From positions 77,440,574 through 77,504,573 of the forward strand of contig CM055899.1 in assembly GCA_029582155.1 (NCBI GenBank): DNA of 64,000 nucleotides, written 5' to 3'. Positions 1 to 64,000 of this stretch are shown in pieces. Each line of letters begins with the position of its first letter. Positions within the stretch are counted from its first letter, which is position 1. The notes beneath the pieces were generated by a model. That model made no database searches. It saw only the letters and a program-made list of their open reading frames with translations, and had not been told where the DNA came from. Both the position numbers and the translations under genes were made by a program. The stretch is from Panopea generosa (lineage: Eukaryota; Mollusca; Bivalvia; Adapedonta; Hiatellidae).

Positions 1-420
1 TTCTCTAAACAGCAATCGAGAATTGCTGATGCCGCTTTCTGAAATGTTTATATGAAAAGTTTCATAGAAGAACAATGACGTATCAAACATAAGAATATAT
101 ATCACCGACAGGAGACGTAGCATACACAGGATACAACCAGTAAAGCAGCGTACAACATATTGGTTGGGGTTCAACGTCACTTTGAACAGTTCAACTTATG
201 TTCCAACATCACACACAAACTAACAGAACGGGCAATTCCTTTTCAATATGTATTTATTCTACATTATTACCTATTTCGTTCAAACTTTAATAAAATCGAA
301 TAACACATATGTACGTTTCTAAACATAGTTCAAAGAAGTCCACCATCTTAGTCTAACTGTTCTGCCTCTCCCATCTAAAACTGTTCCTACAAAAAAAAAA
401 ACCCTGCTCTTGCTTTCATC
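1..420. other. AT-rich sequence, no feature seen
   Basis: No exon, repeat array or element end recognised. A short A-run at about 390 is the only low-complexity feature. Confidence 0.5.
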
Positions 421-528
421 CCAGCTCCTCACAGCTAGGCTCTTAGATCTAATCTATCTCCATCCCAGCCTTAACAGCTAGACTCCCACTTAACAGCTTG
501 ACACCACTCGGCCACGGAGGACCCTCTA
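421..528 (-). mobile_element. tRNA-Ser/Leu-like SINE fragment (family D)
   Basis: Read on the minus strand it begins GGTCCTCCGTGGCCGAGTGG. The segment TGGCCGAGTGG is a perfect Pol III A box of the Ser/Leu tRNA type. The same head is shared with copies near 29.5 and 61.4 kb. The expected B box is not visible, so this copy is rearranged or truncated. Confidence 0.45.
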
Positions 529-1180
529 CATTGTACAGACTAATTATAGTAACACGTTTATAGCCTACACAAATACATGAGAATACAGGTTCATTTGCTC
601 TGAAAGCATACACATAAAGGGAGATAACTAAATTCACAACAACGGAATTTACGATATTTTTGTTGTATATCATATCGTGTATATTTATTATGACAACATT
701 GTATTTGTGTATTTGATGTCACATGTGTGTTAAGAGGGCCCCAAGGAGGTTTAATTTTGTCACCGTCTATAAATAAAGACTTTTCTTATATACTCGCTAT
801 ATTAACTTATTCTTACCTCAAAGTCATTGTTAAGGTAATCCTGTATGTTTAATCTAGCCTTTGATGAAACTCGTTTGAATAAAAGCCGCACGCTACAATA
901 GAACAGACTGGCTGTACAAGATTGTTAATGAAAATCAACATGAACCTGCTTAATAGATATAAATAAAACTGGTTTATCATCGATATACATTTTACTAATT
1001 AGGTTACCCCGCAGTTGAGTATGCGGTTCTACATTTTGAGTGATTCTTTTAAAATACGTACATATATGCAATTAATGATTACTTTGAAATGAATTCATAC
1101 ATGATGTTAGTTCTTCATCTAATCATACGTAATGGTTGATTGAACATTTAGCGTCATTTTTATATCATCGATAATTGCCA
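529..1180. other. AT-rich sequence
   Basis: Apart from the possible 24 bp microexon at 817-840 (listed separately) nothing convincing is seen. Open frames here are short and atypical. Confidence 0.4.
817..840 (-). CDS. Possible 24 bp microexon downstream of the ankyrin exon
   Basis: On the minus strand, 24 bp lie between AACATACAG and a good donor TTTGAG|GTAAGA. Entry from the phase-2 end of the ankyrin exon gives the open peptide RITLTMTL and leaves again in phase 2. The acceptor has a poor pyrimidine tract and the exon is tiny, so chance is a real alternative. Confidence 0.22.
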
Positions 1181-1184
1181 TAAT

Positions 1185-1400
1185 TTTTATGATTCTTATA
1201 TGAGATGTGCATCTGTTCATATGATTTTTATATCAGATGAGAATCTGTTGATTCGTATATGAGATGGAAATATGTTAATATGATTCAGCCTGTTAATATG
1301 AATCTTATACAAGATGAGAACTGTTCTGCGCATAAACGTCTTATACTAGTATGAAGTGAAAATATGTTCATATGAATCATTTGAGCATTTTATGATTCTT
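1185..1400 (+). repeat. Degenerate tandem repeat, about 33 bp, roughly five units
   Basis: The motif GATTCTTATATGAGATG followed by a variant of GAATCTGTTCATAT recurs near 1190, 1222, 1252, 1300 and 1345 with substitutions and small indels. It is an old, short array. Confidence 0.6.
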
Positions 1401-1504
1401 ATCTATACACCCTAGTCTGAACTTCATGTCATTCTCATATGAGAATCCACTCATTACGGTGGCGAACCTACGTGACATTATGGTATTGGGTGGTGTAAAA
1501 TTGG

Positions 1505-1850
1505 TGGAAGAAAAAAGTGCCCGTTTCAAGTAACAGAAAATACACGAAACAAAGACGAAGGTCGTCTCTGTATAGAGATGAACCATCGGGGCTATCAAGT
1601 GGTCATGCAAAAAGTGCAACGGCGTAACTATGTAAATTACACCATTCATTTGCCATATTTTTAACTGAATAAAATACGCATTTGTACTTTTTGCAAAAAA
1701 TACGAATTTTGCATATGCCAGACTTCTTATAGCATCGAAAGCTCATTACTGTACAGAGACGGCGTTCAACTATGTTTCGTGTATTTTCGTGAAATGATAA
1801 GAAAGAACGTTATCTTAAAAAATGTTCTCCTTTGATTTCGTCCCGGCGAG
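1505..1850. mobile_element. Inverted-repeat MITE-like element, copy 1 (family I)
   Basis: An imperfect inverted repeat folds the element back on itself. The left arm includes AATACACGAAACAAAGACGA (about 1539-1558) and the right arm the complement TTTCGTGTATTTTCG (about 1774-1788), with pairing continuing inward past GAGATGAACC / GGTTCATCTC-like sequence. A second copy sits at 59.70-60.30 kb and aligns along its length. No coding capacity, so a non-autonomous DNA-transposon relic is the best reading. The outer left arm seems to lack about 30 bp relative to copy 2. Exact ends uncertain. Confidence 0.65.
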
Positions 1851-1889
1851 CTAAAAAGGTGGAATTATAAGGATTACATTTTTTCAAGG

Positions 1890-3258
1890 AGATAATGCAT
1901 GTCTTAAATTTGCCGAATAACGCTCTAGTGTAAAAGTTATTCATAGACTTACTGGAATTACGTTCAAATATAAGTATTTCATAGAATTTTACGAATAAGG
2001 TAAACTATTAAGTCATGCATAGCCCTTGCCGAGTAACGGCCAACTATCAAGTCATGCTTGACCTTGCCGAATAATGGTCAATCATTAAAGCATGCATAGA
2101 ACTTGCCGAATAACGATCAAATATGAAGTACTGCATAGACCTTGCCGAATAACGGTCAACAATAAAATCATGCATAGAACTTGTCGAATAATGGTCAATC
2201 ATTAAAGCATGCATAGAACTTGTCGAATAACGATCAAATATGAAGTACTGCATAGACCCTGCCGAATAATGGTCAATCATAAAAGCATGCATAGAACTTG
2301 CCGAATAACGGTCAAATATGAAGTACTTAACAAACCTTGCCGAATAACGGTCAACAATAAAGGCATGCATAGAACTTGCCGAATAGCTGTTAAATATGAA
2401 GTATTCAATATACTGTCAAATAACGGTCGACGATAAGACATGCAGAGACCTTGTCGAATAATGGTCAAATATGAAGTATTCCATAGACCTTGCCGAGTAA
2501 CGGTCAACAATAAAGTCATGCAGAGACCTTGCAGGATAATGGTCAAATATGAAGTACTGCATATACCTTGCTGAGTAACGGATAACGATAAACGATAAAG
2601 TCATGCATAGACATTGGTCAAATATAAAGATTTGAACAGACATTGCCGAATAATGGTCAACAATTAAATCATGCATAGAACTTGCCGAACTTAGTAACTG
2701 TCAAATATGAAGTATTTCATAGACCTTGCGAATAACAGTCAAATATGAAGTGTTGCATAGACCTTGCTGAGTAACGGTCAATGATAAAGTCATGCATAGA
2801 CCTTGCCGAATAACGATCAACAATAAAATCATGCATAGAACTTGCCAAATAACGGTGAAATATGAAGTTTTTAACAGACCTTACGGAATAACGGTCATAA
2901 ATAGAGTCATGCACGGACCTTACCGAAAAACGGTCAACAATAAAATCATGCAGAGACCTTACCGAATAGCGGTCAACAATAAAATCATGCACAGAACTTG
3001 TCGAATAACGGTCAAATATGAAGTACTGCATAGACCTTGCCGAATAACGGTCAACAATAAAATCATGCATAGAACTTGTCGAATAACGATCAAATATGAA
3101 GTACTGCATAGACCTTGCCGAATAACGGTCAACAATAAAATCATGAATAGACCCTGCCGAATAATGGTCAACAATAAAGTCATGCGCAGACCTTGCCGAA
3201 TAATGGTAAAATATTAAGTCCTTTATAGACTTTACTGAGCAACGCTAAAATATATTAA
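1890..3258 (+). repeat. 39 bp minisatellite array, about 35 units
   Basis: Core CATAGACCTTGCCGAATAAC recurs every 39 bp. Two unit variants (ending GGTCAACAATAAAATCATG and GATCAAATATGAAGTACTG) alternate through much of the array, giving a 78 bp higher-order period. Edge units before 2010 and after 3200 are eroded. The period is 13 codons and the unit lacks stops in some frames, so open frames appear on both strands without implying a protein. Confidence 0.93.
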
Positions 3259-3350
3259 ATATTTCAAACTTTCAATTTGTGTTGTTTAGACTGATGCTTT
3301 CACATGCCATATTACCCTGAGCATTGATTTTAAACCTAAAATAAACCCAC

Positions 3351-3597
3351 CTTGCGTTATCCATATAACGAACGATGAAAGCGGCAACATCATCGTTTCG
3401 CTCCTTCAAAGCAACCTCCAGCGGTGTTTCTCCCGCGTCATTCTTTGCCAGCGCAGTAAAATCGTGATCAAGCAGTTTTTCCGTCACGTAGAAAAGGTTG
3501 TTTTTAGCAGCAAGATGCAGCGGTGTATTTCCATCCTCGTCTACAAGTTTATTGAAATTAATTTCTCCGTCAGCATACGCTAAGAATGATGTCACTG
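3351..3597 (-). CDS. Ankyrin-repeat exon
   Basis: Internal exon of the minus-strand gene. The reading frame gives a short linker (TSFLAYADGEINFNKL), then an ankyrin repeat with the hallmark EDGNTPLHLAAKNN and a second repeat with AGETPLEVALKERNDD, followed by IVRYMD. The TPLH and TPLE tetrapeptides at the start of the first helix are diagnostic of the fold. The donor is strong (CAAG|GTGGGT on the minus strand). The acceptor is a tandem AAGCAG, so the exon can begin at 3597 or 3594; both keep the frame after the 40 bp exon upstream, differing by one codon. An apparent start further out at 3607 is not used in the model, because splicing there would meet a stop. The exon ends in phase 2. The ankyrin assignment is secure; the identity of the parent protein is unknown. 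Confidence 0.85.
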
Positions 3598-3671
3598 CTT
3601 GCATCACCTACACAAATAATACGGACAAATCATATAGTAATATAAACATTGGGCTAAACAGTCAACGTTAT

Positions 3672-3888
3672 GTGGAGCGCATGGTCCAGTGGTACAGCAT
3701 CAAAGCTATGATCGGAGGGTCGGGGTTTCGATCCTCCCCAAGGCTATGTGCTGTGTCCTGGAGCAAGACGACTTTTCTGCATATGTATAGTACTGGTTCT
3801 ACACAGTAACACTTCGAGCGTGATTTGAATCAGGTATAAAACTTGTTTCAAAATTGAAGTAACGTTAATTAATTTACTAAACAGTTAA
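3672..3888 (+). mobile_element. tRNA-derived SINE, family A, copy 1
   Basis: Starts TGGAGCGCATGGTCCAGTGG (A-box region), then B box GGTTTCGATCC, then the family tail GTCCTGGAGCAAGACG, CATATGTATAGTACTGG and an A-rich TTTACTAAACAGTTA end. Shares head, body and tail with the copies at 34.8 and 59.8 kb. It lies in the intron next to the ankyrin exon. Confidence 0.85.
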
Positions 3889-3954
3889 CGGTACAAGAAA
3901 ATCAAATCAATAGTTAAATGCTAATGTGGAAATTTTAAGTTCTGGAATTTCTCA

Positions 3955-6900
3955 GTTCCGAGGGTGACTTCCTTGTGTATTAATTACAGCGGTGCATCGT
4001 CTGTGCATCTAACTGATGAGTTTCTGAGCTGCATTACGTCTCGGCATATTAACAGCCTAGAAATGTTTATTGTGACCTCCTTGTAGATTCATTACAGCGG
4101 TGCATCGTCTGTGAATCGAATTGATGAACTTCAGTGATGAATTAAGTCTCGGCTTAATAACGGCCTAGAAATGTTTACTGTGACATCATTCTGCATTCAT
4201 TACAGCTATGCATCGTCTTAGCATCGAATTGATGAGGTTCTCAGCTGCATTAAGTCTCGGCATAAAAACAGCCTAGAAATGTTTATTGTGACATCCTTGT
4301 GCATTCATTACAGCGGTGCATCGATTGTGCATCGAACTGATGAGGTTCTGAGCTGCATTAAGTCTCGGCATAATAACAGCCTAGAAATGTTTATTGTGAC
4401 CTCCTTGTGTATTCATTACAGCGGTGCATCGTCTGTGCATCGAATGAATGAGGTTCTGAGCTGCATTAAGTCTCGGCATAATAACAGCCTAGAAATGTTT
4501 ATTGTGACACTCTTCTGCATTCATTACAGTGGTACATCGTCTGTGCATTAAATAGATGAGGTTATGAGCTGCATTAAGTCTCGGCATAATAACAGCCTAG
4601 AAATGTTTATTGTCACCGCATTGTGCATTCATTACAGCGGTGTATCGTCTTAGCATCGAATTGATGAGGATCTCAGCTGCATTAAGTCTCGGCATAAAAA
4701 CAGCCTAGAAATGTTTATTGTGACATCCTTGTGCATTCATTACAGCGGTGCATCGTCTGTGCATCGAATTAATGAGGTTCTGAGCTGTATTAAGTCTCTG
4801 CATAATAACAGCCTAGAAATGTTTATTGTGACACCCTTCTGCATTCATTACAGTGGTACATCGTATGTGCATTACATAGATGAGGTTATGAGCTGCATTA
4901 AGTCTCGGCATAATAACAGACAAGAAATGTTTATTGTCACCGCATTGTGCATTCATTACAGCGGTGTATCGTCTGTGCATCAAATTGATGAGATTCTGAG
5001 CTGCATTTAGTTTCGGCATAATAACAACCTAGAAATGTTTATTGTGACCTCCTTATGCATTCATTACAGCGGTGCATCGTCTGTGCATCGAATGAATGAG
5101 GTTCTGAGCTGCATTAAGTCTCGGCATAATAACAACCTAGAAATGTTTATTGTCACCTCCTTGTGCATTCATTACAGCGGTGCATCGTTTGTGCATCGAA
5201 TTGATGAGGTTCTGAACTGCATTTAGTTTCGGCATAATAACAGACAAGAAATGTTTATTGTGACCTCCTTGTGCATTCATTACAGCGGTACATCGTCTGT
5301 GCATCGAATTGATGAGATTCTGAACTGCATTTAGTTTCGGCATAATAACAGACTAGAAATGTTTATTGTGACCTCCTTGTGCATTCATTACAGCGGTACA
5401 TCGTATGTGCATCGAATTGATGAGGTTCTGAGCTGCATTAAGTCTCGGCATAATAACAGCCTAGAAATGTTTATTGTCACCGCATTGTGCATTCATTACA
5501 GCAGTGTATCGTCTGTGCATCGAATTGATGAGGTTCTGAGCTGAATTAAGTCTCGCATTAATAACAGCCTAGGAATGTTTATTGTGACCGCATTGTGCAT
5601 TCATTACAGCAGTGTATCGTCTGTGCATCGAATTGATGAGGTTCTGAGCTGCATTAAGTCTCGGCATAATAACAACCTAGAAATGTTTATTGTGACCTCC
5701 TTGTGCATTCATTACAGCGGTGCATCGTCTGTGCATCGGATTGATGAAGTTCTAAGCTGCATTAAGTTTCGGCATAATAATAGCCTAGAAATGTTTATTG
5801 TGACCTCCTTGTGCATTCATTACAGCGGTGCATAGTCTGTGCATCGAATTGATGAGTTTCTTAGCTGCATTAAGTCTCGGCATAATAACAGCCTAGAATG
5901 TTTATTGTCACCTACTTGTGTATTCATTACAGCAGTACATCGTCTGTGCATCGAATGAATGAGGTTCTGAGCTGCATTAAGTCTCGGCATAATAACAACC
6001 TAGAAATGATTATTGTCACCTCCTTGTGCATTCATTACAGCGGTGCATCGTCTGTGCATCGAATTGATGAGGTTCTGAGCTGCATTAAGTCTCGGCATAA
6101 CAACAGCCTAGAAATGTTTATTGTGACCTCCTTGTGCATTCATTATAGCGGTGCATCGTCTGTGCATCGAATTGATGAGGTTCTGAACTGCATTAAGTCT
6201 CGGCATAACAACAGCCTAGAAATGTTTATTATGACTGCATTGTGCATTCATTACAGCGGTGCATCGTCTGTACATCGAATTGATGAGGTTCTGAGCTGCA
6301 TTAAGTCTCGGCATAATAACAACCTAGAAATGTTTATTGTGACCTCCTTGTGCATTCATTATAGCGGTGCATCGTCTGTGCATCGAATTGATGAGGTTCT
6401 GAACTGCATTAAGTCTCGGCATAACAACAGCCTAGAAATGTTTATTATGACTGCATTGTGCATTCATTACAGCGGTGCATCGTCTTTGCATCGAATTGAT
6501 GAGGTTTGGAGCTGTCTTAAGTCTCGGCATAATTATAACCTAGAAATGTTTATTGTGACCGCATTGTGCATTCATTACAGCGGTGCATCGTCTGTTCATC
6601 GAATTGAAGAGTTTCTTAGCTGTATTAAGTCTCGGCATAATAACAGCCTATAAATGTTTATTGTGATCTCCTTCTGCATTCATTGCAGCGGTACATCGTA
6701 TGTGCATCGAATTGATGAGGTTCTGAGCTGCATTAAGTCTCGGCATAATAATAGCCTAGAATGTTTATTGTCACCTCCTTGTGTATTCATTACAGCTGTG
6801 CATCGTCTGTGCATCGAATGAATGAGGTTCTGAGCTGCATTAAGTCTCGCCAAAATAACAACCTAGAAATGTTTATTGTGACCTCCTTGTGCATTCATTA

Positions 6901-9900
6901 CAGCGGTGCATCGTCTGTGCATCGAATTGATGAGGTTCTGAGCTGCATTAAGTCTCGGCATAATAACAGCCTAGAAATGTTTATTATGACCGCATTGTGC
7001 ATTCATTACAGCAGTGTATCGTCTGTGCATCGAATTGATGAGGTTCTGAGCTGAATTAAGTCTCGGCATTAATAACAGCCTAGGAATGTTTATTGTGACC
7101 GCATTGTGCATTCATTACAGCAGTGTATCGTCTGTGCATCGAATTGATGAGGTTCTGAGCTGAATTAAGTCTCGGCATAATAACAACCTAGAAATGTTTA
7201 TTGTGACCTCCTTGTGCATTCATTACAGCGGTGCATCGTCTGTGCATCGGATTGATGAAGTTCTAAGCTGCATTAAGTTTCGGCATAATAACAGCCTAGA
7301 AATGTTTATTGTGACCTCCTTGTGCATTCATTACAGCGGTGCATAGTCTGTGCATCGAATTGATGAGTTTCTTAGCTGCATTAAGACTCGGCATAATAAC
7401 AGCCTAGAATGTTTATTGTCACCTACTTGTGTATTCATTACAGCAGTACATCGTCTGTGCATCGAATGAATGAGGTTCTGAGCTGCATTAAGTCTCGGCA
7501 TAATAACAGCCTAGAAATGATTATTGTCACCTCCTTGTGCATTCATTACAGCGGTGCATCGTCTGTGCATCGAATTGATGAGGTTCTGAGCTGCATTAAG
7601 TCTCGGCATAACAACAGCCTAGAAATGTTTATTGTGACCTCCTTGTGCATTCATTATAGCGGTGCATCGTCTGTGCATCGAATTGATGAGGTTCTGAACT
7701 GCATTAAGTCTCGGCATAACAACAGCCTAGAAATGTTTATTATGACTGCATTGTGCATTCATTACAGCGGTGCATCGTCTTTGCATCGAATTGATGAGGT
7801 TCGGAGCTGTCTTAAGTCTCGGCATAATTATAACCTAGAAATGTTTATTGTGACCGCATTGTGCATTCATTACAGCGGTGCATCGTCTGTTCATCGAATT
7901 GAAGAGTTTCTAAGCTGTATTAAGTCTCGGCATAATAACAGCCTATAAATGTTTATTGTGATCTCCTTCTGCATTCATTGCAGCGGTACATCGTCTGTGC
8001 ATCGAATTGATGAGGTTCTGAGCTGCATTAAGTCTCGGCATAATAATAGCCTAGAATGTTTATTGTCACCTCCTTGTGTATTCATTACAGCGGTGCATCG
8101 TCTGTGCATCGAATGAATGAGGTTCTGAGCTGCATTAAGTCTCGCCAAAATAACAACCTAGAAATGTTTATTGTGACCTCCTTGTGCATTCATTACAGCG
8201 GTGCATCGTCTGTGCATCGAATTGATGAGGTTCTGACCTGCATTAAGTTTCGGCATAACAACAGCCTAGAAATGTTTATTACATTGTGCATTCATTACAG
8301 CGGTGCATCGTGTGTGCATCGAATTGATGTGGTTCTAAGCTGCATTAAGTCTCGGCATAATAACAGCCTAGAAATGTTTATTGTGACCTCCTTGTGCATT
8401 CATTACAGCGGTGTATCGTCTGTGCATCGAATTGATGAGTTTCTTAGCTGCGTAAAGTCTCGGCATAATAACAGCCTAGAAATGTTTATTGTGACCTCCC
8501 TGTGCATTCATTACAGCGGTGCATCGTCTGGTCATCGAATTGATGAGGTTCTGAGCTACATTTAGTTTCGGCATAATAACAGCCTAGAAATATGTATTGT
8601 GACCTCCTTGTGCATTCATTACAGCGGTGCATCGTCTCTGCATCGAATTGATGAGGTTCTGAGCTACATTAAGTCTCGGCATAATAACAGCCTAGAATCT
8701 GCATCGTCTGTGAATCGAATTGATAAGGTTCGGAGCTGTCTTAAGTCTCGACATAATATTAACCTAGCAATGTTTTTTGTGTGATCTCTTTGTGTATTCA
8801 TTACAGCAATGGATCGTCTGTGCATCGAATTGATGAGGTTCTGAGCTGTATTAAGTCTCGGCATAATAACAACTAGAAATGTTTATAGTGACCTTTTAGT
8901 GCATTCATTACAACGGTGCATCGTCTGTGCATAGATTTGTTGAGGTTCTGAGCTGCATTTAGTCTCGGCCTAATAACAGCCAAGAAATGTTTATTGTGAC
9001 TTCCTTGTGCATTTATTACAGCGGTGCATCGTCTGTGCATCGAATTGATGAAGTTCTGAGCTGCATTAAGTTGGCATAATAACAACCTAGAAATGTTTAT
9101 TTTGATCTCCTTGTGCATTAATTACAGCGGTAAATCGTCTATGCATCGATTTGTTGAGGTTCTGTGCTGCATTTAGTCTGTGCATAATAACAGCTAAGAA
9201 ATGTTTTTTGTGTGACCTCCTTGTGCATTCATTACAGCACTGCATCGTCTGTGCATCGAATTGAGAGGTTTTGAGCTGCATTAAGTCTCGGCATAATAAC
9301 AACCTAGAAGTGTTTACTGTGACCTCTTTGTGCATTCATTACAGCGGTGCATCGTCTGTGCATCGAATTGATGAAGTTCTAAGCTGCATTAAGTGTCGGC
9401 ATAATAACAGCCTTAAAATGTTTATCGTGACCTCCTTGTGCATTCATTACAGCGGTGCATCGTCTGTGCATGGAATTGATGAGTTTCTTAGCTGTATTAA
9501 GTCTCGGCGTAATAACAGCCTAGAATGTTTATTGTCACCTCCTTGTGTATTCATTACAGCGGTGCATAGTCTGTGCATCGAATGAATGAGGTTCGGAGCT
9601 GTCTTAAGTCTCGACATAATATTAACCTAGCAATGTTTTTTGTGTGATCTCTTTGTGCATTCATTACAGCGGTGCATCGTCTGTGCATCGAATTGATGAG
9701 GTTCTGAACTGCATTAAGTCTCGGCATAACAACAGCCTAGAAATGTTTATTATGACTGCATTGTGCATTCATTACAGCGGTGCATCGTGTGTGCATCGAA
9801 TTGATGTGGTTCTAAGCTGCATTAAGTCTCGGCATAATAACAGCCTAGAAATGTTTATTGTGACCTCCTTGTGCATTCATTACAGCGGTACATCGTCTGT

Positions 9901-10395
9901 GCATCGAATTGATGAGTTTCTTAGCTGCATTAAGACTCGGCATAATAACAGCCTAGAATGTTTATTGTCACCTCCTTGTGTATTCATTACAGCGGTACAT
10001 CGTCTTTGCATCGGATGAATGAGGTTCTGAGCTGCATTTAGTCTCAGCATAATAACAACCAAGAAATGTTCATTGTGACCTCCTTGTGCATTCATTACAG
10101 CGGTGCATCGTCTGTGCATCGAATTGATGAGGTTCTCAGCTGCATTAAGTCTCGGCATAATAACAACCTAGAAATGTTTATTGTGACCTCCTTGTGCATT
10201 CATTACAGCGGTGCATCGACTGTGCATCGGATTGATGAGGTTCTGAGCTGCATTAAGTATCGGCATAATAACAACCTAGAAATATTTATTGTGACCTCCT
10301 TGTGTATTCATTACAGCGGTGCATCGTCTGTGCATCGAATGAATGAGGTTCTGAGCTGCATTTAGTCTCGGCATAATAACAGCTTTGAAAAGTTT
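3955..10395 (+). repeat. 108 bp minisatellite array, about 60 units
   Basis: Unit of 108 bp containing CATTCATTACAGCGGTGCAT and AAGTCTCGGCATAATAACAG. It encodes no stop in one plus frame (36-residue repeat beginning MFIVTSLCIHYSGASSVHR), so frames up to 251 residues open and close as units mutate. Nonsense changes, one-base indels and a unit shortened at 8690 break the frame often, and the array lies in an intron of the minus-strand gene model. A block of about 14 units is duplicated inside the array. The array ends abruptly at about 10.39 kb. Confidence 0.95.
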
Positions 10396-10399
10396 ATTG

Positions 10400-10820
10400 T
10401 ACCTTATGTTTTCAGGCTACAGGTACAATAACTGTGTAATGCATCTACTGTTTTGCCGGTAGCACGTGCAAATCGATTAAACATCCTACCACGAGCGCAG
10501 AGATAAACAAACAGAAATTCGGAAAAGCGGATATAAAATCAGACATATTTCTCCATAATACTCACGACTAATATCCATCTTCATGTATATGTTTATTCAG
10601 GAATTATTCAGAGCTTTAAATTTACCAACGAAAGCATTGATTTAGAATGTAAATTTGGAAAGATAAAATTACCTCACCGTGCTCTCCACTAGCTAAGGTT
10701 GCAAGCAACTCTGTATACTGCAAAATAGAATAGTAAATCGTTTATTATCATCAGGAAATTATATTTATATATTAAGCTGATTTGTGAATACGCAATTTAA
10801 AGGAACAGTTCTTAAATCAT
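10400..10820. other. Unique spacer between two arrays
   Basis: Non-repetitive AT-rich island between the 108 bp and 54 bp arrays. Its only recognised content is the 40 bp exon listed separately. Confidence 0.6.
10678..10717 (-). CDS. 40 bp exon preceding the ankyrin exon
   Basis: Read on the minus strand this is a 40 bp exon with acceptor TATTTTGCAG and donor CACG|GTGAGG. Only one frame is open, giving YTELLATLASGEH plus one base, so it ends in phase 1. That matches the entry phase of the ankyrin exon. The peptide fits the amphipathic helix that often precedes a first ankyrin repeat. It sits in a 400 bp island of non-repetitive DNA between two large tandem arrays, which is where a functional exon would be expected to survive. 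Small size limits certainty. Confidence 0.6.
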
Positions 10821-13800
10821 ATTCAAGCTAAACTGTGCCTGTATGTTCATAATCAACCCAGTTTTTTGTTTGTCTTTAACCTACAACTGTGCCTGGGTGT
10901 TCATGTTCAACTCAGATCTTGTTTGTCTTGAAGCTACAACTGTGCCTGAATGTTCATAATAAACTCAGATCTTTGTTTGTTCTGAAGCTACAACTGTGCC
11001 TGCAGGTTCATACTAAACTCAGATCTTTGTTTGTCCTGAAGCTACAACTGTCTTTGTATGTTCATAATAAACCCAGTTCTTTGTTTGTCCTGAAGCTACA
11101 ACTGTCACTGTATGTTCATAATAAACCCAGTTCTTTGTTTGTCCTGAAGCTACAACAGTCACTGTATGTTCATACTTAACTCAGAGTTTTGTTTGTTCTG
11201 AAGCTACAACTGTGCCTGTATGTTCATACTAAACCCATTTCTTTGTATGTCCTGAAGCTACAACTGTCACTGTAAGTTCATAATAAAACCCAGATCTTTG
11301 TTTGTCTTTAAGCTACAACTGTCACTGTATGTTCATGATAAACCCAGTTCTTTGTTTGTCCTGAAGCTACAGCTGTGCCTGTATGTTCATACTAAACTCA
11401 GATCTTTGTTTGTCCTTAAGCTACAACTGTGTCTGTTTGTTCATAATAAACCCAGTTCTTTGTTTGTCCTTAAGCTACAACTGTGCCTGTATTATCATAC
11501 TAAACTCAGATCTTTGTTTGTCCTTAATCTACAACTGTCTCTGTATGTTCATAATAACCCCAGTTCTTTGTTTGTCCTGAAGCTACAACTGTGCCTGTAT
11601 GATCATACTAAACTCAGAGTTTTGTTTATCCTGAAGCTACAACTGTGACTGCATGATCATACTAAACTCAGATCTTTGTTTGTCATTACGCTTCAACTGT
11701 GCCTGCAGTTTCATACTCAACTCAGATCTTTGTTTGTCCTGAAGCTACAACTGTGCCTGCATGTTCATAATAAACCAAGATCATTGTTTGTCCTGAAGCT
11801 ACAACTGTGCCTGTATGATCATACTAAACTCAGATCTTTGTTTGTCCTGAAGCTACAACTGTCACTGTATGTTGTTACTAAACTCAGATCATTGTTTGTC
11901 CTGAAGCTACAACAGTGCCTGCATGTTCATACTAAACCCAGATCTTTGTTTGTCCTGAAGCTACAACTGTCACTGTATGTTCATACTAAACTCAGATCAT
12001 TGTTTGTCCTGAAGCTACAGCTGTGCCTGTATGATCATACTAAACCCAGTTCTTTGTTTGTCCTGAAGCTACAACTGTGCCTGTATGTTCATAATAAACT
12101 CAGTTCTTTGTTTGTCCTGAAGCTACATCTGTCACTGTATGTTCATAATAAACCCAGTTCTTTGTTTGTCCTGAAGCTACAACTGTCACTGTATGTTCAT
12201 AATAAACACAGTTCTTTGTTTGTCCTGAAGCTACAACTGTGCCTGTATGATCATGCTAAACCCAGTTCTTTGTTTGTCCTGAAGTTACAACTGTAACTGT
12301 CTGTTCATAATAAACCCAGTTCTTTGTTTGTCCTGAAGCTACAACTGTCACTGTATGTTCATAATAAACACAGTTCTTTGTTTGTCCTGAAGCTACAACT
12401 GTGCCTGTATGATCATGCTAAACCCAGTTCTTTGTTTGTCCTGAAGTTACAACTGTAACTGTCTGTTCATAATAAACCCAGTTCTTTGTTTGTCATGAAG
12501 CTACAACTGTCACTGTATGTTCATGATAAACCCAGTTCTTTGTTTGTCCTGAAGCTACAACTGTCACTGTATGTTCATACTGAACTCAGATCTTTGTTTG
12601 TCCTTAAGCTACAACTGTGTCTGTCTGTTTATAATAAACCCATTTCTTTGTTTGTCCTGAAGCTACAACTGTGCCTGTATGTTCATACTAAACTCAGATA
12701 TTTGTTTGTCCTTAAGCTACAACTGTGTCTGTATGTTCATAATATACCCAGTTCTTTCTTTGTCCTGAAGCTACAACTGTGCCAGTATTATCATACTAAA
12801 CTCAGATCTTTGTTTGTCCTTAAGCTACAACTGTCACTGTATGTTCATAATAAACCCAGTTCTTTCTTTGTCCTGAAGCTACAACTGTGCCTGTATGATC
12901 ATACTAAACTCAGAATATTGTTTGTCCTGAAGCTACAACTGTGACTGCATGATCATACTAATCTCAGATCTTTGTTTGTCCTTAAGTTTCAACTGTGCCT
13001 GCAGTTTCGTACTAAACTCAGATCTTTTTTTGTCATGAAGCTTCAACTTTGCCTGCAGTTTCATACTAAACTCAGATCTTTGTTTGTTCTGAAGCTACAA
13101 CTGTGCATGTATGTTCATACTAAACTCAGATCTTTGTTTGTCCTGAAACTACAACTGTGCCTGCAGTTTCATACTAAACTCAGATCTTTGTTTGTCCTGA
13201 AGCTTCAACTGTGCCTGCATGTTCATACTAAACTCAGATCTTTGTTTGTCCTGAAGCTTCAACTCTGCCTGCAGTTTCATACTAAACTCAGATCTTTGTT
13301 TGTCCTGAAGCTACAACTGTGCATGTATGTTCATACTAAACTCAGATCTTTGTTTGTCCTGAAGCTACAACTGTGCCTGCATGTTCATACCAAACCCAGA
13401 CCTTTGTTTGTCCTGAAGCTACAACTGTCACTGTATGTTCGTAATAAACCCAGTTCTTTGTTTGTCCTGAAGCTACAACTGTCACTGTATGTTCATAATA
13501 AACCCAGTTCTTTGTTTGTCCTGAAGCTACAACTGTCACTGTATGTTCATACTTAACTCAGAGTTTTGTTTGTCCTGAAGCTACAACTGTGCCTGTATGA
13601 TCATACTAAACTCATATCTTTGTTTGTCCTTAAGCTACAAACGTCACTGTATGTTCATAATAAACCCAGTTCTTTGTTTGTCCTGAAGCTACAACTGTGC
13701 CTGTATGTTCATAATAATCCCAGTTCTTTGTTTGTCCTGAAGCTGCAACTGTCACTGTATGTTCATACTTAACTCAGAGTTTTGTTTGTCCTTAAGCTAC

Positions 13801-16800
13801 AACTGTGCATGTATGATCATACTGAACCCAGTTCTTTGTCCTGAAACTACAACTGTCATTGTATGTTCATAATAAACCCAGATCTTTGTTTGTCCTGAAG
13901 CTACAACTGTGCCTGTATGTTCATACTTAACTCAGAGTTTTGTTTGTCCTGAAGCTACAAATGTCACTGTATGTTCATACTAAACTCAGATCTTTGTTTA
14001 TCCTTAAGCTACAACTGTGTCTGTATGTTCATAATAAACCCAGTTCTTTCTTTGTCCTGAAGCTACAACTGTGCCAGTATTATCATACTAAACTCAGATC
14101 TTTGTTTGTCCTTAAGCTACAACTGTCACTGTATGTTCATAATAAACACAGTTCTTTGTTTGTCCTGAAGCTACAACTGTGACTGCATGATCATACTAAA
14201 CTCAGATCTTTGTTTGTCCTTACGCTTCAACTGTGACTGCAGTTTCGTAATAAACTCAAATCTTTGTTTGTCCTGAAGCTGTAACTGTGCATGTATGTTC
14301 ATATTACACTCAGATCTTTGTTTGTTCTGAAGCTACAACTGTGCCTGCATGTTCATACTAAATTCAGATCTTTGTTTGTCATGAAGCTTCAACTGTGCCT
14401 GCAGTTTCATACTAAACTCAGATCTTTGTTTGTCCTGAAGCTACAACTGTGCATGTATGTTCATACTAAACTCAGATCTTTGTTTGTCCTGAAGCTACAA
14501 CTGTGCCTGCATGTTCATACTAAACTCAGATCTTTGTTTGTCCTGAAGCTTCAACTCTGCCTGCAGGTTCATACTAAACTCAGATCTTTGTTTGTCCTGA
14601 AGCTACAACTGTGCATGTATGTTCATACTAAACTCAGATCTTTGTTTGTCCTGAAGCTACAACTGTGCCTGCATGTTCATACTAAACTCAGATCTTTCTT
14701 TGTCCTGAAGTTTCAACTGTGCCTGCATGTTCATACTAAACTCAGATCTTTGTTTGTCCTTAAGCTACAACTGTGCATGTATGTTCATAATCAACTCCGA
14801 TTTTTGATTATCCTGAAGCTACAACTGTGCATGTACGTTCATAATCAACTCAGTTCCTTATTTCTCTTAAAGCTACAACTGTACGTTCATAATCAACTTT
14901 GTTCCTTATTTCCCCTAAAGCTACAAACGTACCTGTATGTTCATAATCAACTCAGTTCCTTATTTATCCTAAAGCTACAAATGTGCCTGTACGTTCATAG
15001 TCAACTCAGTTCCTTATTTCTTCTAAAGCTAAAACTGTGCCTGTATGTTCATAATAAACCCAGTTCTTTGTTTGTCCTGAAGCTACAACTGTCACCGTAT
15101 GTTCATAATAAATCCAGATCTTTGTTTGTCCTGAAGCTACAACTGTGCCTGCATGTTTATACTAAACCCAGATCTTTGTTTGTCCTGAAGCTACAACTGT
15201 GCCTGTATGTTCATAATAAACCCAGTGATTTGTTTGTCCTGAATCTACAACTGTCACTGTATGTTCGTAATAAACCCAGTTCTTTGTATGTCCTGAAGCT
15301 ACAACTGTCACTGTATGTTCATACTTAACTCAGAGTTTTGTTTGTCCTGAAGCTACAACTGTGCCTGTATGATCATACTAAACTCATATCTTTGTTTGTC
15401 CTTAAGCTACAAATGTCACTGTATGTTCATAATAAACCCAGTTCTTTGTTTGTCCTGAAGCTACAACTGTGCCTGTATGTTCATAATAATCCCAGTTCTT
15501 TGTTTGTCCTGAAGCTGCAACTGTCACTGTATGTTCATACTTAACTCAGAGTTTTGTTTGTCCTTAAGCTACAACTGTGCATGTATGATCATACTAAACC
15601 CAGTTCTTTGTCCTGAAACTACAACTGTCATTGTATGTTCATAATAAACCCAGATCTTTGTTTGTCCTGAAGCTACAACTGTCACTGTATGTTAATACTT
15701 AACTCAGAGTTTTGTTTGTCCTGAAACTACAAATGTCACTGTATGTTCATACTAAACTCAGATCTTTGTTTATCCTTAAGCTACAACTGTGTCTGTATGT
15801 TCATAATAAACCCAGTTCTTTCTTTGTCCTGAAGCTACAACTGTGCCAGTATTATCATACTAAACTCAGATCTTTGTTTGTCCTTAAGCTACAACTGTCA
15901 CTGTATGTTCATAATAAACCCAGTTCTTTGTTTGTCCTGAAGCTACAACTGTGACTGCATGATCATACTAAACTCAGATCTTTGTTTGTCCTTAAGCTTC
16001 AACTGTGCCTGCAGTTTCGTACTAAACTCAAATCTTTGTTTGTCATGAAGCTTCAACTGTGCATGTATGTTCATATTAAACTCAGATCTTTGTTTGTTCT
16101 GAAGCTACAACTGTGCCTGCATGTTCATACTAAATTCAGATCTTTGTTTGTCCTGAAGCTTCAACTGTGCCTGCAGTTTCATACTAAACTCAGATCTTTG
16201 TTTGTCCTGAAGCTACAACTGTGCATGTATGTTTATACTAAACTCAGATCTTTGTTTGTCCTGAAGCTACAACTGTGCATGTATGTTTATACTAAACTCA
16301 GATCTTTGTTTGTCCTGAAGCTACAACTGTGCATGTATGTTCATACTAAACTCAGATCTTTGTTTGTCCTGAAGCTACAACTGTGCCTGCATGTTCATAC
16401 TAAACTCAGATCTTTCTTTGTCCTGAAGCTTCAACTGTGCCTGCATGTTCATACTAAACTCAGATCTTTGTTTGTCCTTAAGCTACAACTGTGCATGTAT
16501 GTTCATAATCAACTCCGATTTTTGATTGTCCTGAAGCTACAACTGTGCATGTACGTTCATAATCAACTCAGTTCCTTATTTCTCTTAAAGCTACAACTGT
16601 ACGTTCATAATCAACTTTGTTCCTTATTTCCCCTAAAGCTACAACCGTACCTGTATGTTCATAATCAACTCAGTTCCTTATTTCTCCTAAAGCTACACTT
16701 GTGCCTATCTGTTCATAATCAACTCAGATCTTTATTTCTCCTTAAGCCACAACTCTGCCAGAATGTTCATGGTCAACTCAGATCTTTGTTTGTTCTAAAC

Positions 16801-16850
16801 ATACAACTGTGCCGGAATGTTCGTAAGTTTTTTTTTATCTCCTCTTAAGT
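10820..16850 (+). repeat. 54 bp minisatellite array (monomeric domain), about 110 units
   Basis: Unit of 54 bp with core TTGTTTGTCCTGAAGCTACA and AACTGTGCCTGTATGTTCAT. One plus frame reads an 18-residue hydrophobic repeat (SLFVLKLQLCLYVHTKLR) for up to 345 codons, explained by the period being a multiple of three. Segments are duplicated with an offset of 1772 bp (for example 13566 matches 15338, and 13940 matches 15712), showing recent block amplification. The units from about 14.8 and 16.5 kb are more diverged and resemble the neighbouring 104 bp domain. Confidence 0.95.
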
Positions 16851-19800
16851 TACTACTGTACCTGACCTGATTGTTTGTAACGAACTCAGTTATTTGTCTT
16901 TAAACTACATCTGTGCCTGAATGTTCATAAACAACTCAGCTCTTTGTTTCTGCTTAAACTACAACTGTACCTGAATGTTTGTAACCAATTCAGTTATTTG
17001 TCTTTAAACTATAATTGTACTTGAATGTTCATAAACAACTCAGCTTTTTGTTTCTGCTTAAGCTACAACTGTGCCTGAATGTTCATAAACAATTCAGCAC
17101 TTTGTTTCTGCTTAAGCTACAACTGTACCTGAATGTTTGTAACCAAATCAGATATTTGTCTTTAAACTACATCTGTGCTTGAATGTTCATTAACAACTCA
17201 GCTCTTAGTTTCTGCTTAAGCTACAACTGTGCCTGAATATTTTTAACTAATTCAGTTATTTGTCTTTAAACTACATCTGTGCCTGAATATTCATAAACAA
17301 CTCAGCACTTTGTTTCTGCTTAAGCTAAAACTGTACCTGAATGTTTATAACCAATTCAGTTATTTGTTTATAAGCTACAACTCTACCTGAATGTTCATAA
17401 ACAACTCAGCATTTTGTTTCTGCTGAAGTTCCAACTGTATCTGAATGTTTGTAAAGAAATCGGTTATTTGTCTTTAAACAACATCTGTGCTTGAATGTTC
17501 ATAAACAACTCAGCTCTTAGTTTCTGCTTAAGCTAAAACTGTGCCTGAATATTTTTAACTAGTTAAGTTATTTGTCTTTAAAATACAACTGTGCCTGAGT
17601 GTTTGTAACCAATTCAGTTATTTGTCTTTAAACTACATCTATGCTTGAATGTTCATAAACAACTCGGCTCTTTGATTCTACTTAAGCTATAACTGTACCT
17701 GAATGTTTGTAACCAATTCAGTTTTTGTCTTTAAACTACATCTGTGCTTGAATGTTCATAAACAACTCGGCTCTTTGTTTCTGCTTAAACTACAACTGTG
17801 CCTGAATGTTTGTAACCAATTCAGTTATTTGTCTTTAAACTACAACTGTACCTGAATGTTCATAAACAACTCAGCTCTTTATTTCTGCTTAAGTTACAAC
17901 TGTACCTGAATGTTTGTAATCAATTCAGTTATTTGTCTTTAAACAACTACTATGCCTGAATGATCAAAAACAACTCAGCACTTTGTTTCTACTTAAGCTA
18001 TAACTGTACCTGAATGTTTGTAACCAATTCAGTTATTTGTCTTTAAACAACAACTATGCCTGAATGATCATAAACAACTCAGCTCTTTGTTTCTGCTTAA
18101 GTTACAACTGTACCTGAATTTTTGTAACCAATTCAGTTATTTGTCTTTAAACAACAACTATGCTTGAATGTTCTAAAACAACTCAGCACTTTGTTTCTAC
18201 TTAAGCTAAAACTGTACCTGAATGTTTGTAACCAATTCATTATTTGTCTTTAAATAACAACTGTGCCTGAATGTTCATAAACAACTCAGCTCTTTGTTTC
18301 TGCTTAAGTTACAACTGTACCTGAATGTTTGTAACCAATTCAGTTTTTGTCTTTAAACTACATCTGTGCTTGAATGTTCATAAACAACTCGGCTCTTTGT
18401 TTCTGCTTAAACTACAACTGTGCCTGAATGTTTGTAACCAATTCAGTTATTTGTCTTTAAACTACAACTGTACCTGAATGTTCATAAACAACTCAGCTCT
18501 TTATTTCTGCTTAAGTTACAACTGTACCTGAATGTTTGTAATCAATTCAGTTATTTGTCTTTAAACAACTACTATGCCTCAATGTTCAAAAACAACTCAG
18601 CACTTTGTTTCTACTTAAGCTATAACTGTACCTGAATGTTTGTAACCAATTCATTATTTGTCTTTAAACTACATCTGTGCCTGAATGTTCATAAACAACT
18701 CGGCTCTTTGTTTCTGCTTAAGTTACATCTGTACCTGAATGTTTGTAACCAATTCAGTTTTTGTCTTTAAACTACATCTGTGCTTGAATGTTCATAAACA
18801 ACTCGGCTCTTTGTTTCTGCTTAAACTACAACTGTGCCTGAATTTTTGTAACCAATTCAGTTATTTGTCTTTAAACTACAACTGTACCTGAATGTTCATA
18901 AACAACTCAGCTCTTTGTTTCTGCTTAAGTTACAACTGTACCTGAATGTTTGTAACCAATTCAGTTATTTGTCTTTAAACAACAACTATGCCTGAATGTT
19001 CAAAAACAACTCAGCACTTTGTTTCTACTTAAGCTAAAACTTTACCTGAATGTTTGTAACCAATTCATTATTTGTCTTTAAATAACAACTGTGCCTGAAT
19101 GTTCATAAACAACTCAGCTCTTTGTTTCTGCTTAAGTTACAACTGTACCTGAATGTTTGTAACATATTCAGTTATTTGTCTTTAAACAACAACTATGCCT
19201 GAATGTTCAAAAACAACTCAGCACTTTGTTTCTACTTAAGCTATAACTGTACCTGAATGTTTGTAACCAATTCATTATTTGTCTTTAAATAACAACTGTG
19301 CCTGAATGTTCATAAACAACTCAGCTCTTTGTTTCTGCTTAAGCTAACACTGTGCCTGAATGTTTGTAACCAATTCAGTTATTTGTCTTTAAACTAAAAC
19401 TGTACCTGAATGTTCATAAACAACTCAGCTCTTTGTTTCTGCTTAAGCTACAACTGTACCTGAATTTTTGTAATCAATTCAGTTATTTGTATTTAAACTA
19501 CAACTGTACCTGAATGTTCATAAACAACTCAGCTTTTTGTTTCTGCTTAAGGTACAACTGTACCTGAATTTTTGTAATCAATTCAGTTATTTGTCTTTAA
19601 ACTAAAACTGTGCTTGAATGTTTAAAAACAACTCGGCTCTTTGTTTCTGCTTAAGTTACAACTGTGCCTGAATGTTTATAAGCAATTCAGTTATTTGTCT
19701 TTAAACTACAACTGTACCTGGATGTTCATAAACAACTCAGCTCTTTGTTTCTGCCTAAGCTACAACTGTACCTGAATTTTTGTAATCAATTCAGTTATTT

Positions 19801-22800
19801 GTCTTTAAACAACAACTATGCCTGAATGTTCAAAAACAACTCAGCACTTTGTTTCTACTGAAGCTAAAATTGTACCTGAATGTTTGTAACCAATTCATTA
19901 TTTGTCTTTAAATAACAACTGTGCCTGAATGTTCAAAAACAACTCAGCTCTTTGTTTCTGCTTAAGTTACAACTGTACCTGAATTTTTGTAACCAATTCA
20001 GTTATTTGTCTTTAAACAACAACTATGCCTGAATGTTCAAAAACAACTCAGCATTTTGTTTCTACTTAAGGTATAATTGTACCTGAATGTTTGTAATCAA
20101 TTCAGTTATTTGTATTTAAACTACAACTGTACCTGAATGTTCATAAACAACTCAGCTTTTTGTTTCTGCTTAAGCTACAACTGTACCTGAATGTTTGTAA
20201 TCAATTCAGTTATTTGTCTTTAAACTACAACTGTGCTTGAATGTTCATAAACAACTCAGCTCTTTGTTTCTGCTTAAGCTACAACTGTACCTGAATTTTT
20301 GTAATCAATTCAGTTATTTGTATTTAAACTACAACTGTACCTGAATGTTCATAAACAACTCAGCACTTTGTTTCTGCTTAAGGTACAACTGTACCTGAAT
20401 ATTTGTAATCAATTCAGTTATTTGTCTTTAAACTAAAACTGTGCTTGAATGTTTAAAAACAACTCGGCTCTTTGTTTCTGCTTAAGCTACAACTGTGCCT
20501 GAATGTTTGTAAGCAATTCAGTTATTTGTCTTTAAACTACAACTGTACCTGAATGTTCATAAACAACTCGGCTCTTTGTTTCTGCTTAAGCTACAACTGT
20601 ACCTGAATGTTTGTAATCAATTCAGTTATTTGTATTTAAACTACAACTGTACCTGAATGTTCATAAACAACTCAGCACTTTGTTTCTGCTTCAGCTACAA
20701 CTGTACCTGAATGTTTGTAATCAATTCAGTTATTTGTCTTTAAACAACAACTATGCCTGAATGTTCAAAAACAACTCAGCACTTTGTTTCTACTGAAGCT
20801 AAAATTGTACCTGAATGTTTGTAACCAATTCATTATTTATCTTTAAATAACAACTGTGCCTGAATGTTCATAAACAACTCAGCTCTTTGTTTCTGCTTAA
20901 GTTACAACTGTACCTGAATTTTTGTAACCAATTCAGTTATTTGTCTTTAAACAACAACTATGCCTGAATGTTCAAAAACAACTCAGCACTTTGTTTCTAC
21001 TTAAGCTATAACTGTACCTGAATGTTTGTAACCAATTCATTATTTGTCTTTAAATAACAACTGTGCCTGAATGTTCATAAACAACTCAGCTCTTTGTTTC
21101 TGCTTAAGCTACAACTGTGCCTGAATGTTTGTAACCAATTCAGTTATTTGTCTTTAAACTACAACTGTACCTGAATGTTCATAAAGAGCTCAGCTCTTTG
21201 TTTCTGCTTAAGCTACAACTGTACCTGAATTTTTGTAATCAATTCAGTTATTTGTATTTAAACTACAACTGTACCTGAATGTTCATAAACAACTCAGCTT
21301 TTTGTTTCTGCTTAAGGTACAACTGTACCTGAATTTTTGTAATCAATTCAGTTATTTGTCTTTAAACTACTACTGTGCTTGAATGTTCATAAACAACTCG
21401 GCTCTTTGTTTCTGCTTAAGCTACAACTGTGCCTGAGTGTTTGTAACCAATTCAGTTATTTGTCTTTAAACTACAACTGTACTTGAATGTTCATAAACAA
21501 CTCAGCTCTTTGTTTCTGCTTAAATTACAACTGTACCTGAATGTCTGTAACCGATTCAGTTATGTGTCTTTAAACTATAATTGTACCTTAATGTTCATAA
21601 ATCTCTCAGCTCTTTGTTTCTGCTTAAGCTACAACTGTACCTGAATGTTTGTAACCAATTCAGTTATTTGTCTTTAAACTACAACTGTGCCTGAATGTTC
21701 ATAAACAACTCAGCACTTTGTTTCTACTTAAGCTACAACTGTGCCTGAATGTTTGTAACCAATTCAGTTATTTGTCTTTAAAGTACAACTGTGCCCGAAT
21801 GTTCATAAACAACTCAGCTCTTTGATTCTGCTTAAGTTACAACTGTACCTGAATGTTTGTAACATATTCAGTTATTTGTCTTTAAACTACAACTGTGCCT
21901 GAATGTTCATATACAACTTAGCTCTTTGTTTCTGCTTAAGTTACAACTGTACCTGAATGTTTGTAACCGATTTAGTTATTTGTCTTTAAACTATAATTGT
22001 GCCTGAATGTTCATAACTATCTAAGCTCTTTGTTTCTGCTTAAACTACAACTGTGCCTGAATGTTTATATCAAATTCAGTTGTTTATATTTAAGCTACAA
22101 CTGTACCTGAATGTTCATAAACAACTCAGCTCTTTGTTTCTGCTTAAGTTACAACTGTTGTAACCAATTCAGTTATTTGTCTTTAAACAACAACTATGCC
22201 TGAATGTTCGAAAACAACTCAGCACTTTGTTTCTACTTAAGCTAAAACTGTACCTGAATGTTTGTAACCATTTCATTATTTGTCTTTAAATAACAACTGT
22301 GCCCCGAATGTTCATAAACAACTCAGCTCTTTGTTTCTGCTTAAGTTACAACTGTACCTGAATGTTTGTAACTAATTCATTATTTGTCTTTAAATAACAA
22401 CTGAGCCTGAATGTTCATGAACAACTCAGCTCTTTGTTTCTGCTTAATTTACAACTGTGCCTGAATGTTTGTAACCAATTCAGTTATTTGTCTTTAAACT
22501 ACTACTGTACCTGAATGTTCATGAACAACTCAGCTCTTTGATTGTGCTTAAGCTACAACTGTACCTGATTTTTTGTAATCAATTCAGTTATTTGTCTTTA
22601 AACTACAACTGTCCTTTAATGTTCATAAACAACTCGGCTTTTTGTTTCTGCTTAAGCTACAGTTATGCCTGAATGTTTGTAACCAATTCAGTTATTTGTC
22701 TTTAAACTACAACTGTACCTGAATGTTCATAAACAACTCAGCTTTTTGTTTCTGCTTAAGCTATAACTGTACCTGAATGTTTGTAACCAATTCATTATTT

Positions 22801-24560
22801 GTCTTTAAACTACAACTGTGCCCGAATGTTCATAAACAACTCAGCTCTTTGTTTCTGCTTAAGTTACAACTGTACCTGAATGTTTGTAACATATTCAGTT
22901 ATTTGTCTTTAAACTACAAATGTGCCTGAATGTTCAAAAACAACTCAGCACCTTGTTTCTACTTAAGCTAAAACTGTACCTGAATGTTTGTAACCAATTC
23001 ATTATTTGTCTTTAAATAACAACTGTGCCCCGAATGTTCATAAACAACTCAGCTCTTTGTTTCTGCTTAAGTTACAACTGTACCTGAATTTTTGTAACCA
23101 ATTCAGTTATTTGTCTTTAAACAACAACTATGCCTGAATGTTCAAAAACAACTCAGCACTTTGTTTCTACTTAAGCTATAACTGTACCTGAATGTTTGTA
23201 ACCAATTCATTATTTGTCTTTAAATAATAACTGTGCCTGAATGTTCATGAACAACTCAGCTCTTTGTTTCTGCTTAATCTACAACTATGCCTGAATGTTT
23301 GTAACCAATTCAGTTATTTGTCTTTAAACCACTACTGTACCTGAATGTTCATAAACAACTCAGCTCTTTGTTTCTGCTTAAGCTACAACTGTACCTGAAT
23401 TTTTGTAATCAATTCAGTTATTTGTCTTTAAACTACAACTGTGCTTTAATGTTCATAAACAACTCGGCTCTTTGTTTCTGCTTAAGCTACAATTGTGCCT
23501 GAATGTTTGTAACCAATTCAGTTATTTGTCTTTAAACTACAACTGTACCTGAATGTTCAGAAACAACTCAGCATTTTGTTTCTGCTTAAGCTATAACTGT
23601 ACCTGAATGTTTGTAACCAATTCATTATTTGTCTTTAAACTACAACTGTGCATGAATGTTCATAAACAACTCGGCTCTTTGTTTCTGCTTAAGCTACAAT
23701 TGTGCCTGAATGTTTGTAACCAATTCAGTTATTTGTCTTTAAACTACAACTGTACCTGAATGTTCATAAACAACTCAGCTCTTTGTTTCTGCTTAAGTTA
23801 CAACTGTACCTGAATGTCTGTAACCGATTCAGTTATGTGTCTTTAAACTATAATTGTACCTTAATGTTCATAAATCTCTCAGCTCTTTGTTTCTGCTTAA
23901 GCTACAACTGTACCTGAATGTTTGTAACTAATTCAGTTATGTGTCTTTAAACTACAACTTTACCTGAATGCTCATAAACAACTCAGCACTTTGTTTCTAC
24001 TTAAGCTACAACTGTGCCTGAATGTTTGTAACCAATTCAGTTATTTGTCTTTAAACTACAACTGTGCCCGAATGTTCATAAACAACTCAGCTCTTTGTTT
24101 CTGCTTAAGTTACAACTGTACCTGAATGTTTGTAACATATTCAGTTATTTGTCTTTAAACTACAATTGTGCCTGAATGTTCATATACAACTCAGCTCTTT
24201 GTTTCTGCTTAAGTTACAACTGTACCTGAATGTTTGTAACCGATTTAGTTATTTGTCTTTAAACTATAATTGTGCCTGAATGTTCATAACTATCTAAGCT
24301 CTTTGTTTTTGCTTAAACTACAACTGTACCTCAATGTTTGTAACCAATTCAATTATTTGTCTTTAAACTACATCTGTGCTTGATTGTTCATAAACAACTC
24401 AGCTCTTTGTTTCTGCTTAAGCTACAACTGTACCTGAATGTTTGTAACCAATTCAGTTGTTAATTGTCTTTCAACTACAACTGTGCCTGAATGTTTGTAA
24501 CCAAGTCAGTTGTTTATCTTTAAACTACAACTGTTGCTGGATGTTTATAATCAACGTAGT
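16850..24560 (+). repeat. 104 bp dimeric domain of the same minisatellite, about 74 units
   Basis: Unit of 104 bp made of a 54 bp half (AACTCAGCTCTTTGTTTCTG, CTTAAGCTACAACTGTACCT) and a 50 bp half (AATTCAGTTATTTGTCTTTA, AACTACAACTGTGCCTGAAT). Both halves are recognisably derived from the 54 bp monomer to the left. As 104 is not a multiple of three, the long open frames of the neighbouring domain vanish here. Multi-unit blocks recur, such as the CAGTTTTTGTCTTTAAAC variants near 17.72, 18.34 and 18.76 kb. Confidence 0.95.
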
Positions 24561-24609
24561 TCTTTGTACTTAAGAAACTAAAGATGTTTTACTTCTCTTG
24601 GAAGTTGTC

Positions 24610-24733
24610 CGTCTTTCAATGCTGGTTCCTCTGACCATGGTGCTGCTGATCCTCCTGGCCATGTTGTTGCTGGTCCCCCTGGCCTTGTTGGGGCTGGTCC
24701 CCCTAACCATGGTGGTGCTGGTTCCCCTGGTAT
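24610..24733. other. GC-rich Gly/Pro-coding repeat, strand uncertain
   Basis: About 125 bp of markedly GC-rich sequence at the edge of the 104 bp array contains about four copies of a 24 bp unit (8 codons). On the plus strand one frame reads AGSSDHGAADPPGHVV then AGPPGLVGAGPPNHGGAGSP and meets GTATTT, a possible donor. On the minus strand another frame reads EPAPPWLGGPAPTRPGG and is preceded by a good acceptor (TCTTTCAAATACCAG). In the ankyrin-gene phase the minus strand stops quickly, so it is not an obvious exon of that gene. The hydrophobic plus-strand frame (Leu/Val/Met-rich) is an out-of-frame shadow. Confidence 0.35.
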
Positions 24734-24734
24734 T

Positions 24735-25230
24735 TGAAAGAAGAGATATAAAATCATATCCGTCTTACCAACTGTCTAAACTATCATACTGGCCAAGTCT
24801 AACAGCGAATTTTGCCTTAACATGATTCGTTAGGCAAATAATACACTATTCTACTCACTTAATGGTTTTAATTTAGATAAAATTGAGCTCTTCGTCCTCA
24901 AATAAAACTAGACTCCATATCAACTATAATTTTAAAAACGCCTTAAAAGGAGCATTGAATGTATGCCGTAAACTTGGTTTCCTACTTTACCACACAGTCA
25001 GTCTTATGTATGTCATAAGGGATCAATTACATTCGGACCACCCCGCCGATTAACCTAATTCTGATGAATGACGGAATTGCCCGAGTATGTACGATTGGGA
25101 TCATTTGTTCTTGTGCAGCACCAAAACTGCACATCAGTTGATGATAAGAACCAAATAGAATTCCATAGAACTAAAATGTCTAACCTATATTACTTAACTT
25201 TATCACAAAGTAAGTCTATGAGAAAGGCTA
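24735..25230. other. Unique AT-rich sequence
   Basis: No repeat or confident exon seen. An open frame beginning at 25068 (MTELPEYVRLGSF) has no splice or homology support that I can see and runs into the degenerate satellite that follows. Confidence 0.35.
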
Positions 25231-25234
25231 GCAA

Positions 25235-26160
25235 ATATGCCCATTGTGCAACTATGGACACAAATTGGAGACTTTTGTGCCAACAGTTTCCAAGAAATAG
25301 AGTTTAACACAAAAACACAAGCTTTTGTAGGTTTAGTTATGTATAAAAGGCAATGTCATCCAAACAATTCGGCATGTTTTGGGGTAGCACTACCGATAAG
25401 ACAATTACGGCCCAAGTGTTTTGGCCTTTGACCAAATAGTTTAAAAGAAATACGAATGTCGAGCTCACCAAATTTAATGCTTCATGGTTTTGATGTACTA
25501 TCCAGAACTATAGATGAAAGTTTGTAACTCAAATATAAACTCTGAGAAACGGAGTTAAACAGAAAAAAACTTAAACCTGTTTTAGGCTACGTTAATTAAT
25601 TATTCGTAGAGGTCGTGGCCATCTGAAAATAAAATCTGCATGGTTACTACCCATACACAGCTATGGACCATTTGGTGACTCAGAGAAACGCAAAATATGA
25701 TTTCTTGTAAGCCAAGTTAATATTTCGTAAAGGTGAAGGTAACATGTATCCGAAAAATGCCGCTTGGTACTATCCGCAGCACTGTTTTGGACCATGTGTG
25801 TTGGCTCATGGCCAAATTGTTTTTAAGAAAAGGGGCTATTTTAAACGCAAAAATTAAATATCGTCTAGGCTACGTTATTCATCAGTAGAAATACATGTAA
25901 ATGTCATTCGAGAGAGCAGTACTACCCATAACAGTAGACCGAATTTGACTAAAACGTTTTTGAGAAAGGGCGCTAACAATAAACGCAGAATATTAACATT
26001 GTGTAGGCCAAAGTTAGTCATGCTTTAAGGGCATAGCTTACCAAATAAAAATGCTGCATGGTTTTGAGCAAAAGCAAAAGTATTCAATAAACAACTATGG
26101 ACCAAAATTGGTGACTATGTTAAACAGTTTCTGAAATACAGCTCAACGCAAAACAAACAC
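25235..26160 (+). repeat. Degenerate satellite, about 150-160 bp, about six units
   Basis: The phrases CTATGGACCA...TTGGTGACT, GTTT(T/C)TGAGAAA, AAACGCAAAA, GTAGGCCAAGTTA and AAATGCCGCATGG recur in the same order along the stretch with many substitutions and indels. This indicates an old tandem array. The two overlapping open frames at 25.07-25.43 kb fall partly in it and are not credible genes. Confidence 0.6.
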
Positions 26161-26164
26161 TTAA

Positions 26165-26670
26165 CGTTAACACAGCCGCATACCTATATATTTTTCTTCG
26201 CAAATGCAAGAAAAAAATGTACAAGCAAAACTTTTATTTTAGAAGTTTAGAATGTGAAATTGGCGCAGGACAACGCACACTGATCGATTAACTATCTAAT
26301 ACCATATACTTATTGATGGAGGGCAGTCAAAAATTATTGGCAACGTACATGTAGCTGCACACAAGTTACGGCCATCGCCGCGGCTTTAAAAAGAAGGGTC
26401 GTTTATCGTCGTGACCTTTTGGCAGTACTACTTTTTTTTCAAGAGAACACAAAAACATGCATAATGTATAAATCACATATGTATATGTATGAATGAAAAC
26501 TGAGTAAGTCTTAAAGAATGTGGGTGATGGGTGGGGTATTAGTGTGGAATCCAACAGATCTGTAAATAGTGTGATTCTAAATATAACATGATACACTTTA
26601 ACGGACAATTCCATGAACAGTTGACAGCTTTCCCTCATAAAGACATCTACACCCTATTCATGGCATGGAA
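26165..26670. other. Unique sequence, nothing recognised
   Basis: No exon or element recognised. A minus-strand open frame at 26366-26638 (MRESCQLFMELSVKVYH) has no supporting signals. Confidence 0.35.
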
Positions 26671-26671
26671 C

Positions 26672-26994
26672 GTGATATACTGTTGTAACTGTATGGTGTA
26701 TAACGTTGCTTTCAACAATGTTTTCTGTCATATCGTGATAGATTCTACTTGAGACAATACTATATTAAGCGCTGGGGTGTCATACTGCAGACACATGGTG
26801 TGATACTTTACCCATTCATATTATACTGACACCTGGCCGACCAGATATAGAACTAACCTCTTTATGGTGAGAGCCAAGCGAGGAAGCTTCTTGTATCATT
26901 TTATCAAGAATTTGGTAAGACCCGATCGGGTATCGAACCCACGACCTACCGCATACGAAGTGGTCTCTTTACCACTACACCACCACTGCGGTAG
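26672..26994 (-). mobile_element. tRNA-derived SINE, family C, copy 1
   Basis: On the minus strand: ACCGCAGTGGTGGTGTAGTG (A box region), GGTCGTGGGTTCGATACC (B box), then AGAAGCTTCCTCGCTTGG, GGTCGGCCAGGTGTCAGTAT, ACCATGTGTCTGCAGTATGA and GTTGAAAGCAACGTTATACA. The same blocks occur in the same order in the plus-strand copy at 37.15 kb, including the 240 bp body beyond the tRNA head. Confidence 0.85.
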
Positions 26995-27478
26995 CGTGAT
27001 ATAAGCATGTTATGAAAAAAAAACAGATTTTAGATATCTTATATCGTATACCATTTCCATAAAATACACGGGGTTGTTGGTACATTGTAGGTGGACTGGG
27101 AATCGATTGCATCTGGTACATCGAATTGTTCTGTAATTAAAACGAGTAAAAAAATGTTATACATAGAAATGGTTTCACAACTCTTCTTCATATGTCTTGT
27201 TTCTTCTATAAATAGTATTTCTTTTACATTGAAGTGTGTTTTTATTGATATTTCATATAAATTTTAAAGTTCATAGTTGGTACCCAAAAATACGCACTTC
27301 AAAACGTATATTAAAGTTCTGTGAAGATTTTGAAGTAAAGCTTTTACAACTTGATTAGTGTGAACTGTTTATAATATAATCAATATTCTTTGTCCAATAT
27401 AACATATATTTATTCTTAGTAATTAAAATGAAACGTATTTTGAAATAAACAATGAAGGGAGGCAAAAAAATAACGAAC
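26995..27478. other. AT-rich sequence, nothing recognised
   Basis: Low-complexity A/T stretches only. Confidence 0.4.
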
Positions 27479-27650
27479 ACAGTACATTCATTCATTTCTA
27501 ACCATCTATCGCATTTCATGGTAGTTTAATCAGTATATAATAACAGTACATTCATTCATTTCTTACCATCTATCATATTTCATGGTAGTTTAATCAGTAT
27601 ATAATAACAGTGCATTCATTAGTTAGCATCGTCTATTAAATCTCGTGGTA
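27479..27650 (+). repeat. 68 bp tandem repeat, about 2.5 units
   Basis: ACAGTACATTCATTCATTTC through CATGGTAGTTTAATCAGTAT is present twice almost unchanged, followed by a partial third copy with TGCATTCATTAGTTAGCATC. Confidence 0.85.
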
Positions 27651-28360
27651 GCAAATACAACTCTGAATAGTTCCACGTTTTACAATATAGATATCGACGG
27701 ACAAATTTACTTTGCAAAAACACAGAATACATTTAACACAATTTAATTACATACGTTACACTTAAAAATACCGATTTCCAATACTTCGTCATAAACACAA
27801 TAAAAAAATCTCATAATACGTTCCCAGATTCCTTAGCCTGTATCCTAATAAACAACTCTGAATATTGCTGATATGAAATTAAATTCGCCACCTTCTAGTC
27901 TGAATATATATCAACACTTTATACAAAATTTTACTACTGTCGAAATATAGCTATCGGACATTCAAACAACTTCTAGCAAACCTAATATAAAATCTGCTTA
28001 CTCAGAATGCCGCATGTAATGTCAGTTTATGCAGAGGTCTCTGTCACATCGATCTCGCAATGATCGTATTTGCTAACAGACCCAGATTTAAGCTTATACT
28101 CGTTTATTTATGAAAGAAATCTACATAACACAGATTTATCTCAAGGAAATCATGCAATATAATTATAATCCGAAGTCATAAGACTATAAATGTGCAACAA
28201 CTATGATTAGTTTTACAATAATAAATCCCTTTATTTTTTCCTAAAATACTCATTACTTAACAGATTTTAATGAAAAACGTCAAAATGAGTTTTTCTTTAA
28301 TTTAAAAATGAATATATAAAATATCTTTAAAATGTGTTATCCGGGCCTCTCTATCTGGCA
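27651..28360. other. AT-rich sequence, nothing recognised
   Basis: No exon with paired splice sites and no repeat found. Confidence 0.4.
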
Positions 28361-28361
28361 A

Positions 28362-28938
28362 TAAGTTTAACAAACCTACTCTTCGTTACCGATATACGCC
28401 TATACACTATACAATGGCACTGGTATTCGGGCCACGTCAACAAACCTACTCTTCGTTACCGATATACGCCTATACAATATACAATGGCAGTGATATTCGG
28501 GCCACGTCAACAAACCTACTCTTCTTTACCGATATACGCCTGTACAATATACAACGGCACTGATATTCGGGCCACGTCAACAAACCTACTCTTCGTTACC
28601 GATATACGCCTATACAATATACAAAGTCACTGATGTTCAGGCCACGTCAACAAACCTACTCTTCTTTACCGATATACGCCTATACAATATACAACGGCAC
28701 TGATATTGAGGCCACGTCAACAAACCTACTCTTCATTACCGATATACGCCTTTACAATATACAACGGCACTGATATTCGGGCCACGTCAACAAACCTACT
28801 CTTTTTTACCGATATACGCCTATACAATATACAACGGCACTGATATTCGGGCCACGTCAACAAACCTACTCTTCTTTACCGATATACGCCTATACAATAT
28901 ACTGTGGTACTGATATTCAAGCCAAGTCAACAAACTTA
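28362..28938 (+). repeat. 70 bp minisatellite, about eight units
   Basis: GCCACGTCAACAAACCTACT recurs at 28431, 28501, 28571, 28641, 28711, 28781 and 28851, an exact 70 bp spacing. Units also share CCGATATACGCCTATACAAT. It ends about 50 bp from the exon at 28989-29049. Confidence 0.95.
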
Positions 28939-28988
28939 TTTTGTTACACTCTTCTAGCTAATGGCATTAAGAACAATATTTAGCTTAC

Positions 28989-29049
28989 CTCGGATATCCC
29001 AGTTTCCATCGTCATACTTCTTACTGCTTTTCTGTGTTTGCCAAAAAGT
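28989..29049 (-). CDS. 61 bp exon of the ankyrin-repeat gene
   Basis: Minus-strand exon with acceptor AATATTTTAG and donor CGAG|GTAAGC. Two frames are open. The phase-compatible one starts with one carried base and reads LFGKHRKAVRSMTMETGISE, ending in phase 0, which fits the start of the 40 bp exon at 10717. The other open frame starts TFWQTQKSSKKYDDGNWD and does not match the phase of its neighbours. The chosen peptide is basic with Ser/Thr residues. It lies just outside the 70 bp minisatellite at 28.36-28.94 kb. Function unknown. Confidence 0.55.
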
Positions 29050-29054
29050 CTAAA

Positions 29055-29489
29055 ATATTTTTTTTAAAAAGTTATATACATGAAAGTCAACATCATGCAT
29101 GATAGGAGTAATGCCAGTGTTTTCTCCTGGTATGTGAAATTGACACAAGTGTCTAACTTAACACCTCAGCCGGAGATTTTCTTTTTCATTTCGAATGTTT
29201 CACTTTCTCTAAATGGTTATTTAAACTCTCATTACATATAGTCTCTTTCTCTGACTCAAAATGTTCTCAGCCTTGCCTTCGCATCTCTTATTTATATGAC
29301 AGCAAGGACCAGTCTGTCATTACACATTGAATTTACACGCATATTTCAAATAGGAACTAATATTTTTCTCATTTTTGTTTGTTTGTTTTTCAACACATTT
29401 CCGGTTATATATGGCATATCCAGTTTTATTGGTGGAGGACGACTTCAGAGCTACCGTTCTTCGGCAAAATGTCTCACATAACGTTTTTT
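29055..29489. other. Unique sequence, nothing recognised
   Basis: AT-rich sequence upstream of the 61 bp exon. No other exon or element supported. Confidence 0.4.
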
Positions 29490-29581
29490 GAGCGAGTGCT
29501 ACTCGAACCTATGACCTTAGCGGTGAGAGGTAAATGATCTTTAGACGGCGCCTTAGATCACTTGGTCACGGAGGACTCCTT
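29490..29581 (-). mobile_element. tRNA-Ser/Leu-like SINE (family D), copy 2
   Basis: On the minus strand: GGAGTCCTCCGTGACCAAGT (A box TGACCAAGTGA), then GTCTAAAGATCATTTACCTC and B box CATAGGTTCGAGTAGC. The long region between the boxes fits a Ser/Leu tRNA with a variable arm. Shared with the copies at 0.4 and 61.4 kb. Confidence 0.6.
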
Positions 29582-29584
29582 ACT

Positions 29585-31210
29585 CATTTGTGACGGACAT
29601 GTGCATCATGGTCAATGAAGGTGAAGGTATAGCATTTTAGAAAGTTGAGTTGATGGAAATCATAAGTTGAGATTTTCCTTTACTGAAAAATCTCAAGTTC
29701 TCCAAATGATATACTTACTCATTAGTAAACATGCAAAATTACCAGCGTAATTAACATTGTAGAAGTTCAAAAATTTGAGTTGAGGAATATCTCAAGTTTT
29801 GATGTTGAGTGAACTGAGTGCCTGATTTTCTGACAGTTATGACTGTTCGAAGATCACGTGATATTATAATTACATACACAGAAGTGTTATTTTCATGATT
29901 TTTCACTAGGCGACAACATAATGTACCTTTTCACATCTTCTAGATATTATTTGAACAAACGCAAGTTTACGCTGCTTAAACGTTTAATGAATTAACCAGG
30001 TTTTGTCGTTCCCTCAGATATATATGTACTACACGTAAGAATTTTGAATGAATTTAGTAAAGTTGTACATTTCCACAGGCATAATTTTTTATACGTTTTA
30101 TAAATTTCAGGATAAAAACACACGGTTCTTGCGGCACCTGCACCTAGCATATTCCACTAACCGTGCTACAACAACGTTGCGAAAAAACGTACATAATGAC
30201 GTCGTCATTAATGCACACATTACATAGAGGTATTGTTATTATGTTTTCAATGTATTTTCCTATTTTTATGCGTTTTTGGAGCGGAGTAACCTTACAACAG
30301 ACAACTGGAATATCTTTGCTCCTTTTTGATTCAGACACATGGTCTATGTAGTGTCAGCACCAATAACATTAATGACAACGTATTTACCACTGCGCTACCA
30401 CAACAACAAAAAAAAACCAAAAACGCTGAGCGAACTAAGAGTGGTACAAGTCAGTTATTAGGTCCGAAAAGTTTTTATCAAACTCACTTTTAATTAGTTG
30501 ACCGATCGACTCTTTTTGCTACGGATTTCGGAAGTAGTCCCTGTGGTGACGTATATAGGGAGCAGTACTTTTTACGAATCAGAATATCCATGTTAGTATG
30601 ATTTACGTTTTATATAATGATTCCGAAAATAACAGTGGTATTGGTGATTGGAAATTTATTAAAAAAAAATAAAGTGTGTTTATTGATTCAAAATTGGAAA
30701 AAAATATAAATAGAAATATTGACAGAAACAATATTGTTACAAATTAAAAATACAATTACAAATAAAAAAATAAATACATAAGTAAAAGGTAATTTTATAA
30801 TTATCAACCATATTACATAACAGTAATAACGTATTGCAACTTATTAATTATAAAATATCACAGAATGCAATTTAATACTACTGTTTTGGCAAAATCCAGT
30901 GTGAAAAAGTAAATCGATCACAATAAAATATTCTATAAAAAACCATGGTAACTTAAATGAAATGTATGGCAAATCTCAAAGAAGTATTAAATTAATGCAA
31001 CATTGGACATACATGATAGTGTGTAATAAAATTGGAATGCCCATAAAGCCCGAAGGCTTATTTCCAATGAGGTCTTGTTGGTTTTACAAGGCAGGCATAA
31101 TCTATCAAGTCTGCTTAAATGTTTTTTTCCATTCATACAACGGTGTGTAATATATTCTGGTTGACATTGGTGCTTTGAATCATCATTTTTTTGTTTGAAT
31201 CAATGTTTTA
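29585..31210. other. AT-rich sequence, mostly featureless
   Basis: A tRNA-A-box-like phrase (GTTGTGGTAGCGCAGTGGTA, minus strand) lies near 30385-30405 without a B box. Overlapping short frames on both strands at 30144-30351 have no support. Sequence from 30650 to 30960 is very A/T rich. Confidence 0.4.
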
Positions 31211-31217
31211 GACTTAC

Positions 31218-31290
31218 CCATCTTCGCTGCTATCGCTGTTATACTCGGTCGTTGTTATATCGTCATCTTTGTTGGCGGAACCATCTCCAG
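31218..31290 (-). CDS. 73 bp exon, acidic Ser/Asp-rich segment
   Basis: Minus-strand exon with a textbook acceptor (TATTTTGCAG) and donor (GATGG|GTAAGT). In the phase-compatible frame it encodes GDGSANKDDDITTTEYNSDS followed by SED, an acidic low-complexity stretch typical of disordered linkers. It enters with two carried bases, matching the phase-1 end of the exon at 35056, and ends in phase 2, matching the exon at 29049. No domain is recognisable. Both splice signals and both phases are right, so it is among the better supported exons here. Confidence 0.62.
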
Positions 31291-31655
31291 CTGCAAAATA
31301 CGAATATATTTATAGGGACAGTTGAAAAATGCCGTTGTTTATAGAGTGTATGGCTAAACATCAAGTTTGCTTGGAATATATTTGTTCTAATGTATGTTCC
31401 AATTGCAATCCTGATTTAATTTGTTGTCATTGTTCTGTTGAAATCATATACATCTATCTCTGTCTCACTTTAAAGATGCTCCTTTACCTTCGTTTAAGAG
31501 ATGTGTTGTCAATCCAGAAAACTATTTGTTTCTTTTGATTATTTGTGTATAAACTGGTAAAAGTCAGCTTATTAGTATTTTATCGTTTTTTTCAGTACTG
31601 ATGTACGCATGTGGTTAAACTCTTCGATATTGAAGGTTCTTAAGTGTAAGGTTAG
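31291..31655. other. Unique sequence upstream of the 73 bp exon
   Basis: Only the exon's acceptor and pyrimidine tract at 31291-31305 are recognised. Confidence 0.4.
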
Positions 31656-31658
31656 AGT

Positions 31659-32070
31659 TAGTCTTGATCATCTGCGACGCTTGCGTTTCTATACAGACAA
31701 ACGTCTTGACAAAGTGTATCAAAAAGAAAAAAACTTTGGATCTGTAAGTACATGTAAGCTATGACTGGCCGAAACGACACCTCTGCAACGGTTATGTTTT
31801 AACAAAATTTCAACATATTTATTCCGATGGAAGTCATTGCAGTTATCTTGTAAAAGATGTTTATCAAATAGAGAATATCTAATAAATATATATAGAAATA
31901 AACAACTTAACAATAGTCATTTGATATACTATGAAAATCTACAAGGAAATCCGATTTTTTGAACAACCAATCAAAAACTTTATTAGGTTTCCGTTATATT
32001 TTTATTCCCGGTCGGACGTTTTGAGACGTTTGTCTTTTAGAAAGGGAAGCGTCGCAGATGGTCAAGACTA
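31659..32070. mobile_element. MITE-like element with terminal inverted repeats, family II, copy 1
   Basis: Left end TAGTCTTGATCATCTGCGAC...GACAAACGTCTTGACAAA and right end GACGTTTGTCTTTTAGAAAG...GCGTCGCAGATGGTCAAGAC pair as terminal inverted repeats of about 50 bp. The interior (CTGCAACGGTTATG, ACCAATCAAAAACTTTATTA) matches the reverse complement of the element at 34.1-34.5 kb. About 410 bp, non-coding. Confidence 0.8.
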
Positions 32071-32074
32071 TTTT

Positions 32075-32540
32075 TTTGTTGGTTATTATAATTGTGGCTA
32101 TGGACCATTTTAAAACATATGGCTATTTTATTTAATAAAAAAGATCATGAAAACGTTCGCGAAAGAGTCTGTCTGGATCGGTCGTCTTCGCATAAGTGTA
32201 AAGTGTGACAATTATATCCGATGGTTTCTTATAAATTATTAAATAAAATAACATCTATTTTGTGCGTATATTGTGACGCTGTACTATCTATTACAGGTTT
32301 TAATTATGTTTCGTTAGTTAAAACAGGATATGAATGATTTACAGTTTCCGCATAATACATCACACGTGTATAATATGCTGTGACGAGTGTTGTTAGACTT
32401 GAGAACCTGCGGTGTATATCTTTATTTTTTTTCAAATAACTTGGAAAACCATACAAACAAATTATGTTTGATTATGTATTTCATTCTCTATATGAAATTC
32501 GTATAATTTAATATTTTAATTAAACACGGTGGTCTTATTG
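32075..32540. other. AT-rich sequence, nothing recognised
   Basis: No exon, element or array seen. Confidence 0.4.
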
Positions 32541-32544
32541 TGCA

Positions 32545-33690
32545 CTTTTTGTTCACATTTATTATTTGTATCCGCACGTTGGTCTCATATTTAGCTTCAC
32601 TGTTGTATCCACGCGTTGATTATTCACCATTTGTATCCATGCGGTGCTCTCGTATTACACTTCCATGTTAACTATTAACAATTTTTATCCACACGATGAT
32701 CTCGTATTACACTTCCCTGTTGACTATTAATTACCCACGCGGTGGTCATGTATAACACTTCCCTGTTGACTGTTTACTATCTGTATCCACGCGGTGGTTT
32801 CGTATTACACTTCCCTGTTAATTATTCACAATCTGTATCCACGTGGTGGTCTCGTATTACACTTTCCTGTTGACTAGTCACTATTTGTATCCACGCGGAG
32901 GTGTAGTATTACACTTCCATGTTAATTATTCACAATCTGTATCTACGCGTTGGTCTCGTATTACACTTCCATGTTAACTATTCACAATCTGTATCTACGC
33001 GTTGGTCTCGTATTACACTTCCATGTTTACTGTTAACTATTTGTATCCACGCGGTGGTCTCGTATTACACTTCCATTTTTACTATTCACTATCCGTATCC
33101 ACACGGTGATCTCAAATTACGCTTACCTGTTAACTATTCTCTATTTGTATCCTCGCGATGGTCTCGTATTACACTTCCCTGTTGTCTATTCACTATATAT
33201 ATCCACGCAGTGGTCTAATATTACGATTCCCTGTAACTATTCACTATATGTATCCACGTGTGGTGTCGTAATATTCTTCCGTGTTAACTATTCACTATCT
33301 GTATCCAAGCAGTGATCTCGTATTACATTTCCCTGTTTACTATTCACTATCCACGTGGTGGTCTCGTATTGCGCTTTCCTGTTGACTATTCACTATCAAC
33401 GCGGTGGTCTCGTATTACGCTTCACTGTTGACTTTTCACTATCCACGTGGTGGTCTCGTATTGCGCTTTCCTGTTGGCTATTCACTATCCACGCGGTGGT
33501 CTCGTATTACGCTTCACTGTTGCCTATTCACTATTTGTATCCACTTGGTGGTCTCGTATTACACTTCTGTGTTACCAATTTACAATGTGTGTCTATGCGG
33601 TGGTCTAGAATTACGATTCCGTTTTGACTATTCACTATCTGTATCCACGCGGTGGTGTAGTATTACACTTTCCTGTTGACTTTTCATTGT
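32545..33690 (+). repeat. About 52 bp minisatellite, roughly 22 units
   Basis: Units carry TGTATCCACGCGGTGGTCTC, GTATTACACTTCCCTGTTGA and CTATTCACTAT. Full units are near 52 bp; between 33.34 and 33.52 kb a shorter form lacking TTGTATC is used. Unit length varies, so open frames are short. Confidence 0.92.
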
Positions 33691-33694
33691 TTTC

Positions 33695-34095
33695 CCTCAT
33701 TCTTTGAAACTTTGGGTCATTTGTCCCCTATGTGATGAGACACATCCCGAGCGACTAACTAAAGCTGGTGTTCATTAAATGAATATGTTACTTTTTACAA
33801 TTTCTAGTTAAATAAACAGTTCATGCATAATTCACAAATCACCATTCGGTAGCAACTATATATTAAATGACAACTAGGTAAAATAGCATCCACGAGGCGA
33901 TCAATGAATGTATGACATTTCCAAAAAAACTGTGTTAAGACATGTATACGAACGCGTAGCACTGTATAGTACACTATCAGAGTAAAGTGTGTGCGATATT
34001 ATGTTATATTGATCCGGTCCATCAGCAGACAGACACTATGACTAACCGATAACCTTGGTCATATTCGATACTTGCTTTTCCGTTAATACAGGAAA
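33695..34095. other. Unique sequence, nothing recognised
   Basis: No exon or repeat found. Confidence 0.4.
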
Positions 34096-34097
34096 AA

Positions 34098-34480
34098 ATA
34101 GTCTTGCTCGTATTCTATACTTGCTTTTCTAAATGACAAACGTCTTGACAATTTCTTATTTAAAAACTATTGTAACGGAATTCTAATAAAGTTTCTGATT
34201 GGTAAATACATTCATACTACTATGGTGAGTTTCATAGTATTTTAAAACAATTTGGATTTTTTTATTTTAGAATCATGTTAAGATATGTTTATTATGCTCA
34301 TTTTTATTTATCTAAGCCAATATATCAGCAATGTCTTTCTTCGGAATTAAATAGATCTTATTTTTATTAACCGTTACAGCGGTGTGTTTGCCTCGGCAAC
34401 TTAAATATTACTTCTTGTTCCATTTATTCTGTCAAGACGCTTGTTTTTAAGAAAAGTAAGCGTCGAGGATGATCAAAATC
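34098..34480. mobile_element. MITE-like element, family II, copy 2 (opposite orientation)
   Basis: Left end GACAAACGTCTTGACAATTT and right end CTGTCAAGACGCTTGTTTTT...GTAAGCGTCGAGGATGATCA are inverted with respect to each other. Read on the minus strand, the interior (GCTGTAACGGTTAATAAA, CCAATCAGAAACTTTATTAG) follows the copy at 31.66 kb. About 380 bp, non-coding. Confidence 0.75.
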
Positions 34481-34797
34481 ACACAAAAAAGTTTAAAACC
34501 GAAAGTAATTATAAAATGCGGATGGCTAAGACAAACACGCCACCAGTATGGCTAATGTTTTAAATGTAAAGAAAATATTTCATTTTTATAAGGCATTGAA
34601 TATATTATCTTATACGTTAGACATATGTCACCTAAAACGATCACTGGTCTCGTATTTTAAGCTTAGTGTTTCATTAAAAGCACACCTATTTTGCCCTGTT
34701 TTCAGTATCCTTTTGCCAGTCACAAAATACCATTTTCAGGAGGAAGAAGTGATGTGAATTCAGGTTTTCAGGATGTTCTCAAGTCGACAATTCACAG

Positions 34798-34994
34798 TGG
34801 AGCGCGTGGTCCAGTGATAGAGTACTGAACCCATGATTGAAGGGTTGCGTGTTCGACACTCGGCAACTGCTATGTGTGGTGTCCTTGAGCAAGACACCTT
34901 TTCCGCATGTGCTTAGTACTGATTCTAACCAGGAAGACTTCAATCGTGATTTGCCTAAGTCGAAGTAAGATGAATACGTTTAAACTAAACTAAC
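34798..34994 (+). mobile_element. tRNA-derived SINE, family A, copy 2
   Basis: TGGAGCGCGTGGTCCAGTGA, B-box region GGTTGCGTGTTCGACAC, then GTCCTTGAGCAAGACACC, CGCATGTGCTTAGTACTG, AGGAAGACTTCAATCGTG and an A-rich end TAAACTAAACTAAC. Lies in the intron just downstream of the 82 bp exon. Confidence 0.88.
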
Positions 34995-35055
34995 AAATCT
35001 TTTTATTTACACAAACATTTAAGAAACTGTTCACTGCCAAGTCAATACTACTTAC

Positions 35056-35137
35056 CAGCGTTCGCCTGGTCGCCCCTATCCATGTAAGCGAAATGTGTTC
35101 TATAGATAGTAATGCAATTAATGGTTGTCTGGTGTTT
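35056..35137 (-). CDS. 82 bp exon of the ankyrin-repeat gene
   Basis: Minus-strand exon with acceptor ATAACATTTTTCAG and donor GCTG|GTAAGT. The frame reads KHQTTINCITIYRTHFAYMD then RGDQANA, entering in phase 0 and leaving in phase 1, which fits the exon at 31290. A second possible acceptor (CTATAG, giving a start at 35099) would shorten it to 44 bp in the same frame. The frame stays open further upstream, so the acceptor is inferred from the pyrimidine tract. No domain recognised. Confidence 0.5.
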
Positions 35138-35139
35138 CT

Positions 35140-35890
35140 GAAAAATGTTATAAACAGTCGATTGGGGTAGGAAAATTAGCAACCTTTGAAATAAAACTGC
35201 TAGAAAAAACATTTCCATAGATGTTTGGGTAGTAGTTACTGATAAACACTTTAAACAGAATTTTCTTAGTAAAGAAATGGCCATAATTCAACCTAATATA
35301 TCTTCTTTCATCCGACCACTAAACACTCCCTGTGTATGTTTACGTCTCACATACCAATTAATTTTGTACTGTTCTACAAATAAAGACATGCACTTCTGGA
35401 ACACTGGATACATTACCAATGGTTCTAAAGTGCCTTATTCCCATAGATAGCCCTCTGTTGGTCCAACTATGCAGAAAAAACATAGGGTTGACCAGGCTGC
35501 TTTTTCGCAATTTCGATGGTTTGATAACACTCCTTCATTTTTGTCAATTCTGCCCATTTGTTGCAGTGCATCACTACGCATCTTTAAACTGTTATAGCAT
35601 CATCAAACAGTTCTCAATGTCATCCAAACTTCGCAACAATCATGAAAATGTTCCAATGTTCCCATATGCACAAAGAAATATGACATTTTATGCATTTTTA
35701 ACAAAAAAAAAGCCCAGCCGCTTTACACAGCTCTTATTTCTTTGGCGTAATAATCTTGCTACCGTCATGTAAGGGAGGTAATTCTTCAGTGAGACCTTTA
35801 TTACTTATTTCACGGGTTAATTGTCAAGTTTACATATCAAGAATAATATATAAGCCTGGGCTGTACGTTTATTACGTGTTGCAATTATGT
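35140..35890. other. Unique sequence upstream of the 82 bp exon
   Basis: A plus-strand open frame at 35419-35772 (MVLKCLIPIDSPLLVQLC) has no recognisable domain or splice context; I do not call it a gene. Confidence 0.35.
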
Positions 35891-35899
35891 TATGATAAA

Positions 35900-36170
35900 A
35901 TAGAATATTGAGACCGGCAGATAGGATGATCTTAGGTTAGAAGATAGAAAATGCCAATTTTGTAATACAGTGGGGGATGAAAGTCATGTAATTTTAGAAT
36001 TTCATCTTTGAAATGATCTTAGAAATGCTTTATCTAAAAAAGCAGCTGCAATTGATGATATTTTTTATAATCTTTCATGTTTATTTTCCCACTCATCTTT
36101 GATTAGTGTCTGTGCCAAAACCTGTTTTAATATATTACAAAGACGTGCATCTTACCTTTGTAAATAATGC
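35900..36170 (+). mobile_element. LINE 3' end fragment (reverse-transcriptase C-terminal tail)
   Basis: One plus frame reads IETGR, then LRLEDRKCQFCNTVGDESHV, followed after an in-frame stop by NDLRNALSKKAAAIDD and VCAKTCFNILQRRASYLC, then a stop. The order ETGR, CxxC with GDExH, then FNILQRR and a terminal stop is the usual C-terminus of animal non-LTR retrotransposon ORF2 proteins. Two premature stops are visible and the rest of the element is absent, so this is a dead 5'-truncated copy. Confidence 0.7.
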
Positions 36171-36174
36171 ATTT

Positions 36175-37145
36175 GTTTGTTTTATATGTATAATGTTACC
36201 TTTTTATCAACTCCTTTGTGTTTGCTGCAAATTAGTTCTTTTCTGATTTGATCAGAGGTGATACTCGCTACTTTAAGATATTTTTTTATATGGAGCAACT
36301 GTGGTTTTTCTTGTGAGAGTTTTAAAATTGTGTTCATCACACTTTAAAGAAATATATTTGCAGCACTACACATAGTCTTATTATGTGAATAGTTAATTGT
36401 CTTTTACATTGTGAGATAGTCTCTTGTAATTGCTATGTTGAATGGCTATGTACTTATATTGTATAATATTAGTGTTATTGCGTTGTATATAGATGAGACT
36501 GAAATAAATAAAGATTACTTGTACGTTGATGCTTATGATGTTCATATGAACCAAAGTGCATATAAAAGAATTTGAAGATTTGAAGATTTTAATGCATGAA
36601 TTAATCATTGAAGGAAAACATGAGATATAAACAAATAAGCAAACAGGATATACTTGATAATACATTATAAACATGTTAAGTACACACAAATCTATTAGTT
36701 TTTACACATTTAATTGCTATAATCAATTAGGTTTCTAGAGTTTATACATAAAACAAAAGTTTAAACTATTTTCACGTAATACTTGATAAATAATTTATTG
36801 GGCGAATAAACTGATACAATAGTAATTTAAATTTACTAACTTGGCGTTTAGCATATGTGACAGCCGGTTTTACTAAAAATTGACATGTTGTATTTGAAGA
36901 TAAAAAAGTAATAAAACATCAATAAATAAACTTGATGTTTTCAATATTTATTTCGTAAAAAGCTTACTAAACCATAAACATAAATATAATGAAACAAAAT
37001 AAAAACAAAAATTAAAAGTACACCATATTTGCACTATATATGAATATAATTGTATTGTTATTATTCATGTAATTGTGTATAATAGATGCAATAAAATATC
37101 ATTCAAATAAACTACGTAGATATATACTCTTCATCAGTAGAAACC
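36175..37145. other. Very AT-rich sequence, nothing recognised
   Basis: No array or element ends found. The minus-strand frame at 36393-36689 is Ile/Tyr-rich and looks like a by-product of composition. Confidence 0.4.
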
Positions 37146-37455
37146 ACAGCGGTGGTCTAGTGGTAGAGCGTCCGCCTCGCATGCGGAAGGTCGTAGGTTC
37201 GATCCCCGGCCAGGTCATGCCAAAGACTTTAAAAATGGTACTAGAAGCTTCCTCGCTTGACGCACAGCATTTAGAGGAGAGTTCTAGGTCTGGTCGGCCC
37301 GGTGTCAGTATAATGTGACTATGTTGGGGTTTCATACCATGTGTCTGCGGCATGATACTCCAGTGTGACAGCGCTCAGAATACTGTCTCAAGTAGTCACC
37401 GTCGCCGCGATATGACTGAAAATTGTTGAAAGCGACGCTAAACACCATACAACAA
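37146..37455 (+). mobile_element. tRNA-derived SINE, family C, copy 2
   Basis: GCGGTGGTCTAGTGGTAGAG, an anticodon-stem-like CCGCCTCGCATGCGG, B box GTAGGTTCGATCCCC, then AGAAGCTTCCTCGCTTGA, GGTCGGCCCGGTGTCAGTAT, ACCATGTGTCTGCGGCATGA and GTTGAAAGCGACGCTAAACA. The head resembles a tRNA-Ala (loop CTCGCAT) but lacks a matching acceptor stem, and the 240 bp body marks it as a SINE. Confidence 0.88.
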
Positions 37456-37459
37456 CTTC

Positions 37460-38320
37460 ATCAGTAGAGTGAAGTTAGAATTATTCCAAAGAGTCCCTTT
37501 AAGAAACACAGCGAGCATTCCCAACTCTGTCTCTATTAGTAACACGTTACATCAATACAGCCAAATTCATACTATACGCGATCTTAATCTTCGACAGAGA
37601 TGTTTTGCTTATTGTTTCAAAATAACTAAGGGGCTTTTGTCTCCTGGTTCAAAATCCAACTGTAATACAAGCACACAACTTACTTCCTACTGACATGGCG
37701 ATTCAATGCATGGTAAACAGCGTTACTATCCTGTCACGGCTACCTCACCCTCTACACAGTGTATGTCTGAATGTAGATATTTAATTGATTTTGCAGTCTC
37801 GTGACCAGAAGTAGATATGATCGGTATACTTTGTAAGTTTTGATTGACTCGTTGATTAAGATATAACGGATTTCTGAGTGTAATACCAATTTTTACTGTG
37901 AGTTTGATAAATTTAATAACAAATGAACACGAATGCGAGTCTTATTTGTGCACGTGTGTGAGCGTGCGTGTGATTGTTTTTCTTATTACAAATACAATTA
38001 CAAATCGATTTGTTTCGATAATTGTCGTATAAAAGTTTATAAAGGGATATCACAAATTTATAATGTTCCAATTGGACAACATCGGCGAAACATAATACCG
38101 AGGGAAGACGGAATTTGCCGAGTATAAACGATTGCTATTGTTAAATACATATAACTTATTTAAATTGGGTTTTGTATTTTTATGGCTTTGTAAGATGCAA
38201 AACTGTCTTTCAAAAAAAACATGATAACATTTTATAGTGTAAAAAATGTTTATATCGTTATGAACATGAATATATTACTCTTGAATATTTTAGATGACAG
38301 CGTATAACCGAGTCTGTGAC
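37460..38320. other. Unique sequence, nothing recognised
   Basis: Open frames at 37469-37693 and 37933-38127 are short and lack splice or domain evidence. Confidence 0.35.
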
Positions 38321-38321
38321 T

Positions 38322-38588
38322 TCTTATTATCTCAGTCGGTTACGCGTTCGAATCCCCGCCCGGCCACAGTCTCCGTAATGATTGATATACGACATTGTGT
38401 CTCATTATCATTCGTCTCTCACCGTTGATTCAAGTGGGGGGAAGTTATCAGTTACTTGTGGAGATAAGATGTGCTCGAGTACTGGTTAACCTTTCAGGAT
38501 CCCAGGAAACAGTGGTTTGGTTAACTTATCGTCTGTAAGTCTCCAATGGCATAAAAATGACGCTAAATATTCAATAAATCAATGATAT
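38322..38588 (+). mobile_element. tRNA-derived SINE, family B, copy 1 (head deleted)
   Basis: A box CTCAGTCGGTTACGCG runs directly into B box GTTCGAATCCCCGCCCGG, so the anticodon arm is missing. The body (CACAGTCTCCGTAATGATTG, TCTCACCGTTGATTCAAGTG, GATGTGCTCGAGTACTGG) matches the family copies at 42.75 and 49.0 kb. Confidence 0.8.
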
Positions 38589-38889
38589 CAAAATTATCAG
38601 ATTGAATGGTAAAATAATACAAATCCTCATTTATTCATTAATCGAATACTCAAATGGTATGGTCACGAGTAGCGAAGTAACCATCGAGTATGACAGTTGT
38701 AGTGTGTATGAGTGAAAATAAAATTGATTTTTTACTGTTTGTTTTGTAGGAAAATAATTTTTCAAATATAATTCACTGATATTTTTTGTTATCAAAAACT
38801 ATTAAAAAAGATATATCGTTGCAAAATTTACTGTACAAGAGTGTATTACATATAAACATGCACTAATTACCGCAACTGATATGGAAGCC

Positions 38890-39917
38890 ATTTTAAAAAT
38901 GTTTGGGTTACAGTGAGGCAGGGTAAACTGCGTAAAGAGAATCACGTGGTAAGTAGGAACAAGGACAGTAACTGATATATAGTGATATTCCTATTTAATC
39001 CATTTGACGAAGAATAGATAGGCACCATCATTATAAGTGATCAACAAATATTGGAATAATGGCAGATGAAGAGTGCTAACGATATTTATTAAGAAAAAAT
39101 AATTTTCATTTCGTCAATAGTGTTTTCACCGTTTTAGCTGTACAAGCTTTTAGTATCAATTATATGGAATACAATTATTTTTAATTTTAGTTTACAAGAA
39201 CTAAATCTGCATATCTGCAAGATAATATATATTTTGTTCAATCTAATGTCACAGATAATTTGTGGTCGAGGCAAGTTAAAGCAAAGTGGTGGAGGCATGT
39301 TGTAACAGTATTTCAACTCAGTAAATATACTCCATTTATTTTTTTCATATTCATGTAATGACTTAAACAGTTGTAGATGTATTTTAATCGTAAACACGTT
39401 ATATACATGTTTTTGCCTGTTCTAAGCGCATGTTGATCTACAGAAATCTAGACCATGGTGACACAACTATCCAGTTCAAGCGACTGATAGTGAATGCATT
39501 TTTTATTTAAAACATTCTGAATGGAAGATGTTCATATTAAGGCATATTTCAAAAGAGATCGTGCTTTTATTATAGCAATTTTACGGTGATTGTAAATGTA
39601 AAACTGAAAATACAAGCAGTTTGAAGTTAGTTTGATATTTGTTTTTCTATCTTTTGATATTTAAAGGAGAAACTCTTAAAATTGGAGGTTAGGGTTAGGG
39701 CTAGAATTAGGGTAAGGGTTAGCGTTAGGTTCATGATGAATATCGAATATCAAAGATGAATATCAAACTAACTTAACTCTACCGAAAGAAAAAAACACTA
39801 TATTACCTGCAGATCGTCAGTTTCTGGATGACCATGGGATTTATTCACAAAATAAAAGAGTTATAAGTATATGAAAAAGGTATAGTTATTCTGTTTTAAC
39901 TTGGATATGTCAACTAA
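38890..39917 (+). repeat. Left arm of a 1 kb inverted duplication
   Basis: Begins near TTTTAAAAATGTTTGGGTTA and ends near TTTTAACTTGGATATGTCAA. The reverse complement of 44.40-45.45 kb matches it nearly throughout (for example GTAAGTAGGAACAAGGACAG, GGCAGATGAAGAGTGCTA, ATCTAGACCATGGTGACACA, GATGACCATGGGATTTATT) with scattered substitutions and small indels. It includes a telomere-like tract. Identity of the repeated element is unknown. It carries a minus-strand frame (EYEKNKWSIFTELKYCYNMP) also open in the other arm, with too few differences to judge selection. Confidence 0.88.
39687..39729 (+). repeat. Interstitial telomere-like tract (left copy)
   Basis: GGTTAGGGTTAGGG followed by degenerate AATTAGGGTAAGGGTTAGCG. 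Two exact TTAGGG units and several one-base variants. Confidence 0.85.
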
Positions 39918-40299
39918 AAATATAAACACTATTCCCCTCAATAACGTTATTGTCTCCATAGTAACTAGCTTCCTTTAAGATTTCCAGACTTTTAAGTTCA
40001 TTATTCCCTTTGCACTGACTCGTATTATATTTCTGATTGACTTGATATGGAAGTAAATTGACTGCTTTGTGGTCCTTATTTTGATTTTTCATGAGCTATG
40101 TTTGCTCAATTTAAACAAAATTATATTTCCATTAAGTGTTTGTTTAATAATTTGAAGAAATGTTCTTTTCAAATTCTGAATGCTAGATGCACACTTGTTT
40201 TTAAATATTTAAGAATAATCGAGAGCGCTGTCCTTCCGACAGCTTCTTTTACATTTTCCTCGGTTTCGTTTATTTATGTATAACAGATAATTTGGTATT

Positions 40300-40505
40300 T
40301 TTTCTATTTGTTTCCATGGTGAGATCACGGGGGTTGACATGTGAACAAAGATTCGTGAAGTTACCTTAATCGGTTTTGGAGTTATGACCCGGAAGCTGCA
40401 AATCTTATAACTGTGGCTATTTGTTTCCATGGCAACAGAAAAAAAGAGAACTCCCTCAAGTTACTTTGAATGATTTTGTAGTTGTGCTCCGAAACCGGAA
40501 AAATT
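40300..40505 (+). repeat. Dispersed satellite units (type 2), left block
   Basis: TGTTTCCATGG...ACAGAAAAA, TTCGTGAAGTTACCTTAATC, GTTTTGGAGTTATGACCCGG and a second copy of the same phrases, as in the block at 41.9-42.3 kb. Brackets the ~165 bp satellite. Confidence 0.7.
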
Positions 40506-40515
40506 TGTCACTATG

Positions 40516-40574
40516 CCCCCCTACCCCCCGCCCCCTACCCCCCCCCCCTACCCCCCCCCCCCCCCCCCCCCCCC
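40516..40574 (+). repeat. C-rich low-complexity tract
   Basis: Runs of C broken only by a few TA and G bases, ending with about 24 uninterrupted C. The minus strand has many G-runs of four or more, suited to G-quadruplex formation. Confidence 0.95.
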
Positions 40575-40576
40575 GG

Positions 40577-41770
40577 TTTTCGTGTCCGGCCTGTAACTTT
40601 GTCATGTATAGTTGGATTGTGTTAAAAGTTGCTACAAATGATCAACCTAGCATGACGACGTGTTGCAAGTAAGACTCACAACCGTACCTCAAAGGTCAAA
40701 GTCACACTTTGAGTTTGTTTCATAACACTTGAAGTCTGGGTGAGATTTCGTGTCCGGCCTGTAATTTTGTCGCGCAGAAATGGATTTTATAAATATTTGC
40801 TACAAATGATCAACATAACATGACGACATGCTACGAGTAAGACCCACATCCGTACCTCAAAGGTCAAGGTCACACTTTGAGTTTGTTTGACAACACTTTG
40901 AGTCTGTGTGAGACTTCATGTCCGGCTTATAACTTTGTCATGCATAAATAGATTTTGTTAATACTTGCTACAAATTATCAACCTAAAATGATGCGCATTA
41001 CAACGAGACTCCCACTTCAAAGGTCAAGGTCACAATTTAACTTTGTTTGATGACACTTTCAGTCTGAATGAGATTTCGTGTCCGGTCTGTAACTTTTCAC
41101 CTATCGATTAATATCATAAATACTTGGTTCAATTCATCAGCATGACATGATGACGTGTCACATATAAGATCCACATGCGTACTTCAAAGGTCAAGGTCAC
41201 ACTTTGACAACACCTAAAATCTGTGTGAAATTTCGTGTCCTGCCTGTAACCTTGGCATGAATAGATGGATTTTATAAATACTTGCTACAAATAATCAACA
41301 TAACATGACGACGTGTTGCGTGCAAATCCAGACTCCAACTTCAAACACCAAGGTCACCATTTAACTTTGTTTGACAACACTCTCAGTCTGTTTGAGATTC
41401 CGTGTCTAGTCTGTAACTTTGTCACCTATGGATAAATTTAAAAAAATACTTGGCTCACTTGATCAACATGGCATAATTAAGTGTCGCATGTAAGACTCAG
41501 AACCATTCCTCAAAGGTCAAGGTCACACTTTCAATTTGTTTGATATTGCGTGTCTGGTCTGTAACTTTGTCTTTAAATTTGCTCAATTGATCAAGATAAC
41601 ATTACGACGTGTCTCACGAAAGACCTAGAACTGTACCTCAAAGGTCAAGGTCACACTTTGAGTTTGTATGACAACCTCCTGTAATTTTATCAGACATGGA
41701 TGGATTTCAAAACTATTTGATCAGATGTCAAGGTTACACAAAGGTCAAACTCGCGCTTTAATGAAAAAAA
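40577..41770 (+). repeat. Degenerate satellite, about 155-170 bp, about eight units
   Basis: Each unit contains CGTGTCCGGCCTGTAACTTT, CTACAAATGATCAACATAAC, ATGACGACGTGT and CTCAAAGGTCAAGGTCACAC. The last phrase recurs near 40687, 40857, 41017, 41184, 41340, 41509 and 41637. Divergence indicates age. Confidence 0.88.
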
Positions 41771-41899
41771 AACATGAAATTGTGTGTCTAGTCTGAAACA
41801 TCAGTCCATTACTCTTGATATTCATGAATACATCGCTACCAATCATAACATATATTGTTATTTTCGCAGACCATTTGGGGGCATGCGACTCTTACCAGC

Positions 41900-42330
41900 G
41901 ACATTTCTTGTTTTTACTATGTTTTGATGGTAACAGAAAAAATATGTTGAAAATGAAAACTCCCTCATAGCAAAATGCACTACTACAACTCATCGTTGAC
42001 ATGTATACAAAATTTCGTGATGTTACCTTGAACAATCTTTGAGTTGTGCTCCGGAAACGGTGAATTTTGTCATTTTGGCCATTTTTTTCATGGTAACAGA
42101 AAAAAAAATGTTGACAATAAAAACTCACTCATAGCAAAAACGCATTACTAGGCCTCCAGGTTGACATGTGTACAAAGTTTCGTGAAGTTACCTTGAATGG
42201 CTTTGTAGTTGTACTCCGGAAACGTAAACTTTTGCAATTTGGCAATTTGTTTTCATAGCAACAGAAAACATATTGAAAATTAACTCCCTCATAGCAATTA
42301 TATCCTAAGCCAAATTCTGAAATGTTTCGT
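41900..42330 (+). repeat. Dispersed satellite units (type 2), right block
   Basis: GGTAACAGAAAAAA, AAAACTCCCTCATAGCAAAA, GTTGACATGTGTACAAAGTT, TCGTGAAGTTACCTTGAATG and GTACTCCGGAAACG recur in order two to three times. A further fragment (AAATGCACTTCTAGACCCGC) lies at about 42523. Confidence 0.75.
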
Positions 42331-42555
42331 CATTCGTTTGCTTATTAAGGCTCTTGTTTGTGGAACTTTATTCCATCATATATTGAAAATGCAAATTATA
42401 TCAATTAGTTTGTATTGATATTTTGAGGGCTTCAAGGAAGATTGATTTCATTGAGATCTCTCGTTTATAAAAGTCATATCATTATTACTATTATTGTTAT
42501 TGTTGTTGTTGTTTTTATTACAAAATGCACTTCTAGACCCGCTGGCTGACATATG

Positions 42556-42640
42556 TACGCGCGCTCGCGCGCGTGCGTGCGTGTGTGCGTGTGTGCGTGT
42601 GTGCGTGTGTGCATGCGTGCGCGTGTGTGTGCGTACTGAA
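42556..42640 (+). repeat. Alternating purine-pyrimidine (GC/GT) microsatellite
   Basis: About 80 bp of GCGC, GCGT and GTGT dinucleotide alternation with almost no interruption. Open frames through it encode Ala/Arg/Cys or His/Thr repeats and are artefacts. Confidence 0.95.
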
Positions 42641-42647
42641 GTATTAC

Positions 42648-42705
42648 ACGATCTTCGACGCTTGTTAAAGACAAACGACGTTTGGAATATGATCAAGACT
42701 ACGAA
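42648..42705. mobile_element. Internally deleted family II MITE remnant
   Basis: GATCTTCGACGCTTGTTAAA then GACAAACGACGTTTGG resembles the family II left end and is followed at once by ATGATCAAGACTACG, like the right end. Only the two termini seem to remain. Confidence 0.45.
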
Positions 42706-42752
42706 AATCTAAAATATAATTACACAGCTTGTGTCGTTACTAACGTACACCA

Positions 42753-42990
42753 ACGGGCACGGTCGATAGCGCGTCTGTCTATAAATCAAGGGGTCGTGAG
42801 TTCGAATTCCCGCCCGGCAATAGTTTCCGCAAGGATTGATATTCAACATTACGTCTCAGTATCGTTTGTCTCTCGCCGCTGATTTAAGTGGGAATGTTAT
42901 CAGTCACTTGCAGAGATGGGTATTTTCACGTAATGATCGTCTGTTAGCCATGAATGACGTACAATTGCACTTAATACTCAAACAAACAAA
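42753..42990 (+). mobile_element. tRNA-derived SINE, family B, copy 2
   Basis: CGGTCGATAGCGCGTCTGTC (A-box region), B box GTGAGTTCGAATTCCCGCC, body AATAGTTTCCGCAAGGATTG, TCTCGCCGCTGATTTAAGTG, and an end ACTCAAACAAACAAA. Confidence 0.85.
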
Positions 42991-43725
42991 TTACAGTGCA
43001 CCGATGGCGATCCACTTTAAAAATATTTTAAAACGGTTATTTTAAGTCAAACGGAAGGATATGAAAATTTTCTTCAAAGACATATGCCAATATTATTCTA
43101 AGTTCAATGATACGCTGCAATACTATTTCGTAAAATTAATTGTTTAACTTTAGACACCGTGTGCGATTCACTGTAGAGGAAACCAGGACAAGTCGGAATG
43201 AAATTTGCATTAATCACAATGTATGCTTATTTGTTTTACATACATCCACGTATTATATGCACACCATAAGTATCTGGCTTCTCTTGTCATTTAAGTTTAA
43301 CGATTTTATGCTAATATAATTGGTTGTTTCACAAAATGACACAAATGGCGAACTGAAATGTTCCAATTTGCCCAAGCATTTGGGTTAGTTGGAACATTGG
43401 AACGAACTTGTTTTATAGTAAATTATAACCCAAATTAAATTTTAAAAAAAGATCTGAGACTATTAAACATTAAATTATTCAAACAGATTTTACACAAAAC
43501 ATTTTAAGATTGAGATCAGTGTGTTACATTCTAACATATACCTTAAGTAAATTTTATTTTATCCACGAAAATGTTATACACTTTACAGCAGATAAATAAG
43601 GTTCATTCGTGTTTGCTCGTTAGCTCCCGCGTGACTGGAAGGGTTTTATATAGCGAGGCACAATTGTTCTAATAAGGCGGGTTTTTTTTTTTTACAAATA
43701 TCCGAACTATTACGGTATGTGTTAG
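42991..43725. other. AT-rich sequence, nothing recognised
   Basis: No array, element end or exon seen. Confidence 0.4.
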
Positions 43726-43729
43726 TTTG

Positions 43730-44210
43730 GGACAAATATCGAATTATACATGTTGGTGTAAGAGTCCACACAAGATGAAAAAAGCTATTATGGTTGTTTA
43801 ACTACTGTTAATGTTTGGTTAAGGTCAAGTGAAAAAAAATGCGAGTATAAGGGTGCACATAATGTCAGATAATACTTTGAATACCAATATATTATTCATA
43901 CAAGGCCAATAGACCGTTCGGTCAGTTGAAAAATGTGTCTAAGATCAGCGCCTGTTTAGTAAATATCCAGTGAAAAATACGGTTGCTGGAGCTGCACATA
44001 AGGTCAGATAGGGCAATATGTGACAATCAAAGGGCCGTAAACCATACATAAATGATTTAATTTGGCAAATTCAAGAATGTGTATGAGATATAATTATTAT
44101 CAAATAAATATTGTGTAGCTTTGGTGAAGATCAACTGAAAACTACGGTTGCTAGAGTATACATTCTAATGAAATTATTGACAATTCAAGGGCCATAATTC
44201 AGAAAAATAA
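43730..44210 (+). repeat. Degenerate satellite, about 170 bp, about three units
   Basis: GGT(C/G)AAGATCAA-like phrases, GTGAAAAATACGGTTGCTGG, GCACATAAGGTCAGATAG and CAAGGGCC(A/G)TAA recur in order with heavy divergence. Confidence 0.55.
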
Positions 44211-44398
44211 TAGCTGATTGCACCTGTTAAAAATGCATGCACGTTACATTTCGTCTCGGTCACGTCTCTGTGGTTCATCAGACACAAACATATTATTTGG
44301 TGTTCTTAGGTCGGATAGCTTTTAAATCAAGAAATAGCTTGTTTAACGCTATATTCTAACTATGGATATTTTCGATAATGGAAACAGTGATCGGCCTA

Positions 44399-45455
44399 CT
44401 TAATTAACATATCCTAGTTAAAACAACATAACTATACCTTTTTCATATACTTTTAATCCTTTTATTTTGTAAATAAATCCCATGGTCATCCGGAAACTGA
44501 CGATCTGAAGATAATATAGTGTTGTTTTTTACGGTAGAGTTAAGTTAGCTAGATATTCGTCTTTGATATTCGATAATCATCATGAATCTAACGCTAACCC
44601 TTACCCTAATTCTAGCCCTAACCCTAACCCTAACCTTCAATTTGAAGAGTTTTTCCTTTAAATATCAAAATATAGAAAAAACGAATATCAAACTAACTTC
44701 TAACTGTTTTTGTATTTTCAGTTTTACATTTACAACCATCAATAAAAGCCGTAAAATTGCTTTAATAAAAGCACGATCTTTTAAATATGCCTTTATATGA
44801 ACATCTTCCATCTGTCCATCACAATGTTTTAAAGAAAATGTATTCACTATTGGTCGCTTGAACTGAATAGTTGTGTCACCATGGTCTAGATTTCTGTAGA
44901 TCAACATGCGCTGATACCATGCATATACATGCATATAACGTGTTTACGATTGAAATACATCTACAAATGTTTAAGTTTATTACATGAATATGAAAAAAAT
45001 AAATGGAGTATATTTACTGAGTTGAAATATTGTTACAACATGCCTCCGCCACTTTGCTCTAACTTGCCTCGACCACAAATTATCTGTGACATAAGATTGA
45101 ACAAAACATATATTATCTTGCAGATATGCAGATTTGATTCGAGTTAACTAAAATTAAAGATAATTGTATTCCATATAATTGATACTAAAAGCTTGTACCC
45201 CTAAAACAGTGAAAACACTATTGACGAAACGAAAAATATTTTTTCTTAATAAATATCGCTAGCACTCTTCATCTGCCACCATTCCAATATTTTTTTATTA
45301 TAAATAATGATGGCGCCTATATATACTTCGTCAGATGGATTAAATAGGAATATTACTATATATCATTTCCTGTCCTTGTTCCTACTTACCCCGTGTTTCA
45401 CATTACGCGATCTACCCTGCCTCAGTGTATCCCAAACATTTTTAAAAATGAAACT
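44399..45455 (-). repeat. Right arm of the 1 kb inverted duplication
   Basis: Reverse-complement partner of 38.89-39.92 kb, beginning TTAATTAACATATCCTAG and ending near AAACATTTTTAAAAATG. The 4.5 kb between the arms holds satellites and a SINE and shows no transposase-like frame. Confidence 0.88.
44587..44635 (-). repeat. Interstitial telomere-like tract (right copy)
   Basis: CCCTAACCCTAACCCTAACC with degenerate flanking units (CTAACGCTAACCCTTACCCT). Three tandem CCCTAA units here against two in the left arm. Confidence 0.85.
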
Positions 45456-45477
45456 GTACTACAACAATCGGATAGAA

Positions 45478-46185
45478 GGCGCCATGCGTGCAAAAGTTGA
45501 CGTTTTCTGATTTTTCTGCGGACAAAAGGCGTCATGCGGACAAAAGGCGTCATTTTTCTTAATTTTCTGCGGACAAAAGGCGTCATGCGGACAAAAGGCT
45601 TCATTTTTCTAAATTTTCTGCGGATAAAAGGCGTCATGCGGACAAAAGTCGACGTTTTTCTATTTTTTTTTTGCGGATAAAAGGCGTCATGCGGACAAAA
45701 GGCGTCGTTTTTCTTTTTTTCTGCGGACAAAAGGCCTTATGCGGACAAAAGGCTTCATTTTTCTAAATTTTCTGCGGATAAAAGGCGTCATGTGGACAAA
45801 AGTCGACGTTTTTCTAATTTTTTCTGCGGATAAAAAGCGTCATGCGGACAAAAGGCGTCATTTTTCTTTTTTTCTGCGGACAAAATACCTTATGCGGACA
45901 AAAGGCGTCATTTTTCTAAATTTTCTGCGGATAAAAGGCGTCATGTGGACAAAAGTCGACGTTTTTCTAATTTTTTCTGCGGATAAAAAGCATCATGCGG
46001 ACGAAAGGCGTCATTTTTCTTTTTTTTCTGCGGACAAAAGGCCTTATGCGGACAAAAGGCTTCATTTTTCTAAATTTTTTCCGGATAAAAGGCGTCATGT
46101 GGACAAAAGTCGACGTTTTTCTAATTTTTTCTGCGGATAAAAAGCGTTGTGGACAAAAAGCGTCAAGCGGACAAAAAGCGCCTGC
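45478..46185 (+). repeat. 51 bp minisatellite, about 13-14 units
   Basis: Units carry TGCGGACAAAAGGCGTCAT once or twice plus an A/T spacer (TTTTTCTAAATTTTC). Spacing near 51 bp, 17 codons, so frames stay open on both strands (for example the repeat MTPFVRRK on the minus strand). Two unit types, with GGACAAAAGTCGACG or GGACAAAAGGCTTCA, alternate. Confidence 0.93.
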
Positions 46186-46302
46186 ACAGCTGGCAACACG
46201 ATCAGTAAGTGTCACTGAGTATTTCGTATATTGCTGAAAATGGCCCATATTGAATTGTTTATGGCAACATAATCAGTGATTATATGGCTGTAATAAGGGA
46301 AT

Positions 46303-46308
46303 CTGCGC

Positions 46309-46378
<70 letters not shown>
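46303..46378 (+). repeat. (CTGT)n microsatellite, about 18 units
   Basis: Uninterrupted tetranucleotide run; the Asp-Arg-Gln-Thr frame on the minus strand is a by-product. Confidence 0.98.
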
Positions 46379-46379
<1 letters not shown>

Positions 46380-47160
46380 TACTGTATGTATAAACATCAA
46401 ATCTTAATGAAATATAACCCCAAAAGTAAAGGGACTGTAGGGAGAAAGTGGGGGTTCCAGCGTATTAAAACTTCACCTAACAAATACATTTTGAGTGTCC
46501 AGCTGCCGACTGATAATGACGCCATTGCAGTTGTAAGCATAAGTATGCAAGTATAGTGTTCTGGCTCATATCAGCCTTCTATCATTCAATGATATGCAAT
46601 GAAGTGATCGAGGTCATGATTGTTTCTTTGTCACGTGATGTGTGGTGTAATGTAGCTTTGAGCGCTTGAGTTAATAGAAAACCGACGTAAAATGAGTTTT
46701 AACGAAATAAGATTATACAAAATTTGACAATAGATATATCATTAGATATAAAATGAAAGTAATTTATTTGGATAGAAAATTAGGTTGATCATTTTTTTAA
46801 TTTTATTCTTGGTTTATAAATATTGTATGTTATTATCATCTCAATTTTAATGTTGTTTGTGATCTGAAATGGAGGGTCGTGACTTATGTAAAAATGTGTG
46901 ACCTAACCCGTTTACTTTTATTTAACACAAATGAAATATGTCTGAGTCAATCTACCGAGCAGTTGAACTTATGCAACATTTCTTTTTTTTTTATAATATG
47001 CTTAAGTATCTACTGTTTATAAATATATTTTAGAGAGAAGCCTTTCTGTTACAACAGTAGCTCTGAAATGGAACATATGCCTGAAGTAGATAGCGACAAG
47101 GCTGCCTTCCGCTATTGGGATATGCCACATCAATCAAATAGTATACAACCTATTTAGCGG
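46380..47160. other. AT-rich sequence, nothing recognised
   Basis: No exon, array or element found. Confidence 0.4.
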
Positions 47161-47167
47161 TCAATGG

Positions 47168-47294
47168 TTAAAATTAATTATCCAAGGAAAATGACTATTG
47201 ACCAAAAGCAGGAAACTATTGACCAAGACGCAATCGAAGTTAATAGGTCACTGCTTTGGGTCAATAGTCATTTTCCAAGAATAAATAATTTTAA
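47168..47294. mobile_element. Small foldback element, 127 bp
   Basis: Left arm TTAAAATTAATTATCC, AAGGAAAATGACTATTGACC; right arm GGTCAATAGTCATTTTCC followed by AAGAATAAATAATTTTAA. Arms of about 45 bp pair with few mismatches. The ACTATTGACC phrase is shared with the larger element next to it. Confidence 0.65.
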
Positions 47295-47309
47295 TCATTA
47301 CATATCATT

Positions 47310-47833
47310 ATGAATGCTTCAATCTGATTGGTTGAATCCCGAACTAAACAAGTCAAGTAAAATTAACTATTGACCACTTTTTCCTTCAAAAATGAACTAT
47401 TGACCATTTATTATGTCGAAACCGGTTCTGTCAGGTTACCGAGTCAATAGCACAAATGAAACCTTCTCCCGTTTTCATGCTGATAGTCATTCAAACTCCA
47501 TTAAATTTTGCTCTACTCGATAAAACAACAGTTAAACTGAACTGTTTATAATATTCCGTAGATTAAAACTGATTCTGAAGTCGCACTTTTTTAACGCTAA
47601 AATATAATTAAACCATTTTCCACAACTGACATGTTTTTATAATGACGTCAGGTTGTATACGTATTGACGTTGATGACGTTATTTTGATCAAGAGCGGATT
47701 CAGAATGTAGCTCAGTACCGGTTTCGACAGAATAAGTGGTGAATAGTTCATTTTTGAAGGAATAAGTGGTCAATAGTTCATTTTATTTGGCTTGATTAGT
47801 TCGGGTTTCAACCATTCAGACTGAAGCATTCAT
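47310..47833. mobile_element. Foldback/MITE-like element with 115 bp inverted repeats
   Basis: Left arm ATGAATGCTTCAATCTGATT, CCCGAACTAAACAAGTCAAG, GAACTATTGACC, GTCGAAACCGGT. The reverse complement of the right end gives ATGAATGCTTCAGTCTGAAT, CCCGAACTAATCAAGCC, GAACTATTGACC and GTCGAAACCGGT in the same order. About 524 bp, no coding frame. Confidence 0.8.
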
Positions 47834-47882
47834 TTTTATATACGACAATACGTTTTACATACATATGTATACACCACTAAGG

Positions 47883-48017
47883 CCATAATGAATTAATTAC
47901 TAGATTATCATCCAAGTCAACCCCCTAGTTTGCATGCCGGACGGCATATATATAAATTCCATTCTGCCCCTTTTTATGAAAACAATGGATGGGAATCTAG
48001 TAATTAATTTATAATGG
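47883..48017. mobile_element. Small MITE-like element with 32 bp inverted repeats
   Basis: CCATAATGAATTAATTACTA at the left pairs with TAGTAATTAATTTATAATGG at the right, extending inward through GATT and ATCCA. About 135 bp. Confidence 0.7.
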
Positions 48018-48330
48018 CATAATCATGAAATGACTTTAGTACACGTAAATGTAAATGAAATTGTTGTTCAACTGATATTATATTACGAAACCTGGACAAC
48101 CATTGTATATCCATAGATAACATCTTACATCATTATAACAAAGTAAACCATGTGATTCTAAGGTTTTCTATTTATTCTTAATTAGCCGCATTTAACATAG
48201 GTGATTGTGTATACCTCCTGAGTGGACACTAATATTGCACGAGACGTCTCAGTACTAAGCTATTTTATTATATCATAGGTACAAAAATGTCGATGACCTA
48301 AACAAATCTTATCTTTTCGTTCACATACAG
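48018..48330. other. AT-rich sequence upstream of the plus-strand exon
   Basis: Only the pyrimidine-rich acceptor region just before 48331 is notable. Confidence 0.4.
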
Positions 48331-48573
48331 CTATCAACAGTGCAGAGGTGTGGTTTTCCTCTTGCCCGGAACACTACATTTGGAAATTTGTATGCCTTGA
48401 CAACGCTCTTCTTAAACACTGCCCCTTGCACCAAGCTTTTGTAATTCTGATTGTGCCTAATGTCGATGACAAGTCTGAAGCAGACGAATTACCTTTGATG
48501 GGAATAGCAAATACGGGACTGACAATCGGAGGTCATCTTAACGTGCAGACTTACAATAGCCACGTAAAGAACA
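48331..48573 (+). CDS. Phase-1-symmetric 81-codon exon, unknown domain
   Basis: Plus-strand exon bounded by acceptor TTCACATACAG and donor AACA|GTAAGT. It enters with two carried bases and leaves with one, so it could be inserted, skipped or duplicated without a frameshift, as is common for extracellular modules. The peptide starts INSAEVWFSSCPEHYIWKF, contains three cysteines (SSCPEH, FVCLD, KHCPLH), an acidic turn (DDKSEADELP) and a glycine-rich segment (MGIANTGLTIGGHLN). Codon use and composition look coding against the AT-rich surroundings. An apparent start inside it is a GTG, not a true initiator. I do not recognise the family. No partner exon with matching phase is evident in the window, so the gene presumably continues through large introns. 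Confidence 0.55.
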
Positions 48574-48992
48574 GTAAGTTATTTTTACGTTTGACGATCA
48601 CGAATACAAATGCATGGCTGTGTGAGCATTTTACTTTGTCCAAAAACAATCCATTCAATAATATAAGCAATATAAATCAAATTAGGAAGACGTATGCACA
48701 TTTATTAAAGACCGCAAGTACTTTGATTTGTGTTCAGTATTTACTGGCTTAAACGATATGTCAACTAATTTCAGAAATGACTTAACATTACTATCGAATA
48801 CCAAGCAATCTTATCTTAGCTGAATATAAAGTTTATTGTTTTATTCTAAACATGCTGTTTTAGTTTTAATTTGTTATATTGATTTCGATTATACTATTGT
48901 GGTATATGCTTCGTCTACAAGCTCTCGACGTTGTTTTTTTTTGCAAACGGCCGTTCCAATATGCATCCCCGTTGTGGCGTTTTCTGCATCCT
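48574..48992. other. Presumed intron start, nothing else recognised
   Basis: Follows the GTAAGT donor at 48574. The open frame continues past the donor to about 48752, but its composition shifts to AT-rich with atypical codons, as expected for intron read-through. Confidence 0.4.
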
Positions 48993-49240
48993 GGTCCGGA
49001 TAGCTTAGTCGGTAGCGCGTCCGACTATCAATCCAAAGAGTCATGAGTATGAATCCTTGTCCGGCCACAGTCTTCGTGATGAGAACATTACGTCTCATTG
49101 TCATTCATCTTTCATAGCTGATTCAAGTGAGAAAATTAGCAATCACTTGTGAAGGTGGATGTGCTCGAATACTGGTCCAGGATCCCAGGTTCGGAACTTT
49201 AACGGCATACACTGAGGCTAAATATTTAAACATTCAAACA
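48993..49240 (+). mobile_element. tRNA-derived SINE, family B, copy 3
   Basis: GGTCCGGATAGCTTAGTCGG (A box), GCGCGTCCGACTATCAATCC, degraded B box ATGAGTATGAATCC, then GTCCGGCCACAGTCTTCG, GTGGATGTGCTCGAATACTG and TTAAACATTCAAACAAA. It has the most complete head of the three family B copies. Confidence 0.85.
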
Positions 49241-49244
49241 AAAT

Positions 49245-50145
49245 ATTCCGCTGTATATGTGCAGCGGCCTGACTTTATTCGTTCGATGCATTATTTGTGA
49301 CAGTATTATCTTGTCATTTTAATACCTCGTCTCCTGTTTACATAAACAAGGTGTAAAGAAAGTTCGTAGACATCAGCAAAATATGTTTTACTTCTTTAAG
49401 TAACTCCCCAAGTTTGTCCATTACATATACTTAAGATTCAGTATACCGCAGCGGTGAAAATTAACTCAACAATCAATTCGTTACCCCACCCTGTTTTTTC
49501 ACCATATACTCGATGTAAATCTAAATGTGATCAATATTTGCACTTTTACAAAAAAAGCATTACATACATTCAGTTCCAAATAGTGTTACTATATAAAATA
49601 TTTATAAAGATACCAAAAATTAACGCTGGCATTCTACATTAATCGATATATCTTGAAATCTTTACAGACATATATTCGGATGGTCCAAATCGGTACCATC
49701 TTGATCAAGGGGAGATAACAATGTTACTTCCTTAAGGGGTAGAGTTCCAGGCTGTTTCCTAAAATGTATATTTTAAAACATTTGGGGAATCCACAGTGGT
49801 TGATAGATAAAAAGAAAGAACACGGATTGCCTCACCTCTACTTTTGTGACGATCCCCGATATTATGTGTTTCTTTCTTCAACACCTCCGCAAATATCGAA
49901 CAAGTGTTAAAAAATTCAATATTTGGTATGTTTTATTATCGTTATAGATAATACTTTAAAAGTGTTGGGCATACTATAAGTTCTGATTGTACAGCACATT
50001 TATTTTGAAACTGTTTGGAACTATTTTGTCGGTCGGAGGAAACAGTATAACAAAGGTTATAGAACAAAATTATAAATGCGCCTCACGATGACTACAGAAG
50101 GCATCGTTACGCTCGCTCACGTTCCAAAATGAAAGTGACACTAAA
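49245..50145. other. Unique sequence, nothing recognised
   Basis: No repeat or exon with paired splice sites. Confidence 0.35.
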
Positions 50146-50150
50146 CACTT

Positions 50151-52458
50151 TAGTAGTTTACTACTACAGTAGACATAGTACCACTACATATGTATTACAC
50201 TCTATGGTGGTTATCACAGGGTCTCCTAGCGGTGTCTCTATACAAATACAGATACAAACATAAGTAAAATACCTACAGTGGACATAGTACCACTACATAT
50301 GTATGACACTCTATGGTGGTTATCACTGGGTCTCCCCGCGGTGTCTCTATAAAAATACAGATACAAATATAAGTAAAATACCTACAGTGGACATAGTACC
50401 ACTACATATGTATGACACTCTATGGTGGTTATCACAGGGTCTCCCCGCGGTGTCTCTATAAAAATACAGATACAAACATAAGTAAAATACCTACAGTAGA
50501 CATAGTACCACTACATATGTATTACACTATATGGTGGTTATCACAGGGTCTCCTAGCGGTGTCTCTACACAAATACAGATACAAACATAAGTAAAAGACC
50601 TACAGTGGACATAGTACCACTACATATGTATGCAACTCTATGGTGGTTATCACAGGGTCTCCCCGTGGTGTCTCTATAAAAATACAGATACAAATATAAG
50701 TAAAATACCTACAGTGGACATAGTACCACTACATATGTATGACACTCTATGGTGGTTATCACAGGGTCTCCCCGCGGTGTCTCTATAAAAATACAGATAC
50801 AAACATAAGTAAAATACCTACAGTAGACATAGTACCACTACATATGTATTACACTCTATGGTGGTTATCACAGGGTCTCCTAGCGGTGTCTCTACACAAA
50901 TACAGATACAAACATAAGTAAAAGACCTACAGTGGACACAGTACCACTACATATGTATGCAACTCTATGGTGGTTATCACAGGGTCTCCCCGTGGTGTCT
51001 CTATAAAAATACAGATACAAATATAAGTAAAATACCTACAGTGGACATAGTACCACTACATATGTATGACACTCTATGGTGGTTATCACAGGGTCTCCCC
51101 GCGGTGTCTCTATAAAAATACAGATACAAACATAAGTAAAATACCTACAGTAGACATAGTACCACTACATATGTATTACACTCTATGGTGGTTATCACAG
51201 GGTCTCCTAGCGGTGTCTCTACACAAATACAGATACAAACATAAGTAAAAGACCTACAGTGGACACAGTACCACTACATATGTATGCAACTCTATGGTGG
51301 TTATCACAGGGTCTCCCCGTGGTGTCTCTATAAAAATACAGATACAAATATAAGTAAAATACCTACAGTGGACATAGTACCACTACATATGTATGACACT
51401 CTATGGTGGTTATCACAGGGTCTCCCCGCGGTGTCTCTATAAAAATACAGATACAAACATAAGTAAAAGACCTACAGTGGACATAGTACCACTACATATG
51501 TATTACACACTATGGTGGTTATCACCGGGTCGCCCCGCGCTGTCTCTATAAAAATACAGATACAAACATAAGTAAAATACCTACCGTGGATAAAGTACCA
51601 CTAGATATGTATTACACTCTATGGTGGTTATCACAGGGTCTCCCCGCGGTGTCTCTATAAAAATACAGATACAAACATAAGTAAAATACCTACAGTGGAC
51701 AAAGTGCCACTAGATATGTATGACACTCTATTGTGGTTATTACAGGGTCTCCCTGCGGTGTCTCTATAAAAATACAGATACAAACATAGGTAAAATACCT
51801 ACAGCGGACATAGTACCACTACATATGTATGACACTCTATGGTGGTTATCACCGGGTCTCCCCGCGGTGTCTCTATAAAAATACAGATACAAACATAAGT
51901 AAAAGACCTACAGTGGACAAAGTGCCACTAGATATGTATGACATTCTATGGTGGTTATCACAGGGTCTCCCCGCGGTGTCTCTATAAAAATACAGATACA
52001 AACATAAGTAAAATACCTACAGCGGACATAGTACCACTACATACGTATGACACTCTATGGTGGTTATCACCGGGTCTCCCCGCGGTATCTCTATAAAAAT
52101 ACAGATACAAACATAGGTAATATACCTACAGTGGACATAGTACCACTAGATATGTATTACACACTATGGTGGTTATCACAGGGTCTCCTCACGGTGTCTC
52201 TATAAAAATACAGATACAAACATAGGTAATATACCTACAGTGGACATAGTACCACTACATATGTATGACACTCTATGGTGGTTATCACAGGGTCTCCCCG
52301 CGGTATCTCTATAAAAATACAAATACAAACATAAGTAAAATACCTACAGTAGACATAGTACCACTACATATGTATTACACACTATGGTGGTTATCACAGG
52401 GTCTCCACGCGGTGTCTCTATAAAAATACAGATACAAACATAAGTAAAATACCTACAG
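50151..52458 (+). repeat. 109 bp minisatellite, about 21 units, 327 bp higher-order repeat
   Basis: Unit contains CTCTATGGTGGTTATCACAG, GGTCTCCCCGCGGTGTCTC and CATAGTACCACTACATATGT. From about 50.4 to 51.45 kb three unit variants (TAGCGGTG, CCGTGGTG, CCGCGGTG forms) cycle with period 327 bp and are nearly identical between cycles; the identical 60-codon frames at 50412, 50739 and 51066 reflect this. Later units are less ordered. Confidence 0.96.
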
Positions 52459-52459
52459 A

Positions 52460-52690
52460 CGTTTTGACGATGACGATCAGTGATATACTGATAATACTCA
52501 GTACTGGTTTTACCCGGGAGCGATTCAAGCTCTGAACTTTCATCGCAATCGAACTAAAATAAATTTGTATAAACTAAACAAACATACAATTAATTAATTG
52601 TAATTGATTTCGATCAACGATAGTTGTAAAGATGTTTATTTAAATCCGTATATCCAGTAATTAGATTTTCTTTTACATTGATGTCCAACC
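52460..52690. other. Short spacer between array and candidate exon
   Basis: Nothing beyond the donor at 52693 is recognised. Confidence 0.4.
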
Positions 52691-52693
52691 TAC

Positions 52694-52908
52694 CTTCAAT
52701 GGACGATCTAAATTCTGAGCAATCATTGGATGGTTTTATAGCATAAAACAGTGAACAACTTTCGTCGTCATTGTCATGGCAACAATCATAATGCGAGTCG
52801 TCATTACTTGTTGAATCTCTTTCTAGAAGTAGAGATCTTCCATATGGTGATCTTTCCCCCCCCCCCCCCCCCCCCCCATCCCCGCTCCGTGTATAACAGC
52901 CTATGACC
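52694..52908 (-). CDS. Candidate exon, Asp/Cys-rich with a polyglycine tract
   Basis: The minus strand has a donor ATTGAAG|GTAGGT closing an open frame that reads DDSHYDCCHDNDDESCSLFY, then AIKPSNDCSEFRSSIEG. Upstream is GERSPYGRSLLLERDSTSND, and before that a run of 22 G bases that would encode about seven glycines. A weak acceptor (TTATTATAG) lies at about 52909. The exon leaves in phase 1, which does not match the exon at 35137. If it belongs to the ankyrin-repeat gene, at least one exon between them is missing; it may equally be another gene or an unused frame. Confidence 0.35.
52856..52877 (+). repeat. C22 homopolymer
   Basis: Uninterrupted 22 C. On the minus strand it falls in the open frame of the candidate exon as polyglycine. 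Confidence 0.97.
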
Positions 52909-52909
52909 A

Positions 52910-53515
52910 CTATAATAACATGTCAAATATTTATGTTGTAATATTGATTTTATATCTAGAAATATATAAATACGTCTTGAATCATTTGAAAGGTAGTGAG
53001 TTAGGAGTCAGAAAAGATGTTAATATTTTAATGAACACAGAGCATGTCAGTGTCGTTTATGAATAAAATACGAATTATTTGAAATTTCAAATACGATAAA
53101 ATGTGACTTAAAACAATATTTTCAAAGGACAAAATATCCATATACTTGAAATAAATCTTGCTCATACTGTTTGATGACCGTCACTTAGTGCTTCGGAGTC
53201 TATCTAAAATAAACCAACAATAGGTTATCAATAAACGGATGAAATCAGTCAAAATGAAACATCGGAACTCATTTGTTATGTGACTAAATACATTGCAATT
53301 TTAGTGACAAATCTATTTTACACTATCATGGGCGCGTACGCAAAGTTAGAATATCATTCTTGAAAAATCCTGATATAATTCCTTTGAAAAAATGAAAGGT
53401 TAGATATAAAGGTTTAGTATAACGTATTAGATTTTTTTCTTTAAACAATTCAATTTTTGTTTTTAACCATATATCCATTAAATTTGCAAGTCTTTATGAG
53501 GACAGTCTGTGTCCG
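52910..53515. other. AT-rich sequence, nothing recognised
   Basis: No feature supported before the AT-rich array begins. Confidence 0.4.
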
Positions 53516-53519
53516 CCAA

Positions 53520-55955
53520 TATAATAAAGTTCTACCAAAATATTTCTACATAAGTAAACATCAATAAAATTCCGCCAAAACGTTTCGAAATAAATAAATT
53601 ATAATAAAGTTCTACCAAAATATTTCTAAATCAATAATTAATAATGAAGTTCTAAAACTTATTTTGAAACAAATGAATAATAATAAAGTTCTACCAAAAT
53701 ATTTCTAACTAAATAAATAATAATAATTTTATATACCAAACTATTTCGGAATAAATCAATGATAATTAAGTTCTCAACTTATTTAGAAATAAATCAATAA
53801 TTATAATGTTTTAAACCTATTTATATATAAATAAATAGTAATAAATCTTTCCTAAAATATTTCGAAATAAATCAATAATAATAAAGTTCTAACCTTATTT
53901 AGAAATAAATAAATATTAATAAAGTTCTAAACCTATTTAGAAATAAATCAATAATAATAATGTTATAAACCTATTTAGATATAAATAAATAATAATAAAG
54001 TTCTACCAAAATAAATAAATAATAATTAAGTTCTAAATTTATTTAGAAATAAATAAATAATAATAAATTTCAACCAAAATATTTCGATTTAAATAAATAA
54101 AACTAAAGTACTAAAATTGATTTCGAAATAAATAAATAATAATAAAGTTCTAACAAAATATTTCGAAATAAATAAATAATAATAAAATACTTAAACTTAT
54201 TTAGAAATAAATAAAAATAATAAAGTTCTACCAAAATATTTCGAAATAAATAAATAATAATAAAGTTCTGTGAAAATATTTGAAAATAAATAAATAATTA
54301 TCAATTTCTAAAAATTATTTATCAATAAATAACTTATAATAATATTCTACCAAAATATTTCGAAATCAATAAATGGTAATAAAGATCTAAAACTTGAAAT
54401 AGATTAATAATAATTCAGTTCTAAACTTATTTAGAAAGAAAGAAATAATAATAAAATTCTGCTAAAAATTCTCTCAATAAATAATTTTTTTTTAGAATTT
54501 AATCAATGATAATAAAGTTATAAACCAATTTAAATAGAAATAAATAATTATCAAGTTCTACCAAAATATTTATCAGCAATAAATAATAATCAAGTTCTAA
54601 AATTTATTAAGAAATAAATAAATAATAATAAAGTTCTTCCAAAATATTTCTTATCAATAAATAATAATGAAGATCTAAAAGTTATTTGGAAATAAATCAA
54701 AGATAATTAAATTCTAAAATTTATTTAGAAATCAATAAATATGAATGAAGTTCTTCCAAAGTATTTCTTTTCAATAAATGATAATAAAGTTCTAAAAGAT
54801 ATTTAGAAATAAATCAATGATAATAAAGTTCTACCAAAATATTTCGAAATAAATCAACAATAATAAAGTTCAAAACTTATTTAGAAAATAAATAAATAAT
54901 AATGAAGTTCTACCAAAATATTTCGGTTAAAATCAATAATAATAAACTACTAAAACTTATTTCGAAATAAATAACTAATTATGATGTTCAACCAAAATAT
55001 TTCGAAATAAATAAATTATAATAATTTTCTAAACTTATTTTGAAATAAATAAATAATAATTAAGATCTAAAACTTATTTATCTATTATTAACTAACAATA
55101 ATGTTCTACCAAAATATTTCGAAATAAATAAATAAATAATAATAAAGTTCTAAAACTAATTCATTAACAAATAAATAAAAATTAAGTTCTACCAAAATAT
55201 CCTATTTAGATATAAATAAGTAATAATAAAGTTCTACCAAAATATGTCTAAAATATGCCTTTATTTAGAAATAAATAAATAGTAATAAAGTTGGTAAACT
55301 TATTTAGATTGTATTAAAGTTTTTGAAAATAATACAATAACAATAAAGTTCCACCAAAATATTACGATTATATAAAAAGTAATGAAGTTCTACCAAAATA
55401 TTTCGAGATGAATAAATAATAATAAGGTTCAAAATTTATTTAGAAATGAATAAATAATAATAAAGTTTTAAACTTATTTAGATAAAATAAATGATAATAA
55501 AATTCCGCAAATGTATTTCGAAATAAATAAATAATAATAAAGTTCTAAAACTTAGTTAGAAATAAATAAATAATAATAAAGTTCTACTGAGAAATATTTC
55601 TAAATAAATCAATAATAATAAAACTCTACCAAAATATTTCGAAATAAATAAATAATAATAAAGTTCTAAAAATTATTTAGAAACTAATTAATAATACTAA
55701 AGTTCTAAAACTTAGTTAGAAATAAATGAATAATAATAAAGTTCTACTGAGAAACATTTCTAAATAAATCAATAATAATAAAATTCTACCAAAACATTTC
55801 GAAATAAATAATTAATAATAAATTTCTAACAAAAATAAATAATAATCAAGTTCTAAAACTTATTTAGAAACTATAAAATTCTTTGAAAATAATACAATAA
55901 GAATAAAGTTCTTCCAAAATAATAATAAAGTTCTCAACTTATTTCAAAATAAATA
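53520..55955 (+). repeat. AT-rich minisatellite, about 38-43 bp, left block
   Basis: Core AATAATAATAAAGTTCTACC and AAAATATTTCGAAATAAATA, with a second type having AAACTTATTTAGAAATAAAT. Units are highly variable in length and sequence and full of stops. About 60 units. Confidence 0.93.
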
Positions 55956-56172
55956 AATATTATAATTATTATATCTATTACAATTTTTACTATTAATTTT
56001 ATTATGATTGTTATTATTTCTATTATTTTTATCTATTTCATTATTATTATTGTTATGATTTTTTGTAGTTTTATTATTATTATTATTTCTATTCTATTAT
56101 TATTATTATTATTCTTATTTTATTATTTTTATTATAATTATCATCATCATCTTCATCATCATCATCCTCATT

Positions 56173-56252
<80 letters not shown>

Positions 56253-56880
56253 AACCATCATCATCATTATTATTATTATCATTCATTTCATTTCTTTTGA
56301 AAAACAAGTAATTACAACTTATACCAATCACTCTCGAAAACAAAAATGATATCAATTGAACCTGAATATAAATTATAATAGAAATTTTAATATCGATACA
56401 GTTTTCTGCTCATTTAGTGTAAAAACGTTAATTTTGCAGCTGCAATTTATTTAATGATGACATAATTAGAATAGGTACTATCTGAGTGAAATAAAAATAA
56501 TAATATTACCAATAATGCAAATAATGCAAATAATGCAAATAATAATAATAATTATAATAATAATAGCTAAAACGATAACGATAACGATGACGATCAAAAT
56601 AATAACAATAATAATAATGCTTTTAGTAATATGAATGCTACTACTACTAAAATTAATAATATAATAATAAAATGATAATAATAATTCTAACAATTATATC
56701 TGTTAAAAATTTTATTATCAATTTTATTATGATTGTTATTATTTTAATTATTTTGATCATTTTTATTGATTCTTTTATTATTATTGTAATAATTTTTAGT
56801 GTTTATAATATTAATTTGATTATGATTGTTATTATTATTATTGATATTATTATTATAAATAATAGTAAAGTTGTACCTAA
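55956..56880 (+). repeat. ATT/ATC microsatellite block inside the AT-rich array
   Basis: ATT-rich runs at 55.96-56.14 kb, a long (ATC)n run at about 56140-56250 with few interruptions, unique sequence at 56.3-56.47 kb, then more AAT/ATT runs to about 56.88 kb. Frames encode polyhistidine on plus and polyaspartate on minus; neither is a gene. Confidence 0.93.
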
Positions 56881-58640
56881 ATATTTCGAAATCAATAAAT
56901 AATAATAAATTTGTACCAAAATATTTCAGAATAAATGAATAATAATAAAGTTCTAAAACCCATTTCGAAATAAATAAATAATAATTAAGTTCTACCAAAA
57001 TATTTTAAAAAATTAATATATAATAATAAAGTTCTTAAATTTATTTAGAAATAAATAAAAAATGATAAAGTTCAACCAAAATATTTAGAAATAAATAAAA
57101 AAATAATAAAGTTTTGTCAAAATATTTCAAAAATAAATCAATAATAATAAATGTCTGCCAAAATATTTCGATATCAATAAATAATAATAAAATGCTGCCG
57201 AAATATTTCGAAATAAATAAATAATAATAAAGTTCTAAAACATATTTAGAAAAAAATAAAATCTCTTCCCAAATATTTCTTTATAAATAAATAAAAATAA
57301 AAATCTAAAATTTATTAAGAAATAAATAAATAATATTAAATGTCTAACAAAATATTTTTCAATAAATAAATAATAATAAAGTTCAAAACGTATTTAGAAA
57401 TGATTCAAAAATAATAAAGTTCTCAACTGATTTAGAAATAAATAAATATTAATGAAGTTCTGCGAAAATATTTCTCAATCACTGAATAATAATGAAGTTA
57501 AGACTTATTAAGAAAAAAAAAAAAAATAAATTTCTTCTCAAATATTTTTCAATAAATAAATAATGACAAAATTCAAAACTTATTTAGAAATCAATCAATA
57601 ATAATAAAGTTCTCAACTTATTTAGAAATTAATGAATAATAATAAAGTTCTACCAAACTTTTTCGAAATAAATAAATTATAATTAAATTTCTTCCAAAAT
57701 ATTTCGAAATACACTAGAAAAATAATGTTCTAACACTATTTATCAATCAATGAATAATAGTAAAGTTCTACCAAAAATATTATGATATAAATAGCTAAAA
57801 ATATGGTACTACCAAAATATTTCGAAAAAATCAATAAGAATTAAGTTAAAACAAAATTTTTCGAAATAAATAAATAAAAATAAAGTTCCAAACATAGTTA
57901 GAAATAAATCAATTATAATAAAGTTGTAAACTTGTTTCAAAATAAATAAATAATGATAAAGTACTAAAACTTATTTTGAAATAAATACAAAAAATGAAGT
58001 TCTACCAAAATATTTCGAAATTAATAAATAATCATAAAGTTCAAAATTTATTTAGAAATGAATCAATAATAATAAAGTTCTAAACTTATTTAGATATCAA
58101 TCAATGATAATCAAGTTTTAAACTAATTTAGAAATGAATCAATAATTATAAAGTTCTAAACTTATTTAGATATCAATCAATGATAATCAAGTTTTAAACT
58201 AATCTAGAAATGAATCAATAATTATAAAGTTCTAAACTTATTTAGATATCAATCAATGATAATCAAGTTTTAAACTAATTTAGAAATGAATCAATAATTA
58301 TAAAGTTCTAAACTTATTTAGATATCAATCAATGATAATCAAGTTTTAAACTAATTTAGAAATAAATCAATAATTATAAAGTTCTAAACTTATTTAGATA
58401 TAAATAAATAATAATAAAGTTCTACCAAAATATTTCGAATTCAATAAATAATTATAATGCACTAAAATTTATTTAAAAATAAATAAATGATAATAAAGTT
58501 CTAAATCTATTTAGAAATAAATAAAGATAAAGTTCTAAAACTTATTTAGAAATAAACAAATAATAATAAAGTTTAAAACTTATTTAAAAAATAAATCAAT
58601 AATAATAAAGATTAAACTTATCTAGAAATAAATAAATAAT
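56881..58640 (+). repeat. AT-rich minisatellite, right block with 76 bp higher-order unit
   Basis: Same unit family as the left block. At 58081-58385 a 76 bp dimer (TAAACTTATTTAGATATCAA, CAAGTTTTAAACTAATTTAG) repeats four times nearly unchanged with exact 76 bp spacing (58081, 58157, 58233, 58309). Confidence 0.93.
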
Positions 58641-58995
58641 CAGCATGCACTTGGCAATACATAATGATTGAGATAATGACATTTAAACATCAAAGTTACT
58701 ATCAGGCACACCTGCAGCCGGAAATTCGCTGTGTCAACCGGAACCTTGTCGGGATTTGGTATCACCCGTGTATTTAGTACCCTGTACAAGGAACCAAACT
58801 TACACATTCATTCACTTTAATTGCCACATCGTTTATAAGACCTTACCATTGGATGTTTTTTAAAAAGAAGCTAACTTGTTTAGTATATGTTAATAACTGA
58901 CACAACTACCACATCAAATCACAACCAGCATGATTAATAATATATGTAGGCATCTTTATTGCTAAGTTTTGGTAATGCCAGAACGTGCATAATGC

Positions 58996-59074
58996 GACAT
59001 TTTAAAATAAGAATTTTATACAAACGGATAAATGCCATTTATCTGTTTGTATAAAATTCTTATTTTAAAATGTC
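58996..59074. repeat. 79 bp near-perfect palindrome
   Basis: Arms of 39 bp starting GACATTTTAAAATAAGAATT and ending with its complement, one mismatch, and a single central base. Confidence 0.97.
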
Positions 59075-59695
59075 ACAGTTTTGTGACGACAGGGTAACGG
59101 AGGCATGTCGACCCTTATTTCAATGTCACGGATTAAGTGTTTGTAGAATAGTGCAACCTATACAAATACTGCCATTTACACTTCGGATCTCGCACGGAGG
59201 CTGTCTGGCATATAGTACTAGATCATCAAAAAGGAAAGCTGTCGTTAATAGTCATGTTTCGTGCGACTTCCGCTGGCAGTTAATGTACATAATTATAACG
59301 AATCATTTTAGGGATAAATTGCCACATTTTTATATTTTAAGTGATGCATGCATACAGCCCATCGAATGATGCGTGTCTTTTTCCCAATGAACTGCCCAAG
59401 TTGGAGATTCGGATTAAAGTCTTTCATTATTCTCCATTATTCGTTTTCTATTATCTAACAATATTTAATGGTAAGATAATTATGAACTTGGAAATTTTTC
59501 AAACTTTTCGGGATTAAAAAAAAAGTTTTAAATTTATTGCTGTGTCCAGTAAATAATTGACTATATACATAAAAGTATGCCGTGTTTTCCCACATCGGAT
59601 CGACGTGAATCTGTGACAAAATGTCGACGCGAGTCACTCAACATTGTGACAGAGTCCCCAGGCGGCAGCGAATTGACGTGACCTGATACTATGGA
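59075..59695. other. Unique sequence, nothing recognised
   Basis: A plus-strand frame of 99 codons at 59070-59369 (MSQFCDDRVTEACRPLFQ) starts inside the palindrome arm. It has no recognisable domain and no acceptor or donor that fits, so I leave it uncalled. Confidence 0.35.
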
Positions 59696-59699
59696 CTGA

Positions 59700-60300
59700 T
59701 GTGAAATTCGAAAGAAAAGTGTCCGCTACAGGTAACATTTGTGCTTATCACTTTCTTAATATTTTATGAAAATTCACAAAACAAAGACGAACACCGTCTC
59801 TGCATGGAGATGAACGTATCGGTTATTAAGTGGAGCGCGTGGTCCAGTGGTAAAACATCAGATCCAGGACCGGAGGGTCGTCGGTTAAATTCAATCCCCC
59901 TTACGGTTATGTGTGCAAGACACTGTCTTTCCGCATATGCTTAATACTGGTTCTGCCAAGGAAGACTCTGAGTGTTACTTGTTTCCCAATCGAAGTAAAA
60001 TAAAAAACTAAACTAAACTGACTAAGTTGCCATGGAAAAGTCGTATTAATTGCAAAAAGTGCTACGTTAAATTTTGCTCAGTGGAAAAGATGAGGTGGTG
60101 AAATTTACAAAATAAAATACGCCGTTGCTCTTTTTCCAAAAAAAATATGAGTTTTGCATGGCCAGTTAATACCGAAGGTTCATCTTTTTACAGACACTAC
60201 GTTCGTTATTGTTTTGTGAGTTTTTCATGAAATGTTAATCTTAAAAAAGTAATCGCAAAAATGTTACCAGAAACCCACTTTTCCTTTGGTTTTTAGTATA
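59700..60300. mobile_element. Inverted-repeat MITE-like element, copy 2 (family I), split by a SINE
   Basis: Left arm GAAAATTCACAAAACAAAGA, CGTCTCTGCATGGAGATGAA; right arm GGTTCATCTTTTTACAGACA, TTGTTTTGTGAGTTTTTCAT. Pairing extends outward to AGAAAAGTGTCC / CCCACTTTTCCTTTG. Matches copy 1 at 1.5 kb once the inserted SINE at 59831-60020 is set aside, leaving about 410 bp. Confidence 0.7.
59831..60020 (+). mobile_element. tRNA-derived SINE, family A, copy 3
   Basis: TGGAGCGCGTGGTCCAGTGG, GACCGGAGGGTCGTCGG, degraded B box AAATTCAATCCCCC, then TGCAAGACACTGTCTTTCC, GCATATGCTTAATACTGG, CCAAGGAAGACTCTGAGTG and an A-rich end AAACTAAACTAAACTG. Inserted in the left half of the family I element. Confidence 0.88.
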
Positions 60301-60304
60301 ATAT

Positions 60305-61340
60305 CACGTGGATTCGCAACTGTAATTAAAATTATTGTAGCAGTGTAGTGTTGTCTTTACAACTTCAGAAGGTAGTTCAAAATAAAACGTTTTATCTTTC
60401 ATAGAATGGAAAATAGAAGTTCCTACGCAAACTGTAACGTTCTATTTTGAAAAAAATGAGTGATTTCATTGGCTGAGAAAGTAGGATATATCTAAATATA
60501 GGTCGTTGATCCCGGCTAAAATACATACATTTATACATATTATATATATTTTTCAAAGGCGCTATAATGAATGGTATATGATTATAATATGTCTGTCTTT
60601 TGCACGTTTGTCAACTGTTGACAATTGCCACGCACTACATTTTTAGGAAACACCCACGTTTATGTCCGCCAACATGACCTTTTTATATGACATTCGTTTT
60701 ATCCGATACTCAGGTTTTATCCCATACAATGATGGCATGTATATTGAGCTGTAAATGACGTGTTTTCAATCTGAAATTGGTTCAAACCGTCACTTTTCCC
60801 GAATGCTTGTGGAAACAGCCATATTTTTGTAAACGAAATAATAATACGAAAATAATGGGATCTCCTTACCTCACTGCCCAACCGCGTGCACAAAAATAAC
60901 AGGAAGTACCGGTTTATCGTATGTAATTAGCACAGAAAATGCGGCGTAGTGACGGGGTGAATGTGTTTTTTTGGTAACTAGTACTTTCCTTGATTACGTT
61001 TACAACAGAAATACAAATATTTTACCAAACTTGTATCAGTTTCTTTGTTTAAACATAAAAAAATGACCGAACAAGTGTATCATCAAAACTAGTCTAGTTC
61101 AGTTTCATTTGCATCATTAGAAAACCAATCTACTTTTTCTTTACAGGGACGTGTGGCCTTGTTGTGAATTTTATTATACATTTCTCTACCTACATTTCGT
61201 TGACACTTTATATTTTCAAAGTTTTCGCTTTTCTCCTGAATGACTATCTGATAATTTGTGTATTTGTCTATTTGGTTGTCACGGACATTCTTGTAATACT
61301 ACGTATTTCTGATTTCTCCTATCTTTAGTGACGAAATCTT
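60305..61340. other. Unique AT-rich sequence, nothing recognised
   Basis: No array, element or supported exon. Confidence 0.4.
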
Positions 61341-61345
61341 ATGTT

Positions 61346-61424
61346 GGGTTCTAACACACCAACTCAGTGGTAAGAGGTAAGAAGTCGCCAAATGTCAGCA
61401 CCACCCGGACACAGAGGACTTTGT
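61346..61424 (-). mobile_element. tRNA-Ser/Leu-like SINE fragment (family D), copy 3
   Basis: Minus strand: AAGTCCTCTGTGTCCGGGTG (A box TGTCCGGGTGG), GGCGACTTCTTACCTCTTAC, CACTGAGTTGGTGTGTTAGA and ACCC as a degraded B box. Same layout as the copy at 29.5 kb. Confidence 0.55.
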
Positions 61425-61499
61425 TATCTTTTAGTTAACATTTATCACAATCGTTTAAAAAACGTTTCATTTGTCACAGCTTTGAGTCAATGTTGTTTA

Positions 61500-64000
61500 A
61501 AATGTAACAAACTTCCCGCGACAGGGTCACAGCTGTTATAATGTTCAAAACTTAACAGTGTCATAGATTTAACGCTAGAGGGTCAAAGCTGCTATAGTAT
61601 GTAAACGTAAACAGTGTCACAGATTTCCCGCTACAGGGTCAAAGCTGCTATAGTATGTAAACGTAAACAGTGTCACAGCTATCCCGCTACAGAGTCACAG
61701 CTGCAATAATATGTAAAGTAGACAGTGTATCAGATTTCCCGCTACAGAGTCACAGCTGCTATAGTATGTAAAGTAGACAGTGTCTCAGATTTCCCGCTAC
61801 AGGCCACAGCTGCTATAATATGTAAACGTAAACAATGTTACAGATTTCCCACTCCAGGGTCACAGCTGCTATAATATGTAAACGTAAACAGTGTCACATA
61901 TTTCCCGCTACAGGGTCACAGCTGCTACAGTATGTAAAAATAGAGAGTCTCAGATTTTCAGCTACAGGGTCACAGCTGCTATAGTATGCACGTAGCTAAT
62001 GTCACAGATTATCGGCTACAGGGTCACAGCTGCAATAGTATGTAATGTAGACAGTTTCCCAGATTTTCCGCTACAGGGTCGCAGCTGCTATATAATGTTA
62101 ACGTAAACAGTGTCACAGATTTCCCGCTACAGGTCACAGCTGCTATACAATTTTAACGTAAACAGTGTCGCAGATTTCCCGTAACAGGGTCACAGCTGCT
62201 GTAGTATGTAAACGTCAACAGTGTTGCAGATTTCCCGCTACAGGGTCACAGCTGCTATAGTATGTAAACGTAGATAGTGTCATAGATTTCCCGCTACAGG
62301 TCACAGCTGCTATACTATGTTAACTTAAACAGTGTCACAGATTTCCCACTACAGGGTCACAGCTGCTATACTATGGTTAAGTACACAGTGTCTCAGATTT
62401 CCCGCTACAGGCCTCAGTTGCTATAATATGTAAACGTAAACAGTGTCACATACTTCCCGCTACAGGGTCACAGCTGCTATAGTATGTAAAAAAGACAGAG
62501 TCTCAGATTTTCAGCTAAAGGGAAACAGCTGCTATAGTATACACGTAGATAGTGTCACAGATTTCCCGCTGTAGGATCACAGCTGCTATAGTATGTAAAG
62601 TAGAAGGTGTCCCAGATTTTCCGCTACAGGGTCACAGCTGCTATAGTATGTTAAAGTAAACAGAGTCACATATTTCCCGCTACAGGTCACATCTGCTATA
62701 CTATGTTAACGTAAACAGTGTCGCAGATTTCCCGTTACAGAGTCACAGCTGCTATAGTATGTAAACGTAAACAGTGTTGCAGATTTCCAGCTACACGGTC
62801 ACAGCTGCTTTAGTATGTAAACGTAGATAGTGTCATAGATTTCCCGCTACAGGTCACAGCTGCTATACTATGTTAACTTAAACAGTGTCACAGATTTCCC
62901 GCTACAGGATCACAGCTGCTATAGTATGAAAAGTAGAAGGTGTCCAAGATTTTCGGCTACAGGGTCACAGCTGCTATAGTATGTAATGTAGACAGTGTTC
63001 ATGATTTTCCGCTACAGGGTCGCAGCTGCTATAGTATGTTAACGTAAACAGTGTCACCGATTTCCCGCTACAGCTCACATCTGCTATACTATGTTAACGT
63101 AAACAGTGTCGCAGATTTCCCGTCACAGGGTCACAGTTGCTATAGTATGTAAACGTAAACAGTGTTCCAGATTTCCCGCTACAGGGTCACAGCTGCTATA
63201 GTATGTTAACGTAGATATTGTCCTAGATTTCCCGCTACAGGTCACAGCTGCTATACTATGTTAACTTAAACAGTGTCACAGATTTCCCACTACAGGCTCA
63301 CAGTTGCTATAGTATGTAAACGTAAACAGTGTCACAGATTTCCCGCTACAGGTCACAGCTGTTATAGTATGTAAATGTTCACAGTGTCACGGATTTCCAG
63401 CTATAGGGTCACAGCGGCTAGAGTATGTAAAGGTAGACAGTGACACATATTCCCGCTACAGGTCACAGCTGCTATACTATGTTAACTTAAACAGTGTCAC
63501 AGATTTCCCGCTACAGGGTCACAGCTGCTATAGTATGTATACGTAAACAGTGTCACACTGCTACAGTATGTAAGCGTAAACAGTGTCACATATTTCCCGC
63601 TACAGAGTCACAGCTGCTATAGTATGTTAAGTAGACAGTGTCTTAGATTTCTTGCTACAGGGTCTCAGCTGCAATAGTATGTAAACGTAAACAGTGTAGA
63701 AGATTTCCCGCTACAGGGTCACAGCTGCTATAGTATGCAAACGTAAACAGTGTCGCAGATTTCCCGCTACAGGGTCTCAGCTGCTATAATATGTAAAGTA
63801 GACAGTGTCCCAGATTTCCCGCTACAGGGTCACAGCTGCTATAGTATGTAAATGTTAACAGTGTTACAGATTGCCCGCTACAGGGTCACAGTTGCTATAG
63901 TATGTAAACGTAAACAGTGTCACAGATTTTCCGCTACAGGGTTACAGCTGCTATAGTATGTAAACGTAAACAGTGTCACAGATTTCCCGCTACAGGGTCA
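61500..64000 (+). repeat. 56 bp minisatellite, about 45 units, runs off the window
   Basis: Unit carries CAGTGTCACAGATTTCCCGC, TACAGGGTCACAGCTGCTAT and AGTATGTAAACGTAAA. Variants with AAGTAGACAGTGTC or TTAACTTAAACAGTG recur in blocks (for example near 62.28, 62.84 and 63.22 kb), indicating higher-order structure. Each unit has a CAGCTG palindrome. Confidence 0.95.

Follow-up and report, generated by a model that had tools for sequence, protein, structure and literature searches.

A probable ankyrin-repeat gene of the clam Panopea generosa whose longest introns consist mostly of minisatellite arrays

The Drosophila Y-chromosomal fertility genes kl-3 and kl-5 carry introns of satellite DNA which extend up to megabases, consist of short simple repeats and, as far as they are treated in the sections cited, have been shown to be transcribed (PMC6508621, PMC11207136). 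In Caenorhabditis elegans, the CeRep25B minisatellites are intronic, with several copies of a 24 bp palindromic unit, and the passages that describe them propose a bearing on splicing (PMC4039745). The central repeats of the HINE elements of the oyster Crassostrea gigas, as outlined in the corresponding report, have monomers mainly of 140–180 bp, and their arrays are short and form part of a defined mobile element (PMC7492417).

We have analysed a stretch of 64,000 nucleotides from the bivalve Panopea generosa (assembly GCA_029582155.1, contig CM055899.1, positions 77,440,574 to 77,504,573 of the forward strand), hereafter the window. Its minus strand probably carries the 5' part of one ankyrin-repeat gene with its longest introns made up mostly of minisatellite arrays. 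This had been proposed in a preliminary description of the same DNA and it is retained here as the best reading, on the basis of splice-site strength and phase, GC content and downstream continuation, with revisions to junction four, to the amount of repeat and to the 3' limit of the gene. The gene itself is most likely ordinary, with small exons (45–257 nt) that are scattered across about 35 kb because the longest introns are mostly repeat arrays, and it most likely constitutes an extreme instance of an already known phenomenon, with no new mechanism indicated. The locus is also less strange than was implied earlier, far larger repeat-filled introns being on record in the parts consulted of the Drosophila work (PMC6508621).

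The five minus-strand segments originally proposed, 35137–35056, 31290–31218, 29049–28989, 10717–10678 and 3597–3351, do form a single open reading frame, with splice sites, across all four junctions, although the acceptor is uncertain for exon 1 and for exon 3. Exon 1 (35056..35137, 82 nt) possibly includes 5' UTR and carries a start codon at 35083–35081 (MDRGDQANA...) and a gtaagt donor; its GC content is 0.64 from the ATG onward, against 0.33 in the flanks. It is the top-scoring candidate exon under an AT-tolerant acceptor matrix, while a generic matrix prefers the other acceptor, so that position 35137 or 35199 may be used. Exon 2 (31218..31290, 73 nt) encodes an acidic linker peptide. Exon 3 (28989..29049, 61 nt) has a strong donor and a weak, A-rich acceptor, and it is reduced to 43 nt, with the frame unchanged, when acceptor 29031 is chosen. 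The first ankyrin repeat may begin in exon 4 (10673..10717, 45 nt, YTELLATLASGEHGE). Exon 5 (3351..3607, 257 nt), the GC content of which falls within the top 2% of same-length windows, encodes ankyrin repeats. The junction between these two exons had been placed at 10678|3597, with the donor 5 nt earlier; it is in frame there and equally so at 10673|3607, and Pfam is indifferent between the two (Ank_2 at 40.4 and 39.6 bits, respectively). The position 10673|3607 is nevertheless more likely because acceptor 3607 scores +2.6 and the weaker acceptor 3597 scores −6.4. The N-terminal region ahead of the ankyrin repeats is acidic and some 35 residues long, and no Pfam family was matched by the N-terminal 69 residues. 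The peptide joined from the exons has 192 residues.

The gene does not end at 3351, where the first account had closed it. A probable exon 6 (817..892, minus strand, 76 nt, phase 2 to 0) encodes the peptide VRLLFKRVSSKARLNIQDYLNNDFE, and the probable start of exon 7 (1..38, minus strand), truncated by the window edge, encodes KAASAILDCCLE in the frame set by exon 6. Both keep the frame and, therefore, the gene probably runs beyond the left edge of the window. A segment as good as exon 6 arose in 61 of 2000 shuffles. All seven exons exceed their flanks in GC content and, when measured against same-length windows, exons 6 and 7 are unremarkable (36% and 24% of such windows are as GC-rich). Pairing the exon 6 donor with acceptor 911 raises the score from 7.1 to 8.1 but puts the segment out of phase. 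A 13-nt microexon (ANEP), located between exons 5 and 7, was given up in favour of exon 6.

The ankyrin exon is real. A Pfam search recognised ankyrin repeats in it (Ank_2, E 2.4e-9, 38.1 bits against a cut-off of 27.3), and the exon 5 peptide defined by 3351..3607 gave an E value of 9.8e-10. A six-frame Pfam scan of most of the non-array sequence of the window yielded no further domain at E 0.05, and Rfam gave no matches at gathering score within the window. Matches to Retrotran_gag_4 over the exon 5/6 region (E 0.0057 and 0.00065) were under the cut-off in both queries and were taken as chance. Searches for relatives of the ankyrin exon produced 17 pattern matches in viral contigs and 167 in one prokaryote genome collection, none of which was confirmed, in keeping with a probable animal gene. 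A structure prediction for exon 5 alone, made without an alignment, had a mean pLDDT of 50.8 and was set aside. Membership among the TRP-type channels is no more than a lead. On comparison with a single sequence by BLASTP (E 4e-8), the segment DEDGNTPLHLAA... is similar to the final ankyrins of TRPA1, whereas the post-ankyrin part does not score above shuffles (z 1.5, the score being attained by 229 of 3000), and TRPA1 was absent among the 60 matches listed of 73 PDB matches to this region. TRPA-type channels have their ankyrin repeats before the membrane part, while here two to three repeats and no membrane part are found inside the window; any ion-transport (six-helix) domain would be located past its left edge. 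A TRPA identification had been our prior expectation; it gained no support from the formal post-ankyrin comparison and was not adopted.

Most of the sequence between the exons of the two longest introns is tandemly repeated. A 108 bp minisatellite (3964..10404) of about 60 units, with a mean identity to the consensus of 94%, lies in intron 4, and a 54 bp minisatellite, which also shows a 104 bp period (10825..24567, about 261 units, mean identity 86%), forms the bulk of intron 3. The latter intron also contains a 70 bp array (28369..28935, about 8 units, 96% identity), whose distance to the donor of exon 3 is 53 bp. Provided that the exon chain is correct, tandem repeat fills 80% of intron 3 and 91% of intron 4. 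A 52 bp array (32621..33686, about 21 units) is located in intron 1 and a 39/78 bp array (1910..3220, 34 units of 39 bp) would occupy intron 5 if exon 6 is right. The 108, 54/104, 70 and 52 bp arrays occur where the preliminary description located them, but intron 2 (31217–29050) is array-free; moreover, its figure of some 25 kb of tandem repeat corresponds to the length of introns 3 and 4 together (25.3 kb), the repeat share being 21.0 kb. Near-identical internal duplications are present in both large arrays, such that 300 bp segments match at 299 positions when 1511 bp apart in the 108 bp array and 1772 bp apart in the 54 bp array. Left and right flanks were compared for six arrays, and five of these showed no similarity between them. 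The splice signals in introns 3 and 4 occupy unique sequence, and their distance to the closest array ranges from 53 to 356 bp.

Different minisatellites probably colonised the introns independently, and unequal exchange or replication slippage would then have enlarged the arrays until 80% of intron 3 and 91% of intron 4 were filled. We infer that the entire locus would be transcribed and that the ordinary spliceosome would excise the repeats, since every exon retains its own splice signals in unique sequence; the repeats themselves would be passive filler. On the sense strand, the 54 bp array contains 62 acceptor-like sites, against a Markov mean of 35.7, and these are a possible obstacle to clean splicing. 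Counts of splice-like sites were also considered as a sign of selection, and this was dropped, given that the 108 bp array is depleted of them on both strands and that the units are not independent. An improbable extension is that a still-homogenising minisatellite in each long intron causes intron length to vary among individuals and that, in addition, the 54 bp array, with its approximately 62 sense acceptor-like sites upstream of exon 4, acts as a decoy 3' splice-site field controlling exon 4 inclusion.

Non-array sequence (segments 33687–35300, 28936–32620, 24568–28368 and 10405–10824) was searched blindly for chains of four exons that run in frame into the ankyrin exon, using splice matrices of approximate frequencies. 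Under the AT-tolerant acceptor matrix, the best chain consisted of the exons described above, with exon 4 ending at 10673, and its score of 37.6 was attained by none of 500 order-2 Markov shuffles. The best chain in a plus-strand control scored 25.6, and the best five-exon chain was lower at 33.1, a value attained by 12 of 500 shuffles. Sensitivity runs with the same matrix gave no shuffle out of 200 in each of six runs. When a generic acceptor matrix was employed in six runs with a threshold that left out the exon 3 acceptor 29049, 6–15 of 200 shuffles equalled the best real chain; in four settings of this matrix the number was 3–9 of 200 (1.5–4.5%). The winning chain under the generic matrix keeps the same four donors and takes 29031 instead of 29049 as the acceptor of exon 3 and, in three of the four settings, 35199 rather than 35137 for exon 1; the score of the chain with the acceptors first proposed was attained by 5–20 of 200 shuffles. 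Significance of the exon chain varies, then, with the acceptor model. In the first chain test the acceptor threshold barred exon 3, and hence any real four-exon chain; it was lowered afterwards and other settings were then tried.

These results bear on a rather unlikely alternative, namely that only exon 5, together with exons 6 and 7, is genuine, that one or more of exons 1 to 4 are chance splice-like segments with the true upstream exons elsewhere, and that the exon-intron map over the large arrays is wrong. The acceptor of exon 3, which 72% of AG sites equal or better under one splice matrix, is consistent with this, as are the shuffles that match the best chain and the switched acceptors of exons 1 and 3 under the generic matrix, and the N-terminal residues that lack a Pfam family. 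Nevertheless, the blind search recovers exons 1 to 4, whose donors rank among the best 1.1% of GT sites, the second acceptor matrix returns the same four donors, and each exon exceeds its flanks in GC content, all of which argue for a genuine chain. A mobile-element origin is a further, rather unlikely alternative: the arrays could be the central repeats of non-autonomous elements, for example Helentron-associated HINEs inserted in introns as in oyster, or could descend from such repeats. HINE-type elements have tandem-repeat cores and, according to the portions of that report which we cite, are found within some oyster genes outside the coding parts (PMC7492417). A perfect 11 bp hairpin coincides precisely with the end of the 108 bp array (10394–10404/10421–10431), and two inverted-repeat-bearing copies of a dispersed element (31664–32076 and 34093–34476) flank the 52 bp array. 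However, the latter two look separate and small, with their own inverted ends, 400–550 bp from the array, and no other perfect hairpin of at least 10 bp was listed at the array ends scanned, which comprised all but the 1910 end. Moreover, left and right flanks lack common sequence for five of six arrays, and the arrays (60–261 units) far exceed the length of the HINE arrays described in that source (PMC7492417).

That the plus strand of the arrays encodes long repetitive proteins, in open reading frames of up to 347 codons, is very improbable. Stop-to-stop frames of 254 and 347 codons are present, the unit lengths of 54 and 108 are divisible by three, and stop-creating changes in the 54 bp array number 68 in plus frame 0, where 111 are expected, but this depletion is not specific to the open frame because it is stronger in two minus frames that already hold stops in the consensus (27 against 126 and 18 against 76). 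Furthermore, the open plus frame of the 108 bp array shows no shortage of stops (20 against 16), codon-position bias is not significant for the 108, 54 or 39 bp arrays (permutation p 0.49, 0.27 and 0.07, respectively), and units of 48–50 bp, delimited by approximate splitting, disrupt the frame among the 54 bp units.

An ankyrin-repeat gene with arrays in its introns, the reading that we prefer, would make the locus a compact case, sequenced in full, where unique splice signals lie tens to hundreds of bases from minisatellites of 6–14 kb. It should be useful for asking how much repeat introns tolerate and whether array length alters splicing, and it illustrates that short exons between arrays are easily overlooked by automatic annotation.

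With kl-3 and kl-5, as they are presented in the sections cited above, the probable gene shares small coding exons separated by introns that are mostly tandem repeat, but those introns are Y-chromosomal and of megabase size whereas here there are kilobases of several unrelated 39–108 bp minisatellites. Like the central repeats reported for C. gigas HINEs, the arrays occupy non-coding parts of genes; they differ from what is described there in being long, and one hairpin apart, a search for such element ends found none. In the case of CeRep25B, minisatellites likewise lie inside introns, and the difference is one of extent: several 24 bp units in the C. elegans examples described, against about 60 and 261 units here, amounting to 80–91% of an intron.

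Five minus-strand segments, at 35137-35056, 31290-31218, 29049-28989, 10717-10673 and 3607-3351, form the corrected chain of exons 1 to 5. The segments proposed in the preliminary description each lie between AG and GT and together form a continuous open frame, the last of them encodes ankyrin repeats, and the minisatellites lie at the positions described. The observation is real and the gene model, once corrected, is probably right. Pfam Ank_2 scores 38.1 bits for the joined peptide and 39.3 bits for exon 5 by itself (cut-off 27.3), and the PDB matches listed (the best 60 of 362 and the best 60 of 463) consist for the most part of ankyrins, designed ankyrin proteins and further ankyrin-repeat proteins, NOMPC among them; their strongest-matching stretch lies in the ankyrin part. 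GC content exceeds that of the 150 bp flanks for all seven exons, including the two probable downstream ones, and reaches 0.64 in exon 1 from the ATG onward. Same-length intron windows have GC as high in fractions of 0.11, 0.055, 0.22, 0.074 and 0.02 for exons 1 to 5; for exons 6 and 7 the fractions are 0.36 and 0.24, and GC alone does not set these two apart.

The correction concerns the fourth junction, originally placed at 10678/3597. That junction is indeed in frame, yielding a product containing ASGEHAV, but we prefer 10673/3607, which joins in phase 0 and yields ASGEHGEVMQAV. The preference arises mainly from the acceptor, which scores +2.6 at 3607 and -6.4 at 3597; the donor scores higher at 10678 (6.2) than at 10673 (3.4). 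Pfam does not help in choosing between the two versions (Ank_2 39.6 and 40.4 bits).

Whether such a chain could arise by chance was assessed using open AG...GT segments of 30-200 nt from four non-array minus-strand segments, and seeking the top-scoring in-frame chain that reaches exon 5 in phase 0. The top four-exon chain consists of exons 1 to 4 and scores 37.6, a value reached in none of 500 order-2 Markov shuffles, with a plus-strand control chain at 25.6; the top five-exon chain scores only 33.1 and was matched in 12 of 500. An earlier run with a stricter acceptor threshold had left out exon 3. With an AT-tolerant acceptor matrix, none of 200 shuffles, whether of order 1 or of order 3, matched the real score in any of three settings, while with a generic matrix it was matched by 14 and 15, 8 and 11, and 6 and 6 per 200 in the three settings; real-sequence controls fell below the real score in all settings of this sensitivity run. 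Under the generic matrix, the exon 3 acceptor at 29049 scores -2.1, below the thresholds of the three-setting run, and the winning chain (matched by 3-9 of 200 shuffles) retains all four donors, with the exon 3 acceptor at 29031, which shortens that exon by 18 nt and keeps the frame, and the exon 1 acceptor at 35199 in three of four settings. The chain with the originally proposed acceptors scores 26.4 under this matrix and was matched by 5-20 of 200 shuffles. Thus the exon set is stable whichever matrix is used, unlike the 5' ends of exons 1 and 3, and the statistical strength varies with the acceptor matrix chosen.

Downstream of exon 5, which ends in phase 2, the non-array sequence at 41-1909 and 3221-3350 was searched. 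The strongest phase-compatible segment, 892-817 (76 nt), exits in phase 0 and connects to an open segment running from 38 to the window edge, and the joined seven-exon frame is open throughout. An equally good segment occurred in 61 of 2000 shuffles and therefore 892-817 is a probable rather than a proven exon 6. A six-frame Pfam scan covering most of the other non-array sequence in the window detected no domain at an E-value of 0.05.

Over about 100 residues the ankyrin stretch is similar to the final ankyrins of TRPA1 (global z 8.8), although ankyrins in general are alike. For the post-ankyrin stretch z is 1.5, equalled in 229 of 3000 shuffles, and TRPA1 is absent from the best 60 of 73 matches listed for that region, so that a TRP-type channel would constitute a lead only. 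Scallop is described as carrying two TRPA genes together with other TRP families bearing N-terminal ankyrins (PMC8539334), and 16 ankyrin repeats have been proposed for an annelid TRPA (PMC6451338), more than are seen in the present window.

Introns 1 to 6 measure 3765, 2168, 18271, 7065, 2458 and 778 bp, and tandem repeats constitute 28, 0, 80, 91, 53 and 0% of them, respectively. The arrays show little sign of coding. Codon-position bias among units is not significant for the 108 bp array at 3964-10404 (p 0.49) or the 54 bp array at 10825-24567 (p 0.27), and gives p 0.07 for the 39 bp array at 1910-3220. Stop-creating changes in the 54 bp array fall below expectation in one open plus frame, and the deficit is greater still in two minus frames with stops already in the consensus; consequently, it does not look like coding constraint. 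Both arrays hold pairs of 300 bp windows that match at 299 positions, separated by 1511 bp within the 108 bp array and by 1772 bp within the 54 bp array; we read these as recent internal duplication. The 108 bp array carries a single perfect hairpin at one end, and comparison of left and right flanks revealed nothing in common for the 108, 54, 70, 39 and 51 bp arrays. On the sense strand, the 54 bp array contains 62 acceptor-like sites (Markov mean 35.7) and 5 donor-like sites (mean 16.5), counts that are non-independent because the units copy one another.

Other repeats occur within and beyond the gene. In intron 1, an element of about 400 bp, whose ends are inverted repeats of one another, occurs as two copies diverged to 64% (31659-32076 and 34093-34476), one on each side of the 52 bp array, and resembles a small non-autonomous DNA transposon. 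A diverged dispersed repeat of tRNA-like appearance (3668-3888, 34796-35022 and 59826-60025; 66-71% pairwise) has two copies near exons 5 and 1. An inverted pair of about 1 kb (38891-39917 and 44400-45447; 88.8% identity), sharing TTTTAAAAATGTTTGGG at the outer ends, encloses array-rich sequence, and the scanned frames yielded no Pfam domain at E 0.05; the two parts may be separate copies of a single mobile element, or may together form a long terminal inverted repeat. A C-rich tract of CCCCCCTACCCCC units lies at 40516-40574. Within 45469-46377, a perfect (CTGT)17.5 microsatellite (46308-46377) comes after a nested 51/154/307 bp array (45469-46165), an order that may recall bivalve pearl/Helentron-type elements. 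A highly AT-rich region of diverged 38-40 bp units extends over 53521-58640, with a GC content of 15-17% across 54-58 kb. Further minisatellites, of 109 bp units at 50164-52458 (92% matches) and of 56/111 bp units from 61513 to the right window edge at 64000, indicate that minisatellite richness characterises the whole neighbourhood and extends beyond the ankyrin gene.

The best reading is that the gene is an ordinary one and that unrelated minisatellites would have grown passively inside its introns; splicing is predicted to proceed normally from intact unique signals beside each exon. A regulatory role for the arrays may also be considered, by analogy with the C. elegans intronic minisatellites that have been tied to splicing (PMC4039745). 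Among the papers listed in literature searches, no title or abstract described such an arrangement. An older survey of tandem repeats, confined to unit lengths of 1-50 bp, gave intronic maxima of 682 bp for Daphnia, 3049 bp for Drosophila and 943 bp for Apis (PMC3152781); given the exclusion of units above 50 bp, these values only suggest that kilobase arrays within introns are unusual. Drosophila Y genes carry transcribed megabase introns filled with satellite, larger than the introns described here (PMC6508621), and these genes are stated to require co-transcriptional splicing (PMC11207136). The arrangement in Panopea generosa is of a known kind, and a new and rather extreme example of it.
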